A model generated the notes under the pieces. The model had not been told where the DNA came from and made no database searches. It saw only the letters and a list, made by a program, of their open reading frames with translations. This document shows, one piece after another, positions 1 to 64,000 of a stretch of 64,000 nucleotides of DNA. The first letter of the stretch is position 1, and the number at the start of each line of letters is the position of its first letter. Origin of the DNA: Caldinitratiruptor microaerophilus (lineage in GTDB: Bacteria > Bacillota > Sulfobacillia > Symbiobacteriales > ZC4RG38); the NCBI RefSeq assembly GCF_025999835.1, contig NZ_AP025628.1:868001-932000 (forward strand), read 5' to 3'. The position numbers and the translations under genes are program-made.

Positions 1-452
1 CGGCCGATGTGCTTTCCCTGCCGGCGTGCTCGGTTCGTGCCGGCCCGCACGCGTTCCGAGATGAGCTCGAGCTCGAACTGCGCCAGTGAGGCGAGGAGGT
101 TCAAGAGGAGACGCCCGAGGGCCGTGCGGGTGTCGAACCCCTCCCGCACAGACTGGAAGCCCACGCCGATCTTCTCCCACGCGTCGAAGGTGTCGTACAT
201 GTGCTTGACGGACCGGAAGGCCCGGTCCAGCTTGAACACCAGCACCAGGCTGGAGCGTCGCCGGGCCGCGTCGTCCAGGAGGCGGCGCCAGGCCACCCGG
301 TGCGCCAGGTCGTTTGCCGACGCCTGGTCAACGTATTCGAAGTACACGTCCCATCTCTGGCTACGGGTGTAGTCACGCGGAGCAACGAGTTGCGTCTCGA
401 GGTTCTGGTCTCGGTCATGGGTAGAGACCCTGGCGTACAGCACTACCTTACA
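1..452 (-). CDS. Serine recombinase (resolvase family), N-terminal catalytic part, runs off the window
   Basis: Reading leftward from about 452 the frame is open to the edge of the window. It encodes the resolvase catalytic domain, with LYARVST holding the nucleophilic Ser and then LVLVFKLDRAFRSVKH. It is a close copy of the gene at 3636-4274. At the position of that gene's ATG this copy has TGT, so the original start codon is lost; a GTG three codons further on (443) is the nearest substitute. Family knowledge: these enzymes cut and rejoin DNA through a phosphoserine link. Function of this copy is uncertain because of the start and the missing 3' end. Confidence 0.75.
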
Positions 453-967
453 GGCAACCCTTTCCAGAACAGGCTGTCGGGCGACTAACGGCCCGCTGCC
501 GATGGTGTGTTCGAGATGGTATACTATTCCTGAACACACGTGTCAGGAACGGGCGATCGGTATAGCCGGACCCGGTGACCCTTGTGAAGCCCCAGTAGCG
601 TTGCCCCACAGAAGGGGCATGGGAAGACCGCCTTGGCAGCATTGCTTGGCAGCATTGATTCATTAGCCCGATGCGTTTCGCTGCCCCCGGTGCGGGTATA
701 GCTGTCGCATCGTTTCCACAGGTGGCCTCTCGTTTGGCACGACGCACCAGGAAGAGTGGTGCTACCGGCTCAACCGGCATCGGGAGCGCGGTGGGTGACG
801 TTGCCGTAGGTCATTTCGTCCCCTTGGTCGCTCACGAGAGGTTGTGTTTCCAAAGTATAGAGACGGCCTGACGCAACCGGAGGGCCGCATGCCACTCAGT
901 TTGTACGGAAAGGAGGAAGCGGCGCCCCTCCCGACTCGAAGACGGGCTTCCGGTGCCGCGGGTCTGA
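453..967. other. Gap between resolvase copy and ParB-like gene
   Basis: No convincing gene seen. It holds an imperfect palindrome at 527-549 and an exact 13-bp tandem duplication (CTTGGCAGCATTG twice, 632-657). Short open frames here lack recognisable motifs and sit without good ribosome binding sites. Confidence 0.4.
527..549. promoter_or_regulatory. 23-bp imperfect palindrome with TATACT nearby
   Basis: Arms TTCCTGA and TCAGGAA surround an ACACGTGT core. A TATACT hexamer lies just before it at 521-526. It could be an operator or a resolvase (res) site for the recombinase copy next to it. No -35 box of good quality is visible, so this is suggestive only. Confidence 0.3.
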
Positions 968-2362
968 ATGAGCAGAGATCACTTTTATCGCGTGACAGTG
1001 CCAGTACTTGAATTATTGCTCGACACAGCAAATCCGAGGATCCGGAACGGACTGGATCAGAAGGACTGTATCGCGAAACTCCTCAGGCGGCCACGGACAT
1101 TTATGAACTTGCTCCGCGATATCGCCGAGCGTGGCCTGACCCCTGAGCCCATCATCGTATCCCGCAATACTGCCGAAAAATGGGTGGTACGGGATGGCAA
1201 CCGGCGTGTCGCGGCGCTCCAGTTGCTTAACGACCCCGACCTCTGCCCAGCCCCTGCTCTCAAGAAGGAAATTGAAAACCTTGCCACAGAATATGCAGCC
1301 AGGATCCCGGATTCCATTGAGTGCCTCGCATGCGATGATGAGGAAGTTATCCTCAGATACCTCGAGCTGAAACATACTGGAGAGAATGAGGGGGTTGGGC
1401 AAGAGCGCTGGGATTCCCTACAACAAGCAGTCTTTAACTTTACGCATAACCGCCCAGACCAGAACAAGCGGGCAGTCCAACTGGTGCTTTGGGCCGAGCA
1501 GCAGGGCATCCGCGTTGATAACGACTTCCCACTTACAACTCTGAACCGCATACTGAAGCGAGAAACATTGGAGATGCTGGGATTCCAGGTGGTCAATGAT
1601 AGTCTCGTTCCCATCCTTGACACCGAAAGCGCCCGGCGTCTGGTCGAAACTGTTTTGCACGACCTCGCAACGGGAAGAGTGAAGGTACAGGACGTCTTTG
1701 AGCCGAGTCAACAAATCGATTACGTCAGGCGGGTTCGCACAGAAGTCGGTCCGCCCTTATCAGAAACACAGAGTATTGAACCCGCGCAGCACGCGACGTC
1801 CGAAACGGAGATGACCCCTACGGGGGCGGGCGCTCAGCCAAACCATCCCGGCAGCGCCACACGTACCGAGGGTACCCCAGCAGGTGACCAACAAGTAACT
1901 GCCAGGAGAGTCCGAGTTCCGAAGCCGTCCTGGGAAAGGCGCCGTCTTTTTCCAAGGAACAGTCCGGGTTTCAACGTTCCTTCTGACAAGACAAAGGTGC
2001 GAAACGTTCTGGCGGAACTGGGACGCCTGGACGTCACCGAGACCCCGATAGCGGTCGCCGTTCTCCTTCGAATGCTCATCGAGTTTAGCGTTGGGCATTA
2101 CCGTGAAGTACATGGGTTGGGAAAAGAGGACAAACTAGTACTAGACGTAGCGGCCGTTGCAGACCACATGCATCAACAGGGCGAAATCTCGGATGACCAG
2201 CATGAGCTGATCATAAGGCGGAGCCGTGAACAAGGCGGGATGTTACACGTACGTACCCTCCAAAAATACGTCCATTCCCCCGATTTCCACCCCTCGGATC
2301 AAGTACTTAACACCCTATGGGACGAAATCTCTTTCTTCGTTGCGAAGTGCTGGGAACGGTAG
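968..2362 (+). CDS. ParB-like nuclease-fold protein with C-terminal helical (HEPN-like?) domain
   Basis: The 464-residue protein has an N-terminal ParB/Srx-like domain: a NPRI segment near residue 24 and VRDGNRRVAAL near residue 75, the family's G-x-R-R signature. A low-complexity Thr/Pro/Gly linker spans about residues 275-325. The C-terminal region carries IEFSVGHYREVHG and LQKYVHSPDFHPS, which looks like the helical tails of HEPN/DUF4145-like proteins. ParB-type N-domains occur in partition proteins and in mobile-element and defence proteins; nothing here (no ParA, no HTH) points to chromosome partition. It converges on the methyltransferase, the two stops being 2 bp apart. Base composition is clearly lower in GC than the flanks, a sign of transfer. 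Role in DNA modification or defence is inference. Confidence 0.6.
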   Translation: MSRDHFYRVTVPVLELLLDTANPRIRNGLDQKDCIAKLLRRPRTFMNLLRDIAERGLTPEPIIVSRNTAEKWVVRDGNRRVAALQLLNDPDLCPAPALKKEIENLATEYAARIPDSIECLACDDEEVILRYLELKHTGENEGVGQERWDSLQQAVFNFTHNRPDQNKRAVQLVLWAEQQGIRVDNDFPLTTLNRILKRETLEMLGFQVVNDSLVPILDTESARRLVETVLHDLATGRVKVQDVFEPSQQIDYVRRVRTEVGPPLSETQSIEPAQHATSETEMTPTGAGAQPNHPGSATRTEGTPAGDQQVTARRVRVPKPSWERRRLFPRNSPGFNVPSDKTKVRNVLAELGRLDVTETPIAVAVLLRMLIEFSVGHYREVHGLGKEDKLVLDVAAVADHMHQQGEISDDQHELIIRRSREQGGMLHVRTLQKYVHSPDFHPSDQVLNTLWDEISFFVAKCWER

Positions 2363-2364
2363 GT

Positions 2365-3294
2365 TTAACGCCTCAAGGTAGGTGCCCTGTGGAGGATTAA
2401 ATTCCCGTAGAACATTACTTCTGTAGCTTTGGGCCGAGAAAGGTGGGTTGAGTAGTAGAGCGAAAAGGTGACAGATGGGAATCCTTGATATAACCCGCGG
2501 ATAAAGTCGCAGTCATCGTAGGTCACCAGCCAAGGGTGCCTGAGTTGCGAAACAACCTTAGAAATCTTGGTGTGGTCTTCGGAGTTGTAGAAATTCCGGT
2601 ACAGCTGGCTGCCCTTGCTATAGTAGGGTGGGTCTAGGTACAGCAGGGTTTTTGCGGGCAGATCCGATTGAAGGCCTTCGATAAGTTGCACTGCATCCTC
2701 GCAGTAGAGACTGATGTGGCGCCGTCGAGCTGCAATGCGTCTGATGCGTTTGGCGAGTTCTCGCTTATTGTACCTAGCGTCTAGCCTGTACTTGCCAGCT
2801 TGTGTTTGGCCTCCGATGACACCACCAGAGAGGATACCGGAGCGGTTGGTACGATTAAGAAAGAAGGTGGCGAACCCCACCTGGGTAGTGGAGTACGCCT
2901 CGGGCGAAGCAAGCACTTGCTTTTGAAGGTACCAGGTGCCCAAATTCACCGGTGTCTCAGCGACAAGGCGCAGCAGTTCCTCCGTGTCGTTAAGAACCGC
3001 CCACCAAAAGGCGTGTACGAACGGATCTACGTCGTTGATCACTATGTGATCAACATATCCTTCCAGCAGTAAGTAAATAGCTGCTCCAGCGCCGCCAGCA
3101 TAGGGCTCCACGTACCATCCGCCACTGATTCGGTTGTACCGCATTAGTTCACCGAGCCAGGGGCCCAACCGTCCCTTTCCGCCCGGGTACCGCAGCGGCG
3201 TGTAGAAAGGCACGGGCACCACCCCCGGAAGAATCTCGAAGACGCGCTTCTTCTCCTGCAGCGTTAACGCGGACGCAGCTATACTCGTCGTCAC
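2365..3294 (-). CDS. DNA adenine methyltransferase, D12 (Dam-like) class
   Basis: The 309-residue protein has the D12-class layout. The SAM-binding motif is RYPGGKGRLGPWL near residue 35, followed by YVEPYAGGAGAA (motif I region). The catalytic DPPYYSKG is near residue 218 and TYDDCDF follows. Family knowledge: transfers a methyl group to N6 of adenine in a short recognition sequence. GTG at 3294 is the start given; its Shine-Dalgarno is weak. No restriction endonuclease is adjacent; the only neighbour is the convergent ParB-like gene, so the pair may be an orphan modification cassette or a two-gene defence unit. Composition is lower-GC than the conjugative block. Confidence 0.88.
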   Translation of the reverse strand: MTTSIAASALTLQEKKRVFEILPGVVPVPFYTPLRYPGGKGRLGPWLGELMRYNRISGGWYVEPYAGGAGAAIYLLLEGYVDHIVINDVDPFVHAFWWAVLNDTEELLRLVAETPVNLGTWYLQKQVLASPEAYSTTQVGFATFFLNRTNRSGILSGGVIGGQTQAGKYRLDARYNKRELAKRIRRIAARRRHISLYCEDAVQLIEGLQSDLPAKTLLYLDPPYYSKGSQLYRNFYNSEDHTKISKVVSQLRHPWLVTYDDCDFIRGLYQGFPSVTFSLYYSTHLSRPKATEVMFYGNLILHRAPTLRR

Positions 3295-3635
3295 TTACCG
3301 CGCGCTTCCGTGCGGTTCCGGGCCACGTCCTCGACCTCCTCTGGGGCCGCATCGCAGGCGACGACTGGCCCTTTCGCGTCTGGACCCGGCCCGGCCTCCC
3401 TGTGGCTCGGAAACCAAATAGTTATACTTCAGTGAAGTCGACCAAGGAAGTTGCCTAACCGCCGGTCAAGGACTGGGCCACTGGCTGGTCGAATCTCGGG
3501 GGCAGCCCTAGTTTAGATTGGCATCGTTTACTGTCAATGTCAAGGCGAACACGAGCACGCGTTTGCCCTAAGCTCAATACGGGAGATGCTTTAAACAACG
3601 TCGGGCGGTGTCCCAAGCCGCGTTGTGGGGCTGGT
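3295..3635. other. Gap between methyltransferase start and resolvase end
   Basis: No gene seen. It should hold the leftward promoter of the methyltransferase. A 13-bp perfect palindrome (ACTTCAGTGAAGT, about 3427-3439) lies about 130 bp upstream of the methyltransferase start. Confidence 0.35.
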
Positions 3636-4274
3636 CTAACAGATGCTGGCTAGTCCGACGAACCCAGCGCCAAGACCTAGGTGGACTTTGGGGAGGTAGA
3701 AGTGATCCTCTCCCACGGGTGAGGCTGACGCGGCGAGCGGCCGCCCGGATTCTGCTTTCCGCCGCAAGAAGCGCGCGGACGCCCACCGGCCTTCGAAGCC
3801 TGGGGAGTGCATGACCGACGGCCGGCCGATGTGCTTTCCCTGCCGGCGTGCCCGGTCCATGCCGGTCCGCACGCGTTCCGAGATGAGCTCGAGCTCGAAC
3901 TCCGCCAGCGAGGTGAGGAGGTTCAAGAGGAGACACCCGAGGGCCGTGCGGGTGTCGAACCCCTCCCGCACAGACTGGAAGCCCACGCCGATCCGCTCCC
4001 ACGCGTCCAAGGTGTCGTGCATGTGCTTGACCGACCGGAAGGCCCGGTCCAGTTTGAACACGAGCACCAGGCCGAAACGACGACGGGCCGCATCGTCCAA
4101 CAGCCGCCGCCACTCCGTCCGGCGCAGCAGGTCGTTGGCCGGCGCGCGGTCCACGTACTCGGCATGGACATCCCATCCCTGGGCCCGAGCGTGGTCGCGA
4201 AGGGCCACGAGCTGCGTCTCCGGGTCCTGGTCCCGGTCATGGGTGGAGACGCGGGCATAGAGCGCTACCTTCAT
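3636..4274 (-). CDS. Serine recombinase (resolvase/invertase family)
   Basis: ATG at 4274 begins MKVALYARVSTHDRDQ; the Ser of ARVST is the family nucleophile. Next come LVLVFKLDRAFRS and the Arg-rich ERVRTGMDRARRQGKHIGRP stretch that links the catalytic core to the DNA-binding helix-turn-helix. After GRP the encoded tail does not look like a normal HTH. An adjacent frame reads AARRVSLTRG, which does, so the C-terminus may be frameshifted. Length (212 aa) fits the family. It lies downstream of DUF5348 and topB, as site-specific recombinases often do at the edge of a mobile element. It is 85-90% identical by eye to the partial copy at 1-452. Confidence 0.82.
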   Translation of the reverse strand: MKVALYARVSTHDRDQDPETQLVALRDHARAQGWDVHAEYVDRAPANDLLRRTEWRRLLDDAARRRFGLVLVFKLDRAFRSVKHMHDTLDAWERIGVGFQSVREGFDTRTALGCLLLNLLTSLAEFELELISERVRTGMDRARRQGKHIGRPSVMHSPGFEGRWASARFLRRKAESGRPLAASASPVGEDHFYLPKVHLGLGAGFVGLASIC

Positions 4275-4323
4275 CGGCACCCCGTCCCAAAACAGGTTTT
4301 GGAACGCCCGGCAGGAATGGGGG

Positions 4324-4569
4324 TTATCGACCCCTCTGGCGCTCGGGCAATCGGGCCAGCACGCCGGGCCACAGGGGAACGGTGAGGGCCTTCCCCATGG
4401 CCCCCTGCGGCACCACGGCGTACCACTCCCGGCGGGTGTCGTTCCACTCGACCCGGGCCGGGACCCATCGCCCGGCAACGAGGATCTCGATCACGTCGCC
4501 CGCCAGCAGCTCGCGCTCGCCCACGGCGAGGCGGCCGCTCGGCGCGGCGGACAGGTATTCGGTGGGCAA
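4324..4569 (-). CDS. DUF5348-like small protein
   Basis: 81 residues. The pattern GDVIEILVAGRWVPARVEWNDT followed by WYAVVPQG resembles the small all-beta DUF5348 proteins that accompany conjugative elements in Bacillota. Function is unknown. It lies 15 bp downstream of topB on the same strand and is probably co-transcribed. The family call is from memory of the pattern. Confidence 0.65.
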   Translation of the reverse strand: MPTEYLSAAPSGRLAVGERELLAGDVIEILVAGRWVPARVEWNDTRREWYAVVPQGAMGKALTVPLWPGVLARLPERQRGR

Positions 4570-4584
4570 GGACGGCCACCTCCT

Positions 4585-6783
4585 TCATCCGGCCGCAGCC
4601 CGCCGGCGGGAGGGGCGGGCGCGGCGTTCCCTTCGCTGGCGATCCTTCGCCCGGCCCCGTGGGGCGGGCGGGAACTCGAAGTTGACGCCGCTGCCGTCGT
4701 CCCGAAGGACGAGTGCAGCGGCGAACGTCTTGCCCGCCTTTCCCGTGAACCCCTCCAGGACTGGGGTCCGACGGTCCCGCAGCAGGGCGGCCAGCTCGGC
4801 GTCCGACAAGGCCCGGCCCAGGATGCGGCGGCTCACCCGGAGACCGCACCCGGCCCGGGTGCAGCGGACCTCGAACCGCTCCGCGACCACAGGGCTACCG
4901 CACAGCGGGCACGAGGGCAGGGTGTGGGGCTCGCCGGCCCCGGGCTCCGGCGAGGCAGCCCGGACGGCCGCCACGATCTCTCCGGCGAACGCCCGCATGG
5001 CCTGTTCCATGCGTCCGGCCTCCTCTTCGCCCCGGGCCACGTCGTTCAGGCGCTTCTCCCACTCGCCCGTGAGCTGGGGGCTGGCAAGCAGCGGTACAGC
5101 AGCCCGGTGCACGAGGTCGATCAGGCGCTCGCCCTTGTCGGTGGGCACGAGCGCCTTCCCGTGGGCGCGGACGTAGCCCGCCTGCTTCAGCCGCTCGATG
5201 ATGGCCGCCCGGGTGGCCGGCGTGCCGAGGCCGCGCCCCTTCAGGGCCTCCCGGGCGGCCTCGTCGTCGAGGTTCTGGCCAGCCGACTCCATGGCCGCCA
5301 CCAGGGAGCCCTCGGTATACCGCTTCGGGGGCCGGGTTTGCTTGGCCACGCTCTCGGCCGCGTCCACCCGCACAACCTGGCCCGGGCGCAACTCGGGCAC
5401 TTCGCTTCCCCCGTCCGCGTCCGCGTCGGGTACTTCCTCTTCGGGACCGGGGCCTGGAGGCCGGTCGGCCGCCCGCCAGCCGGGTTCCATCGCCGTGACG
5501 CCCAGTGCCTCGAGGCGCTCCCCGCCGGCGTCGAGGGTGAGGCGGACCCGCCGGTCGAGCGCGTCCGGCATGCAGACGGCGAGGAACCGGCGAACGATCA
5601 GGTCGTAGACGAGGGCCTGGTCGCGGGGCAGATTGGCGGCCGGCCGCTCCCCCGTGGGGAGGATGGCGTGGTGATCGGTGACCTTGGTCGGGTTGACGAC
5701 GCGACGGCTATGGGCGGCACGGGAGGGATCGGTGGCCCTGCCGAGGTGGTCGAAGCCCGGGACGGTCAGGACGGCCTTGAGAAGCCCGGGGAAGGTGGCT
5801 GCCAGGTCGGGGGTGACGTACCGGCTGTCCGTCCGGGGATAGGTGATGAGGCGGGCCTCGTACAGCGCCTGCGCAGCCTCAAGGGCCTGGGCGGCCGTGA
5901 GCCCGAAGCGGCGGTTGGCCTCGCGCTGGAGGCTGGTGAGGTCATGAAGTTGCGGCGGGGGTTGCGCCTCGTCGCGGACATCCGCCTGGATCACGACGGC
6001 GCTGACGGCCCCGCAGATGCGCTGCGCGAGGGCATGAGCGGCATCGGCGTCGTGGAGCCTGTGGCCATGAGGGCCTGTCCACCGTGCCCGGAAGGTGCGA
6101 CCGCCGGCGGAGAGGGTGGCGTGCACCTCCCAGTACGGCTCCGGCCGGAAGGCCCGGATCTCGTGTTCGCGGCGGACGATCATGGCGAGGGTGGGGGTCT
6201 GGACCCGCCCCACGGAGAGGACACCTTGGCCGGGCGAGCCGAAGCGGAGGGTGAACGCCCGGGTGGCGTTGATGCCGACGAGCCAGTCCCCGCGGGCCCG
6301 GGCCAGCGCGGAGGCGTAGAGGCCGTCGTAGTCGCTCCCCGGCCGGAGGACGGCGAAGGCTTGGCGAATCGCCTGCGGGGTCAGGGAGGTAAGCCACAGG
6401 CGGCGGACGGGGAGCCGGAGGCGGAGGTGCTCGTAGATCTGACGGAAGATGAGCTCGCCCTCCCGGCCGGCGTCGCAGGCGTTGACGATCTCGGCTGCCT
6501 GGCGGGCGAGCTTGGCGATGCGACGGAGGTGGGGGGCAGCGCCGTCGCGGGTGCGAAGCTCCCACCGCGCCGGCAGGATGGGGAGGTCGTCCATGCGCCA
6601 GTGCTCGTACCGGGGGTCGTAGTCCTCGGGCCGGGCGAGATCGACGAGGTGGCCTGCGGCCCAGGTGAGGAGGTACTGGGGACTCTCCAGGTAGCCGTCG
6701 CGGCGAGAGAAATCGCCCAGCGCGTCGGCGATGGCCCGGGCCACGCTGGGCTTCTCGGTGAGGATCAGCGACTTGAAGGGCAT
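4585..6783 (-). CDS. topB: DNA topoisomerase III (type IA) with C-terminal zinc finger and Topo_C-like repeat
   Basis: 732 residues. The Toprim domain has EKPSVARAIADAL at the N-terminus and DAGREGELIFR near residue 104. The catalytic tyrosine lies in LITYPRTDSRYV (near residue 315). GLGTPATRAAIIERL marks the domain after it. A four-Cys zinc finger (CPLCGSP and CTRAGCGLRV) sits near residues 630-650, and a last module carries TPVLEGFTGKAGKTF and ALVLRDDGSGVNFEF. Family knowledge: relaxes negatively supercoiled DNA through single-strand passage; plasmid-borne versions resolve replication and transfer intermediates. The same C-terminal finger-plus-repeat module is also found on the coupling protein at 29794-32361. 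ATG at 6783 is preceded by GGAGG. Confidence 0.95.
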   Translation of the reverse strand: MPFKSLILTEKPSVARAIADALGDFSRRDGYLESPQYLLTWAAGHLVDLARPEDYDPRYEHWRMDDLPILPARWELRTRDGAAPHLRRIAKLARQAAEIVNACDAGREGELIFRQIYEHLRLRLPVRRLWLTSLTPQAIRQAFAVLRPGSDYDGLYASALARARGDWLVGINATRAFTLRFGSPGQGVLSVGRVQTPTLAMIVRREHEIRAFRPEPYWEVHATLSAGGRTFRARWTGPHGHRLHDADAAHALAQRICGAVSAVVIQADVRDEAQPPPQLHDLTSLQREANRRFGLTAAQALEAAQALYEARLITYPRTDSRYVTPDLAATFPGLLKAVLTVPGFDHLGRATDPSRAAHSRRVVNPTKVTDHHAILPTGERPAANLPRDQALVYDLIVRRFLAVCMPDALDRRVRLTLDAGGERLEALGVTAMEPGWRAADRPPGPGPEEEVPDADADGGSEVPELRPGQVVRVDAAESVAKQTRPPKRYTEGSLVAAMESAGQNLDDEAAREALKGRGLGTPATRAAIIERLKQAGYVRAHGKALVPTDKGERLIDLVHRAAVPLLASPQLTGEWEKRLNDVARGEEEAGRMEQAMRAFAGEIVAAVRAASPEPGAGEPHTLPSCPLCGSPVVAERFEVRCTRAGCGLRVSRRILGRALSDAELAALLRDRRTPVLEGFTGKAGKTFAAALVLRDDGSGVNFEFPPAPRGRAKDRQRRERRARPSRRRAAAG

Positions 6784-6861
6784 GGTGGCACCTCCGGAAA
6801 GTACGGTCCGAGAGGGTGCGGGCGTTGGGGCGGCGGCGGGCAGTTGCGGTAGGGAAGGTAC

Positions 6862-7004
6862 CGCCCGCCCGGCCAGCCCGATCCTACCGCCTGCCCCGGC
6901 TCCGGCAAGGGCCTCCGCTGCGCTCCGGCCGCCTGCGGCGGCGCCTACCGCGCCCTTGCCTCCGCCCGTGCAGGCCGGCGAACCGCTCTCAAGCCGGGCG
7001 GGCG
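6862..7004 (+). repeat. Long palindromic repeat, copy A of three
   Basis: An imperfect inverted repeat of about 140 bp. The inner arms are GGCAAGGGC and GCCCTTGCC, the tip is CCGCCTGCGGCGG, and the ends are GCCCGCCCGGCCAGCCC-like. It lies between topB and spoVG. Near-identical sequence occurs at 14740-14882 and 28449-28590, both in the opposite orientation. All three are in gaps inside the leftward block, consistent with a mobile or structural repeat (REP/MITE-like). It could fold as a terminator. Confidence 0.75.
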
Positions 7005-7098
7005 GTTTGCGCGGGACGGCGATCGAGGAACCCGGTCTCGCCGACCGGGCGGGGGAAGACGGACAGGATGAGGCGCGGACCGAGTGCGGTGCTCCCCG

Positions 7099-7383
7099 TT
7101 AGCGGTCTGGACCGGACTGGGCCTTGGACTGGGCGCGCTCGAAGGCTTCAAGCACGGCCTTCTGGATCGCCTGGCGAGCTTCGGCGGTGACGGGGTGGAC
7201 GGTCTCGTAGTAGTTGCCGTCCCTGCCTTTCTCGGAGGGGAAGGCGACGAAGAGACCGTTCTTGCCTTCGACGATGCGGATGCCGTGGATGGCGATGGCG
7301 CCTTCGACGGTCACGTGGGCGAAGCCCTTAGTGGCCTTGTCCTCGGAGCTGGTGAGGTGAACGTGCGAGACCTTGACCTTCAT
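7099..7383 (-). CDS. spoVG: SpoVG-family nucleic-acid-binding regulator
   Basis: ATG at 7383 behind GGAGG gives a 94-residue protein starting MKVKVSHVHLTSSEDKA. It has the family core GFAHVTVEGAIAIHGIRI, GLFVAFPSEKG and the terminal HPVTAEARQAIQKAVLEAFE. Family knowledge: SpoVG binds DNA/RNA and affects septation, sporulation and virulence genes; Bacillota use it broadly. Here it sits inside the conjugative block rather than in a chromosomal setting, so it is likely an accessory regulator of element genes. The ORF can be extended upstream but the family N-terminus and the SD site fix this start. Confidence 0.92.
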   Translation of the reverse strand: MKVKVSHVHLTSSEDKATKGFAHVTVEGAIAIHGIRIVEGKNGLFVAFPSEKGRDGNYYETVHPVTAEARQAIQKAVLEAFERAQSKAQSGPDR

Positions 7384-7413
7384 GGCGAGACCTCCTCGTT
7401 TGTGTTTCGGGGG

Positions 7414-7446
7414 CAAAAAAACGCCGGCACAGCGGTTGCTGGCCGG
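7414..7446 (-). terminator. Weak intrinsic terminator upstream of spoVG
   Basis: On the minus strand a short stem (GCCGG with CCGGC, loop about 13 nt) is followed by seven T residues. It lies between the stop of the HEPN gene and the spoVG start and would end the MNT/HEPN transcript. Confidence 0.45.
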
Positions 7447-7471
7447 ACCGTGCACAGTGGGGTGCTATGGG

Positions 7472-8011
7472 TCACTCCGGTTCGGGACCGTCGACGTTCT
7501 CCTGACGCCGCTCTCGCGTGGCCTCTCGTCGCAGTCTGTTGAGGAAAGTCTCGATGTCCCTACGAACACCGGTATCGATCTGGGGTAGACGGGCGAGGAG
7601 GGCGGCCACCCTTTCTGGGTCCAGCAGGTGGCCGTACACGTTGCGAACGACGTGGCGGAAGCGGCGGAGCTCGTCGAGGGCGGCGTAGGTTGGCTGGGAT
7701 ATCAAGCTCGGGCGAAGCCCAGGAATATCAAGGGACGCCTGCTGGAGCAGCTTCTTGTGCCAGTCCTCGCCTGACGGGAGCTGGTGGTCGATGGCTTGAG
7801 CTACCGTCTTGCAGATGTTCTCCACGCCGAGGTAGTAGTCTGCAATCGACGCCGCCACGCCCTTGAGGAGCAGGGGATCGTCTTCGAGCTGGACCAGGGA
7901 GTCAGGATTGTCCCAGAGCTTCCGGTTGCGAAGCATCTCCCGCACCGCATCGAGGTTGGAGAGCTCGCGCCGGATCTCGGCCTCCAGGAGGAGGAAGGGG
8001 CGAAGCTTCAC
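7472..8011 (-). CDS. hepT: HepT-like HEPN-domain RNase toxin
   Basis: 179 residues from the GTG at 8011, whose GTGA overlaps the stop of the upstream nucleotidyltransferase by 4 nt, so the two are translationally coupled. It is all-helical and carries the HEPN Rx4H motif as RNVYGH near residue 130. Family knowledge: in MntA-HepT pairs the HEPN protein is an RNase toxin and the MNT partner neutralises it by AMPylating a conserved tyrosine; the Tyr in RNVYGH would be the target. A stop at 7472 and the T-rich hairpin after it end the pair. Confidence 0.8.
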   Translation of the reverse strand: MKLRPFLLLEAEIRRELSNLDAVREMLRNRKLWDNPDSLVQLEDDPLLLKGVAASIADYYLGVENICKTVAQAIDHQLPSGEDWHKKLLQQASLDIPGLRPSLISQPTYAALDELRRFRHVVRNVYGHLLDPERVAALLARLPQIDTGVRRDIETFLNRLRREATRERRQENVDGPEPE

Positions 8012-8394
8012 AGCAGGCGAACCCCCTGGGAGAAGACCTTCTCGCGTAGGGTGGGCAAGGCGCGATCCGCAGACACGATGCTGACAGGAAACGGCGCCGC
8101 GATGGCTTCGGCGTCGACCTCCATCTGCCACCACTTTGCGGGTGGCGGGCCGCCGACGATCAGGAGGTCGATGTCCGATCCGGGTCGGAAGCCCCCCCAG
8201 GCAAGGGACCCGTAGAGGTAGACGGCTGCTGCACCGTAGCGTTCGTGGAGGAGCTCTGCCACCGCCCGAGCCCTTTCCCGGGCGAGCTGGCGTCGACGCC
8301 GGGACTCATCACGTTCTTCGGCCCTCAAGAGCCGCCGCATCTCACGAACAGTAGGGTGTCTGGGTGACTGCGGGCGATCGGGAGAGGCGGGCAA
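8008..8394 (-). CDS. mntA: MntA-type nucleotidyltransferase antitoxin
   Basis: TTG at 8394 lies about 7 nt after AAGGAGGAGG, giving 128 residues. The fingerprint AVYLYGSLAWGGFRPGSDID contains the GS...DxD metal and nucleotide-binding motif of minimal nucleotidyltransferases. An Arg-rich helical N-terminus precedes it. It overlaps the HEPN gene. Family knowledge: MntA blocks HepT by adding AMP groups. An ATG at 8340 is an alternative start with no good SD. Confidence 0.85.
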   Translation of the reverse strand: MPASPDRPQSPRHPTVREMRRLLRAEERDESRRRRQLARERARAVAELLHERYGAAAVYLYGSLAWGGFRPGSDIDLLIVGGPPPAKWWQMEVDAEAIAAPFPVSIVSADRALPTLREKVFSQGVRLL

Positions 8395-8513
8395 GGAGAA
8401 CCTCCTCCTTCGCAAGGGGTGGCTCTGGCCTCGACTATACCCGTTTCTTGAGATTTAAGACCACCCGCAGATGACGAGCCACCCGGGCCGCAGCACGGGC
8501 GCCGAGGGCTGCT

Positions 8514-8921
8514 TCAAGGCAGCTCCATCCCTTCGCGGAGGATGACGGCCCTCAACTCGTGGTGTTCGGGGCGGTTGAGATCCTCCAAGACAAGAAGGTC
8601 CAGGTCAAAAGGGGCGACGATGCGCTCCAGTTCGGCGTAAACAGCGTAGAAAAGGTGCGGAGGCAGGGTGTCGACACAGAGATCGATATCGGAGTCCGCT
8701 CGAAAGTCTCCCCGGGCAAGAGAACCGAAAAGGAGCACTCGCTTGACACCGCAGTGTTGGCGGAGGTGCTTCGCGGCAACGGCGGACTTCGTACGCGCCT
8801 CAGCCGCCAGCTCCTGCAGTCGCTTGGCGTGTTCCTCGGCACGCCGTTTCCAGCCCTCACGGAATGCCCTTCGCTGTTCCGGTGAGAGCGCCGGTGCGTC
8901 TCGGCGAGGGGGCTCTACCAA
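8514..8921 (-). CDS. Minimal nucleotidyltransferase (MNT), no HEPN partner beside it
   Basis: 135 residues. RVLLFGSLARGDFRADSDID near residue 65 is a full GS-x10-DxD signature. An Arg/Glu-rich helix precedes it. TTG at 8921 follows GGGGGTGA. It shares layout with the MNT at 8008-8394, but the next gene downstream is that MNT rather than a HEPN gene. It may share the HepT of the neighbouring pair or be a leftover of a third module. Confidence 0.8.
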   Translation of the reverse strand: MVEPPRRDAPALSPEQRRAFREGWKRRAEEHAKRLQELAAEARTKSAVAAKHLRQHCGVKRVLLFGSLARGDFRADSDIDLCVDTLPPHLFYAVYAELERIVAPFDLDLLVLEDLNRPEHHELRAVILREGMELP

Positions 8922-9053
8922 CGGAGTTCACCCCCGACCTTACATCAGCCTGGCCACCACGCGGATCCGACGTCTCGATGGAGCTGCGCTGATGGTCCCG
9001 GTGTTCAGTGTAGCATTGGGCGAACTGGCATCAGGTTAGTTGAGGTCAGTAAG

Positions 9054-9302
9054 TCAGGATTCGAGTTCTGGACCGGGCTGGAGCAGGCGGTCGATGACGC
9101 GGACTAGCCTGGGAAGATCCGTGCGGACTGTACTCCACACGACGTCGAGATCCACGCCGAGGTATTCATGGACGACGCGGTTACGCATGCCGATCATGTC
9201 GGCCCAGGGGATCTCGGGGTGGGCCTGGCGGAAATCCGCGGAAACGTTGCGGGCGGCCTCCCCGGTAATCTGGATGCAGTGGACAACTGCATCCTGAACC
9301 AT
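9054..9302 (-). CDS. HepT-like (DUF86) HEPN toxin, shortened N-terminus
   Basis: 82 residues from ATG 9302, starting MVQDAVVHCIQITGEAA, a typical DUF86 helix, with GMRNRVVHEYLGVD holding the HEPN R-x4-H motif and following Tyr. Normal members have about 30 more residues before MVQDAV. Here the open frame before the ATG reads TTRLAIAYLRRKTRKHLEED but has no recognised start after the upstream MNT stop, so the gene is probably N-terminally truncated or uses an odd start. Partner of the MNT at 9368-9691. Confidence 0.7.
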   Translation of the reverse strand: MVQDAVVHCIQITGEAARNVSADFRQAHPEIPWADMIGMRNRVVHEYLGVDLDVVWSTVRTDLPRLVRVIDRLLQPGPELES

Positions 9303-9367
9303 GGGATCTTCCTCGAGATGCTTGCGTGTTTTGCGACGGAGATAGGCGATGGCCAGTCGGGTCGTTC

Positions 9368-9691
9368 TTATCTGGGATCGACATACTCGACCCTCGCTGT
9401 TGCGCGAACACGTTCTCGAATCAGTGGGTGGAGGGCATTCGGGGTAACGAGGTCAACTTTGCGGCCTCCGCAAAGGGCAGAGAGTTCTCGCTCCATGCGA
9501 GCGAGCGCAAAGTACGTAACCGCCGTCCCAGGTCGGAACTCGACGAGAACGTCGATGTCGCTATCCGGGCGGAAGTCGTTGCGGAGGACCGAACCAAAGA
9601 ACGTGAGTTTCTTGATCCGGTGACGGCGGCAGAAACCGGCGAGGGCTTCCCGGTCGATCGTGAGGTTTGGAAGGGTGATGGTGTCACTCAT
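9368..9691 (-). CDS. MntA-type nucleotidyltransferase antitoxin
   Basis: 107 residues with KKLTFFGSVLRNDFRPDSDI then DVLVEF, the GS...DxD motif of MNT proteins. It lies directly upstream of the DUF86 HEPN gene, the standard antitoxin-toxin order. ATG at 9691 begins MSDTITLPNLTID. It is the right-most member of a run of three MNT and two HEPN genes between 7472 and 9691. Confidence 0.83.
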   Translation of the reverse strand: MSDTITLPNLTIDREALAGFCRRHRIKKLTFFGSVLRNDFRPDSDIDVLVEFRPGTAVTYFALARMERELSALCGGRKVDLVTPNALHPLIRERVRATARVEYVDPR

Positions 9692-9878
9692 GCCGATACC
9701 CCCACCGTAACCCGCGTCAGCAACTCGATTCCGGGTACGCTTCCAGGGAGGGCGGCTCAGTAGACCTACTCGTCCTCGCCCCCGAGGTGTCTTCTCGTAC
9801 TCCCATCAGGACGTCCCGATGGCCTCCTGGGACCAGTTTAGCACCAGTCTAGCACATGGTTGGTGCCAGATGTCGAAA

Positions 9879-10547
9879 TTAAGCTGCCCAGGGGTCTACA
9901 ACCAGACGCACCTTCGCGGCTTCCAGGTGCCAGGCCAGCAGGGGAACGAGGTCAGCCGGGACGGCGAGTACGGCGACAGCGGGTCCGCCGGCGACGCCCA
10001 TGAGCCCGCCCGGGGCCTTGTCGGGATCGACGTCGGCGCCGGAGCTGGTCTTGAGGGCGACGACACGCAGGCCCCGCGCGACGATCTGGGCGGCGGCCTC
10101 CTGCGGCGGCTGCCCGGACTGCGCCCTGTTTTGCGGCGTGGCGATCACGTCCACGGAGTCGCCGGGGCGGAGGTAGAGGCCGGTATTCTGGGCGAGGGGG
10201 ACCTCGAAGGCGACCTCGCCCTCCAGGAGTCCCCTCCGCATGGGCGCGTCGATCAGCATGCCGGGGAGGAGGACCTGGCCGGGGAGGATGTCCTGGGCAG
10301 CGACCTTGCCCGCGGCCTGGTCGACGCCGGCCAGGGCTTCGGCGGGAGCGGCCCGGCGCGGGATCTCGCGCACCTCGAGGGCGGCGGCCGGCAGAGGCTG
10401 GAGCGCCCGGACGTGGGCCTTGGCGAAGACCACGGGGACCGGCTCCTCGCCGGGGCCGATGGCCTGAGCTTGGCGGAAGAGGAAGAGGGCGGAGGCGGAG
10501 GCCACCGTGAAGGAGAGGAGCAGGGCGTAGGGTTTGCGCAGGTACAA
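9879..10547 (-). CDS. cpaB: CpaB/RcpC-family Tad pilus assembly protein (SAF domain)
   Basis: A single N-terminal membrane helix (YALLLSFTVASASALFLF) is followed by an SAF/CpaB beta domain: VPVVFAKAHVRALQPL, the AAQDILPGQVLLPGM step and LRPGDSVDVIATP. Family knowledge: CpaB/RcpC is periplasmic or extracytoplasmic and helps Flp pilus assembly. TTG at 10547 about 8 nt after AAGGTGG is preferred; GTG 10559 and ATG 10607 are possible, but the latter would put a hairpin inside the gene. It is the last Tad gene of the leftward block. Confidence 0.82.
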   Translation of the reverse strand: MYLRKPYALLLSFTVASASALFLFRQAQAIGPGEEPVPVVFAKAHVRALQPLPAAALEVREIPRRAAPAEALAGVDQAAGKVAAQDILPGQVLLPGMLIDAPMRRGLLEGEVAFEVPLAQNTGLYLRPGDSVDVIATPQNRAQSGQPPQEAAAQIVARGLRVVALKTSSGADVDPDKAPGGLMGVAGGPAVAVLAVPADLVPLLAWHLEAAKVRLVVDPWAA

Positions 10548-10575
10548 GCCGTTCACCACCTTGGGAAGTGGGGAA

Positions 10576-10603
10576 GGGCGGGAGGCAGGGGGGCCTCCCG
10601 CCC
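10576..10603 (-). terminator. GC-rich hairpin between surface protein and cpaB
   Basis: Perfect 10-bp stem (GGGCGGGAGG with CCTCCCGCCC) and 8-nt loop, 8 bp past the stop of the upstream gene. No T tract follows, so it may act as a pause, an mRNA end-protector or an attenuator rather than a strong terminator. Confidence 0.5.
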
Positions 10604-10610
10604 GCATGCG

Positions 10611-12464
10611 TCAGTCGGGCACGGGCACCACCCAGATGGTGGTCCCCTGGATCGTCACCTGGCCGGGGGCGGTGTCCCGGCCGGCGGGGCCGTCGGCCGT
10701 GACGGTGACGGTGTAGGGGTCCAGGGTGCGTTCGGCCATGACGTCCTGCCACTCGTCGAGCGTGATCCAGTCGACCTTCTTGGTACCCCGCCAGACGGTG
10801 GTCCCCGGGGCCTGGCCGGAGACCTGGGTCAGGGTGATCACGGGGTTGCCGCCCTTCTGCTCGTAGTCCGACCGGCGGTACTGCACGTACGCGGAGACGC
10901 TGGCCGCCCGCCCCGTGAGCTCGACGCTGACGGTCAGGATATCGGCGAACTTGATCGGGTTCGGGGAGAGGGTGACGCTGCGGACGCTCGGCGGGGCGGG
11001 CCTCACGGTGACGGACGCCTGGCGGGTGGCTGTCTGGCCTCTGTCACCGGCGACGACGACGGTGATGGGGTAGGTCTTTTCCTGCGGCGCGGCCGGGGCC
11101 GTCACGGTCGCCGTCCAGGTGTCACCGGAGCCGGAGAGGCGGGACTGCTGGCCCCAGCCGAACGTGGCGAGGCCCTGGGTCACAGGCCCCATGGTCTTGG
11201 CGGTGACGGTGAGGGTCTGTCCCTCAGTGACGGGGTTCGGCGTGACGGTTACGGAAAGGATGCTCACGGGAACGGTGTCAGGCGGCGTGATGGTTACGCC
11301 AGGTCCGCTGCCCACGCCGGAACCGCCGCGGCCGGGGCTATTGAGGGAGATGTCAACGATGCCGCCAGGGGTGCGGATGATGCCGGCTCGGGTGTCATAG
11401 GACCAGGACCACCCGCCGGGGAAGGTGGAGAGCAGGGTGTCGGCCACCTCCGGCGAGACGGCTCCGACGGGCGTCACCATGTTGAGTTCCCGGGGCGCGC
11501 TCGCTTTCCAGCCCACGTCGGCCTTGGGGCCGGAGCTGCCCGTGCCCGTGGCCGCGTAGTAGTGGGCGCTCACGAGGATCATGTTGCCCTCGACGGCGAA
11601 GCCGGCGTCACGGAAGCGCCGGAGCTGCTCGGGCGTGAGCTTGTCGGTGGGGATGGCCGAGATGGTGCCGCCCGAGCCCTTGTTCTGGTTGGCGGCGAAC
11701 TGCGCCACCATGACGGGCTGGCCGTCGCTGCCGATGAGGGGCTTCCCGTCGACCAGGAGGGGGGTGAAGCCTGCGAGGGCGCCGTAACCGATCCGGGCAT
11801 ACGACTCGGGCGGTTGGTAGAGTGAGCCGGCACCGCCGGTGGGATACCGGTCGCTCCTGCCTGCTTGGCCACCCGCGCCGCTGCCGGAGGTGTAGTCCTC
11901 CCGGCGGCCGGTGCCCGTGGACAGCAGCCACTCCGGCGGCTGCAGGCCGGTGCTGCGGCTGTAGTCGCTGCGCGCCCGTTCGGCCCGCTCGTGGGCCTCG
12001 TTCATCCGCTGCTGGGCGGCCTGCATGGCAGCGGCGTCGTCGCGGGCCTGGGCAGCCCGGAACGCGTCGTAGGCAGTCTGCCAATCCTGTTTTGCCTGCT
12101 GGACGGCTTTCTCCATTCGGTCGAAGGCGCTGCTGCCCGAAGTCGGCGATGAGCTTCGGCCGGCCGAACCGCCGGAGGAACTCCCGCCGCCACCACCGGG
12201 ACGGCCGCTGCTACCACCTCCACCCGAGGTCATCTGGCGGTAGAGGTCCATGGCCTTGCTTTCGTTGGCCCCTTGGGCGCGGAGCTCATTTGTCCGGCGG
12301 TGGGCCGCCTCCATGGCGGCGGTATCGCCGCGCTTCTTGGCCTCCTCGTACTTCACCTTCTGCTCGGCGAGCTGCTGCGTGAGGCTCTTGCCGGCGGCAG
12401 CGGGGGAGGCGGCGAGGAGGACGAGGGCCACAGAAAAAGCCAGCCATGCTCGACGCGAACGCAA
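10611..12464 (-). CDS. Secreted, coiled-coil and Ig-like-repeat surface protein
   Basis: TTG at 12464, 9 nt after GGGAGG, gives 617 residues. It starts with a signal peptide (RAWLAFSVALVLLAASPAAA). Residues 30-170 hold charged coiled-coil segments (KVKYEEAKKRGDTAAMEAA and AQARDDAAAMQAAQQRMNEA) split by a Gly/Ser linker. The C-terminal 230 residues hold two or three beta-sandwich repeats with the phrases VTPNPVTEGQTLTVTAKT and LSPNPIKFADILTVSVEL. No catalytic motif seen. Between SLH protein and cpaB in the same operon, it is likely an external component of the pilus or mating surface. Function is not recognised. Confidence 0.6.
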   Translation of the reverse strand: MRSRRAWLAFSVALVLLAASPAAAGKSLTQQLAEQKVKYEEAKKRGDTAAMEAAHRRTNELRAQGANESKAMDLYRQMTSGGGGSSGRPGGGGGSSSGGSAGRSSSPTSGSSAFDRMEKAVQQAKQDWQTAYDAFRAAQARDDAAAMQAAQQRMNEAHERAERARSDYSRSTGLQPPEWLLSTGTGRREDYTSGSGAGGQAGRSDRYPTGGAGSLYQPPESYARIGYGALAGFTPLLVDGKPLIGSDGQPVMVAQFAANQNKGSGGTISAIPTDKLTPEQLRRFRDAGFAVEGNMILVSAHYYAATGTGSSGPKADVGWKASAPRELNMVTPVGAVSPEVADTLLSTFPGGWSWSYDTRAGIIRTPGGIVDISLNSPGRGGSGVGSGPGVTITPPDTVPVSILSVTVTPNPVTEGQTLTVTAKTMGPVTQGLATFGWGQQSRLSGSGDTWTATVTAPAAPQEKTYPITVVVAGDRGQTATRQASVTVRPAPPSVRSVTLSPNPIKFADILTVSVELTGRAASVSAYVQYRRSDYEQKGGNPVITLTQVSGQAPGTTVWRGTKKVDWITLDEWQDVMAERTLDPYTVTVTADGPAGRDTAPGQVTIQGTTIWVVPVPD

Positions 12465-12560
12465 GCGCGTCACCTCCCACGGAAGGGCGAGAAGAAGCAG
12501 GCCCGGCACCGGACGGTGCGGGCCTGCGGATGCAGGGTGTGCCGTCAGGCGAGGCCGGAG

Positions 12561-13961
12561 CTACTCGCGGCACCGGCCGAACTCGTCGCAGTGGTCCTTC
12601 GTCCACCAGGCCGGCAGGGCACCCGGCCCGAGCATGTCGCTCTCCTTCCACCCCTCCTGGTCCCGGACATAGAAGAGCATCCGTCCGTAGTACGAGGTGC
12701 CCGGCATGAGCTGGTTCGTCACGGCTTCCACGGCATCGAGGACTGCAAAGCGGGTGCCGAGGAAGACGGGGCGGGCGGCGACGATCCGCTGGCGGCCACC
12801 CGGGCGGGGGAGCTTGCGTCCGGACCAGGCCCCCGACGCAGCCCCGCCGTCCGCGAAGAGCCCATCCCAAGTGACGTATTTCGGGAGGTCCGACTGGCGG
12901 ATCCGGTCGTAGATCTGCCGGTAGGTCGTGTCAGGCCGGACCCAGTCGCCGATCTCCCCGTCGATCGCGGCGGCCTTGTTGCTGATCTCGACCAGTTCCT
13001 CGACCGTGGGCGGATCATCCGTCAGGAGGTTCGCCAGGACCACGAGCATCTTGGCGGCCTCCAGGCGGGTGACGGGCTGGGCGGGGCGGAAGACCCGACT
13101 GCCGCCCTCGTCATAGCCGGACACGACGCCCAGCTGGGCCGCGTAGCGGATGTTCTCGGACCCCGGGTAGCTCATCGACAGGTCCATGAAGGTCGGAGGC
13201 ACGTCACCGGGCTGGGGGATCTCGACCCACTCCCAGGGGATCTCGTCCCACTTGCCCACCCAGCGGTGCGCGTGCTGAGGGTTGACCCACCGCATGGGCT
13301 GGACGTTCTTGAGGTCCTCCGGAGTCACGTCCAGGCGACGGAGGACGGCGCCGATCCAGGCGGCCAGCTCGCCCCGGGTGATGGGCCGCTCGGGCTCGAA
13401 GCGGTACGCCTCGCCCTGGCGGTGCTGCGCCATGTCGATGATCCCCTCGTTCTGGAGGGTGTGGACGTAGGGCGCGTACCACGCCGCGTCGTCCACGTCG
13501 GCGAACGCAGGAACGCCCGGCCGGAGAGGTACGGTGCCGCCGAACACCCCGAACCCGACGCGGGCCACGGCCGCGGCCGCTTGGGCTCGGGTGAAGGGGA
13601 CCTTGATGGCGAACTCACGGGGTGCCAGGAGGCCGTCGGTTCCCGGGTAGGTAGGGGGCATGCTGCGGATGACGTCGTTCAGCGGGTCGGGGTCGTCCTT
13701 ATATCGTTCGTAGAGCTCCCGATACAGGACGGGTGGCTGGCCGTTGCCCGGGTCGATGGGCACATCGCCGCGGTCGAATCCCTTCATGATCTCGAGAGCA
13801 GCGGCCAGGGCCACGTACCCATGGGCCCAGGGATGACTGAGCTCGATGGTGGCCCAGTCGTCGAACGCGGTGGCCGGGAAGGCCAGGGCGGGCGAGGCGG
13901 TGGAGACGACCACCGCAGCCAGAACGATGGCCACTGCCAGCTTGCGAACGTTCACGTGCAT
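12561..13961 (-). CDS. S-layer homology (SLH) domain surface protein
   Basis: 466 residues with a signal peptide (AVAIVLAAVVVSTASPALA). SLH-type repeats follow: LAPREFAIKVPFTRAQAAAA, FADVDDAAWYAPYVHTLQNE with FEPERPITRGELAAWIGAVL, and AAQLGVVSGYDEGG with FRPAQPVTRLEAAKMLVVLA. Family knowledge: SLH domains tether proteins to pyruvylated secondary cell-wall polymer. The C-terminal third (from about residue 330) is not recognised. SD GGGAGGGG precedes the ATG. Its place in the Tad/T4SS block suggests it anchors the pilus machine to the wall. Confidence 0.85.
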   Translation of the reverse strand: MHVNVRKLAVAIVLAAVVVSTASPALAFPATAFDDWATIELSHPWAHGYVALAAALEIMKGFDRGDVPIDPGNGQPPVLYRELYERYKDDPDPLNDVIRSMPPTYPGTDGLLAPREFAIKVPFTRAQAAAAVARVGFGVFGGTVPLRPGVPAFADVDDAAWYAPYVHTLQNEGIIDMAQHRQGEAYRFEPERPITRGELAAWIGAVLRRLDVTPEDLKNVQPMRWVNPQHAHRWVGKWDEIPWEWVEIPQPGDVPPTFMDLSMSYPGSENIRYAAQLGVVSGYDEGGSRVFRPAQPVTRLEAAKMLVVLANLLTDDPPTVEELVEISNKAAAIDGEIGDWVRPDTTYRQIYDRIRQSDLPKYVTWDGLFADGGAASGAWSGRKLPRPGGRQRIVAARPVFLGTRFAVLDAVEAVTNQLMPGTSYYGRMLFYVRDQEGWKESDMLGPGALPAWWTKDHCDEFGRCRE

Positions 13962-14426
13962 TCACCCCTCCCGTCGATCAGCTCGTCCCGGACCGGGCAG
14001 GAGCACCCGCCCGGTCAGCGCGAGGTGGTGGTCGAAGCCGAAGACGTGCTCGACGGACTCCATCTCGAGCACCACGAGGGTCAAGGCGTCCGTGTAGGAC
14101 AGGTCCTGGTCGGCATAGCGCCGCAGCGTATCCCGGGTGGCCTTGTCCGCTGCCGCGTCGGGGTAGATCACCTTCAGGTGGCCGGTCGCCACCGCGTCCT
14201 CGATCGTGTCCAACCATCGGAGCGCGGGTGTCCGCCCGAGGTGGTATCGCAGGAACGTGTACGTCTCCCCCAGGACGGCGGCGGTCGTAAGCCGGACGAT
14301 CCGGGGGGACAGCGACCGGTAGAACGCGGCGGCCTCGGCGTGCATCCGGTCGGCGGCGTTGGCCAGGGCGATGAACGCCCCCGTGTCGATGAAGAGCTTA
14401 CTTCCGGGCGTAAAGGTAGCGGTCAT
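13962..14426 (-). CDS. PIN-domain RNase toxin (VapC-like)
   Basis: 154 residues. The PIN acidic residues are visible in LFIDTGAFIALANA, TTAAVLGETYTFL and LSYTDALTLVVLE; VEHVFGFDHHLAL closes the fold. Family knowledge: VapC toxins are Mg-dependent endoribonucleases that cut tRNA or rRNA. The start overlaps the end of the ribbon-helix-helix gene by 29 nt. The pair is embedded in the Tad/T4SS block and transcribed with it, so it should act as an addiction module for the element. Confidence 0.85.
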   Translation of the reverse strand: MTATFTPGSKLFIDTGAFIALANAADRMHAEAAAFYRSLSPRIVRLTTAAVLGETYTFLRYHLGRTPALRWLDTIEDAVATGHLKVIYPDAAADKATRDTLRRYADQDLSYTDALTLVVLEMESVEHVFGFDHHLALTGRVLLPGPGRADRREG

Positions 14427-14625
14427 GGTTCACCGCCCCGTCCTCCGGCCCGCCCTGGGCGATGCCGATGGTGTCCAGCAGCGGGTCGCGGGTGCGGGCC
14501 CGGCTGTACGCCTCGATGGCCCGCCGGACGATCTCCGTCTCGCTCAGCCCTTCCTCCTCGGCCAGGCGCTTGAGGATCCGTTCCTGGTCGTCGGTCAAGT
14601 AGACGATCTTCTTGACCGTCGCCAT
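14398..14625 (-). CDS. Ribbon-helix-helix (CopG-type) antitoxin
   Basis: 75 residues starting MATVKKIVYLTDDQERILKR, with EEGLSETEIVRRAIEAYSR forming the RHH helices. The tail would bind the PIN toxin encoded immediately downstream. The ATG lies just beside a 40-bp palindrome that covers the Shine-Dalgarno and -10 region, so autoregulation is very likely. Confidence 0.85.
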   Translation of the reverse strand: MATVKKIVYLTDDQERILKRLAEEEGLSETEIVRRAIEAYSRARTRDPLLDTIGIAQGGPEDGAVNHDRYLYARK

Positions 14626-14627
14626 GC

Positions 14628-14667
14628 GCTATCACCTCGTGACATTAATGTACCACGAGACGATAGC
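14628..14667 (-). promoter_or_regulatory. 40-bp near-perfect palindromic operator of the RHH/PIN module
   Basis: Outer arms GCTATC/GATAGC, inner arms CTCGTG/CACGAG and a central ACATTAATGT form one symmetric site. Read on the minus strand it contains the likely -10 (TACATT; TTGTGT 18 nt upstream as -35) and the SD GAGGTG. RHH dimers bound side by side would block both transcription and translation. Confidence 0.75.
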
Positions 14668-14739
14668 AACACACAACGTAGGCACTGGGCTCCGGTCAGG
14701 AGCGTGCCGGAACCGGCCGCCGGTGTGTCCTACCGCACC

Positions 14740-14882
14740 CGCCCCGCCCGGGCTGAGCGTTGCGGAGCCAGCCGGGGCCGGCAGAGGCAAGGGCGCCCGC
14801 AGGGCGTCCCGGCGGGACCGGAGCGGAGCGGAGGCCCTTGCCGGAGCCGGCACGGGCGGCAGAATGGACATGCCCGGGCGGG
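14740..14882 (-). repeat. Long palindromic repeat, copy B of three
   Basis: Same element as at 6862-7004 in inverted orientation: GGCAAGGGC and GCCCTTGCC arms with flanking CGGCTCCGG / CCGGGGCCGG. The tip sequence differs from copies A and C but keeps a self-complementary stem, i.e. compensating change. Lies between the TadE-like gene end and the RHH/PIN promoter. Confidence 0.7.
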
Positions 14883-14885
14883 GGG

Positions 14886-15440
14886 TCAGCGGTACTGCCA
14901 GGAGCCAGAGGGCTGGTCGTAGCTCGGGGCAGCCTGGCGGGTGGCGACGCGCACGTCCATGCGGGAGGCGGGCAGACCGAGGAAGCGGACCGTGACGGGA
15001 AAGCGCACCTGGGCGTAGACGCTGGGCCCGGACACGGGCTGGCCGAGGGGGTCCCGGGTGCCTGCGTCTGCGGCGCGGTACACCCGGAAGTCCTCCAGGA
15101 CGACGGGACCGGCCATCACGGGGTCGGCAGGAGGGGGTGCCCAGCCCGCCGAGAGGCCGGCGAACTGCGGGAAGGCATGGAGGAAGGCCGCACGGGCACG
15201 GGGTTCGACGATCTCCGCGCGGCCCGTGGCGGCCATAAGGAGAGGGTCGGTCTGGGCGGCGGCGGCATCGAGGGCGGCGACCAGAGCCTGCTCGATGCGG
15301 GAGCGGGCGGCGGCGACCTCGTGCACTATGGCGAAGCCGGCGAGGACGGCGGCGAACAGGAGGAGCAGCGCGGCAGCCAGGATGCCCAGACTGCCGCGCT
15401 GGTCCGTGATGATCGGGGCAATCATGGTCTCAGCATCCAT
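14886..15440 (-). CDS. TadE/TadG-like pseudopilin
   Basis: 184 residues from ATG 15440. DQRGSLGILAAALLLLFAAV is the short basic/Gly leader plus hydrophobic helix of TadE/G-type prepilins. The rest is extracytoplasmic with no known domain; PVSGPSVYAQVRFPVTVRFL forms a beta segment typical of TadE tails. It follows the second TadE-like gene by 7 nt. Family knowledge: minor pseudopilins are needed for Flp pilus assembly. Confidence 0.68.
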   Translation of the reverse strand: MDAETMIAPIITDQRGSLGILAAALLLLFAAVLAGFAIVHEVAAARSRIEQALVAALDAAAAQTDPLLMAATGRAEIVEPRARAAFLHAFPQFAGLSAGWAPPPADPVMAGPVVLEDFRVYRAADAGTRDPLGQPVSGPSVYAQVRFPVTVRFLGLPASRMDVRVATRQAAPSYDQPSGSWQYR

Positions 15441-15447
15441 CCGTGCG

Positions 15448-16533
15448 TCATGCCGTCCCGCCGCCGGGGCAAGGCACGTTCTCCACATAGGTCTCCGTTT
15501 CGGCGTAGGGGATGCGCCGGGTCCGGGTCTCGTAGACGGGTACGGTCACGGTGTACGGCACCTGCCGGGTGCGGGTCTCGTGCTCGGTGTAGGTCTCTGT
15601 GACCTCGTACGGCACCTGCCGGGTGCGCGTCTCATAGATGGGGACGCTGACGGTGTACGGTTCGAGGTCCCGATACGTGCGGTAGGTGCACCGCTTGTAC
15701 AAGGTGCCCGAGCAGACCTTCTTGCGTTTGGTGACTTCCCGGTACTTGGTTTCCTGCCGCGTCCCCACCTGCACCTGATAGGTCTCCTTGCGGTACCGGG
15801 TGACGGTCCGGGTGCGCTGGACCGGCACCTGATAGGTTTCCTCGCGGTACCGCGTCTCCTCCCGGCTGCCGACCTGCACCTGGTACGCCTCGTCCCGGTA
15901 CTTGGTGACCCTCCGGGTCTTGGTGACAGGCCCGCACTTGGGAGCGTCCGACCGGGCCGGAGTTCCCTCCGAATCCCGCCAGGGCTGGAACGCGTGCTGG
16001 TTGGGCTGTGCCCCGGCGCCCGGGGCGGGGCCGTGCTGGGGGGCCGGGGTGCGGGCGTCACCCGACTCGATGCCCGCCGAGCCGGTGGCGCCGGCAAACG
16101 TGGGTTGGGTGCAGGCGTTGTTCCGGACCGGGGCGACGTGGTTGGACACGGCGGTTGCGGTGGCCGCCACGCGGACCCTGAGCGGGGTCTCGAGGCCGAG
16201 CAGGGTGATCGGCAGCAGGTACTCGACCCGGGCCTGGACGCCCTCGCCATAGGGCTGTCGGTTGGTGGTGGCGCTCAGGGCCAGCCGGGAGGGGTCCAGG
16301 CCGGCCTGGTCGAGGTAACTCCGGACCTGGGCGTCGGTGCGGGCGTCGTAGCAGCCGTTCTCGCTGACGTTCTCGGCCACGGCCTCGGCGACCCGCTTGA
16401 GGTGGGCCTGCACGGCGGAGGTACGGGCCACCTGGGCACCGCCCAGGAGAGCAGACCCTGCGACAAGGAGGCCGCCCATCAGGCCGATGACCTCGGCGGA
16501 ACCGCGCTGGCCGTGGGGAAGGCGAAAGCGCAA
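15448..16533 (-). CDS. TadE-like pseudopilin with C-terminal Tyr/Thr/Arg beta-repeat tail
   Basis: 361 residues. The N-terminus has a QRGSAEVIGLMGG leader and hydrophobic helix followed by a pilin-like domain. From about residue 205 the protein becomes a chain of short repeats, first YRDEAYQVQVGSREET-like units (five), then YETRTRQVPYEVTETYTEHE-like units (four). Alternating aromatic, Thr and Arg residues suggest a beta-solenoid or fibre. One Cys pair (KKVCSGTLYKRCTY) divides the two repeat types. The repeat tail could be the adhesive part of the pilus. TTG is the likely start. Confidence 0.65.
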   Translation of the reverse strand: MRFRLPHGQRGSAEVIGLMGGLLVAGSALLGGAQVARTSAVQAHLKRVAEAVAENVSENGCYDARTDAQVRSYLDQAGLDPSRLALSATTNRQPYGEGVQARVEYLLPITLLGLETPLRVRVAATATAVSNHVAPVRNNACTQPTFAGATGSAGIESGDARTPAPQHGPAPGAGAQPNQHAFQPWRDSEGTPARSDAPKCGPVTKTRRVTKYRDEAYQVQVGSREETRYREETYQVPVQRTRTVTRYRKETYQVQVGTRQETKYREVTKRKKVCSGTLYKRCTYRTYRDLEPYTVSVPIYETRTRQVPYEVTETYTEHETRTRQVPYTVTVPVYETRTRRIPYAETETYVENVPCPGGGTA

Positions 16534-16594
16534 GCAGACTCACCGTCCTTTCGGCAGGAGACAAGGGGCCGGTGGGCGCCGGCCCCCAGGTGTC

Positions 16595-16786
16595 TCACTG
16601 GATGGCCGTCACCTTGTTGATGACGGCCTGGAGCCAGCTGGTCACGGCCGGCAGGGCGGTGCCGTTCATGAACACGTAGATAGCGGCGGCGAAGAGGAGG
16701 CCAATCACGACGTAGACGAGGCTGTCCATCCCGCCACGCTCCTCGCGGACGAGGCGGAGCCAGAAGGCCTTCAGGCGGCCGGTCAT
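16595..16786 (-). CDS. Flp-type major pilin
   Basis: 63 residues from ATG 16786 behind GGAGG. A basic leader (LKAFWLRLVREERGGMD) precedes a single hydrophobic helix (SLVYVVIGLLFAAAIYVFM). Length and pattern match Flp/Fap pilins, whose G-x4-E/D site is cut by TadV/prepilin peptidase; here the cut would fall at the Gly-Gly before MDS. The family's usual Glu-Tyr pair is not clear. No TadV peptidase gene is seen in the window. Confidence 0.7.
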   Translation of the reverse strand: MTGRLKAFWLRLVREERGGMDSLVYVVIGLLFAAAIYVFMNGTALPAVTSWLQAVINKVTAIQ

Positions 16787-16887
16787 GGGGTTCACCTCCG
16801 GTGAGTCGGATTGCAGCCGGGCTGGGTCGGCGGGCGGCGCCCGGCTGCGGGCAGGGATGGCCGGCATGGGATCACCTCCCGTACGGG

Positions 16888-17664
16888 TCAAGGGCGGGCA
16901 AGCGAGTGGAGCGAGGCCAGGAGGATCGGCCCGCCGATCACCACCGCCAGGTTGAAGAGCCCAAGCATGGCGATGAGGGCGAAGGCGGCGGGCATCCGGC
17001 GGGAGACCTCCCGGACCTCGGCCTCCGCCGTACGGCGGAGGGAGTCGGACAGGGTGGCGAAGGCCTCCTGGCCCGTGGCGCGAGCCTGGAGCGCGGCGGC
17101 AAGCCGCGCGGCGACGGCGGCCATCTCGGGGCGGCCGGTCACCTGACCCAGAGAGTGGACCGCAGCGGAGAAGTCCTGGCCGAGTGCCGCCCGGGCGAGG
17201 GCCTGCTGCACCTGTAAGCGGAGGGGGCCGGAGAGGAGGGGGGCGGCCCCGGCGAGGGCTCTGAGTGGCGTGTCACCGGCGGCGAGGTGGATCTCCAAGA
17301 GGTCGGCCAGCATGGGCAGCTCCCGGAAGATCTCGGCCTGCCAGCGCCGGTACTCGCCCTCCAGGGACCAGAGGGACAGGCCGGCCACGGCGAGGGCGAG
17401 CAGAAGCGCCTTGAACCCGAGCGCGGGCAGGAAAAGGAGCGCAGCCAGAATGCCGCCCAGGATCAGGGCGACCGCGCTGGTGGGCGGCCACCCTACGGCG
17501 TCAAGGCGCGCCTGGACCGGGCGCGGCAGGCGAGCGGCCAAAGCGTCCGACCATGCTTGGCGCCGGATGAGGGGCACCCGCCGCGGCCGGAGCGGCGGCG
17601 GCGCGAGCAGGGTGTAAGCGAAGGCGGTGACGCTGGCGACGAACAGGACGAAGGCGGGGATCAT
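16888..17664 (-). CDS. tadC: TadC-like inner-membrane platform protein (GspF domain)
   Basis: 258 residues, with membrane helices at the N-terminus (FVLFVASVTAFAYTLL), near residue 65 (LILGGILAALLFLPALGF) and at the C-terminus (ALIAMLGLFNLAVVIGGPIL). The cytoplasmic GspF-type stretch is ELPMLADLLEIHLAAGDTPL. Family knowledge: TadB and TadC form the pilus platform with the TadA ATPase. It overlaps tadB by 4 nt. Confidence 0.85.
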   Translation of the reverse strand: MIPAFVLFVASVTAFAYTLLAPPPLRPRRVPLIRRQAWSDALAARLPRPVQARLDAVGWPPTSAVALILGGILAALLFLPALGFKALLLALAVAGLSLWSLEGEYRRWQAEIFRELPMLADLLEIHLAAGDTPLRALAGAAPLLSGPLRLQVQQALARAALGQDFSAAVHSLGQVTGRPEMAAVAARLAAALQARATGQEAFATLSDSLRRTAEAEVREVSRRMPAAFALIAMLGLFNLAVVIGGPILLASLHSLARP

Positions 17665-18488
17665 GCGAGGGACCTCCCGGCGCGGACGAGGAGGAAGACG
17701 GAGAGGCTGGTGAGGGCGGCCGAGATAGGCACGACGAGGCGACCGGGGCCGAGCAGCGTGTCCCGGACGGCAGGCAAGGCGGCCGTCTCCTCGAAGAGGA
17801 GCACCACGGGGCCGGCGGCCAGGAGGAGTGCCATGAGACGGGCGCCGGCGACCTCGGCCCTTCGGTCAGCCTCCAGAACATGCTGCTCGTGCAGGGCCCG
17901 GCCCAGGCGCCGGAAGGCGGGCCCGACGTCCTGGAACTTGTACCGGGTGAGCTCGACCAGGCGGGCGAACAGGTGGACCTCGTCACGCCCGGGCGCGGCG
18001 GCTGTCAGGGCGGCACCCAGGGGCTCGCCGGTGGCGTGGCGGGCCAGGGCCTCGTGGAGGGCGGACTTCACCGGATCGGGCGCCCGGTCGGCCACCTGGG
18101 CGAGGGCGCGGAGGGGCGAGCCCGCCGCCTCCAGGAAGTCGGGGAACAGGTCGATGGCCACCCGCCAGGCGGCCCGAACACGGCGCTCCCGGAGGCGAAG
18201 GACGGTCTGCGTAAGGAGCTGCGCGAGCATCCAGCCGGCCGGCGCGGCAGCGAGTGCGGCTAGCACACTGCGGAAGAAGAGCCCGTACAGGGCTGCGGCG
18301 AGGGCCGCGGCGGCGAGCGCCGACGCCGCCCGGAGGAAGGGTATTGGCCGGGCAACTAGCCCAGGCAGCAGGGGTCTTGTGGAGCGGGGAGACCGGACTC
18401 GGGTGGGGGCGCGGAAGGCCTGCGGAGGGGTGAGGAGCAGGTACGTGCCGGCGAAGACCGCTGCCGCGAAGAGGAGGATGGGGATCAC
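17661..18488 (-). CDS. tadB: TadB-like inner-membrane platform protein
   Basis: 275 residues with the same GspF-type plan as its downstream neighbour: FPDFLEAAGSPLRALAQVAD in the cytoplasmic domain and hydrophobic segments at the start, near residue 55 and at the end. It is coupled to tadA (4-nt overlap upstream) and tadC (4-nt overlap downstream). Confidence 0.83.
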   Translation of the reverse strand: MIPILLFAAAVFAGTYLLLTPPQAFRAPTRVRSPRSTRPLLPGLVARPIPFLRAASALAAAALAAALYGLFFRSVLAALAAAPAGWMLAQLLTQTVLRLRERRVRAAWRVAIDLFPDFLEAAGSPLRALAQVADRAPDPVKSALHEALARHATGEPLGAALTAAAPGRDEVHLFARLVELTRYKFQDVGPAFRRLGRALHEQHVLEADRRAEVAGARLMALLLAAGPVVLLFEETAALPAVRDTLLGPGRLVVPISAALTSLSVFLLVRAGRSLA

Positions 18489-19816
18489 GGCTGCTCGTCC
18501 TCCCCCGTGCCGCCGAACTCCTCAGGGAAGGGGACGCCGAACTCCCAGGCGCGGCGGCGCCGGGGCGCCGTCAGGTGGGCGCGGTACTCGAAGTCGCCGA
18601 CGACGCGGCCGCCTGGGTCCAGGCCGCGGTAGCGGAAGCGGAAGAGATCCCGGAAAGGCTCGCCGCTGTCGAGGGAGCAGACCTCGACCACCCGGACCAC
18701 CTTGCGACTGCCGTCCTGGCGGAAGCGCCGGCAGAAAACGAGGAGGTCCAGCGTCTCGTGGAGCATCCGCCGGGTCTGGTCCTCGCTGAGCTGGAACCCG
18801 GCCCGCATGAGGAGGAGGGTGAGGCGGCGGATCACGTCCTCCGGCGAGTCGCCATGGAAGGAGGTGATGCCGCCCCGGAAAGCCGCGCTCATGGCCTCGA
18901 TGAGGTCGGCGGCCTCGTGGGGGCCGGTGAGTTCGCCCAGGACGAAGCGGTCGGGCCGGAGCTGGAGCGCGGCCCGGAAGAGCTCGTAGATGGGGATGGG
19001 GTCACGGGGTCGCTCGACGGCCTCCAGGTTGACAACGTGGAGGTCCGGGTCGCCCAGGACCAGCTCGGCGGCCTGCTCGACGATGACGAGGCGCTCCTCC
19101 GGGGAGACGAAGCGCAGGAGGTTGCGAATGACCGTCGTCTTGCCGCTGCCGGTCTCGCCCAGGACGAGGATGTTGAGCCTGGCCCGTACGGCGAGGGCGA
19201 AGAAGTCGAGCATGTCCGGGGTGAGAGAACCCAGTGCGACGAGCTCCTGGGGCCCGATGGGCCGCCCGGGGGACGGGGGCTTGCGGATCGCCATGACGAC
19301 CCCCTGTCGGGTGGCGGGCGCCTGGACGATGCGGACCCGGATGCCGCCTTCCAGGGTGAGGAGGGCAAGAGGGCGGTTCTCGGTGAGCTCCCGCCCGGCC
19401 TGGGCGGCAAGGCGCTGGGCGAGGTGGAGGAGCTCGGGGCCGGAAACGTCGATGGCGGCGCGCTCGAGGCGGCCGGCCCGCTCCACCCACACGGAGCCGG
19501 GGCCGTTGACGAGCACTTCGGTGACGGTGGGGTCGTCCACCAGGGGTTGGAGCTTGCCGAAGCCGAGGACCTGGCTGGCGAGCTGGCGGGCCAGGGCGTC
19601 GCGCTCGCCGGAGGTGAGGCTCTCCATCCGGAGGGCGGCGGAAATGGCCTCCCGGGCTTCCTGGGCGGCCCCCGGGTCCGCCAGGGCGCGGGCAACGGCC
19701 GGGGCGTGACGCTGCAGTAGCCGGGCGGTGACGAGTTCCCCAGCGCTGGCCGTCCGGTGGCCCTCGTGGGTACGGCGCCGACGAAGGATCTCGTCGTGCA
19801 GGTTGACCTTAGCCAC
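18485..19816 (-). CDS. tadA: TadA/CpaF-type secretion ATPase
   Basis: 443 residues from GTG 19816. Walker A is GETGSGKTTVIRNL (around residue 222). An Asp box and Walker B region lie in RLVIVEQAAELVLGDPDLHV. The His-box segment FRGGITSFHGDSPEDVIRRL matches CpaF-type ATPases (normally TGSMSTIHANSP; here GITSFHGDSP). The N-domain has VTEVLVNGPGSVWVERAGRL. Family knowledge: a cytoplasmic hexamer that powers Flp pilus assembly. The gene overlaps cpaE by 8 nt. Confidence 0.93.
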   Translation of the reverse strand: MAKVNLHDEILRRRRTHEGHRTASAGELVTARLLQRHAPAVARALADPGAAQEAREAISAALRMESLTSGERDALARQLASQVLGFGKLQPLVDDPTVTEVLVNGPGSVWVERAGRLERAAIDVSGPELLHLAQRLAAQAGRELTENRPLALLTLEGGIRVRIVQAPATRQGVVMAIRKPPSPGRPIGPQELVALGSLTPDMLDFFALAVRARLNILVLGETGSGKTTVIRNLLRFVSPEERLVIVEQAAELVLGDPDLHVVNLEAVERPRDPIPIYELFRAALQLRPDRFVLGELTGPHEAADLIEAMSAAFRGGITSFHGDSPEDVIRRLTLLLMRAGFQLSEDQTRRMLHETLDLLVFCRRFRQDGSRKVVRVVEVCSLDSGEPFRDLFRFRYRGLDPGGRVVGDFEYRAHLTAPRRRRAWEFGVPFPEEFGGTGEDEQP

Positions 19817-20687
19817 GGCCGACCACCTCCCGGGTCCGGCGGCGGAAGAGGCGGGTCAGGAAGCCGTGACGGGGGGCCGCCGGGGCTTCGGTGCCGAGGG
19901 CGTCGGCGGCCAGGCGGGCCCAGGGGTTGTCCGGCTTGCCGTTCAGGCTGAGGCCGCAAGGCTTTCCCTCCTGGACGGCGCGCAGGTAGGCCAAGGGCTG
20001 GGCCGGGATGACGGCCCGGGCGCGCAGGCCCAGGTACTGTTCGATGGCACTCACGGGGATGCCGTAGCCGGGCAGGTAGCGGTTGACGACGAGGCGCACG
20101 CGGTCCCGGGGGATGCCGGCGTCGGCGGCGAGGCGGAGGGCCTCCCAGGCCGTCTCCACCGCGACGCGGTCCTGGTCCACGACGAGGTAAACCAGGGTCG
20201 CGGCACGCAGGGCGGCGAAGGTGGTGGCTTCGTCGATGGGCGAGGCGCAGTCCGCCACCACCACGTCCCAGGCGTCGAGGCAGGCGGCGATCAGGCGGTC
20301 GGCCTCTTCCGCGCCGAGGCTGAGGAGGTCGGAGGGGGAGGCGGTGAGGACGTGGACGCCCGGGGCCCCGGGGGCCGGGCGGGCGTGGTGCCGGACGGTG
20401 TCGGTGGTGACCGCCTCCCCGAGGAGCGTGGCCAGACCGCCGGGCGAAGCGAGCCCGAAGTGGACACCCAGGGCGGGCGCCCGGAGATCGAGGTCGAGGG
20501 CGAGGACCGGCCGCCCGGTTCGGGCGATGGCGGCGGCCAAGTTGGCGGCGACAGTGGACTTTCCGACCCCGCCCTTGGGGCCCCAAACGGCGCAGAGGAG
20601 CCGGGGTCGGAAGCTGGGGGCCACGGGAGGCGGGTCGGATGGCGATGCGGCCCGCCCGAAGGCGGGCCGGGGCACGGAGAGCGACAT
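19809..20687 (-). CDS. cpaE: CpaE-like MinD/ParA-family ATPase of the Tad system
   Basis: ATG 20687 after GGAGG gives 292 residues. The deviant Walker A GPKGGVGKST lies near residue 36. Switch regions DLDLRAPALGVHFGL and VVADCASPIDEATTF follow, then RLVVNRYLPG. No receiver-like N-domain is present, unlike classical CpaE. Family knowledge: localises the pilus machinery. First gene of the tightly overlapping cpaE-tadA-tadB-tadC set. Confidence 0.87.
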   Translation of the reverse strand: MSLSVPRPAFGRAASPSDPPPVAPSFRPRLLCAVWGPKGGVGKSTVAANLAAAIARTGRPVLALDLDLRAPALGVHFGLASPGGLATLLGEAVTTDTVRHHARPAPGAPGVHVLTASPSDLLSLGAEEADRLIAACLDAWDVVVADCASPIDEATTFAALRAATLVYLVVDQDRVAVETAWEALRLAADAGIPRDRVRLVVNRYLPGYGIPVSAIEQYLGLRARAVIPAQPLAYLRAVQEGKPCGLSLNGKPDNPWARLAADALGTEAPAAPRHGFLTRLFRRRTREVVGRG

Positions 20688-20740
20688 GCGGGGCCTCCTT
20701 TCGATGCATCTTCTCGCGGCGCCCAGCTCAGCGGGCCAGG

Positions 20741-20782
20741 TTGACTCTTGCCCGTCAGCGTTGTATGATGATGTCACACATC
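20741..20782 (+). promoter_or_regulatory. Promoter and operator of the RelBE-like module
   Basis: TTGACT (20741-20746), a 17-nt spacer and TATGAT (20764-20769) make a strong sigma-A promoter. A perfect inverted repeat GATGT-CAC-ACATC follows at 20770-20782, in the right place for an autorepressor. It lies in the divergent gap with cpaE. Confidence 0.8.
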
Positions 20783-20801
20783 GCGCGCGGAGGGATAGCC
20801 A

Positions 20802-21053
20802 ATGGCCACGCTCTCGGTCCGGGTCCCGGACGAGCTGAAGCGTGTCCTGGAAGCCCGGGCGAAGGGTCAGCATCGTCAGCCTTCGGACCAGGTGCGGCGC
20901 TACCTGGAGATCGCCATGATCGCCGAAGACAACCCGGACCTGTCGTTCCAGATGATCGAGGCGATCCTTGAGGCCCAGGCAGAACTGGACGCGGGGCTTG
21001 CCGAGCCGTACGAGTTCGGGGACGTCGGCGGAGATGCAGGGGTTCAGGGTTGA
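20802..21053 (+). CDS. RHH-type antitoxin of a RelBE/ParDE-like module
   Basis: 83 residues starting MATLSVRVPDELKRVLEARA, a ribbon-helix-helix N-terminus, with an acidic tail (AELDAGLAEPYEFGDVGG) that would wrap the toxin. Its 3' end overlaps the toxin by 20 nt. With its partner it is one of the few rightward genes inside the leftward block, so it has its own promoter (20741-20769). Confidence 0.83.
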   Translation: MATLSVRVPDELKRVLEARAKGQHRQPSDQVRRYLEIAMIAEDNPDLSFQMIEAILEAQAELDAGLAEPYEFGDVGGDAGVQG

Positions 21054-21330
21054 GGCCGCCCCCAGGTTCAACCGGATGGCGAAGAAGCTGCCGCCTGAGG
21101 TCAAGCGGGCCTTGGATGAGGAGATCCGCCGCATCGCCGAGAACCCGTACAAGGGGGACCGAAAGAAAGGCGTCCTTCGGGACGTGTTCGTGGAGAAGTT
21201 CGAGGCGCAGAGCGCCAGGTGGCTTCTGGCGTATCGTGTCCAACCAGATCGTCAGGTTGTGCAGCTCTTGGCCATCGGGCAGCACGAGAACTTCTACCGG
21301 GATCTGAGCCGGTACCTCAGCGGGAGGTGA
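21034..21330 (+). CDS. RelE/ParE-type toxin
   Basis: 98 residues from ATG 21034. The pattern FRVEAAPRFNRMAKKLPPEV, LDEEIRRIAENPYKGDRKKG and ARWLLAYRVQPDRQVVQLLA with a terminal HENFYRDLSRYL is the RelE/ParE fold. Family knowledge: RelE toxins cleave ribosome-bound mRNA and ParE toxins poison gyrase; which applies cannot be told from sequence alone. Confidence 0.85.
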   Translation: MQGFRVEAAPRFNRMAKKLPPEVKRALDEEIRRIAENPYKGDRKKGVLRDVFVEKFEAQSARWLLAYRVQPDRQVVQLLAIGQHENFYRDLSRYLSGR

Positions 21331-21384
21331 CCGGCTCGATCTTCTCCGCCATCGGTCCGGCGCAATCTCCGCCCCCGTCGCCGA

Positions 21385-22713
21385 TCAGTCGACCAGGCCG
21401 AAGATGCGGAGGATGGCAGCGCCCGGTGCCGCCCAGGCTGGCGGGCGGTCGGCCGGGCCTGACACCAGGGCCAGGCGCGCCCAGGCGGCGGCGAGGTATA
21501 CGAGGGCGACCGGCAGAAGCACCGGACGGAGCCGGCGCCACAGGCCGGAGACGGCGGGGAGGAGCGCGGCGATCGACCGGCCGGGCCGAGCCTGAGAACG
21601 GAGGAGAACGGGCTCCAGGAGGGCCTGAAGCGCGGCGTCCAGGGCGGGATCTGCATGCTCGTACCCCGGCAAGGCGGAAGGCGGCACCCAGGGGAGAGGG
21701 TGCAGGGCGGCACCGAGGTTGGCAAAGGGTTCCGGAGGCGAGGTCGCGGGGGTGAGGGCGAAGCGCCAGTGAGATGGCGCGCTCCCCTCCGTCCACCGCA
21801 GGGCCTCCCGCAGCCGCCAGGGCGCAGGGCTCAGGATGACGATGCCGAGGTCGGCGCGGGCCAGCTCGGGATCGTCTGGCGGGGAGGCCCCGAGGTCGAG
21901 GACGAGGTACTCGTGCCGGGACCGGTCCTGCAGGAGGGGCGCCAGACGCTGGGCGGCATCCGGGAGGTGTGCGGGCTCACCGGCTGCGGGGATGGGGAGG
22001 GCGTAGACGGTGACTCCGGGTACGAGGCAAACCCCGTCCGGGCCCGTCCCGGGGTCACGGCTGAGGGAGCGCAGGAGCCAAGCCAGTGCCGGGCGGGGGC
22101 AGAGCTCCACGAGGCCGACCCGGTAGCCGTGGCGGGCCAGATACCCCGCCACGGCCAGGGCCGTGTGGGTGGCGCCGGCTCCGGGGGCTGCCGCGACCAC
22201 GGCGAGGACGACGGGGCGGCCGCCCAGGGGGACGCGCTGGACGCGCTCCACGACGCGCACCCGCTCCGGGGCGGCGCGGGGCTGCCCGACGCCCGGGTGC
22301 GCGGCGTCCCAGCGTGCCGCGTGGGCGTAGGTGGCCGGCGGGCCCGTGAGGGCGTCCCGCAGGAGGGACTCCCACCCCGGTGCCTCATCTGGGGCGAGGA
22401 TGTCGTAGACGCCGATGGCGACCATCCCGGCGACAACGGGGTCGCCCGGGAGGCGGCCGGGGGCCAGGAGGACGACGCGGCTGTCCGGGCGGGCCACGCG
22501 GTACTGCCGGGCGCCGGCGAGGAGGGCCTCGGGCGGGCCGGCGCCGGCGTCGAGGAGAAGCACATCCGCCGCGGCGCGGGCGGCGGCCTCGAAGTCGGCT
22601 TGGGTGGCGGCCGCGTCGCGCTGCCGGACGCTGACCCAGGCGACCTCGCCGAGAGGGCGGACGGCCTCCAAGACCTCCGCGGTGGCGGGGGAGAGGAGGG
22701 CGGCGACGAGCAT
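21385..22713 (-). CDS. Second CpaE-like protein: receiver-like N-domain plus degenerate P-loop ATPase
   Basis: 442 residues. Residues 1-120 look like a degenerate response-regulator fold (VLLLDAGAGPPEALLAGARQ, RVVLLAPGRLPGDPVVAGMV). A MinD-like domain follows, whose P-loop reads APGAGATHTALAV, lacking the Lys-Lys of MinD and the usual GKS/T; ATP binding is doubtful. The C-terminus has a Pro/Ala-rich stretch and a hydrophobic helix (RPVLLPVALVYLAAAWARLA), which may anchor it to the membrane. Classical CpaE has the same receiver-plus-ATPase order. It probably divides labour with the shorter CpaE at 19809-20687. Confidence 0.65.
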   Translation of the reverse strand: MLVAALLSPATAEVLEAVRPLGEVAWVSVRQRDAAATQADFEAAARAAADVLLLDAGAGPPEALLAGARQYRVARPDSRVVLLAPGRLPGDPVVAGMVAIGVYDILAPDEAPGWESLLRDALTGPPATYAHAARWDAAHPGVGQPRAAPERVRVVERVQRVPLGGRPVVLAVVAAAPGAGATHTALAVAGYLARHGYRVGLVELCPRPALAWLLRSLSRDPGTGPDGVCLVPGVTVYALPIPAAGEPAHLPDAAQRLAPLLQDRSRHEYLVLDLGASPPDDPELARADLGIVILSPAPWRLREALRWTEGSAPSHWRFALTPATSPPEPFANLGAALHPLPWVPPSALPGYEHADPALDAALQALLEPVLLRSQARPGRSIAALLPAVSGLWRRLRPVLLPVALVYLAAAWARLALVSGPADRPPAWAAPGAAILRIFGLVD

Positions 22714-22732
22714 GAGGAGTCACTCCAGGGGA

Positions 22733-23128
22733 TCAGGGTTCGGGCGCCGGGAGAGCCTGACGGGAGGCCACCTCCAACACCCGCCGGAGCACGGTGCCGA
22801 CGGGCGGGCTGCCGACGAGCCGGGCCTGGGTGACGGCGAGACTGCCGGCGAGAAGGGCGGCTTCGGGCGAGACGGAGCGCGCGGACTCCGACGAGCGCAG
22901 GAAAATCTCCACGAGGGCCTGGAGGGGATGTAGGCCCAGGCCGCCGAGGGAGTGGGTGATCTCCTCGGGTGACATACCCAGGTAGGGATGGCCCGGGGCC
23001 ACCGCGGAGAGGGCGACGCGGGCCTCATGGGCGGCCTGGGTGGCGAGGGTCCGGGCCTCCTCGTGCTGGGCCAGCGCGAGGAGGGCGGCCCGGTACTGCC
23101 GGGCCGCCTCGTCGGGGCTGGACGGCAA
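22733..23128 (-). CDS. Small helical protein of unknown function
   Basis: 131 residues from TTG 23128, 9 nt after GGAGG. Ala/Leu-rich helices predominate (DEAARQYRAALLALAQHEEA, EARVALSAVAPG). No membrane segment or motif recognised. It lies between the CpaE-like gene and another small helical gene in a tight operon, 19 bp and 13 bp from its neighbours, so it is very likely expressed. Possibly a soluble accessory of the pilus or channel. Confidence 0.55.
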   Translation of the reverse strand: MPSSPDEAARQYRAALLALAQHEEARTLATQAAHEARVALSAVAPGHPYLGMSPEEITHSLGGLGLHPLQALVEIFLRSSESARSVSPEAALLAGSLAVTQARLVGSPPVGTVLRRVLEVASRQALPAPEP

Positions 23129-23141
23129 GGGGGTGCACCTC

Positions 23142-23501
23142 CTATAGTTCGGGCACTGGTCCGCTGCGAAGAGCAGCCGTAAGTGCCCGGGACAGGTGCC
23201 AGCGCAGGCCGTGGTCAAGCCAGTTCATGGCCTGCCAACGCACGTCCCCCCGGGCGCGGAGCGCGTCGTTGAACGGGTCGCGGAGCCAGCGGTCGGTCCA
23301 GGCGAGGGCCTCCCGGAGGGACACAGGCGGAAAGAGGGTTCCGAGGGCACGCAGTGCCTGATCCGTCTCACCGGCGGCCGCCAGGGCCCGGTAGGCCCAG
23401 GCGAGGGCCCGGTGGTCGCGGGCCTGGACTGCGGCGCGCAGGGCCTCCAGGCGGTCCACGTAGGAGCCGGTCGACTCCCAAGGCGGGGAAAGTGGCGGCA
23501 C
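23142..23501 (-). CDS. Small helical (HEAT/TPR-like) protein of unknown function
   Basis: 119 residues. VDRLEALRAAVQARDHRALA and WAYRALAAAGETDQALRALG look like paired antiparallel helices. No known motif. The start lies 17 bp past the end of the M23 peptidase gene. Strand, spacing and codon bias match the operon. Confidence 0.5.
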   Translation of the reverse strand: MPPLSPPWESTGSYVDRLEALRAAVQARDHRALAWAYRALAAAGETDQALRALGTLFPPVSLREALAWTDRWLRDPFNDALRARGDVRWQAMNWLDHGLRWHLSRALTAALRSGPVPEL

Positions 23502-23517
23502 GGAACCACCTCCAGTG

Positions 23518-24684
23518 TCAGGGGCGGTAGTAGAGCAGGGGGTCCACAGGGCCGGCGTGCCGGTAGACCTCGAAATGCAGGTGTGGGCCGGTGCTCTTGC
23601 CCGTGGAGCCCACGGCGCCGATCACCGCGCCACCGGCGATCCAGCCCCCCGGTCGGATGTCCACCCGGCTCAGGTGGCAGTACCGGGTCGCGGTGCCGTC
23701 GAGGTGGTCGATGCGGACCCCGAGCCCGCACGCGCCGGCTGGGCCGGTCTGCGTGACCCGGCCCGGACGGGCCGCGACCACCATGGCACCCGTGGGCGCG
23801 CCGATGTCCAGCCCGGCGTGAAAGCCGTCCAGGAGCTCGACGGGATCCACCCGCGGGCCGAAGCAGGAGGTCACGCGGAACACGCCGGGCACGGGCCAGA
23901 TCCACCCGGGCTGCGGTACGGGCCGCCATCCCGGCGCGGCGCAGGGAGCCCCGTCCCCTCCCGGGAGCGCGTCGTGCAGGTCCCGGAGCGAGGTGAGGTC
24001 AAAGGCGAGGAAGGCGCGTACCTGGCCTCGCTCTGCGGCCGACAAGCCCAGGCGGGTCATGACCTCCTCGAGGGACCGGGCTTCGTACCAGCGCACGGTC
24101 ACGTCGGTCTCGTAGGTACGGCAGCGCGTGCGCCCGTCGGGGGTTGTTTCACACTCCGTGCGGCGGACCCGGGCGGCGCCCTCGTGCTCGTCGGCATACT
24201 CCCAGGCCACGGCGCGGGCGGCCTCGTAGGCGGCGCGAGGGTACCACTCGGAACAGACGGTCACGGGGTCCACCGCGCGCTCGCGCCCCCGGCGGTCGCG
24301 CTCCAGCCGGACGTACCGGCCCGGTCCGCCGCCGGGGTCACGGACGTAGCCGGGGGGCGCCCGGTCCACACAGGCCGGGAGGGACTCCTCGAGGCCGGCG
24401 AAGTCGTTTTCCCGCTGCGTCGCGAGGACGGCCAGAACCTCCGGCCACGGCACGGTGATCCCGTCCGGGTCGTATCCCGCCGGCGCGTCCAGGATGGTGC
24501 CCTCGGGCGGCGGGACCCGGGTGGCCTCGCTCACGTGCCGGGCGGCGGCCACGACGGCCCGGACCACGGCGGGGGAGGCCAGGGGGACGTGCTTTACGAC
24601 GGCGAGTGGTCCGGCGAACATCCGGGCGACGAAGAGGACGAAGAGGAGCGCCAGCCCGGCGGCAAAAAAGGCGGCCGACCGCAC
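23518..24684 (-). CDS. M23-family peptidoglycan endopeptidase of the mating channel
   Basis: 388 residues with one N-terminal membrane helix (AFFAAGLALLFVLFVARMF) and a C-terminal M23 (LytM) domain. The zinc ligands are in DGFHAGLDIGAPTG, and HLHFEVYRHAGPVDP carries the HxH motif; TRYCHLSRVDIRPGG lies between them. Residues 40-250 form a Cys-containing domain of unknown type. Family knowledge: such enzymes (compare VirB1, CwlT) open the wall for the conjugation channel. It starts 6 bp after the VirB4 stop. Confidence 0.88.
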   Translation of the reverse strand: MRSAAFFAAGLALLFVLFVARMFAGPLAVVKHVPLASPAVVRAVVAAARHVSEATRVPPPEGTILDAPAGYDPDGITVPWPEVLAVLATQRENDFAGLEESLPACVDRAPPGYVRDPGGGPGRYVRLERDRRGRERAVDPVTVCSEWYPRAAYEAARAVAWEYADEHEGAARVRRTECETTPDGRTRCRTYETDVTVRWYEARSLEEVMTRLGLSAAERGQVRAFLAFDLTSLRDLHDALPGGDGAPCAAPGWRPVPQPGWIWPVPGVFRVTSCFGPRVDPVELLDGFHAGLDIGAPTGAMVVAARPGRVTQTGPAGACGLGVRIDHLDGTATRYCHLSRVDIRPGGWIAGGAVIGAVGSTGKSTGPHLHFEVYRHAGPVDPLLYYRP

Positions 24685-24690
24685 GCCGGC

Positions 24691-26535
24691 TCACTCCACG
24701 AGGCCCAAGCCCCGGGCCTGCTCGGGGTCGATGAGCGCGAGCTCGTGGGGCGCCGCCTCGATTCGCACGCGCACCCGCTGGTTGCCGGCGATCAGCAGCC
24801 CCTCACCGCGCCGTGCGCTGGCCAGGAGGTCCTTCTCGGCCTCGGTGAGGTTCAGGAGGGGGGCGAGCTTCTCGAGGTCGCGCTCCCCCTGGCGGAGGAG
24901 GAGCTTGTAGGTGGCGTTGCCGATCACCGCCTCCCCCTGGCGGGCCACCTCGGGGGCGAGGAAGTCGACGACGTTCTGCGTGATGGTGACGATGGCGCCG
25001 TTGTACTTGGCGATGCGCTTGGAGAGCTCGCGAAGGAAGTCGAGGGCGGCCGGCACCTGGGGGTCGGCGAGGAACCAGGCTTCGTCCACGACGAGGAGCT
25101 TGCGCTCCGACTGGCGGTCGCGGCGGATGAGGTCCCAGGCGAAGCCCAGGACGTTGAAGTACTGGGCGCGGCGCACGGGCTCGGCGAGGTTGTGGAGGTT
25201 GTGCACGTCCAGGACGATGACGTCCGCGTGCTCGGGGACGGTGGTCTGGCCGGCCCACAGCTCGGCGTCGGTCCCCTCGGCGGCCGGGCGCAGGAGCACG
25301 GCGAGGCGGTCCCAGCGCCCGGGGTCGCGGCGGGCGCGCTCCTGGAGGCGGGCGTGGAGGTCCCGGGTGGTGGGCCAGACGGGGACGGCGGCCGGGTCGG
25401 TGTCCCAGGTGACGCCGAACTCGGCGTAGAGGGCGAGGAGGGAATCCTCCAGGGCGGCACGCTCGAGGTCGGTGAGGTCGCGCAGGTAGAGGTGGAAGAA
25501 GGTCCGCACGCGCTGGAGGTGCAGGGCCAGGGGGCTACCGAGGCGCCCGGCGCCGGCGGTCTCGTCCGGCTCCCTGGGCACCGGGCGCACCTGCAGGGGG
25601 TTGATCACCCCGCCCCCGCCGGCGACGTCGACCCACGAGCCACCGAGCTTCTCGCAGAGGGGCTTGTACTCCCGCTCGGGGTCGATGAAGAGGACCCGGG
25701 CGCCGAGCTGGTACTCCCGCAGGGCCATGACCTTGACCGCGAAGGACTTGCCGGCGCGGGTGCGGGCGAGGACGGTCATGTTGGGGCCATCGGCACCAGC
25801 GTCGGGCGGAGGGCTCCAGCGGTTGACGAGCACCACGCCGCCCTGGGCGTCTCGGCCGAAGACGATGCCGCTGCCGTGGTTCAGCCCGCCCCCCACGAAG
25901 GGGAAGGCGCCGGCGACGGTCTCGCTGGGGAGGTGCCGGGGGGCGGCCTGGCGGACGGGCTCCGGTAGCCAGGCCCAGGGCCCGGCGGCGGTGAGGCCCT
26001 CCTGCTGGAGCCAGGCGAGGGTGCGGGCCCGCATGCCGGCAGCGGCCGCCGCGGCCTCGACCCGGCGGGTGCGCCGGTCCAGCTCCTCGGGGTCACGTCC
26101 CAGAACGAGGAGCACCACGACGGCGACGAAGACCTGCTGCTGCTCCTGGTCGATCTTGCGGAGGAGCTCCTGGGCATCCCGGAGGCTCTGCTCGGTGCGC
26201 TGGACGATGAGGGCGTTCCGAGGTCCGCCCTGAAGGCGCGCCGAGAACTCCAGGATGCTGCGATTGAGCTGCTGCACCAGGGCGTCCGGGTCGGTGGGGA
26301 CCAGGTGGAGGCTGCCGACAACGCCGGGGAGACCGAACAGGCGGGCCAGCCAGGCCGGGCCAGCCTTGGGCGGGTACCCGGTGATGGCCAGGACCCGGCC
26401 GAACTGGTCGCCGAAGGTGAGGCGGTGGCGCTCGAAGTCAAGTCCGGCAGGGGCGATGAGGTCGGCGAGCCCCGGGGCCAGGAGGGGCGGCGCGGGGGTA
26501 CGGGCCGGCGGGGTCTGGCGGCGGAGGGCGATCAC
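24691..26535 (-). CDS. virB4: VirB4/TraE-type conjugation ATPase
   Basis: GTG 26535 overlaps the stop of the upstream gene (GTGA), giving 614 residues. Walker A is unusual: VLARTRAGKSFAVKV (the first Gly of GxxxxGKS is Ala). Walker B is KLLVVDEAWFLADP near residue 435, followed by GAIVTITQNVVDFL, a VirB4-specific motif. LARLFGLPGVVGSLHLVPTD belongs to the N-domain. Family knowledge: the energising ATPase of type IV secretion. The VirB4 N-terminal part seems split onto the upstream gene. Confidence 0.92.
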   Translation of the reverse strand: MIALRRQTPPARTPAPPLLAPGLADLIAPAGLDFERHRLTFGDQFGRVLAITGYPPKAGPAWLARLFGLPGVVGSLHLVPTDPDALVQQLNRSILEFSARLQGGPRNALIVQRTEQSLRDAQELLRKIDQEQQQVFVAVVVLLVLGRDPEELDRRTRRVEAAAAAAGMRARTLAWLQQEGLTAAGPWAWLPEPVRQAAPRHLPSETVAGAFPFVGGGLNHGSGIVFGRDAQGGVVLVNRWSPPPDAGADGPNMTVLARTRAGKSFAVKVMALREYQLGARVLFIDPEREYKPLCEKLGGSWVDVAGGGGVINPLQVRPVPREPDETAGAGRLGSPLALHLQRVRTFFHLYLRDLTDLERAALEDSLLALYAEFGVTWDTDPAAVPVWPTTRDLHARLQERARRDPGRWDRLAVLLRPAAEGTDAELWAGQTTVPEHADVIVLDVHNLHNLAEPVRRAQYFNVLGFAWDLIRRDRQSERKLLVVDEAWFLADPQVPAALDFLRELSKRIAKYNGAIVTITQNVVDFLAPEVARQGEAVIGNATYKLLLRQGERDLEKLAPLLNLTEAEKDLLASARRGEGLLIAGNQRVRVRIEAAPHELALIDPEQARGLGLVE

Positions 26536-27533
26536 CGCTCGGGCACCTCCAGGAAGGTGGTGAGGGAAGGAGGCCCGTCCGGCAGCCGCTCGAAGGCGGC
26601 CTGGGCAGGGTGGCTCCAGGTGTGGAGGAGGTCGAGGAGCTCGCGGCCCCCGAGGACGTGCGCCTCCAGGTCGGCGCGCCGCAGGCGCTCGGCCAGTTCG
26701 GCGGCCCGGCGGAGGAGCTCCTCCCGGGCACCTGGGCCGGGGGGCTGGGGCAGGAGCACGTAGTAGCGGCGCTCCAGGGCCTCGCCGCTGGCGACCAGAC
26801 CGGAGACGTAGCGGATGTAGGGCCGCAGGAGCCTCTGCCGGGCGGGATCGACCTCCTGGAGCCGGGCCTCGAGCCCCCGCACGTAGGCGTCGAGGTCGAC
26901 GGGCCGGGCGACGGAGAGGATCTGGGCCGGGTGCTGGAGGGCGTTCAGGGCCTCGTGCACGGCGGCGATGATGCGGCCCTGCTCGGCGCTGCTGCAGAGG
27001 CTGAGGTTGACGGGAAGGACCCAAAGGCCGGCCACCAGGGCGCCGTCCCGGCGGACGAGGACGGCGTCGTCCACGTCCTGGACGGGAAACCAGGCCCCCA
27101 CGGCGGGAGGGAGACTCGAGCGAGCCTGGGCTTGCGAACGGGGGCGGCGGAAGGGGACCACCGCGGACAGAAAGGTCAGAGGCCCGACTCCCGGATGTGT
27201 TGCAGGGATCGGCGCGACGGGGGAGGCCCCGCCGAGGCGGTAAAGGTACCGCTGCGGATGGGTGCGGTAGAGGCGCAGCCGCTGGAGCGCGGCGAGGAGG
27301 CTGTTCGGGCCGCCCCGGACGAGCTGCCACACCGCGCCGGGGGGCAGGACGAAGAGGGCAGCCCGCACCGGCCGGGAGAGGCCGAGGCCGCCGGCGAGGG
27401 CGGCCAGGCCCGCACCGAGCGCGATGGCGGCAGCCAGGGCGAAGAGCTCGGGCCAGCCGAAGCCGGGGAAGAACTCGAAGCGGGTGGTCACCTGCCGGGG
27501 GATGAGGTAGCTGCGGTCGGAGATGGGCGACAC
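26532..27533 (-). CDS. VirB3/PrgI-like membrane protein joined to a VirB4 N-domain-like region
   Basis: 333 residues. SYLIPRQVTTRFEFFPGFGW precedes two membrane helices (ELFALAAAIALGAGLAALAG and AALFVLPPGAVWQL), as in PrgI/VirB3 proteins, ending RYLYR. The remaining 230 residues (LWVLPVNLSLCSSAEQGRII, PYIRYVSGLVASGEALERRY, YYVLLPQPPGPGAREELLRR) resemble the N-domain of VirB4-type ATPases such as TraC. Coupled to virB4 by a 4-nt overlap. It would sit in the membrane at the channel base. Confidence 0.75.
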   Translation of the reverse strand: MSPISDRSYLIPRQVTTRFEFFPGFGWPELFALAAAIALGAGLAALAGGLGLSRPVRAALFVLPPGAVWQLVRGGPNSLLAALQRLRLYRTHPQRYLYRLGGASPVAPIPATHPGVGPLTFLSAVVPFRRPRSQAQARSSLPPAVGAWFPVQDVDDAVLVRRDGALVAGLWVLPVNLSLCSSAEQGRIIAAVHEALNALQHPAQILSVARPVDLDAYVRGLEARLQEVDPARQRLLRPYIRYVSGLVASGEALERRYYVLLPQPPGPGAREELLRRAAELAERLRRADLEAHVLGGRELLDLLHTWSHPAQAAFERLPDGPPSLTTFLEVPER

Positions 27534-27536
27534 CCC

Positions 27537-28427
27537 CTACCAGACGGCGCGGGCGAGCACGTGGGCCGCCGCGTGAGTGGCCAGGCTCATGGTCGCCCGC
27601 CCGAAGCCGGAGGAGTAGGCGTAGGTGCGGAGCACCCGGGGGCTGGTGACGCCGACCCAGATGAGGGCCATGGCGAGGACGAAGCTGCGGAAGTCGAAGC
27701 CTTTGCCCAGGGTCATGTGGATGACGCCGTACATGACGAGCATCTGCACGGCCTGGGTGAGGCTGACGACGAGCACTTCCCGCCACCAGACGGCGAAGGT
27801 GCCGGAGGCGAGGAAGTCGTCGTTGCCGGCGACGGAGACGGCGAGGATCGGGCCCGCGACGTAGGCGACGGCCAGCTCAGCACCGCGGATGGCGGCCTGG
27901 AAGTGGAGGATGAGGAGGCCGAGGAGCATCAGGACGACGAAGAGGGCCGCCAGGAGGACAGGAACCGGGGACGGTGTGGGGGAGAGCGGGAAGGGCAGCA
28001 GGCCGGCGACGAGGGTCTCCGCCCACTGCTGGACGTCCACGGCGAATCCGGCCCGGGCGAGATCGTCGGTGAGGAGGTTGGCGAAGAGGGTCACGAGCCC
28101 GACGACGGACGGGCTGCCCGCCACGGCGGCGGCTCCGAGGGTGGTGCGGCGGAACCAGACGAGGGGGTCGAGATGGGGCTCGCCGGCGGCCCGGAGCTGA
28201 TAGAGCCGCACGGCGTCGAAGGTGGCCCGCAGCCCCAGCAGGCTCCAAGCCACTCCGGAGGTGACCTGGTAAGCAGACTGGACCCAGGGCTCCGGAACGA
28301 GCCAGACGACCTTGAGCAGGTCCGCGGTGTACTGGAGGAGCCAGGTGGCGATCTGACGCACCTGGTCGGCGAGCCATTGCTCCACGGCACCCTGGACGAG
28401 CCGGTTGAGGGCGTCGACGAGATTCAC
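27537..28427 (-). CDS. TrbL/VirB6-like polytopic channel protein
   Basis: GTG 28427 after GAGGTG gives 296 residues with at least five hydrophobic spans, e.g. VLLAALFVVLMLLGLLILHF, GAELAVAYVAGPILAVSVAG and LVVSLTQAVQMLVMYGVIHM. The order of an N-terminal amphipathic region, central Pro-rich loop (FPLSPTPSPVPV) and C-terminal spans fits TrbL/VirB6 proteins, the inner-membrane pore of type IV secretion. It is 3 bp upstream of the VirB3-like gene. Confidence 0.82.
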   Translation of the reverse strand: MNLVDALNRLVQGAVEQWLADQVRQIATWLLQYTADLLKVVWLVPEPWVQSAYQVTSGVAWSLLGLRATFDAVRLYQLRAAGEPHLDPLVWFRRTTLGAAAVAGSPSVVGLVTLFANLLTDDLARAGFAVDVQQWAETLVAGLLPFPLSPTPSPVPVLLAALFVVLMLLGLLILHFQAAIRGAELAVAYVAGPILAVSVAGNDDFLASGTFAVWWREVLVVSLTQAVQMLVMYGVIHMTLGKGFDFRSFVLAMALIWVGVTSPRVLRTYAYSSGFGRATMSLATHAAAHVLARAVW

Positions 28428-28448
28428 GGGCACCTCTTCCCCCCTTTC

Positions 28449-28590
28449 CCGCCCGGCCTGAGAGCAAGGGATCGGCCGGCCCCGGCAGAGGCAAGGGCGC
28501 CGGAGGCGCCGCCGCAGGCGGCCGAAGCGAAGCGAAGGCCCTTGCCGGAGCCGGGGCAGGCGGTAGGATCGGGCTGGCCGGGCGGGCGGG
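28449..28590 (-). repeat. Long palindromic repeat, copy C of three
   Basis: Nearly identical to copy A (6862-7004) over its whole length but inverted. It fills the whole gap between the pilin-like gene (stop at 28592) and the VirB6-like gene (start 28427). Stems: GGCAAGGGC with GCCCTTGCC, and CGCCGCAGGCGG-type tip. Confidence 0.75.
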
Positions 28591-28591
28591 A

Positions 28592-28915
28592 TTACTGGAA
28601 GTAGCCGGACAGCCAGTTGATGGTTCCTGCAGCCGTCTCGGCGATGGCCGTGCCGATGAGGACCTTGCGCATGGCGCTGTTGTGGCGTTGGACGTTGGTC
28701 TCGTCCGGGTCGACGTTCCGCATGAGCGCGTGGTAGGCGAGCATGGAGCCGCCCGTGCCTGGCACGAGGAGGAGGAGCCATGAGGTAGCCTCGTTCACGA
28801 GGCGGGCGGCACCCTGGACGACCGGCGGGGCTGCGGCCCAGGCGGCGGAGGCGCCGGCGAGGGCGGCAACGAGCAGGGGAAACGCGGCGAGAACGCGCAC
28901 GAGGAGTCGGCGCAC
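28592..28915 (-). CDS. VirB2/TrbC-like conjugative pilin
   Basis: GTG 28915 after AGGAGG gives 107 residues. A signal peptide (LLVRVLAAFPLLVAALAGAS to AWA) is followed by two hydrophobic segments: EATSWLLLLVPGTGGSMLAY and RKVLIGTAIAETAAGTINWL. Size and plan fit VirB2/TrbC-type subunits. It is immediately upstream of the VirB6-like gene, its usual place. Confidence 0.78.
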   Translation of the reverse strand: MRRLLVRVLAAFPLLVAALAGASAAWAAAPPVVQGAARLVNEATSWLLLLVPGTGGSMLAYHALMRNVDPDETNVQRHNSAMRKVLIGTAIAETAAGTINWLSGYFQ

Positions 28916-28928
28916 CGGGATCGACCTC

Positions 28929-29318
28929 CTATTCGGGCTGGGGACCGGAAGAGACCCGAGCGGTGTAAAGGGTTCGGAGGCACGAGAGAAGGGCGGTCTC
29001 GGCCTGGTGAAGGTGGTGCATGGCCACGTGGAGTCGGGCGTCGGGGGGTGTGGCATCGAGGAGGCCGAGCGCTTGCCCGGCCTTCCCGAGTTCGGTGCAC
29101 GCGGGCGAAGAAGGTCCGGCCCGCTGGACGGCGATGACGAGGAAGCGCTGCGCCTGGGAGAGCGTGCCGCGAGCCATGCGCATCCACTCGACGTGATCGT
29201 GGCCGTACGCGAAGAGGGTTTGGGCCAGGTCCTGGGCGCTCCGGACGGCCGCCAGCGCGCGGCGAACCGCCGAGATGAAGTCGCCGCCGGGCGGAGACGA
29301 CACTGCCTGTGCCGGCAC
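28929..29318 (-). CDS. Small helical protein of unknown function
   Basis: 129 residues from GTG 29318 behind GGAGGTGG. Long helices (FISAVRRALAAVRSAQDLAQ, ARLHVAMHHLHQAETALLSC) suggest a four-helix fold. No motif recognised. It lies between a similar-sized gene and the VirB2-like gene, with 13 and 18 bp gaps, so it is in the transfer operon. Could be a chaperone-like or relaxosome accessory. Confidence 0.5.
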   Translation of the reverse strand: MPAQAVSSPPGGDFISAVRRALAAVRSAQDLAQTLFAYGHDHVEWMRMARGTLSQAQRFLVIAVQRAGPSSPACTELGKAGQALGLLDATPPDARLHVAMHHLHQAETALLSCLRTLYTARVSSGPQPE

Positions 29319-29336
29319 GGTACACCACCTCCGGGG

Positions 29337-29777
29337 TCAGGGCTCGGGCCCGCCGGCCTGCTGCCTCTGGGCGAGGGCGGTGTCGAGGGCGCGCTGCAGG
29401 GCGCCCGCGGCGAGGGTGATCCCGCGGACGGCGCCGTCCACGTCACGGGCCTGAGCTCGCCGGACGGCAAACTCGACGTGACCGTGGGCACGGTCCACGG
29501 CGGTGGCGAGGACCCGAGCCGCCGGCGGCTCCTGCGCTAGGCGGGCGAGACGCTGCTGGACGACTGCCATGACGGCCAGGGCACCGTCCAGGTCGTGGCG
29601 GCGGATCAGGGCATGGTGTGCCCGGGCCAGGTCGCGCTGGACGGAGCGAAGCTCGCGGCGCAGGCGGGCGCTGATGCTCGCACGGTCCCGGGCCGAGAGC
29701 GGGGGAATGGCAACGGGGGCGGGCGCCGGCGGGGACCCCGCCCGCTGAGGTGGGAGCGGGCGGGCAGGCTGCGTCAT
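29337..29777 (-). CDS. Small helical protein of unknown function
   Basis: 146 residues from ATG 29777 behind AGGAGG. The Pro-rich first 30 residues are followed by helices (DRASISARLRRELRSVQRDL, DLDGALAVMAVVQQRLARLA). By plan it could be a distant paralogue of the gene downstream (28929-29318). Directly after the coupling-protein gene (16 bp). No function recognised. Confidence 0.5.
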   Translation of the reverse strand: MTQPARPLPPQRAGSPPAPAPVAIPPLSARDRASISARLRRELRSVQRDLARAHHALIRRHDLDGALAVMAVVQQRLARLAQEPPAARVLATAVDRAHGHVEFAVRRAQARDVDGAVRGITLAAGALQRALDTALAQRQQAGGPEP

Positions 29778-29793
29778 GGGCAGGACCTCCTAC

Positions 29794-32361
29794 TTACTGG
29801 CTTGCGTGGCGTGGCGGGTACGCGAAGTCGACGCCGCTGCCGTCGCGCCGGAGCACGAGGGCAGCGCTGAACCGGTTGCCGGTCCGGCTGCGGAAGCCGT
29901 CCAGGACCGGTGTCTGACCGTCCCGGAGGAGGGCGGCGAGTTCCTCGTGGGCCAGGGCACGGCCGGCCACCGCGCGCCGGACGTTCAGGCGGCAACCGGG
30001 GCCGGTGCAGCGAACGGCGAACCGGCCCAGCTCCAGAGGGCTGCCGCACAGGGGGCAAGGCGGCAGGTCCGGCGGGCCCGGCTGTGTCCCCGTGGGAGCC
30101 TCGTGCGCGCCGGCTTCGGCGGGAGGGCGCTCCCCCGTGTGACCCCGCCGCGCTCCGCGCGCCCAGAGAGGCACGCGTCCCCCAGGCCCGGGAGGGGTTT
30201 CCGCCACGTCCGGGCCCGTGGCCTCGGGGCTTTCCCCCGCTGAGTGATCGCCATCCATGCCGCGCGTGCCCCCGGTGTCGGCAACGCTCGCGACGGCCGC
30301 CCAAACCGGGGTGCGGGCGCGGCCGCCCGTCCCGGGGGGAGGAGCCGAGCCCGGGGCAGAGCCCTGCCCGCCGGGGGCGCCCGCGCTCGCGTCGTGGCCA
30401 GTGCGGGGGTCAGCCGGCACAGAGGACGCGGCGCCGTCGTCGGGGGGTGATGCGGCCACGTCGGATGGCGCGAAGGATTCGCCGGCCAGGAGCTGTGCCA
30501 GGGTGGAGGCCGCGCCGGCGAAGGGCACGGGAGACCAGAGCGGGGGCGGCCCGTCGTCTTGCCGCACGGGCGGAGGGGATCCGGGCGCCTCGAAGTCCAT
30601 GGCGAAGGGCCAGGCGGCCAGGTCGGGCAGCGGCAGGCGGACCGGGTGCTGGCCGGACTGGAGGACGAGGGCCTGTCCGGCGGGCCAGCGCAGGACCTCG
30701 TCGGGGGTGAGGAGGCTGCGGCCGGAGAGGTGCTCGCTGCTGCCCGTGCTCAGGTCGTTCCGGCGGGCGGTGGTGGAGCCGGTGCGGGTGCGGATCGTGT
30801 ACTGCCCGAGCTTCTCGGCGATCTCCTTGGCGGTCTCCCGGTCGGCCGTGCGGAGGAAGATCCAGGTGTCGCAGTTGGCGGCAATCACGGCGGCCGTCTC
30901 CTTGCCGTACCTGGCGGCGAGCTGGGGCAGCGCTTGGAGGATCATCACCGCGGCCATGCGGCGCCCCCGCATGACGGCGACCATCTTGTCCCAGTCCCGG
31001 ATCTTGCCCAGGTTGGCGAACTCGTCGAGCACCCAGTACAGGGGCACCGGCAGGCTTCCGCCGGTCGCGTGGGCCAGGCGGACGAGGGCACTGTACATCG
31101 GGGCGATGTACAGGGCGGCGATGGGGTTGCGGGTGCTGCGGTCGTCGGGGATGAGGAGGTAGACGACGGTGGGCCGGCGGCCGGGGTCGGCAAGGTCGCC
31201 GCCCTGACGGGCCGTCATGCGGGCGACGGCGGGATCGGCGAAGAGGCGGAGCTTGCTGGCCGCCGTGGTGAGGACGCCCGCCCGGGTCTTGTCCTGGCTG
31301 AGGCGGACCGTGCCGTAAGCCTGCCGGGCCGGGTGATCTTCCGGGAGGGCGTCCATGAGGAAGTCCAACTCCGCGCCGGTGTCCGCGCCCGACGTGCTCA
31401 GCAGATGACACACGCTGGCCATGTGCCGGGCTTCGGCCGACGCCTGGGTGGCGACGTACAGGGCCAGGGCGGCGATGAGGGCCTCGGCGGACTGGGCCCA
31501 GAAGGGGTCCTTGCCGTAGGGGTCGGCTCCGGAGGCGTCCCCGGTGACGAGGGTGTGCGCCAGGTCCCAGGCGAGCTGGGAGGCGTAATCGAGGTCCCCG
31601 GCCGCGGCCGCCGCGGCCACGGCCGCCAGCGGGTTGTAGGGGTCGGAACGGGCGGGGTCGATGAGGTTGAGGGTGCGTACCTGGTAGCCCTGGCGGCGGA
31701 AGTGGTCGGCAGTGGCAGCGTAGAGCTCGCCCTTGGGGTCGGTGACGACGATGGAGACGCCCGCCTGCCCCAGCAGCCACAGGGTCGGGAGGACGAGGCG
31801 GCGGGTCTTGCCGCTCCCGGGCGAGCCGATGACGAGGACGTGCGGGTTGACGGTGGGCGAGGGGACGCTGACCCAGGCGGCCATGCGCCGGCCCCGGCCG
31901 GCGGCGCCCAGCACGACGCCGGCAGGCGGCGGTCGCGAGGCGGTGCCCTCCAGGAGAGGTCGCACGGGCACCCGGGCGAGGGTGCGCCGGATCTCCTCCG
32001 GGCGGCGCCAGCGGGCCGTCCCGTGGGCGCCCGAGGGGTCGGGTGGCGGGGCCACCCCCGCCGGGCCGCGAACGGACCGCCGCCCGAACGGGTCCGGGAG
32101 GAGGAGCCAGAGCGCTCCGACGCCGACGAAGCCCTGGAGGATGAGCCAGCCGGTACGGGCCGAGCGGTCGGCGTCCGTACGGGGGGCCAGGAGACTTGCG
32201 GCCGCCCGCAGGGGGTGGCGCAGCCATCCGTCGCGCCAGTCGGCGATCCGTGCGGGCCGGCGTCCGGGCACGGGGAGGTAGGGCGGGAGGCGGGCGAGGG
32301 CGGGGAGCAGGCGGAGGTCCGCCACGAGCAGGAGCGCGAGGAGGGCGAGGCGGACGCGCAA
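29794..32361 (-). CDS. VirD4/TraG-type coupling protein with a topoisomerase-III-like C-terminal module
   Basis: TTG 32361, 9 nt after GGAGG, gives 855 residues. Two N-terminal membrane helices (LALLALLLVADLRLLPALAR and GWLILQGFVGVGALWLLLP) come first. Walker A is VIGSPGSGKTRRLVLPTLW and Walker B PLYWVLDEFANLGKI. TraG motifs VVTDPKGELY and ALPQLAARYG follow. After a 150-residue Gly/Pro/Ser linker comes a C-terminal zinc finger (CPLCGSP, CTGPGCRLNV) and the repeat TPVLDGFRSRTGNRFSAALV ending GSGVDFAYP. That tail is the same module that ends TopB at 4585. Family knowledge: the coupling protein pumps relaxase-DNA into the channel. The tail is not part of normal VirD4 and may bind single-stranded DNA. 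Confidence 0.9.
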   Translation of the reverse strand: MRVRLALLALLLVADLRLLPALARLPPYLPVPGRRPARIADWRDGWLRHPLRAAASLLAPRTDADRSARTGWLILQGFVGVGALWLLLPDPFGRRSVRGPAGVAPPPDPSGAHGTARWRRPEEIRRTLARVPVRPLLEGTASRPPPAGVVLGAAGRGRRMAAWVSVPSPTVNPHVLVIGSPGSGKTRRLVLPTLWLLGQAGVSIVVTDPKGELYAATADHFRRQGYQVRTLNLIDPARSDPYNPLAAVAAAAAAGDLDYASQLAWDLAHTLVTGDASGADPYGKDPFWAQSAEALIAALALYVATQASAEARHMASVCHLLSTSGADTGAELDFLMDALPEDHPARQAYGTVRLSQDKTRAGVLTTAASKLRLFADPAVARMTARQGGDLADPGRRPTVVYLLIPDDRSTRNPIAALYIAPMYSALVRLAHATGGSLPVPLYWVLDEFANLGKIRDWDKMVAVMRGRRMAAVMILQALPQLAARYGKETAAVIAANCDTWIFLRTADRETAKEIAEKLGQYTIRTRTGSTTARRNDLSTGSSEHLSGRSLLTPDEVLRWPAGQALVLQSGQHPVRLPLPDLAAWPFAMDFEAPGSPPPVRQDDGPPPLWSPVPFAGAASTLAQLLAGESFAPSDVAASPPDDGAASSVPADPRTGHDASAGAPGGQGSAPGSAPPPGTGGRARTPVWAAVASVADTGGTRGMDGDHSAGESPEATGPDVAETPPGPGGRVPLWARGARRGHTGERPPAEAGAHEAPTGTQPGPPDLPPCPLCGSPLELGRFAVRCTGPGCRLNVRRAVAGRALAHEELAALLRDGQTPVLDGFRSRTGNRFSAALVLRRDGSGVDFAYPPRHASQ

Positions 32362-32420
32362 AGGACAGCACCTCCAAGTCCGCATGGGGGGCGGGCGGGA
32401 CGGTGCGGGGCGAAAGGAGC

Positions 32421-32520
32421 GTACCCAAAACGTACCGGAAATGTACCGCACGGAGAGGGGAGGAACCGGCAGACGAAGGCGAGAGGTACAGAAACGGTAC
32501 GGAAAGGGTACGAAAAAACC
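32421..32520. repeat. Two triplets of 11-bp GTAC iterons: candidate parC centromere or oriT-like site
   Basis: GTAC cores occur at 32421, 32432, 32443 and again at 32486, 32497, 32508: two clusters of three, exact 11-bp period, 43 bp between them. Left units read GTACC-CAAAAC and GTACC-GGAAAT; right units AGGTACAGAAA, CGGTACGGAAA, GGGTACGAAAA. A weak seventh copy (CCTAC) falls at about 32519. The array lies right after the ParM/small-protein operon and before the coupling protein. One-turn phasing in two clusters is the layout of R1 parC. Confidence 0.7.
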
Positions 32521-32555
32521 TACAGGCGCTGTTTGCACGGCTGTGGAAGCGGTGG

Positions 32556-32828
32556 TCAGGAATCGCCAAAGAAGTCTTGGGCGAGGACTTGCGCCAGCTT
32601 GGGTGACGACGCGGGCGCGGCGGCCGGAGGCGGGCGGGTGCCCGGGGCTGCGAGCGCGCCCCGGAGCGCCAGGGCGAGGAGCGTCAAGGCGGCCGTGATA
32701 GCGCCGTGCGCGTCGCTCCCGTAAAGGGCCAGCACCTCCGCGGGAGGGCCCGGGGGTACCTCGTAGAGGAGACGATCCCCCGGCTGGATCGGCCGACGCT
32801 TGCGCCGAACGGCGTTGCGCGTGCCCAT
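32556..32828 (-). CDS. Small basic protein after ParM: candidate ParR-type adaptor
   Basis: ATG 32828 overlaps the parM stop (ATGA), giving 90 residues. The N-terminus is highly basic (GTRNAVRRKRRPIQPGDRLL), followed by YEVPPGPPAEVLALYGSD and a hydrophobic helix (GAITAALTLLALALRGALAA). Position and size fit the ParR component of ParMRC systems, which is a small RHH protein binding iterons next to the operon; the iteron array is 35 bp downstream. No direct sequence signature of RHH is certain, so this is inference from context. Confidence 0.5.
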   Translation of the reverse strand: MGTRNAVRRKRRPIQPGDRLLYEVPPGPPAEVLALYGSDAHGAITAALTLLALALRGALAAPGTRPPPAAAPASSPKLAQVLAQDFFGDS

Positions 32829-33913
32829 CACGCCACCACGGCCTCGGCGCGGCCCCAAGCCCGGTGCCACAGGCCTGCCGCGTTGGCCCACAGGGGGTCG
32901 TCAGCCAGGGTTACGGGCAGCCGGCTCGAGTCTTGCAGGTAGGGTGCCAGCAGGAGGCCTCCGCCGCCGATCAGGAGGAGGCGCGTGACGTTGCCGGCCC
33001 GCGAAACCGCCTCCGTGACGAGTCGGGTCACGTCCCGGGCGAGGCGCGTCAGCTCGTGCCGGGCGACGTCGGTGAGGTCGTAGGGCCGCCCCAGCCCCCA
33101 GAGCACGACCGGCCCCCCGGTCCGCGCCGCCTCGTGCAGGGCGTTCAGCACGTCGCCGCGGTGGCGGGCGACGTGAGGGCCGTGCCGCTGGCGAGCCGCC
33201 GCAAGGATGCGGTCCGCGGCGGTGGCCAGGCCGCCGTCCGTCGTGCCGCCGGAAGGGCCGGGCTGGAACCGGCCCTGGGTGAAGATCGCCCAGTCGACAG
33301 AGCGCACGCCCACGTCGACGACGGCAACGGTTTCGTCGAGGAGCCCGGGGTCCAAGGCCGCCATCGCCAGGAAAGCGGCAGCGCCTTCGGGGATCACGTC
33401 CACCATGTCGACCACCAGGTCGAGGGAGCGGCCATCCCACGGAGGGGTCGAGAGCCAGCGCACGGTGTGGCGGCCGCGGAGGCGAGCGGCCAGGGTCTGC
33501 CGGGCCGCTGGGTCGGCGGCCTCGGCCATGGGCAGGGCGACGGCCAGGCTCAAGCGGGCCACGGTGGTAAGACGGTCGGTGCGGTGAACGGCCGCGGCGA
33601 GAGCCGTGAGGGCGAGGAGCAGCAGGCGGTCGCTCCCGGCCTTGCGCTCGCCGGCTTCGACCTCGAGCACGCGGTCGGGGTACTCACGGAGGGCGAGTTC
33701 GCCGGCGAAGATCTGCCGGGGGCCGTCGAGAAAGGGCGCTCGGATCTCGGCGTGCAGGTGCTGCACGGGGTCTTCGCCGGGGGACAGCATGTACAGGTCC
33801 CGGTGGACGCCCTCCGCAGGGGCGAGGGCGTGCGGAACGAGGAGCCGGTCCCCGGGGCGGGGACCGGCCAGCTTGAGCAGGCCATTACCCAGGTCGAGGC
33901 CGACTGCGATCAT
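32828..33913 (-). CDS. parM: ParM/Alp-type actin-like partition ATPase
   Basis: ATG 33913 gives 361 residues. Actin-fold motifs: phosphate-1 AVGLDLGNGLLKLAG at the N-terminus, phosphate-2 VAVVDVGVRSVDWAIF near residue 196, and the adenosine motif RLLLIGGGGLLLAPYL near residue 320. Family knowledge: ParM-like proteins form filaments that push plasmid copies apart. Overlaps the upstream small ORF by 4 nt and the candidate ParR downstream, forming a par operon inside the mobilisation region. This suggests the element replicates or once replicated as a plasmid. Confidence 0.88.
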   Translation of the reverse strand: MIAVGLDLGNGLLKLAGPRPGDRLLVPHALAPAEGVHRDLYMLSPGEDPVQHLHAEIRAPFLDGPRQIFAGELALREYPDRVLEVEAGERKAGSDRLLLLALTALAAAVHRTDRLTTVARLSLAVALPMAEAADPAARQTLAARLRGRHTVRWLSTPPWDGRSLDLVVDMVDVIPEGAAAFLAMAALDPGLLDETVAVVDVGVRSVDWAIFTQGRFQPGPSGGTTDGGLATAADRILAAARQRHGPHVARHRGDVLNALHEAARTGGPVVLWGLGRPYDLTDVARHELTRLARDVTRLVTEAVSRAGNVTRLLLIGGGGLLLAPYLQDSSRLPVTLADDPLWANAAGLWHRAWGRAEAVVA

Positions 33914-34161
33914 GGCTTCTCCGTCCTTCCGTGGGCCGCCGGGTGGCCAGCGGCCAGGTCGTCGAGGGTGAGTTGGCGCCCGGCGGGGGTCACCGCGGGT
34001 GAAGCGCCCGCCGGCTCGCCCAGCCACGCGGCAGGCACCGGCAGAGCCAGGAGCGCTTCTCGCTCCGCTTCCAGCCGGTCACAGGCTGGCCCGAGCTCGT
34101 GCTCGAGGTATCCAGCGAGGTCAGATAGGGATCGGCAGGGGCGCACGTCAATCCCTCCCAC
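33910..34161 (-). CDS. Small protein between relaxase and parM
   Basis: 83 residues starting MGGIDVRPCRSLSDLAGYLE, predicted mostly helical (EHELGPACDRLEAEREALLA) with a C-terminal GRQLTLDDL. It overlaps the relaxase end by 14 nt and parM by 4 nt, so it is coupled to both. No family recognised. Possible relaxosome accessory or partition regulator. Confidence 0.55.
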   Translation of the reverse strand: MGGIDVRPCRSLSDLAGYLEHELGPACDRLEAEREALLALPVPAAWLGEPAGASPAVTPAGRQLTLDDLAAGHPAAHGRTEKP

Positions 34162-35308
34162 GCCCGTCGCGCCGGCGGGCGCGCTCCTCCTCGGTAGGAG
34201 CCCGCTCCTCGGCGCGGCGTTGGGCTTCGCTCAGGGCCGCGCTGGCAGCCAGAAGGAGGCCCCGCACAGCTCCGAGCGCGACCGGCGGAACCGTGGGGGC
34301 AGTAGACGGGACGATCGGCCCTCCCCGGATGTCCCGGTTCAGCTGTGCGGCGGCCCGGACGATGAGCTGGGCGATTCGGCCCCGGAGGTCTCGCATCGCT
34401 TTTTGCTCGGCGACGTCCAGAGCGCGGTTCCTGGACGTGTACAGCCCCGCCATCTGCCGGACGGTCTGGCGGTACAGATTCACGGCGGCCGCCAGGGACG
34501 GGTGTTGGAGGAGGCGCTCGGCAACCCGGAGAGCTTCGTCTTTCACGTCCTGGGGCATGAAGGCGAGGACGGCCCGACCGCGGCCAGGCATGCGGCCAGC
34601 GAGGGTCAGGAGCCGGGAGGCGAGTTCTTGCTCCAGAGGAGACGGCTTCGGACCCGAGAGCCGGCCGGGGGCTTGCAAAGCCTGACCTGCCCGAGCCCGG
34701 AGCGCCCTGCGCCGGGCACCGGCCTGAAGGGCGAGGGAAATGCTGTGTTGGAGCACGTCGTTCGCGGCAACGCGCAGGGAATCACGAAGGATGGTCTTGC
34801 GGGCCGCCAGGGGCGCGCGAACGGGGGCCAGCACCTGGCGCGCCCATGCCTGCCGGACCTCCCTGAGCTCGGCCGGCCGGAGCTTGCCTTGCCGCCGGGT
34901 AGGCGGGTCCTCCCAGAGGACGACGTGGAGGTGCGGGTGGCCAGGGGCCCGGTGCAGGGCGGCCGCCCACCGTACAGCCCCAGGGTCGAGTCCCATGCGG
35001 GCCGCGATCTGCGGCACGGCCAGACGGGCCAGGCGCTCCCAGTCGGCCCGGGCCTGGTAACCCCAGCGGAGGGCATCGTCCTCCCGCAGGCTCAGGACGA
35101 GGCGCCAGACGGGACCGGTATGGTCACGGACAGCCCTCTGCACCTCGACCCGGTCGGGGGGCCTTTGGGGATCGGGGCCGAAGAGCGCCCGGCCCACGCG
35201 GCCGCCGTCCGCCCCGTGGGTGGCGATGTAGTAGACGTGTGCGGCGTTGCGGGCGCCGATGGTGGGTCCGGGCTCGCGGAAGCTCAACTTGGCGACGGGG
35301 ATGGCCAT
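34148..35308 (-). CDS. MobP-type relaxase
   Basis: 386 residues. The metal-binding HxH motif of relaxases is HRAPGHPHLHVVLWE near residue 121. The N-terminal region (RNAAHVYYIATHGADGGRVG, with two Tyr residues) is where the catalytic tyrosine would be, and WRLVLSLREDDA follows. The C-terminal half is helical and Arg-rich. Family knowledge: relaxases nick oriT, stay bound to the 5' end and lead the strand through the channel; MobP3-like proteins in Bacillota are of this size. First large gene of the leftward transfer operon; oriT is expected nearby but was not identified. Confidence 0.82.
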   Translation of the reverse strand: MAIPVAKLSFREPGPTIGARNAAHVYYIATHGADGGRVGRALFGPDPQRPPDRVEVQRAVRDHTGPVWRLVLSLREDDALRWGYQARADWERLARLAVPQIAARMGLDPGAVRWAAALHRAPGHPHLHVVLWEDPPTRRQGKLRPAELREVRQAWARQVLAPVRAPLAARKTILRDSLRVAANDVLQHSISLALQAGARRRALRARAGQALQAPGRLSGPKPSPLEQELASRLLTLAGRMPGRGRAVLAFMPQDVKDEALRVAERLLQHPSLAAAVNLYRQTVRQMAGLYTSRNRALDVAEQKAMRDLRGRIAQLIVRAAAQLNRDIRGGPIVPSTAPTVPPVALGAVRGLLLAASAALSEAQRRAEERAPTEEERARRRDGRGRD

Positions 35309-35329
35309 GGGTCATCAACTCGATGGGGA

Positions 35330-35647
35330 TTAGTTTGCCCACAGGGGGCGCCGTCCGTTGCCGGCTCCCTTTGTTTCGTGGGTCTGTGGCTGCGGGGTAT
35401 CCCGTTGCCGGGGGATGAGGCGGTTGGCGAGCTTGATTGCCTCGCCGTTGAGGTGTCGGATGTCCTCTTCCGGCAGGTCCAGGGCGCCCAGGATCATGAG
35501 CGCGAGCTCCGCTGCCCGTGCCGCCTGAACGGCGCCCCGGTGGACTTCGTTCCGAACATGCTGGAGGTGAAGGACCAGGCGGTCGTCCAGGGCTTGGGTG
35601 TTGCTGCCCGCGCTATTTGTCGCTCCGGTGACCAGCGACGATGTCAT
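35330..35647 (-). CDS. Small protein upstream of the relaxase, candidate relaxosome accessory
   Basis: 105 residues. A central helical part (LVLHLQHVRNEVHRGAVQAA, DIRHLNGEAIKLANRLI) is flanked by polar tails. It lies 21 bp upstream of the relaxase on the same strand, where accessory nicking proteins usually are. No RHH or HTH signature is evident. It marks the last recognisable gene of the conjugative block. Confidence 0.5.
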   Translation of the reverse strand: MTSSLVTGATNSAGSNTQALDDRLVLHLQHVRNEVHRGAVQAARAAELALMILGALDLPEEDIRHLNGEAIKLANRLIPRQRDTPQPQTHETKGAGNGRRPLWAN

Positions 35648-35743
35648 GGCCGTTCATGAGATGTGACCGGTCCGCTGGCGCTGAAGGGGCGCAGCCCGTG
35701 GTAAGGATGCGCCCCAGAGTCCGAAATGCAGGGCCGGCAGCCA

Positions 35744-36070
35744 CTAGAATCCACCAGGGCCGTACGGGTGGTTGACCCCGGGGCTGTGAACGAACTCCCG
35801 GTAGAGGCGCCACCACCAATGCTCGTAGTCCTCGATATACCGGAAGACGGGAAGGTCGAGCCGGCACGTGGGCCGGCTCTTCAGGTCCCGTAACCGGTGG
35901 AGCAGACGGTAGCCCAGGATGAACGCCGTGACCGCCTGGCCGCGCCGGACCCCATCTCCGGTCGTGGCCTGCCGGATGGCGGCCTCCAGCAGGTCGAGCA
36001 GGTCGGTGATCTCGTACCCGTAAAGCCGGAGTGAAACCCCGGCGTGTTGCAGGCGAAAGTCTGTCACCAC
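35744..36070 (-). CDS. Small protein of the AAA/DDE transposon-like unit
   Basis: 108 residues from the GTG at 36070, which overlaps the AAA ATPase end by 7 nt. Helical part LYGYEITDLLDLLEAAIRQA and an aromatic-rich tail (YIEDYEHWWWRLYREFVHSP). Not recognised. Overlap with the ATPase indicates it belongs to the transposition operon. Confidence 0.5.
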   Translation of the reverse strand: MVTDFRLQHAGVSLRLYGYEITDLLDLLEAAIRQATTGDGVRRGQAVTAFILGYRLLHRLRDLKSRPTCRLDLPVFRYIEDYEHWWWRLYREFVHSPGVNHPYGPGGF

Positions 36071-36897
36071 GGGCTACCTCCTCTGGGGGCCTGGGTATCC
36101 TGCAGCTCCAGCAGCACCCGCTCGACGTGGGCCTCCTCCACTAGGCGCTGGTCATGGGCGCAAGCGTCCAGGAGGCAGCTCGTGCAGATCGTGTTGATGA
36201 CCCGCGGGATGCCCCGGGACTCCGTGACGATCTTGCGCAGGGCCTGCTCGGAGAAGAGGGGCCGGTCGGCGCCGGCCAGGTGGAGATGGTGCTGGATGTA
36301 GGCCAGAGTCTCGGCCTCCCCGAGGCCGGTGAGGTGGAAGCGCACCTGAACCCGCTGGGCGATGGCCTCGAAGGTGCGAAGCCGGAGCAGCCCCCGGAGT
36401 TCGCTCTGGCCGGCGAGGATGAACGTCAGCGGCGAGATGGAGTCCATGTGGAAGTTCAGGAGGAAGCGGACCTCCTGGAGCATGGCGCCGCTGAGGAGGT
36501 GGGCCTCGTCGATGACGATCACTGGCTGACGGCCGTTGGTGGTGTAACCGTCCAGGATGGTGCGCTCGAAAAGCCGTTTCACCTCCCGCCCGTGGAACAG
36601 AGAAGGCGGGGCCACCCCAAGCTGGGTGAGCACGTCTCGGTAGAACGCGCTGGGGGTGAGACGGGAGTCGGCGATGTACACGAACAGGTGGCGGGTCCGG
36701 TCGAGCTGATCGTACAGGGCCCGGATGGCGGTGGACTTCCCGGCGCCGACCTCACCCGTGACGACCGCGAACGCGCGGTGGCGGATGGCGTACTGGAGGC
36801 GAGCAAGCAGTTCCTGGTGCTGGGGAGCGGGGAACAGCCGGTCGGTGGGAATCTCCCTGGCGAAGGGCACCGCTTTGAGGCCGAAGTACTCGGTCAG
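36064..36897 (-). CDS. TniB/ExeA-like AAA ATPase of a DDE transposon
   Basis: Walker A is VVTGEVGAGKSTAIRALY, Walker B PVIVIDEAHLLSG, sensor ILAGQSELRG. The family's N-terminus (LTEYFGLKAVPFAREIPTDR) is only present if translation starts at the CTG at 36897, which overlaps the transposase stop as CTGA; that gives 277 residues. A GTG at 36870 is the next candidate but would cut the conserved start. Family knowledge: TniB/MuB/TnsC-type ATPases bind target DNA and activate a DDE transposase. Works with 36894-38266. Confidence 0.85.
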   Translation of the reverse strand: MTEYFGLKAVPFAREIPTDRLFPAPQHQELLARLQYAIRHRAFAVVTGEVGAGKSTAIRALYDQLDRTRHLFVYIADSRLTPSAFYRDVLTQLGVAPPSLFHGREVKRLFERTILDGYTTNGRQPVIVIDEAHLLSGAMLQEVRFLLNFHMDSISPLTFILAGQSELRGLLRLRTFEAIAQRVQVRFHLTGLGEAETLAYIQHHLHLAGADRPLFSEQALRKIVTESRGIPRVINTICTSCLLDACAHDQRLVEEAHVERVLLELQDTQAPRGGSPW

Positions 36898-38266
36898 CGT
36901 GACGGCTCACCGTCCTTGTGGCCGACCAGGCGAGCGTAAGAGGTCTGACCCAGGCGGCGCTGCTTCTCGGCCTCGTGGTGCTTGCGGGCCAGGGTGAGGA
37001 AGTTCATCCCGTCGCTGGACGGGGGTTGGGCCGGGGCAGGGACGGCGTGGTGGTGAGTGCGGCGGAGCTGGAGGGGGGCAGCGTCCGGGAAACGCTTTCC
37101 CTCGTGCCAGACCTGGATCTGGCTGAGGTCGTAGGGGTCGTAGCGCAGGAGCACCCGGTGGCCGCTGAGGGCGGCGTCGACCTCGTAGCGGTTCCCATGC
37201 AGGGAGAAGCATCCGGTCTTGTCGACGACCCGCTGCTCCTCCCAGAGGAACACCTCCCGCAGGGCCGTAGGGTCGATGCGGCGCAAGGGCTCGGTGTCCG
37301 CCTCGAACCGCTGGCGGGGGGTCTGGTGGGTGCTGCCGTGGGGGCGACTGAGGTAGGCCACCTCGAGCCAGGCCCAGAAGAACTCGTTGAGTTCGTCCAG
37401 GGTGCGGAGCTGGCCGGCTTCGACCAGCGCGTGCGCTTCGGGCGGACGTACTGGAAAAACTTTTCAACCTTTCCCCGCCCCTGGGGTCGGTAGGGGCGGG
37501 AGTGGCTGAGGCGGATCCCGAGCTTGGCGCAGATCCGGGCCAGGTGGCGGGTGGAGTAGATCGCCCCGTTGTCCACGTAGATCTGGCGGGGCAGGCCGTA
37601 GCGGAGGATGGTGCGTTTGAGGCAGTCCTCCAGGCGGGGGAGCTTCTCCTCGAAATACATCTGGCCGTAAACGACTCGGCTATGGTCGTCGAGGAAAGCC
37701 ATGAGGTAGACTTGGCGCCGCTTCCCGGGTTGTCCCGGCACCGGCAGCGACAGGGCGTGCAGGACGTCTCCTTGCCACAGGTCGTTGCGGTGTTGGGCCT
37801 CAAACCGGCGGAGCAAACTCCGGGCGGCTTTGCTGCGCAACTCCTGGCGGGTGCAGCCTGCCCGGGCCAGGTAGCGGCCCAGGGTGGTGCGTTTGAGACG
37901 CCCGGGTGCGACCTTTCCGTCCAGCTCGAGCAAGGCGATGATCTGTTGCACACTGCGGTCGGGCACCGCCCGCCGCAAGGCGATCGCCGCTTCCAGGACC
38001 TCCGGGGGAACGGCCCGTCCCTGGTCCGCATCCGCCCGGGTGTGCGGTTTGAGCCCCTCGAACCCGTGCTGCCGGTAGGCCTGGACCCAGCGCTGCAGCG
38101 TCCTGAGCCCGACTCGGGTCTTGTCACTGGAAGGGATCTCGTGCGGGTGCCCGGCGATCTCCCGCAACAGGCGCTGGCGCTCGGACGGGCTCAGGTTCTG
38201 GGTCAGTACGGGGGCGATGAGGCTCCAGCGGAAGGTGGCGATCTCTTCCCGCTGCTGCTCGTCCAT
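36894..38266 (-). pseudogene. DDE (rve) transposase, frameshifted
   Basis: ATG 38266 starts MDEQQREEIATFRWSLIAPV. Helix-turn-helix regions follow (GLRTLQRWVQAYRQHGFEGL, RLKRTTLGRYLARAGC). The catalytic core shows DDE: D in LWQGDVLHAL, D in IYVDNGAIYS, E in GRGKVEKFFQ. At about 37442 the reading frame moves by -1: in the original frame the sequence turns to Ser/Arg-rich nonsense, while the next frame continues PEAHALVEAGQLRTLDELNE and then VAYLSRPHGSTHQTPRQRF to a stop at 36894. A one-base loss (or sequencing error) explains this; no classic slippery heptamer is seen. Confidence 0.85.
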
Positions 38267-38363
38267 GGAATCCCTCCCCTGCTGGCGTCGTTGCCGCCAT
38301 TATGGCCGGCACGCCGAGCCAGCCGGGAGGGACAAAGTTTGTGGTGGGGGGTATAGCCGTACC

Positions 38364-38978
38364 TCACAGGGGTGCCGGCGCCTCGCAAAAACTGTTCAGG
38401 AACGCAAACAGCCCACGGTGGCGGACAGGGTCCACAGGCATCTGCCGCCGGAGCCAGTCACCCAGCGCGAGCAAAAAGTGGAGGGCGGCGTCGGGACCCT
38501 CGTGGCGGGGGACCAGCGTGAAGACGTCGACGGCGGGTCGCTGTTCCAGCAGCCAGGCGGTCAGGAACTGTCCCCAAGTCCCCGCGATACCGCGAACCGT
38601 ACGCACCCACCGGCGCAACGTTCGCTCCGACACCACACTGACCGCCGGTGAACTGATTTCCCAGGCGAGATCCCTCCACGACCTCCCTTGCTGAAGGCGC
38701 CGGCGCACGACCACTTCCCGCAGCAGCGTGACAAAGCGGGCGTACGGACACAGAAAGTCCGGCAGGACTGAGCACGTGTGCTTGCACCGGGGACAGAACC
38801 AGCGGTAGATGGGGATGCGGTAGATGCGCCGGCGGGTAACCACTGACCGATGGTGGGCGCCATGCTCCCGCATCTGCCGGCCGCAGCCTGCACAACGAAG
38901 CGCCAGTGCGGGTCCGTCACGGCCGTACCGGCGTAAGTACGCTTTGACTGAGACCGCAAGGGGCAGTATGATGGACAC
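38364..38978 (-). CDS. DUF6431-like zinc-finger protein of the transposon
   Basis: GTG 38978 about 10 nt after AGGAG gives 204 residues. A zinc-binding segment (LALRCAGCGRQMREHG and YRWFCPRCKHTCSVLP, CxxC...CxxC) is followed by helices with VSERTLRRWVRTVRGI, a homeodomain-like HTH. This pattern fits the DUF6431 proteins often seen before DDE/AAA transposase pairs. It lies 97 bp upstream of the transposase, same strand. It may recognise the transposon end or target, as TniQ does in Tn5053-type elements; that is inference. Confidence 0.65.
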   Translation of the reverse strand: MSIILPLAVSVKAYLRRYGRDGPALALRCAGCGRQMREHGAHHRSVVTRRRIYRIPIYRWFCPRCKHTCSVLPDFLCPYARFVTLLREVVVRRRLQQGRSWRDLAWEISSPAVSVVSERTLRRWVRTVRGIAGTWGQFLTAWLLEQRPAVDVFTLVPRHEGPDAALHFLLALGDWLRRQMPVDPVRHRGLFAFLNSFCEAPAPL

Positions 38979-39145
38979 GCAGAGGTAACTCCTCTGAAGC
39001 CTGCCCCGGGGCTTGGCTGCGAAACTCGACCCGGGGCAGGTGTCTTTATTTCCACCCCCCGCGCGAAAAGGGGGAGGCTCGACCTCCCCAGGCTCTTCCA
39101 CACCCATCTCCTCGTCCCCTTCCAGCGCCAACCACTCCGGTCAAC

Positions 39146-39174
39146 GCGGCGACAAATAGCGTGGGCGAAAACAG
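39146..39174. repeat. 29-bp direct repeat, left copy
   Basis: Begins GCGGCGACAA and ends GTGGGCGAAAACAG. Repeated at 39541-39569 with three base differences. The two copies bracket exactly the transplanted thiolase/ligase fragment, like a long target-site duplication or a recombination footprint. Confidence 0.7.
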
Positions 39175-39543
39175 CCGCCCTGGTGCTGGCGTGCATCGCC
39201 GACCTGGACCTGCCTCCCGACCGGGTGAACGTCTGGGGCGGGGCGCTGGCCCTGGGACACCCGTACGCGGCCACCGGCGCCATCCTCCTGGTGCGGCTCC
39301 TCTACGGTCTGCACCGGACGGGCGGGCGGCTGGGTGCCGTCGCCCTGGGTAGTGCCGGGGGGCTGGGGATGGCGGCCCTGGTGGAGCGGGTGTGAGGGGG
39401 GACACGCGGTGATCGTGAGCGGCGGCGTGCAGGCGGCAGCCGCACGGGCGCCCGGGCGGACCGCCCTCGTGGCGGGCGCGTCCCGGCTGAGCTTCGGGGA
39501 ACTCGACCGGGCGATCGACGCGGCCGGGTCCGGGTTTCGGGCG
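39174..39543 (+). pseudogene. Transplanted fragment: thiolase 3' end plus acyl-CoA ligase 5' end
   Basis: This 370-bp stretch is about 97% identical to 47854-48222, across the end of the intact thiolase and the start of the intact ligase, including the intergenic gap. It encodes [16 protein letters not shown]... to the thiolase stop (39393-39395), then the ligase start ([20 protein letters not shown]) cut after DAAGSGFRA. It has no promoter or complete gene and is a dead copy. Confidence 0.92.
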
Positions 39544-39569
39544 GCGACAACAAGCGTGGGCGAAAACAG
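39541..39569. repeat. 29-bp direct repeat, right copy
   Basis: Same sequence as 39146-39174 with small changes (GACAACAAGCG against GACAAATAGCG). It lies between the transplanted fragment and the manC remnant. Confidence 0.7.
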
Positions 39570-39864
39570 GGCCTGGGCCGTGAGCGCCGCCAGGGCGACC
39601 GCGGGGGCCGTGTCGCGCCCCTCCGGCTCGACCGGGAGGTTGTCCTCCGGGAGCTCGGGCAGATGCTCCCGGACGCCGGAGACCACAGGGGCGGCCGTCA
39701 CCACCAGCAGGTTCGCCCAGTCGCCGGCCAGGGGGGAGCAGGCGCTCGGCGGTCGCCCGGAGGAGGCTCCGCCCGGTGCCGTCGAGGGCGAGGAACTGCT
39801 TGGGCCGGTTCTGGCGTGAGAGCGGCCAGAAGCGCTCTCCCCGACCGCCGGCGAGGATCACGGG
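39570..39864 (-). pseudogene. manC (mannose-1-phosphate guanylyltransferase) 5' remnant
   Basis: On the minus strand [20 protein letters not shown] and [20 protein letters not shown] are the nucleotidyltransferase start of ManC. A one-base shift in a run of six C near 39740 moves the frame. The next frame goes on [20 protein letters not shown] and [20 protein letters not shown] plus [11 protein letters not shown], all ManC-like, until the 29-bp repeat ends the homology. Only about the first 110 codons remain. Confidence 0.82.
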
Positions 39865-39891
39865 GACGATGGGCGCGGACGTGGCTGCCGC

Positions 39892-40260
39892 TCACCCCTC
39901 GGGCACAGATCCACAAGGGAATGCCCGGCCACCGCACCTGGGACCTGCCGCGGCGGCAGTGAGGGGGGCCGGTGCGACGCCAACCCGGGGAACTGTGTCG
40001 GCACCCACCTGCCGGACACGCCCGGCGATGGCTCCGGACGCGCGACGCCGGCGCGGCTCCCGGGGCTCGCCCCGGCCGGCGAGGAGGAGCCCCAGCGGCG
40101 AATCGGTGTCCGTGGGAAGGTGGAGGAGGGAGCGGACCTCCCGGACCGGCGCGCCGTTGAGGGGGTGGGCCCTGTCCCTGGCGATCACGGGCAGCCGGCC
40201 CCCGGGCGTGGAACCCCCGTTCTCCCCGCCAGGCGCCGGGCCACCGTCGCCAAAAGGGTT
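39892..40260 (-). pseudogene. Decayed TniB-like AAA ATPase fragment
   Basis: Reading leftward, GRLPVIARDRAHPLNGAPVR, EVRSLLHLPTDTDSPLGLLL and AGRGEPREPRRRRASGAIAG align with GRQPVIVIDEAHLLSGAMLQ, EVRFLLNFHMDSISPLTFIL and AGQSELRGLLRLRTFEAIAQ of the ATPase at 36064-36897. The Walker B Asp-Glu is lost (ARDRAH), and no Walker A half is found upstream. A relic of a related transposon that once sat here. Confidence 0.7.
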
Positions 40261-40372
40261 ATCCAGAATTCGGGTTCGGGGGTTCTGGTTGCGTTTATTG
40301 CGGTTATAGGATACCCTGAGAGCAGCAGCACCGCATTCTGTGTCTACAGAATCCGATAGGAGGGACTACAAC

Positions 40373-40840
40373 ATGGCCGCCACAGACGTGGTGAGCGGCC
40401 CGGTAGCGGCGAGCCCGGAAGAGGTCTCCCAGATCCGGCTCCTGAGCGACGCTCTCTCTGGAGATGCCGCCCGGGAAGTCCGATATTTCTTGTCGGACTC
40501 CACAGGCCGGAAACTGGAGCTGCCTCGGTCCGTCTTCCTGGTCCTTGCCGCCGTCGCCAGGGAAATGGCTCTGGGGCACTCCGTAGCGATCCTTCACTAC
40601 GATCATGAACTCACAACCCAACAGGCTGCGGAGATCCTCAACGTCTCGCGCCCGTTTCTGATCCGTCTCTTGGAGGAGGGAAAGATCCCTTTCCACATGG
40701 TTGGCACCCACCGGCGAATTCGGATGAGGGACCTCCTGGAATACAAGAAGCGCCGTGACAGCATGCGCCGGGAGACTCTCAAGGAGCTACAGCGGGTTTC
40801 CGAGGCGCTTGGGCTGTACGACCAGGATTCCACGGAGTAG
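40373..40840 (+). CDS. Excisionase/HTH-type antitoxin
   Basis: ATG 40373 after GGAGG gives 155 residues. The C-terminal half has an excisionase-type HTH: ELTTQQAAEILNVSRPFLIR, LLEEGKIPFHMVGTHRRIRM and RDLLEYKKRRD. The N-terminal half (LPRSVFLVLAAVAREMALGH) would bind the toxin. It is followed 5 bp later by a PIN-domain gene. Such Xre/Xis-like plus PIN pairs are a common TA type. Lower GC than the surroundings. Confidence 0.82.
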   Translation: MAATDVVSGPVAASPEEVSQIRLLSDALSGDAAREVRYFLSDSTGRKLELPRSVFLVLAAVAREMALGHSVAILHYDHELTTQQAAEILNVSRPFLIRLLEEGKIPFHMVGTHRRIRMRDLLEYKKRRDSMRRETLKELQRVSEALGLYDQDSTE

Positions 40841-40845
40841 CGCCT

Positions 40846-41439
40846 ATGGCGTTCGTGGCTTTCCTTGATGCCTGCGTGCTCTATCCCGCTACGCTCAGGG
40901 ATGTGCTGCTCAGCATCGCCGAGAGCGGCGTGTGTCAGATCCGGTGGAGTCCCGACGTTCTGGAAGAGCTTGAACGGAACCTTGCCAGGCGGGCCAACGC
41001 CCCGAGTGAAAGTGTGGCTGCGCATGGGGCACGTTACACAGTGACGCTGATGCAAGAGGCTTTTCCGGAAGGGATGGTGGAACGGGAAGCCTACCAGAAT
41101 TTGATTGATGCTATGACAAATGATCCTGGAGACCGGCACGTCCTCGCGGCAGCAGTCGCGGGCCGTGCCGATGTTCTTGTGACATTCAACACAAGAGATT
41201 TCCCGCATGCGTCGTGCGTGCTGTATGGGGTTGACGTCCAGGATCCGGATACATTTTTGGTGCACCAGTTCGGGTTGATACCGGATCGGATAATGGACGT
41301 ACTGAGAAGCCTTTCCGAAGAACGGAAGCCTCCGATGGACACCCCGGAAGGAATCCTTCGGGCACTGAGCAAAGTCACACCGCGCTTCTGTGCGCTGGCG
41401 TTGGAACATCTGTCCAGACGAGCTACGGCAAATGACTGA
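40846..41439 (+). CDS. PIN-domain toxin
   Basis: 197 residues. PIN acidic sites: FVAFLDACVLYPATLRDVLL, WSPDVLEELERNL, DPGDRHVLAAAVAGRADVLV and TFNTRDFPH. The C-terminal part (YGVDVQDPDTFLVHQFGLIP) matches the longer VapC relatives that pair with HTH antitoxins. Family knowledge: ribonuclease. Co-transcribed with 40373-40840. Confidence 0.85.
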   Translation: MAFVAFLDACVLYPATLRDVLLSIAESGVCQIRWSPDVLEELERNLARRANAPSESVAAHGARYTVTLMQEAFPEGMVEREAYQNLIDAMTNDPGDRHVLAAAVAGRADVLVTFNTRDFPHASCVLYGVDVQDPDTFLVHQFGLIPDRIMDVLRSLSEERKPPMDTPEGILRALSKVTPRFCALALEHLSRRATAND

Positions 41440-41747
41440 ACCCATCCAGCTCTAGGTCCAGCACCTCGTTGTAGCCCCGCGGCGGGGATCGGCGTCCCCG
41501 CACGCGCCTCGGCGGCCTGGGCGAGCGCCGTGCCCCGTGGGCTCGGCGGCCGGCGGAGGCGTGCGTGCACGGAGCCCTCGATGGAGGTTTCCCGGCCGGC
41601 CTCTGCGGGTACTGCCGGTGACGTGGCGTGTGGGGGATCTGCACCGCAGCTGGGGCAGTGGAGTGAACACGGCTCGGATCGCCGGTGACATACGCACGGC
41701 ACAGACACCTCGGCCGTAGGAGGACGGCGTGGAAGGCGTTCTGGTAC
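41440..41747. other. Gap with degenerate GC-rich filler
   Basis: No gene supported. It contains a short GGGGATCGG-type segment that also recurs in degenerate form near 42230, 46070 and 57570, so it is probably debris of the same duplications that scattered the enoyl-CoA hydratase tail. Confidence 0.35.
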
Positions 41748-41794
41748 TCGACTGCAGAATCGCAATCGCATACAATGTGTACGCGAGAGTACAC
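41748..41794 (+). promoter_or_regulatory. Promoter and operator of the Phd-type module
   Basis: TCGACT (41748-41753), 17 nt, TACAAT (41771-41776). Directly after the -10 is a perfect inverted repeat GTGTAC-GCGAGA-GTACAC (41777-41794). TGTACA-type half sites are typical of Phd/YefM antitoxin operators. Confidence 0.7.
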
Positions 41795-41811
41795 AAGGGG
41801 GTCGCGCGGAC

Positions 41812-42072
41812 GTGACCGAAACGCTCATCCGTGTCGGTGTTCGGGAATTCCGTGAAGAGCTGGCAAAGTACTTGGAGTCCCGGTCGCCTGTCGCCATCAC
41901 CCGGCACGGCCGAACAGTGGGGTACTACATTCCGGCTGAGCCGGAGCCGGACGAAGCCGAACTGGAAGCCCTGAAGCGGGCTGTGGCGAGGCTCGAAGGC
42001 CTTCTGGCCGAACGGGGCATCAGCGAGGAGGAAATCCTGCGTGAGTTCCGAACTCGCAGAGCCCGGCGATAA
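41812..42072 (+). CDS. Phd/YefM-type antitoxin
   Basis: GTG 41812 gives 86 residues: RVGVREFREELAKYLESRSP followed by VAITRHGRTVGYYIP, the Phd/YefM DNA-binding fold, then an acidic helical tail (AVARLEGLLAERGISEEEIL). The 3' end overlaps the truncated PIN gene by 32 nt. With its toxin broken, only the autoregulator may remain active. Confidence 0.85.
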   Translation: MTETLIRVGVREFREELAKYLESRSPVAITRHGRTVGYYIPAEPEPDEAELEALKRAVARLEGLLAERGISEEEILREFRTRRARR

Positions 42073-42202
42073 GATCATCGTCCTGGACGCGAACATCCTC
42101 ATCCGGGCGATCCTCGGGACTCGGGTACTGTCGCTCCTCCGCCAGTACGCCGGTCAGGTGCGATTCGTGTCGGCGAACTCGGAATTGGACCGGGACGGGT
42201 AG
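42041..42202 (+). pseudogene. Truncated PIN-domain toxin
   Basis: GTG 42041 opens 53 codons: KIIVLDANILIRAILGTRVL is a PIN N-terminus with the first Asp, then QVRFVSANSELD and an early stop. About 80 further residues expected for a VapC are missing, and nothing PIN-like follows. Confidence 0.75.
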
Positions 42203-42541
42203 GCGGAGGCAGCGCCCGACGTGTGCGCCCGCGCCGATCGGCGAATCGCCCCCTTGACGGGCCTGGCGCTTCCGTTTGCCCTGGGCCTCGTTTGTTGACG
42301 CCCGCCGGCCTGCGCGCCCCGGTCTACGCCGTCGCCTGCCGGCCGGGGTCGGGCGGGTGTGGGGGAGGCGAGGCGGCGGCCCGCAGCGGTTCGCCGGGCC
42401 GCAGCCGCCCGGTGCCCAGCGGCCCGTGCGGCGTGTTTCTCGACCGGGGGCGAGGGCTTCGTCGAGAGGGGCCGTGGCCGGGTGCACCATTCGGCGACGC
42501 CATGGTAGACTTGAGCCAGAGAGAGCAAGGGGGGCGCGCCG
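42203..42541. other. Gap with gene debris
   Basis: No intact gene. The start of this stretch, right after the PIN stop, is GC-rich sequence that looks like fused debris. Promoter and SD of the Uma2 gene lie at its right end (GGGGGGCGCGCCG before GTG). Confidence 0.35.
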
Positions 42542-43093
42542 GTGAGCACCGCCACGAGGAAGCCCTGGACCGCCGAGGAACTGAACCGGCTCCCCGAGGG
42601 GTGGCGCTACGAGATCGACGAGGGGGAGCTGGTCATCATGGCGCCGGCGGGGTGGCGGCACGGGAAGGTCACAAACCGGGTGGCGTTTGTCATCAGCCAG
42701 TTCGTCTACCCGCAGCGGCTGGGCGAGGTGCTCTCTGGCGAGTCGGGCTTTTTCGTCCGCCGTGCGCCGGACGTGCTGCGTGCTCCCGACGTGGCCTTTT
42801 ACTCGACCGAACGGACGGCCCGTGTGGGAAACGCAAGCGACTTCACCCGCATTCCGCCGGACCTTGCCGTGGAGGTCCGTGACCCCTCCGAGCCGGACCT
42901 GAGCCGGAAGGTCCGGCAGTACCTCGAGGCCGGCGTGCGGGCCGTCTGGGTCGTGGACCCGGAGGCCCGGACGCTGACGCGCCACGCGCCGGGGGAGCCG
43001 CCGCGAACCTGGGCGGACGGCGAGGCGGTGGTGGAGGAGCCCGTTCTGCCGGGGTTCACCTGCCGGCTCCGGGATCTCTTCGGGGAGGAGTAG
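42542..43093 (+). CDS. Uma2-family (DUF820) PD-(D/E)XK endonuclease-like protein
   Basis: 183 residues. LPEGWRYEIDEGELVIMAPA is the Uma2 start. RAPDVAFYSTERT and DLAVEVRDPSEPD hold the D and E-x-x of the PD-(D/E)XK site, and YLEAGVRAVWVVDPEARTLT follows. Family knowledge: Uma2 proteins are predicted nucleases, often in several copies, of unclear role. It stands alone between a dead PIN gene and a two-gene nucleotidyltransferase unit. Confidence 0.85.
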   Translation: MSTATRKPWTAEELNRLPEGWRYEIDEGELVIMAPAGWRHGKVTNRVAFVISQFVYPQRLGEVLSGESGFFVRRAPDVLRAPDVAFYSTERTARVGNASDFTRIPPDLAVEVRDPSEPDLSRKVRQYLEAGVRAVWVVDPEARTLTRHAPGEPPRTWADGEAVVEEPVLPGFTCRLRDLFGEE

Positions 43094-43406
43094 CGCGCCT
43101 GCCGGCGCAGGCCGCCCGCCCGAGGCTGCCTCCGGGCCCATCGCCGTTTCGCCGGCAGGACCCGGGGGAGCCCACAGCCGGGTGGGCGCCCGGCCACTAC
43201 CGCCCTCATCCTGCCGCTGGAGACCCCTGGGCAGCGTGGTCTTCGATATCCGGGACCAGGCGTGTACCGGACTGGTGCCAAACTGATACCGGGTGTGGCC
43301 CGTGCACGGGAAGCGAGGTCCTCGGGTTCTTCTGGCGTGAGCCCCTCTGCGGGCTCTGTCGCCTGTGGGCCCGGGTGGGGGCGCTTCCATACGGGGGGGT
43401 GGACCC
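43094..43406. other. Gap, nothing clear
   Basis: 313 bp of GC-rich sequence with no gene I can support. It holds the presumed promoter of the following pair, without a clear -35/-10. Confidence 0.3.
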
Positions 43407-43658
43407 ATGCAGACCCACAGACGGTTACCCGCAGATGCCGTCCGGCAGTGGCTGGCTGGGCACCGAGAGGCTCAAGTGGTGATCGAGCGGGAACGACGCG
43501 ACTGGCTCGTGACCCTCGGTCGGGACGAGGCCTTGCGTATTTACCTGGAGCTTGCGTCGTTGCCGCGTCCAAGGTGCGCCGCCGAAACGGTTTCCCCGGT
43601 ACTGCTCGCGATGCGCCGGGCCATCGAGCGGCGGAACAGGGTGGGAAGCGGTGAATAG
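43407..43658 (+). CDS. Small partner protein of a nucleotidyltransferase (possible antitoxin)
   Basis: ATG 43407 gives 83 residues (MQTHRRLPADAVRQWLAGHR, VVIERERRDWLVTLGRDEAL). Helical, basic/acidic, no known motif. It overlaps the nucleotidyltransferase start by 8 nt, the gene order seen in small TA-like units. Unrecognised family. Confidence 0.55.
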   Translation: MQTHRRLPADAVRQWLAGHREAQVVIERERRDWLVTLGRDEALRIYLELASLPRPRCAAETVSPVLLAMRRAIERRNRVGSGE

Positions 43659-44229
43659 CGGAACCCCACCGTCACCTGTCCGGGCTGCGCTGGAGATCGC
43701 GTCCTACCTGGAGGCGCGTGGAGTCCCATACGTGATCATCGGCGGGCTGGCGGTTCAGCACTGGGGAGAACCCAGGGCAACCCGGGACGTGGATGTGACG
43801 GTCATGGTCAGCGCGGAGTCGGTCGACGCATTCCTGGAGGAAGTGACTCGCCGGTTCAGGCCACGGATCGCCGATGCCGTTGATTTTGCCCGTCGCTCCC
43901 GTGTCTTGCTGCTGCAAAGCAGTGAAGGAGTCCCCATTGACCTTTCGCTCGGTGTACCTGGCTACGAGGAAGAGGTCATGCGGCGGGCCGTTACCGTGAC
44001 CTGGCCGGGCGGCAAGTCGATTCGGCTTGTCGGATGCGAGGATCTCATCATTCACAAATGCGTGGCAGGACGCGCGCGGGATCTCGAGGATGTCCGCAGT
44101 ATCCTGAGACGCCAGCAAGGGCGGGTGGATCTCGAATACATTCGGCTATGGCTGAAGGAGTTTGCCGAACTCGTGCCAGAGCACGATGTGCTCCGTGCCT
44201 TCGAGGATTCGCTGTCGTCACTGGAGTAG
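43651..44229 (+). CDS. AbiEii-like/DUF6036-type nucleotidyltransferase
   Basis: GTG 43651 gives 192 residues. VPYVIIGGLAVQHWGEPRAT followed by RDVDVTVMV is the GG...DxD nucleotidyltransferase signature; VPIDLSLGVPGYEEEVMRRA adds the third acidic site. CEDLIIHKCVAGRARDLEDV matches AbiEii/JHP933-type proteins. Family knowledge: such enzymes can act as toxins by modifying tRNA. Lower GC than the neighbours. Confidence 0.8.
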   Translation: MNSGTPPSPVRAALEIASYLEARGVPYVIIGGLAVQHWGEPRATRDVDVTVMVSAESVDAFLEEVTRRFRPRIADAVDFARRSRVLLLQSSEGVPIDLSLGVPGYEEEVMRRAVTVTWPGGKSIRLVGCEDLIIHKCVAGRARDLEDVRSILRRQQGRVDLEYIRLWLKEFAELVPEHDVLRAFEDSLSSLE

Positions 44230-44384
44230 ATCGGAACCTCCCCGGAAGCCACCCGGAGGGTCGTGCCGTCGGGCCGTGGGGCCGTGCGGGAATGGCTTGA
44301 CGGCTTCGGGCGCGGGTTGTGCGCCTCTTCTGTGCCTGCGGACTGTTCAAATCGGGTAGGGCCTGACTTCGTGGAATCCCGGCC

Positions 44385-44534
44385 GTGGCGGTCTGCCCGC
44401 GGTGCAAGAACGCAGTCCGCGAATGGGAGGTCGCCCAGGAGGTCGAGGACCTGGTACAGCCACTTCTGCAGTGGGCGGCGACCTACAAACTCGCCGATCC
44501 GGTTGTAAGGATCGTCTTCCCGCTTCCGGCGTGA
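44385..44534 (+). CDS. Possible 49-residue protein with CxxC
   Basis: GTG 44385 opens VAVCPRCKNAVREWEVAQEV and then EDLVQPLLQWAATYKLADPV. The protein-like composition is good but there is no SD and no family. It may be the tail of a lost gene. Otherwise the stretch 44230-44640 shows no gene. Confidence 0.3.
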   Translation: MAVCPRCKNAVREWEVAQEVEDLVQPLLQWAATYKLADPVVRIVFPLPA

Positions 44535-44640
44535 CGGGAGACGGTGCTCGCGCCGGGCGCGCGGGGCGGCGATACGGCAGGGTAGCGTGGTGGAAGCCGC
44601 TCGCCAAGAGGTCGTATCCGCCGGGTCCCGCCCGTCGGCG

Positions 44641-45213
44641 TCAACCGAAGACGGGCTCCAGGTCGAGCGCGAACCCCGGTAGCTCGGGGTCGAGAGCGAC
44701 GCGGGGCGGGTTCGCGTGGCGTTCGGGTTCCCGCTCAGGGCGGTAGACCTCGACGGCCCGCTCGTAGGGATCGACGAGCACGGCGATGCGGGCCCCGTTG
44801 GACAGGTAGGCGCGCATCTTCTCCCGCAGCTCGTCGGCCGTCTGGGAGGGGGAGCGCACTTCGAAGACGGCTTCGGGGCACAGGGGAACGAAGCCCTTCC
44901 GCTCTTCCCGCGTCAGCGCTTCCCAGCGCCCGCGCGGGAGCCAGGCGGCGTCGGGGGAGAGGAGGGACCCGTCGGGGAGGCGAAAGCCCGTGGACGAGTC
45001 GAAGACGACGCCGAGGCCGGTGCGCTTGTTCCAGGCATGCAGCTGGCCTGCCACTTCCATGCTCAAGCGCCCGCTTTCACCGCCGGTCGGGGTCACGACA
45101 AGCCTCCCCTCCGCCGTCCGTTCGAACTGATAGCCTGGGTTGCGCTCGGACAGCCGCATGAGCTCCTCGTCGGTCACGGGGCGCAGCAGGTCGAGCCGAA
45201 TCGCCACCGGCAT
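44641..45213 (-). CDS. Uma2-family (DUF820) endonuclease-like protein
   Basis: ATG 45213 gives 190 residues. LMRLSERNPGYQFERTAEGR and LVVTPTGGESGRLSMEVAG begin the fold; LLSPDAAWLPRGRWEAL and EAVFEVRSPSQTADELREKM carry the PD...ExK-like site; YLSNGARIAVLVDPYERAVE follows. The reading frame continues upstream into a TnpB remnant, but the Uma2 N-terminus fixes the start. Distinct in sequence from the Uma2 at 42542. Confidence 0.85.
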   Translation of the reverse strand: MPVAIRLDLLRPVTDEELMRLSERNPGYQFERTAEGRLVVTPTGGESGRLSMEVAGQLHAWNKRTGLGVVFDSSTGFRLPDGSLLSPDAAWLPRGRWEALTREERKGFVPLCPEAVFEVRSPSQTADELREKMRAYLSNGARIAVLVDPYERAVEVYRPEREPERHANPPRVALDPELPGFALDLEPVFG

Positions 45214-45299
45214 CACCACCGCTTTCACTTGTGTTGGAGGTCCAGCCCCCGCCGGGCGGAACATGGCTACTTCAATCTTATCCCTACGGGCAGGGCTAA

Positions 45300-45669
45300 G
45301 TCCCTGCAGGGCGACCACGCACTGCCGGTGCGGGCGGCCCCGGTAGCCGGAAGTTCCTCTCGCGTTGCGGTCCAATCCGGGAGCTGGCGCACCAGCCGCC
45401 GCAGCCGCGCGCCCTTGCAGGAGCCCGCCCGCGTCCAGGTCTTCCGCCACGATCACCGACTTGGTTTTCGCCAGATGCGTGCTGTGCTGCAGCTGGCGGC
45501 GGCGCAAATTCACCTTGGGGTCGGACGCCAGGGCATGAGCCCGGGCCTGCAGCCATTCAGGCCGGATCTCGGAGATGGTCCTTGTCACAACCAGGCCCTG
45601 CTCGCCGGTGTATGCGACAAGTCTGACGAGTTTCCGGTCCAGGCCGGCTTTCCGGCCGGCGCTGGACAC
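45300..45669 (-). pseudogene. TnpB (IS200/IS605-type) remnant
   Basis: In frame with and upstream of the Uma2 gene, RTISEIRPEWLQARAHALAS and QLQHSTHLAKTKSVIVAEDL then DAGGLLQGR match the central RuvC-like segment of TnpB, whose EDL glutamate is kept. The N-terminal part, the zinc finger and the last RuvC Asp are missing. No RE/omegaRNA end is evident. Confidence 0.7.
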
Positions 45670-45713
45670 GCGGCTGTCGTGGGCGACGGCGCCTTAACCG
45701 ACCGACAAGCTTC

Positions 45714-46075
45714 ATGACTTGCTCTCAACAAGGGGGAGCTGTCGCTCGTTGGCTGCTTCAGCCGCACTCGGATGCAGGGCGCGCCGCCCATCTGGTCCGG
45801 ATGGAAGGTGATGCGGGGAAAGCGTTACGCCACACCTCACACCTCCGCGACCAGTATAGCCCATTCAAGCCGTGTGCTGGAGCAATCTCCGAGATAACCG
45901 CTGGCGCGACGCTGGGCGCCGGCCGGGTAACGAGAACGGGTCGGCGCCGTGAGGGGTGCACGCGAGGTCGCCACAGCCCGACCCCACCGGGCTGTGCGGG
46001 GGTTCCTCGCCCGGCGGGGGAAGGCGGGGTCTTCGGGTGACGGCGGGTAGGTTGGCCGGAGCGGGGATCGGCACC
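45714..46075. pseudogene. Shrunken copy of the DUF433-to-enoyl-CoA-hydratase region
   Basis: 45714-45767 repeats 56182-56234 (end of DUF5615/DUF433). After a jump, 45768-45960 repeats about 56358-56570 (DUF433 start, MGGAPCIR on the minus strand, and its upstream region). After another jump, 46005-46075 repeats 57508-57575 (enoyl-CoA hydratase 3' end, EFLARRGKA...SSGDGG stop). So a ~1.4-kb segment is present here as a ~360-bp deletion derivative. Confidence 0.8.
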
Positions 46076-46213
46076 CGGTACGAGCCGCGGCCTGCGCGCC
46101 CGGGTTTACGCCGCCGCGCCCCGCGCATGGCAACCTGCTGTAGCGCCGTAGCCCCGCAGTGACGGCCCCGTCCGGGGCCGCGCGGTTCCCCTGCGCGGCC
46201 GATGTGGCGCCAG

Positions 46214-46245
46214 ATTGTAAACCTAAGTCGAATATAGGGTTGACA
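46214..46245 (+). promoter_or_regulatory. BirA operator overlapping the bioY promoter
   Basis: TTGTAAACC (46215-46223), 14 nt, GGTTGACA (46238-46245) is the BirA box of Bacillota (TTGTAAACC-N14-16-GGTTTACAA). The right half contains TTGACA, usable as the -35 box, with TACGTT 17 nt later at 46263-46268 as -10. BirA with bound biotinyl-AMP would shut off transcription. Confidence 0.87.
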
Positions 46246-46310
46246 TTTCGCCGGCCCTGGGATACGTTGGACCATGGCAAACCGTCGCAGGAAAGGAGGC
46301 GGGACCGGAC

Positions 46311-46889
46311 GTGAGCAGCACACAGAGCAGCCGTACGGTGCGGCAGGTGGTCCTGGCCGGTCTTTTCGCCGCCGTGGTCGCGGCCCTGGGCATGGTTCCG
46401 CCGCTGACCCTCCCCATCAGCCCGGTACCCATCACCCTGCAGACGCTGGGGGTGATGCTGGCCGGTTCCCTGCTGGGGCGCCGCACGGGCGGGCTGGCGC
46501 TCCTGGTCTTCCTGGTTCTGCTGGTGGCCGGCGTACCCGTCCTGGCCGGTGGCCGCGGCGGCGCGGGGTACCTGTTCGGGCCGAGCGGGGGGTACATCCT
46601 GAGCTGGCCGCTGGCGGCCTACACGATCGGCTGGCTGGTCGAACGGGTGCCGCCGGGGCGCTTCTGGGGCTACCTCGTGGCCAACGTGGTGGGCGGGATT
46701 CTCCTCGTCTACCTGATCGGGGCCCCGGTGCTGGCCCTGGTCACGGGCCGGACGTTCAAGGAGGCGCTGGTGGGCGGGGCGCTGATCTTCGTCCCCGGCG
46801 ACCTGCTGAAGGCACTTGTGGCCTCGGCGGTGGCGGTGCAGGTCCGGCGCCGCTACGCGCCCGGCCGGGCGGAGGATCGCGCCGCCTAG
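46311..46889 (+). CDS. bioY: Biotin transporter BioY (ECF S-component)
   Basis: GTG 46311 after AGGAGGCGGG gives 192 residues with six hydrophobic segments: RQVVLAGLFAAVVAALGMVP, ITLQTLGVMLAGSLLGRRTG, LALLVFLVLLVAGVPVLAGG, GYILSWPLAAYTIGWLVERV, VVGGILLVYLIGAPVLALVT and ALIFVPGDLLKALVASAVAV. The GRGGAGYLFGPSGGYI loop is the BioY signature. Family knowledge: BioY binds biotin and imports it, alone or with an ECF module. First gene of the BirA-controlled operon. Confidence 0.95.
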   Translation: MSSTQSSRTVRQVVLAGLFAAVVAALGMVPPLTLPISPVPITLQTLGVMLAGSLLGRRTGGLALLVFLVLLVAGVPVLAGGRGGAGYLFGPSGGYILSWPLAAYTIGWLVERVPPGRFWGYLVANVVGGILLVYLIGAPVLALVTGRTFKEALVGGALIFVPGDLLKALVASAVAVQVRRRYAPGRAEDRAA

Positions 46890-46911
46890 GCGAGGCGGGC
46901 GGGTTCGGGCT

Positions 46912-48075
46912 GTGCGCGACGTCTTCATCCTGGGTGCGAAGCGCACCCCGGTCGGCAAGCGAAACGGCCGGTTCCGGTCGCTGCCGCCGGAGGCCCTGGC
47001 GGCGCCGGCGATCCGGGCGGCGATCGATCAGGCCGGGATCGGCCCGGAGGCGGTCGACGAGGTGATCTTCGGGAATGCGGTCGGGCCGGGCGGCAACATC
47101 GCCCGGCTCGCGCTGCTGCAGGCCGGGCTGCCGGTCCGGGTGCCCGGCTTCACGGTCGACCGGCAGTGCGCCGGCGGACTGGAGGCGGTCCGGCTGGCCG
47201 CGGCCCTCATCCGGAGCGGGGCGGGCCGGTGCTGCGTGGCCGGCGGCGTGGAGAGCACCAGCCAGGAGCCGGTCCGCCTTGCGCCGGACGGCTCCCGCCT
47301 GGCGCGTCCCCGCTTTGCGCCCCCTTCGCTGGGCGATCCCGACATGGGGGAGGCGGCGGAGGCGGTGGCCCGAGCGTACGGGATCCCGCGGGAGGCCCAG
47401 GACGACTGGGCCCGGCGAAGCCAGCAGCGCTTCCTGGCGGCGGCCGCCGCCGGGCTGTTCGACGAGGAGATCGTCCCGGTCCCGGTGCCGGGCCCGGGCG
47501 AGCCCCCTCGGGAGGTTGCCCGGGATGAGACCCTGCGCCGCCCGCTGCCGCCGGCTGCGCTCCGGCGGCTCCCACCCGCCTTCCGGCCCGACGGCACCGT
47601 CACGGCCGGCAACGCCTGCCGCCACAGCGACGGGGCGGCCGCGCTGGTCCTGGCCGGTCCGGAGGTCCTGGAGCGACCGGAGCCGGCTGCGTGCGGCGTT
47701 CCCCGTCCCCTCGGCCGGCTGGTCGAGGTCGTCGCCGTCGGGGTGCCTCCCGACCTTCCGGGCACGGGGCCGATGGCTGCGCTGCGGGAGCTGGTCGCCC
47801 GCACCGGGGTGGACCCCGGCGAGATCGACCTCTACGAGATCAACGAGCCCTTCGCCGCCCTGGTGCTGGCGTGCATCGCCGACCTGGACCTGCCCCCCGA
47901 CCGGGTGAACGTCTGGGGCGGGGCGCTGGCCCTGGGACACCCGTACGCGGCCACCGGCGCCATCCTCCTGGTGCGGCTCCTCTACGGTCTGCACCGGACG
48001 GGCGGGCGGCTGGGGGCCGTCGCCCTGGGCAGTGCCGGGGGGCTGGGGATGGCGGCCCTGGTGGAGCGGGTGTAG
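46912..48075 (+). CDS. Thiolase (acetyl-CoA C-acetyltransferase family), YhfS-like
   Basis: GTG 46912 gives 387 residues. VFILGAKRTPVGKRNGRF is the thiolase start. The nucleophilic Cys is in DRQCAGGLEAVRLAAALIRS, the NEPFA loop in [17 protein letters not shown], and [20 protein letters not shown] carries the active-site His. The usual C-x-G-G-G with the second Cys near the end reads [11 protein letters not shown], so the base Cys is missing. In B. subtilis the BirA regulon includes yhfU (bioY), yhfT and yhfS with the same gene content; by analogy this enzyme handles a biotin precursor acyl-CoA. Confidence 0.88.
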   Translation: MRDVFILGAKRTPVGKRNGRFRSLPPEALAAPAIRAAIDQAGIGPEAVDEVIFGNAVGPGGNIARLALLQAGLPVRVPGFTVDRQCAGGLEAVRLAAALIRSGAGRCCVAGGVESTSQEPVRLAPDGSRLARPRFAPPSLGDPDMGEAAEAVARAYGIPREAQDDWARRSQQRFLAAAAAGLFDEEIVPVPVPGPGEPPREVARDETLRRPLPPAALRRLPPAFRPDGTVTAGNACRHSDGAAALVLAGPEVLERPEPAACGVPRPLGRLVEVVAVGVPPDLPGTGPMAALRELVARTGVDPGEIDLYEINEPFAALVLACIADLDLPPDRVNVWGGALALGHPYAATGAILLVRLLYGLHRTGGRLGAVALGSAGGLGMAALVERV

Positions 48076-48087
48076 GGGGGACAGGAA

Positions 48088-49659
48088 GTGATCGTGAGCG
48101 GCGGGGTGCAGGCGGCGGCCGCACGGGAGCCCCGGCGGACCGCCCTCGTGGCGGGCGCGTCCCGGCTGAGCTTCGGGGAACTCGACCGGGCGATCGACGC
48201 GGCCGGGTCCGGGTTTCGGGCGCTGGGCCTCGAGCGAGGGGCGCGCCTGGCGATCGGTCTGCCGAACTGCGCCGAGTACCTCATCGCCTTCTTCGCCGCG
48301 GCGCGCTCGGGCATGGTGGCGGTGACCATCCCGTCCGGGGCCGGCGCCACGGACCTGGCGGCGGCCCTCGCGCAGGCCCGTCCGCAGGCGGTGCTGGGCA
48401 CCGCGGCATGGGTGGCAGCCCGGTGGGAGATCCTCCGGGCTCACGCCCCGGGGGCGCGGTGCATCGCCGTCGCGGACGGGTCCGATCCCCGCGGGGAGGC
48501 CAGCCCGGCCCGGGACGGCGTGGTGCCCTGGCACGCGCTCGTGCAGTCCGCCGGCGCTCCGCCGCCCCCGGCCGTGCCGGGCGATCCCTTCTACATCGGG
48601 TACACCTCCGGCAGCACGGGCCGGCCGAAGGGGGTCGTGCGCCGGCACGAGGCGTGGGTACGCACCTTTGCGGCGGCCACGGCGATGTTCGGCCTGGGGC
48701 CCGGGGATCGCTTCCTGGTACCGGGGCCGCTGCACTTCTCCGCCTCGCTGTTTCACGCCTGTCACGTTCTCGAGATCGGCGGGACCGTCTACCTGGAGAC
48801 CCGGTTCGACCCGCGGGGGCTGGCGCGCCGGCTCGCTGCCGAGCGCATCACCGGTGCCTTCATGGTCCCGACGCTCTACCAGGCGCTGATCGATCCGGAC
48901 GCTCACCACCTGGCCGGGATCGACACGGCTCCCGTTCGGACGCTCATCAGCTGCGGGGAGAAGTTGCGCCCATCGGTGAGGGAAAGCCTGCAGCGGCACT
49001 TCCCCAGGGCACGGGTGTTCGAGTACTACGGCTCGTCCGAGCTGGGTTTCACCACGGTCGCCGGCCCCGGCCCCTGGCCGGCGGGGTCCATCGGCCGGCC
49101 GGCGCCCGGGGTCGAGGTGGTCATCCGGCGGCCGGACGGGACGCAGGCGGCTCCGGGGGAGGTGGGGGTGCTCTACGCTCGCAGCCCCATGATGGCGGCG
49201 GGTTACGACGGGGACGGCGGCTGCATCGTCCCCTTCACCGACCCGGACGGGTGGGCCACGGTGGGCGACCTCGCCCGGATGGAGCCCGACGGCACGGTTT
49301 TCCTGGAGGGCCGGGCGGACGACGTGATCAACACGGGCGGCGCCAAGGTCTACCCCGTGGAAGTCGAGGCGGTGCTCGCCGCTCATCCCGCCGTGTCGGA
49401 GGTGGCCGTCTTCGGCCTCCCGGACGCCCGGCGCGGCGAGGTCGTGGCGGCCGCCGTGGTGCTCCGGCCCGGGGTACGGGCGAGCAAGGCGGACCTCCAC
49501 GCGTTCTGCGCTATGAGGCTGGCGCCGTACAAGCGCCCGCGCGTGTTCCACTTCGTGCCTGAGCTCCCCCGCACGGATACCGGGAAGGTGAGCCGGACCG
49601 CGCTCCGGGCCCGGCTGGTGCCCGGCAGCGCTGACGGCCGCTCATGGTCCGGTCGGTGA
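48088..49659 (+). CDS. Acyl-CoA synthetase (AMP-binding), YhfT-like
   Basis: GTG 48088 gives 523 residues. The P-loop is YIGYTSGSTGRPKGVVRRHE; the adenylation signatures are RVFEYYGSSELGF and DGWATVGDLARMEPDGTVFL, then GRADDVINTGGAKVYPVEVE; the catalytic Lys is in RTDTGKVSRTALR. Family knowledge: activates a carboxylic acid with ATP and CoA. In the BirA operon the substrate is likely a pimelate-like biotin precursor. A 3'-to-5' piece of this gene and the thiolase is copied at 39174-39543. Confidence 0.9.
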   Translation: MIVSGGVQAAAAREPRRTALVAGASRLSFGELDRAIDAAGSGFRALGLERGARLAIGLPNCAEYLIAFFAAARSGMVAVTIPSGAGATDLAAALAQARPQAVLGTAAWVAARWEILRAHAPGARCIAVADGSDPRGEASPARDGVVPWHALVQSAGAPPPPAVPGDPFYIGYTSGSTGRPKGVVRRHEAWVRTFAAATAMFGLGPGDRFLVPGPLHFSASLFHACHVLEIGGTVYLETRFDPRGLARRLAAERITGAFMVPTLYQALIDPDAHHLAGIDTAPVRTLISCGEKLRPSVRESLQRHFPRARVFEYYGSSELGFTTVAGPGPWPAGSIGRPAPGVEVVIRRPDGTQAAPGEVGVLYARSPMMAAGYDGDGGCIVPFTDPDGWATVGDLARMEPDGTVFLEGRADDVINTGGAKVYPVEVEAVLAAHPAVSEVAVFGLPDARRGEVVAAAVVLRPGVRASKADLHAFCAMRLAPYKRPRVFHFVPELPRTDTGKVSRTALRARLVPGSADGRSWSGR

Positions 49660-50087
49660 CGGTTCGCCCGGCTCATGTCTCACCCTCGCCACCCCGATCA
49701 TCGCCTTTGGCAGCCTGGGCATGGGCAAGGACCTGGCCGACTCCAGCGCGACCCTCGTTGCCGAGGTCACGGTGGCATTCAGGCTTCGCCGCCCCTGAGC
49801 GCCGGGTACGAACCCGGCGTTAGGCCCTAAGCTTGGGGGGAGCAGGAACGCCACGGTCGACGCGCAAGATTTCCCCGTCACCTCTTGGGTGGGGAAGGGC
49901 GCAGGAGCGTGAGGCGGAGGTTAGGCCAGAGTGGGTCACGTTCAGCAGCTGCTCAAACTCTTGTGTAGGCGACTGCCTCCTGCGTACCGCCTACATGGGG
50001 CCGTGCACGCTCCACAACCAGGGCAGGATCTACAGGGGTCAACGGTGAAATCCCCGTCCATAGGCGAAGGCTCAGAGGTGGTGTTCC
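49660..50087. other. Gap with an orphan 3' gene end and a hairpin
   Basis: Reading rightward, LTLATPIIAFGSLGMGKDLA and DSSATLVAEVTVAFRLRRP with a stop at about 49798 looks like the tail of a lost gene; no start is present. A hairpin follows at 49800-49819. The rest, up to the ATPase start, is non-coding and changes to a lower GC content near 50050. Confidence 0.4.
49800..49819 (+). terminator. GC-rich hairpin after the biotin operon
   Basis: Perfect 8-bp stem CGCCGGGT with ACCCGGCG, loop ACGA. No T tract follows directly. Likely transcription end for bioY-yhfS-yhfT. Confidence 0.5.
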
Positions 50088-51560
50088 ATGCAGTCGGTAT
50101 TGACGAAAGAGCAATTTTCCGCCCTCTCATTTGGTACGGTAGATGCTGAAAATGATGACCTACTAATCGAAGCATTTGTTAAGACAGAATCGTTCCATAA
50201 CATCCTCAACGGGCCTGCCTGGTTAGTTCTTGGCCCGAAGGGATCCGGTAAGTCTGCGATTTACAAATACCTTAATTCCACGAGAGATCATTCGACCTTT
50301 GTGCGGACACTATTATTTAAAGAGTACCCTTGGGCCGCCCACGAAGCCCTCGGCACGTCAGATACATACGCTTACACTGCTAGCTGGGATTATTTTAACG
50401 TGCTTCAATTAATGCAACTGGTAGTCGAGGATCAATCGGCCGCGACAGATGCCGACCTTTACAAGACGATCGAGACCTTCTTCAGAACCAACTGGCTAAC
50501 CCTATCGCCTGCCCCAGAGATAATTACTAGAAAGCAGAAAGTTGTTTTTGCACCTGAAGCTGGTGGATTTAAACTGTTCAACGTAGATAGTAATGAAATA
50601 GGTCTCTCGGATCTTGTAAAGACACTTTCGTTTGTTTTGAAGGACCTGACAGTTAGGCTTCTGGAAGCCCTGAACCGCGACCATAGGTATTGGATTATAT
50701 TTGATGAACTTGATCATGGTTTTGATGCCGGAGAATCCAGATATAATGCGATGCTTATTGGGTTGCTGCAGTCGGTGCGAAAGATGAACGAGTATGCGCG
50801 AGACGTCGGTAGGTCGGTCAAGTTCCTAGTCTTACTAAGGAGCGACATATTTAATGTTTTAGAGTTTGGTGATAAGAACAAAATCCGAATGAGTAACTCC
50901 ATTACCCTTAGATGGTCCGATAAAGAAGATAGCCCTGAGTCTCTTAAACGGCTCATGGAGCGCCGCATCATTGCGTCTCTAGGCGAGCAGTTTCCGGAAT
51001 CATGGAGATCCGATCCATGGAGCTTGGTTTTCGACGAGACTCAGGAAATGCCAGGTCGCCGAAGCAAATTCAGTTTTATGTGTGATCTGACTCGATTGCG
51101 CCCTCGAGATGCTATCGCTTACTGCAACATCGCGCTTGAAAAAGCTCGGGCGAGAAATTGCCCGCCGTACCGTATTACAAACGATGATATGAATGCGGCT
51201 CGTGAGGAGTATTCTACGTATTTTAAGTCTGAAGTTGAGGATGAGACTAGACGCCACAAATTCCCGTACGATGAAGCACTGGCGCTACTAGAAGCCCATC
51301 GAATCATGTCCTTTACTCGCGATGATCTTGCAAGGACGTTTGAACGTCAGAGAAAGGTGCTGTCAAGGTTAGCTACGTATGGTTTGGAGGATATCTTGAA
51401 GAGTTTGTGGGAGTTGGGTGTAATAGCTCAACAAACTCCTGGCAGAGCATATGAGTTTGTATTCGAAAAGCCCACGGCAACTTTCTCACGGATTGCCGAG
51501 CGATTTCGAGTACACTATGGCCTCAAGGAGGCCTTGCAACTGATACAGGAACGGAGTTGA
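50088..51560 (+). CDS. P-loop ATPase, Sll1717-like
   Basis: 490 residues. Walker A is VLGPKGSGKSAIYKYLN near residue 47; Walker B is YWIIFDELDHGFD near residue 200; sensor-type SVKFLVLLRSDIF near residue 245; then RLRPRDAIAYCNIALEKARA. The C-terminal part is winged-helix-like (GLEDILKSLWELGVIAQ, YEFVFEKPTATFSRIAERFR). This resembles the P-loop ATPase Sll1717 family, a group seen in mobile and defence contexts. Its AT-rich codon use is unlike every neighbour, a strong sign of recent transfer. No partner gene is next to it; a broken IS follows. Confidence 0.75.
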   Translation: MQSVLTKEQFSALSFGTVDAENDDLLIEAFVKTESFHNILNGPAWLVLGPKGSGKSAIYKYLNSTRDHSTFVRTLLFKEYPWAAHEALGTSDTYAYTASWDYFNVLQLMQLVVEDQSAATDADLYKTIETFFRTNWLTLSPAPEIITRKQKVVFAPEAGGFKLFNVDSNEIGLSDLVKTLSFVLKDLTVRLLEALNRDHRYWIIFDELDHGFDAGESRYNAMLIGLLQSVRKMNEYARDVGRSVKFLVLLRSDIFNVLEFGDKNKIRMSNSITLRWSDKEDSPESLKRLMERRIIASLGEQFPESWRSDPWSLVFDETQEMPGRRSKFSFMCDLTRLRPRDAIAYCNIALEKARARNCPPYRITNDDMNAAREEYSTYFKSEVEDETRRHKFPYDEALALLEAHRIMSFTRDDLARTFERQRKVLSRLATYGLEDILKSLWELGVIAQQTPGRAYEFVFEKPTATFSRIAERFRVHYGLKEALQLIQERS

Positions 51561-51655
51561 GCGATGTGGGGGGTCCCCTAAGAGTCGGCCTCCGTAAGCT
51601 GCAAGTTTCGAGCTGCCTGGTATTCAAGGGCCAAGGCATTCGAAAGAACACTTTC

Positions 51656-52821
51656 CAGTCGCGCGAGCCGAAGCAGGTGATGCTCCTGCCGCCCTCTCTG
51701 GGCGAGTGGTTGCCGGCGAACCACGTTACCCGCTTCATCGACGACGTGACCGCTTCCGTCGGCCTCTCGCCGATTACACAGGGCTACGAGGGAGAGCAGC
51801 GGGGATAAGCGCCGTACCACCCGGCGATGATGGTCGGCAGGTCCTGTGCCTGTATAAGGAGGCCAGCTTGGTCAAGGTGGGACACGTGGCCCTGGACGGA
51901 ACGAAGATCAAGGCCAACGTCTCCAAGCACTAGGCCATGAGCTACGGCCGGATGGTGAGCGAGGAGGAGCGGCTGGAGGCCGAGATTCGGAGTATGCTCC
52001 ACAAGGCGGCGACGATCGACAACCTGGAGGACCAGAAGTTCGGGGATCGCCGTGGGGATGAACTCCCGGACGAGCTGGCGAACCGGCAAGCCCGGTTGGC
52101 CAGGAACCGAGAGGCCAAGGCGGCCCTGGAGGCCGAGGCCCGTCAGCGGGCCGGGGAGGACTCGGAGCCGGATACCGACCCGCCCGGGGGCGACTGGATA
52201 AAGCCGAGGCGTCGGCAGAGCAAGGCGGGGACCCCGGAAGCGAAAGCGCAGCGGAACTTCACGGACCCGGATTCCCGAATCATGCGGAGTTCGAACGAGG
52301 ACTTCCTACAGGCTTACAACGCCCAGGTCGCCGTCGACGCCGACAGCCAGGTGATCGTCGCCGCAACCGCGACCAACCAGGCCGCTGACGCTGCGCACTT
52401 GATCTCCATGGTCAGCCAGATCGAGTCGAAGGTGGGCGAGAAGCCTGCCGAGTTATCAGCGGACGCCGGGTACTTCAGCGAGGCGAACGTCACTTGGCTG
52501 CTGAAGCAGCGGATTCGCCCCTACATCCCACCGGACAAGCAACGCCATGGCGAGCTACGTCGGGTGAAATCGCTCCGGGGTCCGATTCCGAAGCAAGCCA
52601 CGCTGCGGGACCGGATGCGAAGGAAGCTGCAGATCCGACGCCACGCCGAGCCGTACCAGAGACGGGAGCAGAGCGTGAAGCCGGTGTTTGGCCCGATCTT
52701 AAGGAATCTCGCCTTCCGCCAATTCCGTCTCCGTGGACTACCGGCCGTCCAAGGGCAGCAGCTGCTTGTTTGCACGGTGGACAACCTCTTGAAGCTGTAC
52801 GGTGCAAAGCACGTAGCGTGA
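51656..52821 (+). pseudogene. IS1182-family transposase, internally deleted
   Basis: 51680-51808 encodes MLLPPSLGEWLPANHVTRFI and DDVTASVGLSPITQGYEGEQ, the IS1182 N-terminus, ending in a frameshift. 51839-51933 carries LYKEASLVKVGHVALDGTKI and KANVSKH, then a stop. 51937-52821 gives the central and C-terminal part (MSYGRMVSEEERLEAEIRSM, FLQAYNAQVAVDADSQVIVA, ELSADAGYFSEANVTWLLKQ, FRQFRLRGLPAVQGQQLLVC). About 40 codons are missing between the first two pieces. Not functional. Confidence 0.87.
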
Positions 52822-53235
52822 AGGGGCAGACGCGTCCCAGCCAGGACCCAAGATTCCTGGGATCCAGCCGGACTCCTAACTGGCTCCGGTTCGGCAACCG
52901 CTCAGGTCAGCGACTTCGTCTACCCCCGACGTTACAGATGCTGAATTACGGAGTCATACTCTAAGATCTTGTCACGGTCTGGGCTCTCGTGCGGATCCCC
53001 GGCCACCACCCGCAACCGGCTCAGCCGCCCGGACGGGGGTCGCCGGTGCGGGGCGAGGGCGTTGGGGGGTACCGGGCGGCGCAGTCGACGTATCGGCAGG
53101 AATTGCTCCGCACGAACGGGAAGTGCATTTCCGATGCGATCTCGGGCAGCCGACGTGGTTGTGGCACCACACCCACCGGGATCGAGCAAATGCACACACT
53201 ACTCCACACCGACGCACAGGGGGTATCGAGACGCA
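52822..53235. other. Gap: IS remains and upstream region of the dehydrogenase
   Basis: No gene supported. The left third is the end of the IS. A short hairpin (GTGGT...ACCAC near 53150) lies ahead of the dehydrogenase. No clear -35/-10 was found. Confidence 0.35.
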
Positions 53236-54273
53236 GTGAAGGCGGTTGTATACCATGGTCCGGGCAAGAAGGCGTGGGAGACCGTTCCCGATCCCGCCAT
53301 CGAAAAGGATACGGACGTCATCGTCCGCGTCACGACGACGACCATCTGCGGCACGGACCTCCACATCCTGAAGGGCGACGTGCCGGAAACGGCTGCCGGC
53401 ACCATCCTCGGTCATGAAGCGGTGGGGGTCGTCGAAGAGGTCGGGGCCGGTGTTCGGAACTTCCGCAAGGGCGACCGGGTCATCATCCCGGCGATCACCG
53501 CCTGTGGCCAGTGCGAGTACTGCAAGCGTGGCATGTACTCGCACTGCCTGAACGGCGGGTGGATTCTCGGCCACACCGTCAACGGGCTCCAGGCGCAGTT
53601 CGCACGGGTGCCCTTCGCCGACACCAGCCTGTACAAGGTCCCGGAGGGGCTGCGGGATGAGGACGTGCTCTTCCTGACGGACATCCTCCCGACGGCCTAC
53701 GAGTGCGGCGTGCTCAACGGCAGGGTCGGGCCCGGGGACACCGTCGTCGTGGTCGGGGCCGGCCCCGTCGGGTTGGCGGCGGTCATGCTGAGCCGGCTCT
53801 ACAGCCCGGCGGCCGTGATCGCGGTCGACCTGGACGCCCGGCGGCTCGAGCGGGCGCGCCGGCTGGGCGCCGACGTGACCGTCCAGAGCGATCGGGAGGA
53901 CCCGGTGGAGGTCGTGCGCAAGTACACGGGCGGCCGGGGCGCCGACGTGGCCATCGAGGCCGTGGGGATCCCGGCGACCTTCGAGCTCTGCACCGAGCTG
54001 GTGGGCCCGGGCGGGCGGATCGCGAACATCGGTGTGCACGGCAAGCCCGTCACGCTGCACCTGGAGAAGCTGTGGGCGCACAACGTCACGATCACGACCC
54101 GGCTGGTCGACACGGAGACGATCAGCCAGCTCATGAAGCTCATCGCCTCCAAGCGGATCGACCCCACGCCGCTGGCCAGCCACACGTTCCGGATGGACGA
54201 GTTCATGAAGGCGTACGAAGTGTTCGGCCAGGCGGCGGCCAACGACGCTGTGAAGGTCGTGGTCAAGCAGTAG
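53236..54273 (+). CDS. Zinc-dependent alcohol dehydrogenase (medium-chain)
   Basis: GTG 53236 gives 345 residues. Catalytic zinc ligands are in TICGTDLHILKGD and GHEAVGVVEEVGAGV; structural zinc is in ITACGQCEYCKRGMYSHC; NAD(P) binding is VVVVGAGPVGLAAVMLSRLY. Length matches the family (345-350). Family knowledge: oxidises secondary alcohols or diols or reduces the ketones; the GGWILGHTVNGLQAQFARVP loop resembles isopropanol/butanediol-type enzymes. Monocistronic, ended by a strong hairpin at 54318. Confidence 0.92.
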   Translation: MKAVVYHGPGKKAWETVPDPAIEKDTDVIVRVTTTTICGTDLHILKGDVPETAAGTILGHEAVGVVEEVGAGVRNFRKGDRVIIPAITACGQCEYCKRGMYSHCLNGGWILGHTVNGLQAQFARVPFADTSLYKVPEGLRDEDVLFLTDILPTAYECGVLNGRVGPGDTVVVVGAGPVGLAAVMLSRLYSPAAVIAVDLDARRLERARRLGADVTVQSDREDPVEVVRKYTGGRGADVAIEAVGIPATFELCTELVGPGGRIANIGVHGKPVTLHLEKLWAHNVTITTRLVDTETISQLMKLIASKRIDPTPLASHTFRMDEFMKAYEVFGQAAANDAVKVVVKQ

Positions 54274-54317
54274 CGCGGGGCGCGTACCGACGCCACGGCA
54301 CGGACGGTGAACGCGCG

Positions 54318-54347
54318 CAGCGCCGATCCCCCTCGGGATCGGCGCTG
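54318..54347 (+). terminator. Terminator after the alcohol dehydrogenase
   Basis: Perfect 13-bp stem CAGCGCCGATCCC with GGGATCGGCGCTG and a CCTC loop, followed by a weakly T-rich stretch (GAACGTCTTTCG). 45 bp past the stop codon. Confidence 0.8.
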
Positions 54348-54372
54348 AACGTCTTTCGCTTTCGGCCGTGGT

Positions 54373-54601
54373 TCAGAGCGGGGGAACGTAGTCCGACGAT
54401 GCCGCCAGGGTGCGGTCCGCACGGCCACCCCCGAGCCGGCGCCGGGGACGAGCTCGGCCCGCCCTTCCGCCCCCGATGGAGGGGCGCGCCGCCAGGCCGG
54501 CGGCGGAGACGGCGCCGCGTCCCGGGGTCAAGCAGGACGCTGTCGTCGGAGCGATCGGGCAGGTACTCCCAGACGGCGCAGACAAGAGGGGCAGCCGTCA
54601 C
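54373..54601 (-). pseudogene. Second manC-like remnant
   Basis: On the minus strand VTAAPLVCAVWEYLPDRSDD then SVLLDPGTR resembles [20 protein letters not shown] and [10 protein letters not shown] of the manC remnant at 39570-39864. An adjacent frame continues DAVSAAGLAARPS in place of [10 protein letters not shown]. It is fused to the end of the AbrB remnant and has no start. Confidence 0.55.
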
Positions 54602-54609
54602 CTTCCGGT

Positions 54610-54720
54610 TCACCTTGCCTCCGGCCAGCAGTGCAGTCCGAGAGTCTCCCCGACTTTCTCTGGCACGGTGATCTCTCCCTTGCTCGTGACTGGCGCCACG
54701 CGATAGTCCCTTTCCCTCAT
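54610..54720 (-). pseudogene. Truncated AbrB/MazE-type antitoxin
   Basis: ATG 54720 opens 36 codons: MRERDYRVAPVTSKGEITVP and EKVGETLGLHCWPEAR, then a stop. This is the swapped-hairpin DNA-binding start of AbrB-type antitoxins, matching MATVTSKGQITVPKKVRDAL of the intact gene at 60913-61137. The C-terminal half is replaced by manC-like sequence. Confidence 0.75.
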
Positions 54721-54792
54721 CGGTTGACCGGACCCGCCGGGGGGCGAAAATGGATGCGGATCAGTGTGCCGGTGAGAAGGCGGGGTTGAGAC

Positions 54793-55005
54793 ATGGCCAC
54801 CACCAAGGAAGACCTGCATGCCCTGGTTGACCGTTTGACCAACGACCAGGCGCAAGAGCTGCTAGAATACGCCCGCTGGCTGCTGGGCGAAGAAGACGAC
54901 CGGTTGTCGGCCGACGACCTGGCGGCGGTGAAACGAGGCCTGGCCGACATTCGTGCAGGTCGGGTGCGGCCCTGGGAAGAAGTGCGGCGGACACTGGGGC
55001 GGTGA
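54793..55005 (+). CDS. Small antitoxin-like protein, toxin partner broken
   Basis: 70 residues: MATTKEDLHALVDRLTNDQA and QELLEYARWLLGEEDDRLSA, then DDLAAVKRGLADIRAGRVRP. The layout fits antitoxins preceding ParE-type toxins. Its stop overlaps the next start (GTGA). The downstream toxin survives only as its first ~19 codons. Confidence 0.7.
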   Translation: MATTKEDLHALVDRLTNDQAQELLEYARWLLGEEDDRLSADDLAAVKRGLADIRAGRVRPWEEVRRTLGR

Positions 55006-55715
55006 GCCGCTGGCGGATCGAGGTGTCCCGTGAGGCGGAACGCGGCCTGAAGCGCCAGTCAGAACTGGACGCGCTGCGGCTTCGCCTCCGCGAGGCCCTG
55101 GACGAATGTGCCAGGCTGCGGGAGGAGAACGCCCGCCTGAGGAGCATGCTCGGAATTCCCGCGGACACGGTCCTGGCAGGGGGTGATTCGTCGCGAGCGA
55201 CCCCTGCCGCTTCGCCGGGTCCCCGCGGTCCGGCCCCGCCACGTACCGCCCCGCAGAGTGCACCCCCGAGGGGCATGCAACTCGCTCTGCCCTTACCGCC
55301 GGTCCCCGTCCCCGCAGCCGCAACGGCCGCCCCGTCCACGCCCGACGAGAAGATCGCGCTCTTCCGCAGCCTCTTCCGGGGCCGGGAGGACGTCTATGCC
55401 GTCCGGTGGGAGGCGAAGAACGGCCGCTCGGGGTACTCGCCCGTCTGTGCCAACGAATGGGCACCCGGTATCTGCTTCAAGCCCAAGGTCAAGTGCGCCG
55501 AGTGCCCGCATCGGGCGTTTCGGCGCCTCACCGACGAGGTCGTTCGCGATCACCTCACAGGACGGTACGCCGTGGGGATCTACCCGCTTCTGACCGACGA
55601 AACCTGCTGGTTTCTGGCAGCCGACTTCGACAAGACGACATGGCTCGAGGATGCGGTGGCGTTTCTCCGCACCTGCGACGATCCGGGCGGCGGGGGCGCT
55701 GGGCCGTGCTTTTGA
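55002..55715 (+). pseudogene. Chimera: ParE-type toxin start fused to a truncated TOTE-type primase
   Basis: The first 19 residues (SRWRIEVSREAERGLKRQ) are a ParE toxin start, correctly coupled to the antitoxin. From residue 20 the protein becomes a TOTE conflict-system primase: a coiled coil (LREALDECARLREENARLRS), a Pro-rich linker, then the archaeo-eukaryotic primase start DEKIALFRSLFRGREDVYAV, RWEAKNGRSGYSPVCANEWA, a Cys segment (CFKPKVKCAECPHRAF) and the metal site CWFLAADFDKTTWLEDAVAF. The frame ends at 55715, where a ~1000-residue primase-helicase would continue. Fusion by deletion; activity unlikely. Confidence 0.75.
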
Positions 55716-55733
55716 ACCACCCCCCAACCAGTT

Positions 55734-55770
55734 CCCCCCAGGTCACCGGCTGATCCGGTCGCCTGGGGGG
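55734..55770. terminator. Strong hairpin between convergent genes
   Basis: CCCCCCAGG pairs with CCTGGGGGG and ACCGG with CCGGT around a CTGAT loop. It sits between the chimera (stop 55715) and DUF5615 (stop 55810), so it can serve both strands. Confidence 0.65.
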
Positions 55771-55809
55771 GTGTGATGACGTCACCGCAAACCTCCGCTC
55801 TGGCCTGGT

Positions 55810-56184
55810 TCATTCGCGTCGCCTTACGGGAAGGCGGCGGACCCGAATCCGCCGATCTTCGATCACCACGATGCTGCCATGCTCCAGCGCGTCTGCGATC
55901 GTGGGAAGGTTTGCCAGGATTACGGCCAGGACCCGCTCGGGCCGTAGGTCGGTCCGCCGCAGGAGGAGCACGGAAGGACCGGACGTCGGTTCTTGTACGA
56001 GAAGCGTTCCGAAGTCGGTATCGGCAGACACCACGACACGGCCTTCTGCTCGTGCCCGCTCGAGGATGGCGGCATCGCTGGCCGCCTGCATGCCCACGTC
56101 ACGTACGTGCACGACGTCGTGCCCACGTGCTCGGAGTTCCAGGGCGAGGCGGGGTGAGAGGGCGTTGTCAACGAGGAACTTCAT
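55810..56184 (-). CDS. DUF5615 PIN-like toxin
   Basis: 124 residues. [20 protein letters not shown] then [20 protein letters not shown], and [16 protein letters not shown] carry the Mut7-C/PIN-like acidic residues. Family knowledge: DUF5615 pairs with DUF433 as a TA system. It overlaps the DUF433 gene by 4 nt. Confidence 0.87.
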
Positions 56185-56420
56185 GACGTGCTCTCGACAA
56201 GGGGGAGCTGTCGCTCGTTGACTGCTTCAGCCGCAAACGCGAGGGCTTCTCGTATATCGTCTCGCTCCAGGTCGGGGTAGTCCTGGAGGATCTGGTCCTC
56301 CGTCATTCCGGCGGCCAGAAGCTTGACGATGGTCGCAACGGGGATACGCAATCCCCGGATGCAGGGCGCGCCACCCATCTGATCCGGATTGATCGTGATG
56401 CGAGGAAAGCGTTTCGACAC
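56181..56420 (-). CDS. DUF433 antitoxin
   Basis: 79 residues: [40 protein letters not shown] and [20 protein letters not shown]. The MGG-x-PCI-x-G start and the EDQIL-x-DYP-x-L motif are the DUF433 hallmarks. GTG start. A deletion-bearing copy of its 5' part lies at 45768-45810. Confidence 0.9.
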
Positions 56421-56765
56421 ACCTCACCCCCCCGAGACCAGTATAGCCGATTCAAACGGTGCTCTGGAGCGATCTGCAGCATAGCGATCTCCAGGACAAC
56501 CGCTGGCGCGGGACCCGGTTCCGGCCGGGTGGGGACGGAACGGGTCGGTGGCGTGAGGGATCTACCACAAGAGAGGATCGGCGCCGGGAGCACGATGGGG
56601 CTGGGGGAACTCCAGCGCTCTACCAGCCGGAACCGTGCACCCCGAGGACTCGGGAGGGTGCCGGTTCTCTCCGTCACCGACGCCAGGCGGCTGGGGTGCC
56701 TTCCTCACGGAGGCGGTGGCTCCGGCAGGATGTCGCCGCTGCCGGCCGAACCCATCCTCGGGGGG

Positions 56766-57554
56766 ATGTGCTTGCCCGAGGAACACGTTCACGTGGACTT
56801 CGACGCCGCCGGCGTCGCGGTGGTGACGATCGACAACCCGCCCCTCAACACGCTGGCGAGACGGGTGCGGGAAGAGCTGCTGGCCGCCCTCGACAGCCTG
56901 GCGGCGGACGAAACTCTCCGCGCCCTCGTCCTGACGGGGCAGGGCGACCGAGCCTTCAGCGCCGGGGCCGACCTCCAGGAGGAAGAAGGGCTCGAGGGCG
57001 AGGCGCTGCGGGCGTTCATGCAGGAGTGGGAGCGGCTGTACGAGGCCGTGGCCGGGTTCCCTGTCCCGGTGATCGCCGCCGTGAACGGCTGGGCGCTTGG
57101 CGGGGGCTTCGAGGTGATGCTGGCCGCCGACCTCCGGGTGGCGGCCGAGACGGCCCGGATGGGCGCCATCGCCCTCCGCATCGGTCTGGTGAACAGCATC
57201 CCCCGGCTGGTGCGCCTCGTGGGGGAGAGCCGGGCCCGGGACCTGGTCTTCACCGCCCGGCACGTGGACGGTACCGAGGCGGCCGCCATGGGCCTCGTCC
57301 ACCAGGTGGTGCCGGCGGGGAGGGCGCTGGCCGCGGCCCGAGAACTCGCCGGGCAGATCGCCGCCCTTCCGCCGCTGGCCGTGCGCCGCGCCAAGGCCCT
57401 GCTCGGCCGGGTGGGGGACCTCACGCTGGCGGAGGCCCAGGCGCTGCAGCTGGAGACCTTCCTGGAGCTCCACCCCACGCCCGACCACCACCAGGCTGTG
57501 CGGGAGTTCCTCGCCCGACGGGGGAAGGCGGAGTCTTCGGGCGACGGCGGGTAG
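56766..57554 (+). CDS. Enoyl-CoA hydratase/isomerase
   Basis: ATG 56766 (or TTG 56772) gives 262 residues. VAVVTIDNPPLNTLARRV is the crotonase start; the oxyanion-hole segments are GDRAFSAGADLQEEEG and IAAVNGWALGGGFEVMLAAD; the usual catalytic Glu is expected in the region RMGAIALRIGLVNSIPRLVR, where the first of the two Glu is not obvious (Ile-Gly-Leu-Val-Asn). Family knowledge: hydrates enoyl-CoA in beta-oxidation. Its last 65 bp recur at 46005-46075. Confidence 0.88.
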   Translation: MCLPEEHVHVDFDAAGVAVVTIDNPPLNTLARRVREELLAALDSLAADETLRALVLTGQGDRAFSAGADLQEEEGLEGEALRAFMQEWERLYEAVAGFPVPVIAAVNGWALGGGFEVMLAADLRVAAETARMGAIALRIGLVNSIPRLVRLVGESRARDLVFTARHVDGTEAAAMGLVHQVVPAGRALAAARELAGQIAALPPLAVRRAKALLGRVGDLTLAEAQALQLETFLELHPTPDHHQAVREFLARRGKAESSGDGG

Positions 57555-57573
57555 GTCGGGCGGGGCGGGGATC

Positions 57574-57684
57574 GGTGCGCAGATCGCCTAGTTTCTCGCC
57601 TCGCTGACCGATCGGGGGGCGATCGACCTCTACGCCGAGCTCTTCGACCCCCACGAGCGGGCGATGGGGCACCATCTGCGATAG
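57574..57684 (+). pseudogene. Orphan 3' end of an unknown gene
   Basis: GAQIA, a stop, then FLASLTDRGAIDLYAELFDP and HERAMGHHLR to a second stop. It is protein-like and follows the enoyl-CoA hydratase closely, but the upstream part of the gene is absent. Not recognised. Confidence 0.4.
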
Positions 57685-57702
57685 GGCGGAGGGCTGACCG
57701 GG

Positions 57703-58455
57703 ATGCGCTTCGACCACCTTCTGCACTGGGTCCCCGACCGGGAAGCCGGCGTGCGGGCGTACCGCGACGCCGGCTTTCACGTGGCGATCGGCGGCGAGCA
57801 CCCGGCCTGGGGCACGCACAACGCCCTGGTCCACTTCGGCCTGCCGTACGTCGAGATCATCGCCTTCCGGGAACCCGGGCGGCAGGACCCCGCCGGGGTG
57901 CACCTGTTCCGGGGCGCCGGACGCATGCTGGGCCGGGGCGGCGGGGCGGCGACCTTCGCCGTGGCTGTCCCCGACATGGCCCGGGCGGCGGCCGAGCTGC
58001 GCGCCCGAGGGCTGGCGGTGGGGGAGCCCGAGCCGGGCCGGCGGGTGCGGCCGGACGGGTCGGAGCTGCGCTGGCGGACGGCCGCGCTCACGGGCGGCCC
58101 TGAGTGGCGGCCGTTCCTGATCCAGTGGGAGCAGCCGGACCCGGAGCGGCTGGCCGACCTCCGGGCCAGGGGTATTGACGCCCCGCACCCGCTGGGGGAA
58201 GTGCAGATGCGCCACATCGTCATCGCCAGCCGGGACCCTGCCGGCGACGCCGAGTGGTGCGCGCACCTGACGGGCCACCCGGCCCGTCGGGAGGGGGCGG
58301 GGTGGCGGGTGCCGCTGGCGGGGTGCGACATCGTCCTGGTGGCGGCGGATGCGGGCGTTGCGGACGGGGAGGCGCCGCGGATCACGCGGCTCGTCCTGGC
58401 GGGACCGATCGCCCGCCGGATCGGGCTGTTCGGCCTCGACGTGGTGGTGGAGTAG
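57703..58455 (+). CDS. VOC-superfamily (glyoxalase-like) protein
   Basis: 250 residues. MRFDHLLHWVPDREAGVRAY and HNALVHFGLPYVEIIAF give the His and Glu metal positions of the first betaalphabetabetabeta module; MRHIVIASRDPAGDAEWCAH begins the second. PF13468-like (Glyoxalase_3) layout. Function unknown. Its 3' end is partly repeated in decayed form at 60285-60370, on the other side of the rml genes. Confidence 0.82.
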   Translation: MRFDHLLHWVPDREAGVRAYRDAGFHVAIGGEHPAWGTHNALVHFGLPYVEIIAFREPGRQDPAGVHLFRGAGRMLGRGGGAATFAVAVPDMARAAAELRARGLAVGEPEPGRRVRPDGSELRWRTAALTGGPEWRPFLIQWEQPDPERLADLRARGIDAPHPLGEVQMRHIVIASRDPAGDAEWCAHLTGHPARREGAGWRVPLAGCDIVLVAADAGVADGEAPRITRLVLAGPIARRIGLFGLDVVVE

Positions 58456-58644
58456 GCAGCGGGCGTTCGTGGCGCCCGGTCGTCCCGACGGGCGGACGGA
58501 CATGGGCGGGCCGGGGGCGCACCGGAGCCGAACCGGCTGTACGTTGCCAACGCCGGCCCCGGCGTGGCGGGAGGCACCCGGAGCCGGCCGGGATCGAAAT
58601 CGAATAGGATAGGCCGGGAACGCGTTGTGGTAGAGGGTGCAGCG

Positions 58645-59151
58645 TTGGAGCCGAAAGCCGTGGAGCCCCGGAAGTTCCGTGCCGTGAGCCGGGAGCGGAT
58701 CGACGGCGTGAAGGTGAAGCCGCTCCGGGTGATCCCCGACGAGCGGGGACGGCTCATGGAGATGCTGCGGGCGGACGACGAGATCTTCATCCGGTTCGGC
58801 CAGGTCTACATGACCACGGCCTACCCCGGCGTGGTCAAGGCCTGGCACTATCACCGCAAGCAGTGGGACCACTTCGTGGTGGTCAAGGGCATGATGAAGG
58901 TCGTGCTCTACGACGACCGCGAGGGCTCGCCCACGCGGGGCGTGGTGAACGAGTTCTTCCTGGGCGAGCACAACCCGGTGCTGCTCCAGATCCCGCCCCT
59001 GGTGTACCACGGCTTCAAGTGCATCGGCGAGACGGAGGCCATCTGCATCAACGTCACCACGGAGCCGTACAACCACGCCGACCCCGACGAGTACCGGGTG
59101 GACCCGCACGAGAACGACATCCCGTACGACTGGGCGCGGCGGGACGGGTGA
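58645..59151 (+). CDS. dTDP-4-dehydrorhamnose 3,5-epimerase-family (cupin) protein
   Basis: TTG 58645, 7 nt after AGAGGG, gives 168 residues. VIPDERGRLMEMLRADDEIF, TTAYPGVVKAWHYHRKQWDH and FVVVKGMMKVVLYDD follow the RmlC fold; IPPLVYHGFKCIGETEAICI keeps the second His. NADPDEYRVDPHENDIPYDW is the family end. Upstream of rmlB by 13 bp, so a dTDP-sugar pathway is likely; whether it makes L-rhamnose or another 6-deoxyhexose is open since rmlA and rmlD are not in the window. Confidence 0.85.
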   Translation: MEPKAVEPRKFRAVSRERIDGVKVKPLRVIPDERGRLMEMLRADDEIFIRFGQVYMTTAYPGVVKAWHYHRKQWDHFVVVKGMMKVVLYDDREGSPTRGVVNEFFLGEHNPVLLQIPPLVYHGFKCIGETEAICINVTTEPYNHADPDEYRVDPHENDIPYDWARRDG

Positions 59152-59164
59152 GGCGGAGGGGCAG

Positions 59165-60226
59165 ATGGCGCGGCGCATCCTGGTGACGGGCGGGGCGGGG
59201 TTCATCGGCAGCAACTTCATCCGGTACGTGCTGGACCGTCACCCGGACTGGCGGGTGGTGAACCTCGACCTCCTGACCTACGCCGGCAACCCGGCGAACC
59301 TGCGGGACGTGGAGGGCCATCCGGGGTACCGGTTCGTGCACGGGGACATCGGCGACATGGGCCTGGTGCGGGCGCTCCTGGCGGAGGAGGCGCCCGACGC
59401 GGTGGTGCACTTCGCCGCCGAGTCGCACGTGGACCGGAGCATCGCCGGGCCGGAGGTGTTCGTGCGCACCAACGTGCTGGGGACGCAGGTGCTGCTGGAG
59501 GCGGTGCGGCAGGAGATCGCCCGGCGGGAGGCGGCCGGCCCGGCGGTGGGGCCGGCGGGGCCACGGGCGGCCCGGGGTGCAGCCCCGGACGGCGGCCGGC
59601 CGGGGCTGCTCTTCGTCCAGGTGTCGACGGACGAGGTGTACGGGTCGCTGGGCCCGACGGGCCTCTTCACGGAGGAGACGCCGCTGGCGCCGAACAGCCC
59701 GTACTCGGCCAGCAAGGCGGGGGCGGACTTGCTGGTGCGGGCCTACCACCACACGTACGGGCTGCCGGCGATCATCACCCGCTGCTCGAACAACTACGGG
59801 CCGTACCAGTACCCGGAGAAGCTGATCCCGTTCTTCATCACCCGGGCGCTGGCGGACGAGTACCTGCCGGTGTACGGGGACGGTCTGAACGTGCGGGACT
59901 GGCTGTACGTGGAGGACCACTGTGCGGCGCTGGAGCTCGTGCTGCTGCACGGCCGGCCGGGGGAGGTCTACAACATCGGGGGTGGGAACGAGCGGACGAA
60001 CCTGGAGATCACCCGGCGGATCCTGGCGGAGCTGGGCAAGCCGGAGTCGCTGATCCGGTTCGTCCCCGACCGCCCGGGGCACGACCGGCGGTATGCGATG
60101 GACACGACGAAGATCCGGCGGGAGCTGGGGTGGGAGCCCCGGCACGGGTTCGAGGAGGGGCTCCGGCGGACGATCGAGTGGTACCTGACCCACCGGGAGT
60201 GGTGGGAGCCGCTCCTCAAGAGGTAA
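59165..60226 (+). CDS. rmlB: dTDP-glucose 4,6-dehydratase
   Basis: 353 residues. NAD-binding RILVTGGAGFIGSNFIRYVL; catalytic QVSTDEVYGSLG (Thr-Asp-Glu) and NSPYSASKAGADLLVRAYHH (Tyr-x3-Lys); RCSNNYGPYQYPEKLIPFFI and GDGLNVRDWLYVEDHCAALE are RmlB signatures. A Gly/Ala/Pro-rich insert (AGPAVGPAGPRAARGAAPDG) lies near residues 123-145, before the STDE strand, and lengthens it slightly over the usual ~330-340. Family knowledge: makes dTDP-4-keto-6-deoxyglucose for cell-surface sugars. Confidence 0.95.
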   Translation: MARRILVTGGAGFIGSNFIRYVLDRHPDWRVVNLDLLTYAGNPANLRDVEGHPGYRFVHGDIGDMGLVRALLAEEAPDAVVHFAAESHVDRSIAGPEVFVRTNVLGTQVLLEAVRQEIARREAAGPAVGPAGPRAARGAAPDGGRPGLLFVQVSTDEVYGSLGPTGLFTEETPLAPNSPYSASKAGADLLVRAYHHTYGLPAIITRCSNNYGPYQYPEKLIPFFITRALADEYLPVYGDGLNVRDWLYVEDHCAALELVLLHGRPGEVYNIGGGNERTNLEITRRILAELGKPESLIRFVPDRPGHDRRYAMDTTKIRRELGWEPRHGFEEGLRRTIEWYLTHREWWEPLLKR

Positions 60227-60284
60227 GACCCGTCGGGCTCGGCCCGTCGGTGTCCACGGCAGGGACCCGCTCCTCCTGTCGAAT

Positions 60285-60370
60285 CCGGGTGCGACAGCGT
60301 CCTGGTTGCGGCGCCGGATGCGGGCATGCCGATGGAGGAGGGGCAGCGGATCACCCGAGGCGGGATCAGC
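60285..60370 (+). pseudogene. Decayed copy of the VOC gene 3' segment
   Basis: DSVLVAAPDAGMPMEEGQRI then TRGGIS resembles DIVLVAADAGVADGEAPRIT of the intact VOC gene (58327-58388), with indels. Together with the intact copy it brackets the rml pair. Confidence 0.5.
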
Positions 60371-60433
60371 TGCAGCCGCCAAGCCGGGCGGAGCCCTTCG
60401 TCGGGCTCGGCGGCTTCGACCATGTGTGCCCGG

Positions 60434-60916
60434 TCACTTCGCGCCGGGCACGATGAGTTTCAGGCTGGGGAAGTGGCTCCGGTAGTATCCCCGGTCCCGG
60501 GTGAGCAGAGCGTCGGCTTGCACCGTCGCGTGCGCTCCGACCAGGAAGTCGGGCATCAGGTGCTGGCGCCACGCCACCGCCCTGCCGCAGGCAGGGCACT
60601 CGGGGGTGAACGCCTGCCCGCACTGGGCACACTGGACCTGTTGGCCCCGAGCGCGGGTATAGGTCTTCCAGGTCCTGCCAGCCGCGTAGAGGGACCGCAC
60701 GTCGAAGGGGTCGAGCCTGATGGTGAGGTCGCGTAAGAACGTTTCCAGCACGTCGGCTCTGTCGAAGAAGGCAGCCAACTCGGCGTGGACCACCGGGCAG
60801 ATGACCACGGAACCGAGGCGAAGGGCGTCGCGCAGGGCCTGGAGCGAGGCTTCTGCGAAGCGCGGGTCGTCTGTGAGAACGTCGAGGAGTACGTTGGTGT
60901 CTACCGCTGTCTTCAT
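60434..60916 (-). CDS. PIN-domain toxin with an inserted zinc ribbon
   Basis: 160 residues. PIN sites: MKTAVDTNVLLDVLTDD, PVVHAELAAFFDRADVLETF, MPDFLVGAHATVQADALLTR and DRGYYRSHFP. Between the second and third acidic sites lies QCAQCGQAFTPECPACGRAV, a complete CxxC...CxxC ribbon, at about residues 95-115. Ordinary VapC relatives pass straight from the RAG helix to the PDFL-x-GAHA strand. The start overlaps the AbrB-type antitoxin by 4 nt. Confidence 0.85.
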   Translation of the reverse strand: MKTAVDTNVLLDVLTDDPRFAEASLQALRDALRLGSVVICPVVHAELAAFFDRADVLETFLRDLTIRLDPFDVRSLYAAGRTWKTYTRARGQQVQCAQCGQAFTPECPACGRAVAWRQHLMPDFLVGAHATVQADALLTRDRGYYRSHFPSLKLIVPGAK

Positions 60917-61137
60917 TCGCCGCGCAGCTCTTTCATGATTTCATCGGTACCCTCGCCGCCGATCTGACCCCGGAGAAAGCCGCGCCACCGTTGGAAAACC
61001 TCTCCGGGAACGCGCTTGCGAAGAACCACCTCTTCCCCCCGGATCTCGAAGTCGACCTGCGAACCAGGGTGCAGCCCGAGCGCGTCCCGGACTTTCTTTG
61101 GCACGGTGATTTGCCCCTTGCTCGTGACCGTCGCCAT
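60913..61137 (-). CDS. AbrB/MazE-type antitoxin
   Basis: 74 residues: MATVTSKGQITVPKKVRDAL and GLHPGSQVDFEIRGEEVVLR, the swapped-hairpin AbrB domain, then a helical tail (VFQRWRGFLRGQIGGEG). It precedes the PIN gene, overlapping by 4 nt. A perfect inverted repeat upstream (61148-61166) covers the -10 box and is the likely autoregulatory site. Confidence 0.9.
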   Translation of the reverse strand: MATVTSKGQITVPKKVRDALGLHPGSQVDFEIRGEEVVLRKRVPGEVFQRWRGFLRGQIGGEGTDEIMKELRGE

Positions 61138-61147
61138 GCGATCGCCT

Positions 61148-61186
61148 CCTTACCCTCATGGTAAGGAGAGAGGAACAAGGGGTCAA
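61148..61186 (-). promoter_or_regulatory. Promoter and operator of the AbrB/PIN module
   Basis: On the minus strand TTGACC (61186-61181), 17 nt, TACCAT (61163-61158). Inverted repeat CCTTACC-CTCAT-GGTAAGG at 61148-61166 overlaps the -10 and runs into the SD, the right place for an AbrB-type repressor. Confidence 0.75.
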
Positions 61187-61643
61187 GCAAGGGGAGCGGA
61201 AGCAGGAGCTGCGCCGGCCCGGAACGGTCCCCACGGGGTACCGGTGTCACTGCCGCCAAGGTCATCGAGGAAACTGTGGTGCCCGGATTCCGTTGCCGGT
61301 TGGGGCAGCTGTTCGGGCGTTGCCCCCCGCCGGTCGCCGGTTCAGGCGTTCCGCGGGGGTCAAAGCGCGGTTTCTGCCCCCCACCCGGAGTGCAGAAGGT
61401 GCAGGTCATCCTGCCCGGTGACGACGGGTTCCCTCCGGTGGAACGCGAACCGGCACCTAGCGGCTCCCGGACCCTGGCGCCCAGGTACACGCGACCCGAC
61501 CCCGGTCCGGCCCGTACCGGTCCGGGGAGCGCAGACCACGAGTGCCGACCTCACACCCGCCCCATTTGCCCGAAGCAGGAAAAACACGTCTCGAAATCCT
61601 CCCATATGATACACGATCCCACATGTTGAAACAGAGGGAACGG
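61187..61643. other. Gap between AbrB/PIN module and IclR chimera
   Basis: No gene supported in about 450 bp. The last 70 bp become AT-richer (CATATGATACACGATCCCAC) and should hold the IclR promoter/operator. Confidence 0.35.
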
Positions 61644-62867
61644 ATGAGTCGCACACGGCATGACCGATCCTCCACCGATCGTCCCACCGCTCCTTCTCCT
61701 GGCACCCAGGCGCTGGAGAGGGGCCTCGCGCTGCTGGAGATCCTCCGGGGCGCGCCGGGGGGGCTCGCCCTCGCCGACCTCGCGGCGGCCTCGGGGCTCC
61801 ACAAGAGCACGGTCCACCGCCTGGTGGCGGCCCTCAGCCGGTGGGGGTACGTCTCCCGGAGCCCGGATGGAGGCCGGTACCGGCTAGGGATCCGCCTGGC
61901 AGAACTGGGGCAGGTCGCCCTGCAGGCCCTGGACCTGCGGGCGGAGGCGGCGCCGCACCTCCGGGAGCTGGTCGCTCGCACGGGGATTACGGCGCACCTC
62001 GGGGTGCTGCACGGGACCGAGATCGTCTACCTCGACAAGGTGGAGAGCGACACGGCCACAGTCCGCATGGCGGCGACGATCGGCGGGCGGATGCCGGTCC
62101 ACTCGACGGCCATCGGCAAGGCGATCCTGGCCCACCTGCCGGAGGACGACGTCAGGGCCCTGCTGGCTCGGACGGGCCTTCCCGCCCGGACCCCCCGGAC
62201 CATCACCGACATGGAGGTCCTCATCGACCAGTTGCGGCTGGTCCGCCGCAGCGGCTGGGCGCTGGACGATACCGAGAACGAGGAGGGGATCCGCGCGCAG
62301 CCTCCGGAGCGCGCGGTCGCCGGCCGTCACGCCGGCGGATCCGAAGGCAATGGAGGGGTCACTCCGATGACGGCGGACGATCTGAGTCGCCTCATGGCCT
62401 ACCGCCTCTGGGCACGCGGCCGGGTGCTGGCGAGCCTCGAAGTCCTCCCGGCCCAGACCTTCACGGCGCCGGCCGTCAGCAGCTTCCCGTCGATCCGCGA
62501 CACGCTCGTGCACATCCTCAGCGCCGACATGATCTGGGTCTCCCGGCTGGGCGGCGTCTCCCCGGACGCCCACCTCCAGCCCGGGGACCACCCCGACCTG
62601 GCCTCGCTCCAGGCGCGCTGGGAGGTGGTGGACCGGGCCCTGCGCGCCGCCGTCGAAGGACCCCCTCCCGCCGACCCCGGCCGGGTGGTGACCTATCGCA
62701 CCACCGCGGGCGTCGAGTACCGCCAGCCCCTCGGCCAGATCGTCCAGCACCTCGTCAACCACCAGACCTACCACCTGGGGCAGGTGGCCACGCTCGTCCG
62801 CCAGTTCGGCGGCCGGCCGCCAACGATCGACCTCGCCGTGTTCGATCGCGAGGGGGGTGCCGGATGA
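61644..62867 (+). CDS. IclR regulator (truncated) fused in frame to a DinB-like protein
   Basis: ATG 61644 after GAGGG gives 407 residues. Residues 20-220 are IclR: GTQALERGLALLEILRGAPG, SGLHKSTVHRLVAALSRWGY (wHTH) and GVLHGTEIVYLDKVES, HSTAIGKAILAHLPEDDVRA in the effector domain, ending at GWALDDTENEEGIR. The last ~50 residues of a normal IclR (after EEG-x-R) are missing. A DinB-like domain follows (MTADDLSRLMAYRLWARGRV, RDTLVHILSADMIWVSRLGG, IVQHLVNHQTYHLGQVATLV with the metal His). ATG 62368 has its own SD (TGGAGGGG), so DinB may also be made alone. Confidence 0.8.
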   Translation: MSRTRHDRSSTDRPTAPSPGTQALERGLALLEILRGAPGGLALADLAAASGLHKSTVHRLVAALSRWGYVSRSPDGGRYRLGIRLAELGQVALQALDLRAEAAPHLRELVARTGITAHLGVLHGTEIVYLDKVESDTATVRMAATIGGRMPVHSTAIGKAILAHLPEDDVRALLARTGLPARTPRTITDMEVLIDQLRLVRRSGWALDDTENEEGIRAQPPERAVAGRHAGGSEGNGGVTPMTADDLSRLMAYRLWARGRVLASLEVLPAQTFTAPAVSSFPSIRDTLVHILSADMIWVSRLGGVSPDAHLQPGDHPDLASLQARWEVVDRALRAAVEGPPPADPGRVVTYRTTAGVEYRQPLGQIVQHLVNHQTYHLGQVATLVRQFGGRPPTIDLAVFDREGGAG

Positions 62868-63195
62868 GGGAATCTTGAGGGTCCGATGCGACGCACCCGA
62901 GAGGGCGCGTACCAGGGCGCCATCCCGGGTGTGTCGCTGGGCCATCCGCGCATACGGCGTGAAGACCACGAAGCATCGAAGAACCCGCCAGGGCGTACAG
63001 TGTGGGCTATCGCAACCGTTGCGCGGGGCACGAGAACGATGGCCACCGCCGACGGGCATCCGTGCTGGTGCGGCCGGCGTACCCTTCGGGGGCAATCGAG
63101 GAACTGTACAGCCACTTCCGTCACGAAACGCTTGACATCCAGGCCAATCAGGTATACTGATTTCATTGATCACACGGTCGGTAGAGGGAGGGGTG
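62868..63195. other. Gap with promoter of the GntR regulator
   Basis: No gene supported. Near its right end TTGACA (63132-63137) and TATACT (63153-63158) form a promoter with a rather short 15-nt spacer; ATTGATCAC just after it may be part of a GntR/FCD self-binding site. Confidence 0.5.
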
Positions 63196-63981
63196 ATGTC
63201 CCTGGACTCCGCCAGCCGCCACCCCGAGCCCGCATTCCTCGCACAAAGCCGGTCGCGCCGGCGCCCGCTCCACCAGAGCCAGTTGCTGGCGGATCAGTTG
63301 CGCGAGCACATCGCCGCTGCCGCGCTTCCGGAGGGCGCGCGGCTGCCGAGCGAGCGGGAACTGATGCAGGCCACGGGTTACAGCCGGGCCACCGTGCGGG
63401 AAGCCCTCCGGCTGCTGGCCGACCAGGGCCTGGTCCGGACGCGGCCGGGGCCGAACGGAGGGGTCTTTGTCGCCCGGCCCGGCCCGGACCGGCTGGCCCA
63501 TTCGCTCGGGATCCTCCTGGAGGCGTCGCACGTGGACCTGGCCCAGCTCCTCGAAGCACGGGTCGAGCTGGAGTCCGCGGCGGCCCGTCTCGCCGCCGCC
63601 CGCATCACGGACGACGAGCTCCGTGCCCTGCGCGAGTCGTGCGGCCGGTTCGCCGCGGCCGTGGAGCGAGCAGACCTCGACGCCTGCGTGGAGGAGAACC
63701 TCGAGTTCCACGTTCGCGTGGTGGCAGCAAGCCACAACGAGGTCCTCGTACTGCTTCACGATGCCATCCGGGAGCTGGTCCGGGTTTCGACCCGGGATCC
63801 CGTGTACAGCCTGGAAGTCCAGCGGCAGGTCGTGCGGGCGCACGATCGGATCGTGGACGCACTGGAGGCACGCGACGCGGAGGCGGCAGCTCGTCGGGTT
63901 CGCAAGCACCTCGCAGCCTTCGAGGTTTACCTGCAGCAGACGAACCAGTACGAACTGCTGCGGCGGCGGTTTCGACTCTAG
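63196..63981 (+). CDS. FadR/FCD-type GntR transcription regulator
   Basis: ATG 63196 behind GGGAGGGG gives 261 residues. The GntR winged helix is QLLADQLREHIAAAALPEG, RLPSERELMQATGYSRATVR and EALRLLADQGLVRTRPG. The C-terminal all-helical FCD domain has LAQLLEARVELESAAARLAA, ENLEFHVRVVAASHNEVLVL (metal His) and VRAHDRIVDALEARDAEAAA. Family knowledge: FCD regulators sense small organic acids. Its target is probably beyond the right edge of the window. Confidence 0.93.
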   Translation: MSLDSASRHPEPAFLAQSRSRRRPLHQSQLLADQLREHIAAAALPEGARLPSERELMQATGYSRATVREALRLLADQGLVRTRPGPNGGVFVARPGPDRLAHSLGILLEASHVDLAQLLEARVELESAAARLAAARITDDELRALRESCGRFAAAVERADLDACVEENLEFHVRVVAASHNEVLVLLHDAIRELVRVSTRDPVYSLEVQRQVVRAHDRIVDALEARDAEAAARRVRKHLAAFEVYLQQTNQYELLRRRFRL

Positions 63982-64000
63982 GAGGCCGAGGACCGACGCG

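Follow-up and report, generated by a model that had tools for sequence, protein, structure and literature searches.

A probable conjugative element with a Tad pilus locus, sited in sigK of Caldinitratiruptor microaerophilus

Introduction

Most of the elements known to interrupt sporulation genes are prophages, dead or living, and the sigK site is associated mainly with defective phages. Conjugation in Gram-positive bacteria is generally described as depending on surface adhesins. Here we describe a 64,000-nucleotide stretch of the chromosome of Caldinitratiruptor microaerophilus (contig NZ_AP025628.1, positions 868,001 to 932,000; called the window below) that probably carries, judging by its genes, a conjugative element that encodes both its transfer channel and a surface Tad pilus and is sited in sigK.

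The skin element of Bacillus subtilis, like its counterpart in Clostridioides, also lies in sigK beside a large serine recombinase, and the gene halves, once joined, read as an open sigK. Descriptions of known skins call them prophage-like, whereas the element studied here carries a relaxase, a type IV secretion system (T4SS) and a Tad locus, and its developmental excision is putative. According to the available excerpts of its description, the gerE-intervening element gin of B. cereus ATCC10987 (PMC5595907) is likewise non-viral, located in a sporulation gene and equipped with serine recombinases, but it occupies another gene and is smaller (28.6 kb), and those excerpts mention neither a conjugation nor a Tad apparatus.

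Other described systems resemble the locus in gene content. In Sulfobacillus thermotolerans, plasmids pL15 and pY0017 and an integrated region of Kr1 (PMC6803676) hold TadA/B/C-like, ParM, relaxase, TraG and VirB4 genes together, with a VirB4 that is 45% identical; these systems are plasmids or plasmid-like, their Tad genes, 18 kb upstream, were called a putative T2SS, and a link to sigK is unreported. On Cutibacterium acnes Flp-pili plasmids (PMC5696575), a tad locus adjoins VirB4- and TcpC-like genes, and the authors left a functional link open; unlike the window element, that plasmid is linear, actinobacterial and has an FtsK-type translocase. Like the window element, the IncI plasmids R64 and TP114 and the island PAPI-1 encode their own type IV pilus beside VirB4/VirD4, and their pilus promotes mating in liquid in the IncI case and is indispensable in that of PAPI-1, although these are Gram-negative systems with other classes of type IV pilus and T4SS. 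Exiguobacterium plasmid pEYLC1.2 shares the order ParM-relaxase-VirD4-VirB2-VirB6-VirB4 followed by CpaB-TadZ-TadA-B-C-Flp, and Carboxydocella pCCELLA01 has Tad, VirB4 and M23 as in the window together with a prepilin peptidase of its own; both are free plasmids, whereas the window element is integrated. Mobile elements that combine a T4SS with Tad genes are therefore already partly in the literature, and that pairing alone is not new. What we read as new from the sequence is the nature of the element, which would be conjugative, Tad-bearing and located within sigK.

Results

The T4SS and Tad genes lie within 3.6-35.6 kb of the window, nearly all on one strand. They form part of a run that leads from a recombinase, which lies with sigK outside the window to the left, through ArdC, topoisomerase III, the Tad locus and the T4SS to the relaxase, keeping to a single strand except for one open reading frame and one toxin-antitoxin (TA) pair. 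The T4SS, relaxase, coupling protein, Tad locus and an antirestriction gene are all contiguous with the recombinase. Topoisomerase III (4585..6783; Pfam Topoisom_bac 3e-115) and SpoVG (7099..7383; Pfam SpoVG 3e-24) are encoded on the minus strand. An element-specific hairpin repeat of about 140 bp, with no strand assigned, occurs at 6861..7002, 14743-14885 and 28448-28590 and at genome positions 1431287-1431425. These four copies are the only ones in the chromosome, and all fall within the two arms of the element as reconstructed below, which the repeat links by its presence in both. No tRNA or Rfam features were found in the searched region.

The transfer genes are on the minus strand and follow the series that the first-pass annotation had named (relaxase, ParM, coupling protein, VirB2, VirB6, VirB3/B4-like, VirB4 and M23 peptidase). 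Gene calls with Pfam and NCBIfam matches bear this out, the VirB2- and VirB3-like members being assigned by position and relatives. The relaxase (g37, 34148..35308) belongs to the MobP3 family (NCBIfam MobP3 185 bits, cut-off 150; Pfam MobL 29.5). Beside it, an insertion sequence (IS) has cut the gene of an RHH/CopG-type relaxosome protein, leaving its C-terminal part here (g38, 35330..35598) and its other part at 1431.8 kb of the genome. Then come a ParM/StbA-like actin homologue (g36, 32828..33913; Pfam ALP_N 2.4e-10, MreB-like_C) and a VirD4 coupling protein whose C-terminus bears a TopoIII-type zinc repeat (g34, 29794..32361; Pfam T4SS-DNA_transf 1e-69, Toprim_Crpt 5e-15; NCBIfam CD1115 above cut-off). 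A VirB2-like small membrane protein (g31, 28592..28915) has no Pfam match, but its position is kept in most related loci and its counterpart on pEYLC1.2 is annotated as a pilin. VirB6/TrbL (g30, 27537..28427; Pfam TrbL_4 5e-29) is followed by a VirB3-like VirB4-partner protein (g29, 26532..27533; no Pfam match), found directly before VirB4 in relatives too, by the VirB4 ATPase (g28, 24691..26535; Pfam P-loop_TraG; 40-61% identity to relatives) and by an M23 peptidase suited to VirB1-like wall opening (g27, 23518..24684; Pfam M23 4e-28). The last gene of the block encodes a CpaE-like protein with a receiver-like domain and a degenerate ATPase (g24, 21385..22713). Its orthologues follow VirB4-M23 in many relatives, even where no TadA lies within 10 kb, which rules it out as a Tad component. 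As in Gram-positive conjugative T4SSs (MPF_FATA-like), VirB4, VirD4 and relaxase are encoded together, with a VirB6-like protein and a wall hydrolase. A Pfam match to a VirB8-like protein was not found among g25, g26, g32 and g33.

The Tad block, also on the minus strand, begins with a TadZ-like ATPase (g21, 19809..20687; Pfam CbiA, AAA_31, MipZ) and the TadA/CpaF ATPase (g20, 18485..19816; Pfam T2SSE 1e-24), which matches the NCBIfam TadA family (9e-61) and VirB11 (5.5e-52), both below cut-off. TadB (g19, 17661-18488) and TadC (g18, 16888-17664) match T2SSF at 4e-5 and 3e-5, just below the gathering score (23.9 and 24.6 bits against a cut-off of 25.2), and are supported by colinearity with tad2, a Tad locus elsewhere in the chromosome that stands without a T4SS and whose TadA is 83% identical to that of the window. 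A candidate Flp-like pilin (g17, 16595..16867) is recognized by size, position, a hydrophobic N-terminal stretch and a colinear copy in tad2; it has no Pfam match and lacks the usual Glu5. Two TadE-like pseudopilin candidates (g16, 15448-16479; g15, 14886-15488) rest on position and N-termini, with no TadE Pfam match. An SLH surface protein (g12, 12561-13961; Pfam SLH 2e-19), a secreted surface protein with Ig-like repeats (g11, 10611-12431; 61% identical to a copy in tad2) and CpaB/RcpC (g10, 9879..10559; Pfam RcpC, SAF; NCBIfam pilus_cpaB above cut-off) complete the block. The rest of the series proposed at first sight (two CpaE-like proteins, TadA, TadB, TadC, Flp, two TadE-like proteins, SLH and CpaB) was recovered, with the Flp and TadE candidates assigned by place and shape. 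Of the components by which a Tad (type IVc) pilus is recognized, a TadA ATPase, two TadB/TadC platform proteins, TadZ and CpaB/RcpC are present.

Judged by its sequence, the Tad locus is near-complete and without a prepilin peptidase. No prepilin-peptidase motif was found in the cluster, in agreement with the first-pass annotation, and its suggestion that the host enzyme is used fits the only PF01478 match in the genome, a gene outside the cluster at a distance of about 0.5 Mb. One relative's element encodes its own TadV-like peptidase. Two other early impressions had to be revised. Instead of one TA pair there are two: an RHH/PIN pair inside the Tad block (13962..14625, same strand; Pfam PIN) and a ParE-type pair exactly at the T4SS/Tad junction (20802..21330, plus strand; Pfam ParE-like_toxin 6e-27). 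Gene overlaps, of 4-8 nucleotides, hold inside each block but not across the junction; because 697 bp and the opposed TA pair part the two blocks, one continuous operon is not shown.

Beyond the left end of the window, a single codon marks the break in sigK. The 5' half of the gene ends after CIEN and adjoins a large serine recombinase of 519 aa, in which Resolvase, Recombinase and Zn-ribbon domains are recognized; an ArdC gene is also present. Family and order relatives have a full sigK. The 3' half was absent from the searched range of 848-952 kb and lies at genome positions 1386287-1386640 on the minus strand, where downstream synteny matches that of order relatives. The two halves are 526 kb apart and mutually inverted. 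On the element side, the att arms together make up a single attP-like dyad (20/25) with a GA core at its centre (p about 1e-7), and joining the host-side arms restores an open sigK reading CIENEILMYL. A split sigK, an adjacent serine recombinase and an att join that restores the gene are as in skin-type elements; the halves, direct in those elements, are inverted here.

The inverted halves are explained by an IS-IS inversion, which the sequence indicates was caused by the IS element at 35599..39173 (minus strand; TniB-like AAA and DDE genes), present in at least eight copies in the chromosome. Removing the IS rejoins one open, full RHH-like frame and a full 387-aa thiolase gene, with target duplications. 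Undoing the inversion restores the two broken genes, co-orients the sigK halves and yields a sigK-intervening element of about 88 kb. The inverted halves are seen in a single assembly, and an assembly error at the IS copies may be responsible. In the window genome as assembled, simple excision is no longer possible. From the sequence, we consider it likely that an integrative and conjugative element entered sigK and that most of one of its arms lies in the window.

Similar elements occur in other genomes. In an unrelated genome (G068, contig C8), the sigK 3' half, recombinase, T4SS, Tad locus and sigK 5' half follow one another in a single 49.7-kb stretch; this element is complete, has the same GA core and lies between sigK halves in direct orientation. 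An integrase, att sites, a relaxase and a T4SS, the parts that define an integrative and conjugative element, are contiguous and bounded there, and so they are here once one inversion is reversed. A third case is Syntrophomonas zehnderi, whose T4SS and Tad genes share a contig with the sigK 5' half and whose recombinase lies on another with the sigK 3' half. A Desulfovirgula sp. (G079) was not counted as a fourth, since there the sigK 3' half has the Tad and T4SS genes on its outer flank. From these sequences, the window, G068 and S. zehnderi elements are read as a family of conjugative skin elements.

Among 20 related genomes, TadA lies at most 30 kb from VirB4 in 13 of the 22 loci of the VirB4 family, always on the same strand, where about one would be expected (p about 6e-13). 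A T4SS and Tad genes also occur together on plasmids of Exiguobacterium, Sulfobacillus and Carboxydocella. The two sets of genes are thus not always apart in relatives, which upholds the earlier claim about the junction: on this comparison, the pairing is not accidental. Nevertheless, for many T4SSs of the family the nearest 10 kb are free of TadA, and for some the whole searched range is. The VirB4 tree holds nine changes of TadA presence, at least eight of them forced by well-supported branches. On the TadA tree, whose deep support is weak and whose branches are long, T4SS-linked TadAs cluster (9 changes versus 19.4 when shuffled; 0/500). TadA and VirB4 distances give a Mantel r of 0.36 overall and of 0.10 (p 0.26) without one near-identical pair; a fixed, co-evolving pair is rejected on this value, which means that elements exchange their Tad modules. 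The TadA tree, with the weak deep support just noted, places the window and tad2 TadAs among the T4SS-linked ones and not among the Tads of the order. On this basis we reject the idea that the window locus was copied recently from a Tad locus of the host, and tad2 may itself have escaped from an element.

Discussion

We infer the following course of events. The recombinase would excise or insert the element, the T4SS would export a relaxase-bound strand through a channel powered by VirB4 and VirD4, and the M23 peptidase would open the cell wall. TadA, TadB and TadC would build a thin pilus of Flp, with maturation left to the host's only prepilin peptidase, and this pilus could bind recipients and pull them in. 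The type IV pili of R64/TP114 and PAPI-1 suggest, by analogy, that the Tad pilus may be a dedicated attachment device that aids mating. Relatives whose element is intact would regain sigK when the element is excised in the mother cell, just as with skin. In the window genome, a later IS insertion and the IS-IS inversion appear to have carried the far arm, together with the 3' half of sigK, to a place 526 kb distant and to have reversed both.

The role proposed for the pilus has two main competitors. The Tad locus might be unrelated surface-adhesion cargo, useful to host or element and with no part in mating, as the solitary tad2, the weakly correlated VirB4 and TadA histories and the repeated switches in TadA presence across the VirB4 tree would allow; we find this unlikely, given a linkage far above chance, always on a single strand, in at least four plasmid or element lineages, and the clustering of T4SS-linked TadAs. 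Somewhat less probable still is that TadA, with TadB and TadC, was recruited as a missing VirB11-like channel motor, with no true attachment pilus being formed. VirB11 is said to be missing from Gram-positive T4SSs (PMC12857230), TadA scores well against the VirB11 profile, and the authors describing pAW63 named such a gene VirB11. However, TadB, TadC, Flp-like, TadE-like, TadZ and CpaB proteins accompany TadA here and in other elements, and the T4SSs of the family that have no TadA nearby argue that the channel does not need it.

The unity of the element can also be questioned. sigK elements are usually prophage-like (PMC5595907) and the far end of the arm is displaced, so a different element such as a prophage might interrupt sigK with the conjugative genes merely alongside; the single-strand run from recombinase to relaxase, the 140-bp repeat joining the arms and the same gene set held wholly between the sigK halves of G068 make this quite improbable. 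That two neighbouring loci were brought together by an accident of this genome is hardly credible: the TA pair at the junction and the IS-driven inversion nearby speak for it, but the same modules in the bounded G068 element and on circular plasmids largely refute it.

Our preferred reading, a conjugative element in sigK with its own pilus, might be extended. Tentatively, and with somewhat more doubt than confidence, we suggest a conjugative family inside sigK across spore-forming Bacillota in which one recombinase would serve both transfer, with the Tad pilus, and restoration of sigK in the mother cell, and in which the IS inversion of the window genome would have turned an excision switch into a possible 526-kb inversion. 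If true, a conjugative interrupter would give the interruption of sporulation genes a second purpose and link conjugation to the spore cycle, and a Gram-positive T4SS that comes with its own Tad pilus would explain how such elements find recipients. Relatives of the element are carried by cultured hosts, among them Syntrophomonas zehnderi (as a sigK insertion) and Exiguobacterium (as a plasmid).

Gene content of the window

The window is taken from a single-contig, 3.6-Mb chromosome, of which it spans bases 868001-932000, and the description of the host as a high-GC member of the Bacillota is fair. Profile searches recovered a T4SS set and a Tad set where the first-pass annotation had placed them. 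Judged by sequence, the assignments of TadA, VirB4, VirD4, relaxase, CpaB, TrbL and M23 peptidase are firm; TadB and TadC score slightly below the Pfam threshold, and VirB2, VirB3, Flp and TadE are candidates named by position, shape and conserved gene order. The gene overlaps reported in that annotation occur inside each block, with lengths of 4-8 nt, but the two blocks are split by a 697-bp gap and an opposed ParE-type pair. Another toxin-antitoxin pair is present inside the Tad block.

A CpaE-like protein with a degenerate Walker A motif (window 21385-22713) closes the T4SS gene run, also in relatives with no TadA within 10 kb, and may be a Tad-type positioning protein that is part of the T4SS itself. 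In several Tad loci linked to a T4SS, the Flp-like pilin (window 16595-16867; L088 17359-17580) has no Glu at position +5 from the presumed cleavage site, where one is usual; the pilin of genome G068 does carry it. Also, the C-termini of VirD4 (window 29808-30067) and topoisomerase III (window 4663-4921) share a Toprim_Crpt zinc repeat with 72% DNA identity, as if copied from one gene to the other.

An element inserted in sigK and later divided

The gene sigK is intact in relatives from the same family and the same order. Here, its 5' half lies left of the window (genome 860367-860852), where the protein stops after ...LATYAARCIEN, and its 3' half is on the opposite strand at genome 1386287-1386640, with downstream synteny to order relatives preserved. 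The 5' half is adjoined by a 519-aa large serine recombinase (genome 861621-863180), followed by an ArdC-type antirestriction gene, toxin-antitoxin genes, and then the methyltransferase, resolvase, topoisomerase III, SpoVG, Tad and T4SS genes of the window. All att cores restoring the sigK frame were tested. Core GA lies at the centre of an inverted repeat made by the element-side arms (20/25 matches, p ~1e-7), and joining the host sides gives CIENEILMYL. The breakpoints at 860 kb and 1386 kb are both ends of a single recombinase-inserted element. In the order relative G006 (L216-L219), large serine recombinases lie next to several breaks in sigK, found near residues 40-62, at residue 95, and ~36 residues into the 3' half, and several elements seem to be stacked within that one gene.

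An IS with at least eight chromosomal copies (window 35599-39173) cuts g38 (window 35330-35598, minus strand), the C-terminal part of a CopG-type relaxosome protein. The left flank of this IS, GCTTGGG, also borders an IS cluster at genome 1431.8 kb, and deleting the IS and one GCTTGGG repeat restores g38 as a full ribbon-helix-helix frame directly upstream of the relaxase. On the opposite flank of the IS, the thiolase fragment at window 39174 and the 5' part at genome 1438.99 kb yield a 387-aa thiolase once a 5-bp duplication is removed. From these two restored frames, we infer that one IS-IS inversion of ~0.53 Mb divided the element. Undoing it in silico leaves the sigK halves in direct orientation, ~88 kb apart. 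A BioY-thiolase segment occurs in two copies (window 45-48 kb and genome 1438.9-1440.6 kb), the second split by the IS inversion.

Independent sequence support for the former joining of the arms comes from a GC-rich repeat of ~140 bp that folds as a hairpin (fold z -3.4), lies between genes and occurs only in this element. It is present before topoisomerase III (window 6861-7002), inside Tad (14743-14885) and near VirB6 (28448-28590), with its sole further chromosomal copy in the far arm (genome 1431287-1431425). The repeat could be a regulator or a processing site. The far arm opens with a LexA/CI-like repressor, and its chemotaxis-type genes (FlhF-, FliG-, CheX-, CheA-, CheR- and CheB-like, and an MCP; genome 1397191-1428076) may be cargo or later arrivals.

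Related elements and the linkage of Tad with the T4SS

In a Thermoanaerobacteraceae MAG (G068, contig C8, JACDOG010000008.1), sigK halves with the same core GA bound a 49.7-kb stretch encoding recombinase, type I Cas proteins, CpaE-like, M23, VirB4, VirB6, VirB2, VirD4, ParM, ArdC, relaxase, TadE-like, a TadV-like peptidase, Flp, TadC, TadB, TadA, TadZ, CpaB and SSB. The CRISPR-Cas set in this intact element (Cas3 and Cas5 by Pfam) occupies 65.4-73.0 kb of the contig (L225). In Syntrophomonas zehnderi, one contig carries the sigK 5' half with T4SS and Tad, and another carries recombinase and the 3' half. Because module order and orientation vary among the C. microaerophilus, G068 and S. zehnderi elements, the combination of sigK, T4SS and Tad is best read as a recurring association rather than a single recent clone. 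In a Desulfovirgula MAG (G079; L231, L232), sigK is split with a recombinase, and Tad and T4SS lie outside the 3' half on the same contig, through either rearrangement or misassembly.

If the junction of Tad and T4SS were accidental, the two would be expected at separate loci in relatives. A survey of some 80 related VirB4 loci shows good conservation of the order relaxase-VirD4-VirB2-VirB6-VirB3-VirB4-M23-CpaE-like, and TadA is close to VirB4 in 15 of 57 scorable loci, mostly viewed through 10-kb flanks. When family VirB4 loci were scored from whole genomes (n=20), except for four Paenibacillus loci scored from the VirB4 neighbourhood survey, TadA lay within 30 kb in 13/22, always on the same strand (13/13). 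About one such locus is expected at the TadA density of the 20 genomes (p ~6e-13). The pairing also occurs on plasmids: Exiguobacterium pEYLC1.2 has ParM-MobP3-VirD4-pilin-TrbL-VirB4, then CpaB-TadZ-TadA-TadB/C-like-Flp-like-TadE-like; Carboxydocella pCCELLA01 has a single run with Tad, VirB4 and M23; and in Sulfobacillus pY0017, TadABC is located upstream. The pairing is not accidental.

T4SS-linked TadAs cluster on the TadA tree (9 changes versus 19.4 when shuffled). Because TadA presence switches at least eight times along the VirB4 tree and VirB4 and TadA distances correlate weakly, Tad modules have been gained, lost and swapped between elements, yet they repeatedly return to this T4SS family.

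Precedents and proposed function

The presence of T4SS and Tad on one Gram-positive mobile element is already known from Sulfobacillus (PMC6803676) and Cutibacterium (PMC5696575). VirB11 is held to be universally absent from Gram-positive T4SSs (PMC12857230, a 2025 review), despite a pAW63 gene of that name (PMC1196294). Most gene-intervening elements resemble prophages, and gin is a non-viral exception (PMC5595907). No description of a conjugative element inside sigK was found in the literature searched, most subscription journals being outside its reach, and it is this location, with its testable developmental twist, that appears to be new.

The sequence shows which genes the element carries, where it ends, how its junctions read and how it came to be split; on this basis, a working scheme can be proposed. 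The relaxase would nick the DNA and lead one strand out via VirD4/VirB4, while the M23 peptidase would open the wall. TadA, TadB and TadC would extend, and perhaps retract, an Flp pilus that draws recipients close, a role served by type IV pili for IncI plasmids and PAPI-1 (PMC12857230). Pilin maturation in C. microaerophilus would rely on the single host prepilin peptidase of the genome. In the intact relatives, mother-cell excision would restore sigK, as in the skin element (PMC6957869). In C. microaerophilus, the att sites are inverted relative to each other, and recombining them would flip the segment of chromosome that they bound, which could still restore sigK.

A second Tad locus (genome 1041334-1049777; L044/L045) is colinear from TadZ to CpaB, 60-83% identical, and carries no T4SS. 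In the family relatives searched, no TadA closely matched the one encoded here, and the locus is perhaps a module that escaped from the element.

Follow-up and report, generated by a model that had tools for sequence, protein, structure and literature searches.

Downstream of a relaxase gene in Caldinitratiruptor microaerophilus lie a gene for an actin-like protein, a small basic gene that overlaps it, and an array of short direct repeats, and the question that they raise is whether the three form a plasmid-type partition module or whether the array serves transfer, transcription, or replication. We analyzed the 64,000-nucleotide stretch of DNA that contains them (the window). As this stretch lies inside one 3.6-Mb contig, the copy of the element that it carries is chromosomal. 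Genes were mapped with a home-made gene caller and Pfam.

Gene order around the array

The operon on the minus strand starts with a gene for a TniB-like ATPase (36064–36870) and continues with small genes, a MobL relaxase gene, a 78-aa gene, parM, a 90-aa gene, and the array. After the array come the genes for VirD4, TrbL, VirB4 (24691–26535), an M23 peptidase, Tad-pilus-like proteins, a topoisomerase, and a resolvase. The features at the center of the analysis are as follows.

34148–35308, minus strand: MobL-family relaxase, upstream in the operon (Pfam MobL, E = 5e-7)
33910–34146, minus strand: small gene (78 aa) separating relaxase and parM, with a 4-bp overlap with parM and no Pfam match
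32828–33913, minus strand: parM, actin-like NTPase of 361 aa (Pfam ALP_N and MreB-like_C)
32556–32828, minus strand: probable parR, basic adaptor of 90 aa (pI 10.4; placed after parM, whose stop it overlaps)
32485–32517, unstranded: iteron cluster 2, units GGTACAGAAAC GGTACGGAAAG GGTACGAAAAA
32453–32484, unstranded: spacer of 32 bp separating the clusters (43 bp from GTAC to GTAC)
32420–32452, unstranded: iteron cluster 1, units CGTACCCAAAA CGTACCGGAAA TGTACCGCACG
29794–32361, minus strand: VirD4/TraG coupling protein, downstream of the array (T4SS-DNA_transf, E = 1e-69)

The site therefore does lie between a relaxase and a coupling protein, as the initial annotation had placed it. Relatives of the relaxase are 34 to 45% identical to it.

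An array of phased GTAC repeats

The GTAC motifs start at 32421, 32432, and 32443 in one cluster and at 32486, 32497, and 32508 in the other, which gives spacings of 11, 11, 43, 11, and 11 bp. When the 11-bp units are aligned, GTAC and an A four bases on are present in all six, and the position after this A is also A in five of them. The pattern GTAC-N7-GTAC-N7-GTAC occurs twice in the 64-kb window and was absent from 100 dinucleotide-preserving shuffles, and a scan of the whole 3.6-Mb genome returned only the two sites of the array (control, 0). Positions, shuffles, and genome scan thus bear out the earlier description of six GTAC iterons in two triplets with an exact 11-bp period. The corresponding scan of viral contigs was swamped by chance matches and was set aside.

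Short A-tracts recur through the array at helical intervals of 10 to 12 bp, and its GC content is 54%, compared with 74 to 77% in the surroundings. The array is located in a 194-bp gap, 3' of the 90-aa gene and directly upstream of virD4. Although the virD4 reading frame stays open across it, 11 is not a multiple of 3, and the repeats are therefore not of codon origin. By type, the six 11-bp units are direct repeats of the kind found in the centromeres of type II partition systems, with a putative role as centromere.

An actin-like ParM and a small basic neighbor

The 361-aa protein matches ALP_N (E = 3e-10) and MreB-like_C (E = 1.5e-6), both beyond the curated cut-offs, and its family profile matches the solved Ta0583, Dh-cParM1, pCBH ParM, pSK41 ParM, and R1 ParM. 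Its sequence places it among the actin-family NTPases of the ParM/Alp group, the type that serves type II partition, and filament formation is putative. Relatives share only ~25 to 31% identity with it, and a search of genome contigs with ParM gave no relative. The same genome holds a second actin-like ParM gene (L068; C1:201393–202373) without a recognizable ParR, which is perhaps a chromosomal cParM; genes like it are present in genomes of the same order.

The 90-aa gene shares a single base with the parM stop (TGATG). With this overlap, the basic pI of its product, and the Pfam matches above, the pairing of parM with an overlapping small basic gene that was noted at the outset holds. An N-terminal segment of the 90-aa protein, about residues 19 to 57, looks ribbon-helix-helix (RHH)-like, and its C-terminal tail, LAQVLAQDFFGDS, is a putative contact for ParM. 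When the 174 ORFs of the window were compared with a model of the relatives' ParRs built without this protein, it ranked at the top with 12.5 bits versus 6.4 for the next ORF. It is 39% identical in a global alignment to the small protein of a related parM locus (L067), and BLASTP between the two gave no match. Neither a Pfam search nor fold searches of the PDB with both small-protein models found a match, and tblastn of the 90-aa protein against the relatives returned no convincing homologue. Its AlphaFold2 model was poor (pLDDT 63) and contained no strand. A profile of the window and L067 pair aligned weakly with other ParRs in hhalign (probability 3%, E = 0.015). Another hhalign comparison, of profile A5 with A7 (97.6%), was dropped for the sequences that the two had in common and was redone with the disjoint profile A8; it then gave 93% with the window protein included, the signal coming mainly from the other members.

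Most of the mobile-type parM loci that we examined have a small gene downstream whose product has an RHH-like N terminus and an acidic/aromatic C terminus, and in many of these proteins the sequence suggests a beta-strand, then two helices, a linker, and a C terminus that is acidic and often contains FG. Such a gene was not seen at chromosomal-type parM loci, for example L068. The best PDB match of a profile of 16 relatives' small proteins was 2q2k (weak, E = 0.02), which we take to be ParR of pSK41; 2jd3, the StbB/ParR of pB171, was matched as well (weak, E = 0.27). Judging from its sequence and setting, the 90-aa protein is likely to be a ParR.

The locus in related conjugative elements

The backbone of the element (TadZ/TadA/CpaB, ParM, MobL, VirD4, TrbL, and VirB4) is common to pY0017 and pL15, circular conjugative plasmids of Sulfobacillus thermotolerans, at identities of 45 to 46% for VirB4, 42% for VirD4, 33 to 36% for MobL, 35% for TadA, and 34% for CpaB. 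Strain Kr1 of the same species has a related integrated plasmid-like ICE (PMC6803676). The two plasmids and the Kr1 region thus resemble the window in their conjugative backbone, which includes an annotated ParM/StbA, and both plasmid and integrated forms are known (PMC6803676). However, parM of pY0017/pL15 is located upstream of the relaxase gene, the backbone proteins are only roughly 25 to 46% identical, and the repeats, GTGACGGCA, are spaced by 58, 41, and 59 bp in the interval from parM to the small gene, unlike those of the window. Similar backbones are present in elements of many thermophilic Bacillota, and VirB4 relatives with 49 to 61% identity come from Moorella, Thermosediminibacter, Thermoanaerobacter, Desulfoscipio, Syntrophomonas, and others; a scan of viral contigs for VirB4 gave no match.

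The order MobL–ParM–small gene–VirD4 also occurs in several elements of the class with a close backbone (L058, L060, L063, and L064). In L061, extra small ORFs separate the small gene from VirD4, and some relatives have parM at another site or none detected. The closest ParM on a named plasmid (30% identity) is encoded by pDSM3922.1 of Alicyclobacillus acidoterrestris (L053), where, as in the window, the small gene overlaps parM and the repeats are 3' of the small gene. In contrast to the window, this plasmid has seven copies of GCATGGC, mostly about 57 bp rather than 11 bp apart, and a small gene of 129 aa. Upstream of parM in several class relatives (L058 7340–7560 and similar), we also noticed CCGTCCGCAC repeats together with a hairpin (CGCTTCTCCGTCCGC / GCGGACAGAAGCG in L060), possibly the oriT or parC of those elements.

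Many relatives carry element-specific repeats, either between parM and the small gene or after the small gene, and the repeated word differs from element to element. When the regions flanking parM were run through a phased-triplet detector, triplets with an 11-bp period came up only in the window and L067. The order in L067 is parM–parR–11-bp triplet, with AACGACG three times right after its parR and the first copy overlapping the stop codon, the same place as the array in the window; given the number of loci examined, chance may account for part of this 11-bp match. Of the relatives, only L067 thus shows the conserved 11-bp spacing for which the initial annotation proposed to look, and in most of them parM and a small gene are retained together with other repeats. 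Homologous elements without phased GTAC repeats had been named as grounds against the partition reading, and such elements literally exist, yet we do not take them as a refutation, since different words are expected if each ParR recognizes its own parC, as shown for Clostridium perfringens plasmids (PMC9426499).

Alternative roles of the array

An origin of transfer and a replication iteron site had both been raised as alternatives for the array, and both now appear less likely. As an oriT or part of one, it would be bound by a relaxosome protein auxiliary to the MobL relaxase, and the small gene would encode an RHH auxiliary of the pLS20 kind. The relaxase gene does lie upstream in the same operon, and two auxiliary proteins of the RHH type are present in the founding MOBL plasmid, pLS20: the region bound by Aux1 has TGGTACCA, which contains the same GTAC core, and the second protein probably binds three direct repeats (PMC5675868). 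Aux1 and Aux2 are thus, like the type proposed for the window protein, small RHH proteins of a MOBL plasmid, with GGTACC in one binding region (PMC5675868). However, their genes are found upstream of the relaxase gene next to oriT with no actin gene beside them (PMC5675868), whereas the array and the small gene of the window are downstream of the relaxase gene, and the latter overlaps parM. No inverted repeat was found in the array gap (32340–32580), while a candidate oriT hairpin at 35686–35715 (11-nt arms, 8-nt loop) sits upstream of the relaxase gene, in the gap before the small gene that precedes MobL; a search for a shared motif upstream of MobL that would locate oriT found none. Moreover, the small gene and repeats of the relatives accompany parM even when parM is not beside the relaxase gene, and we consider an oriT role quite improbable.

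The array could instead be mainly an operator of the virD4–virB4 operon, to which the small protein or some other regulator binds, with no task in segregation. Its place directly upstream of virD4 suits such a role, and ParR-type proteins commonly repress promoters inside their own centromere (reviewed in PMC5016525). However, a search of 31900–34200, made for promoters of the sigma-70-like type only, found none. Among the relatives, some have repeats in the interval from parM to the small gene, at a distance from virD4, and others leave no gap between the small gene and virD4. We therefore regard the operator as quite unlikely to be the main function, although the array could serve partition and also act as an operator of the transfer genes downstream of it. 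As for a replication origin (oriV) left from a plasmid that was once autonomous, it would look much like this, with direct iterons in a patch richer in A+T than the GC-rich element around it and with a backbone common to plasmids. No replication initiator gene was recognized beside the array or among the scanned window genes, however, and the repeats of the relatives go with parM and the small gene, which leaves an oriV very improbable indeed.

A putative parC within a transfer operon

With good confidence, we assign the locus to the type II (actin-type, ParMRC-like) partition modules; the conjugative element to which it belongs now resides in the chromosome. The partition module with a parC-like array that was originally proposed finds support in the order of the genes, the homology of ParM, the way in which the loci of relatives are built, and the precedent of srpMRC (PMC4489591). 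The array, which follows parR on its 3' side and directly precedes the T4SS genes, is likely to be parC. This assignment is drawn from architecture: the array fits by position and type, as the repeats of the relatives also lie beside parM and the small gene, each with its own word.

Among known systems, srpMRC of the SXT/R391 ICEs is located between traG and mobI and was shown to stabilize the element, and its small protein binds repeated sequences (PMC4489591). SrpMRC is proteobacterial, however, whereas the array of the window lies 3' of the small gene and consists of 3+3 direct repeats of 11 bp. R1 ParMRC shares with the window the ParM fold, a small adaptor gene downstream, and 11-bp direct repeats in two clusters that a spacer separates, although the two ParM proteins are only distantly related. 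R1 ParR requires at least two 11-bp repeats (PMC9426499). The parC of R1 has two sets of five repeats (PMC4949242), which flank the par promoter upstream of parM, whereas no promoter was recognized around the array of the window (31900–34200). Hence, the R1-like layout suggested at first is retained in the two 11-bp clusters, but not in the number of units, three each instead of five, or in their position, 3' of the small gene instead of 5' of parM.

In the mechanism that we propose, ParR dimers would bind the helically phased GTAC repeats, possibly aided by the phased A-tracts, and fold the array DNA into a partition complex. This complex would offer the acidic/aromatic C-tails of ParR to the end of a ParM filament, and sister copies would be driven apart by the filaments for as long as the element is outside the chromosome, be it after excision, during transfer, or as a plasmid. 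By analogy with the known systems, stabilization of the extrachromosomal element is the best supported function, and the module may possibly also help conjugation; R1 ParM binds TraI, TraD, and TraC (PMC4949242). Since the array is part of the transfer operon and directly precedes virD4–virB4, bound ParR could influence those genes or bring DNA to the transfer channel, which is only suggested here. The autonomously maintained phase that had been read from this locus is consistent with these findings, and pY0017 and pL15 are real plasmids. However, the copy in the window is chromosomal and ICEs can carry par loci, and such a phase is therefore one that we infer. Actin-type partition itself is already known, and the locus adds to its systems by bringing a partition module to the widespread, little-studied MobL/Tad conjugative elements, which are found as plasmids and in chromosomes. 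It also offers a compact adaptor–centromere pair for structural work.

Spacing of repeats at related parM loci

A spacing of 57 to 59 bp was first noticed and then counted on the same 28 loci of the class. With 1.2 to 1.4 loci expected, 12 of these parM–parR gaps contain repeated 7-mers at a distance of 57 bp and 12 at 59 bp; distances of 41 to 42 bp occur in 9 to 10. In shuffles of the gaps, no distance was seen in over 8 loci. A second set comprised 63 parM loci from across the phylum and had a few class genomes in common with the first. Downstream of parM, its most frequent distances were 57 bp (14 loci) and 58 bp (12 loci), with 1.5 to 2.0 expected, and upstream of parM these distances were not enriched. 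Compared with other distances in the same real sequences, 57/58 bp shows a modest excess, with 20 loci versus a median of 9 and 16 for the next best non-overlapping distance. The clearest cases are pDSM3922.1, in which the last six copies of GCATGGC are 57, 55, 57, 56, and 57 bp apart, and L176, with TTCCGGAA at 24, 58, 24, 58, 44, and 58 bp. Element-specific words spaced by ~57 to 59 bp near parM/parR were observed in many elements of Bacillota, at the loci L018, L054, L056, L112, L120, L132, L134, L053, L176, and L185; this spacing is absent from the window array.

The ~57-bp rule, unrecognized until now and moderately replicated in the independent set, is a hint taken from sequence comparison. 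As a tentative idea, toward which we lean somewhat less than away from it, actin-type modules of Bacillota conjugative elements may have a common centromere geometry in which changing words stand ~57 to 59 bp apart (roughly 5.5 helical turns), in pairs whose distance from each other varies and is often about 42 bp. A densified 11-bp variant of this geometry would then be present in the window and L067, and with the array of the window inside the transfer operon, one adaptor could couple segregation and conjugation. If the spacing is real, centromeres could be found without knowing the bound word, and the question would arise of how one adaptor fold serves both 11-bp and 57-bp sites.

Other features of the element

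The coupling protein (29794–32361) has a C-terminal topoisomerase-type zinc-finger repeat (Toprim_Crpt), like the element's own topoisomerase (4585–6783). The Tad-pilus-like genes TadZ, TadA, TadB/C, and CpaB (9879–21134) share the operon orientation of the T4SS genes and are also present in pY0017/pL15. Beside the TniB-like ATPase gene, a Mu/TniA-type transposase gene (36894–38266) is split into two overlapping frames, with rve at 37004–38266 and the Mu C-terminal domain at 36894–37361, and looks frameshifted. About 7.5 kb separate a fragment of a thiolase C-terminal domain (39183–39395) from a complete thiolase gene (46912–48075), and the fragment is a possible remnant of an element boundary or of a duplication.
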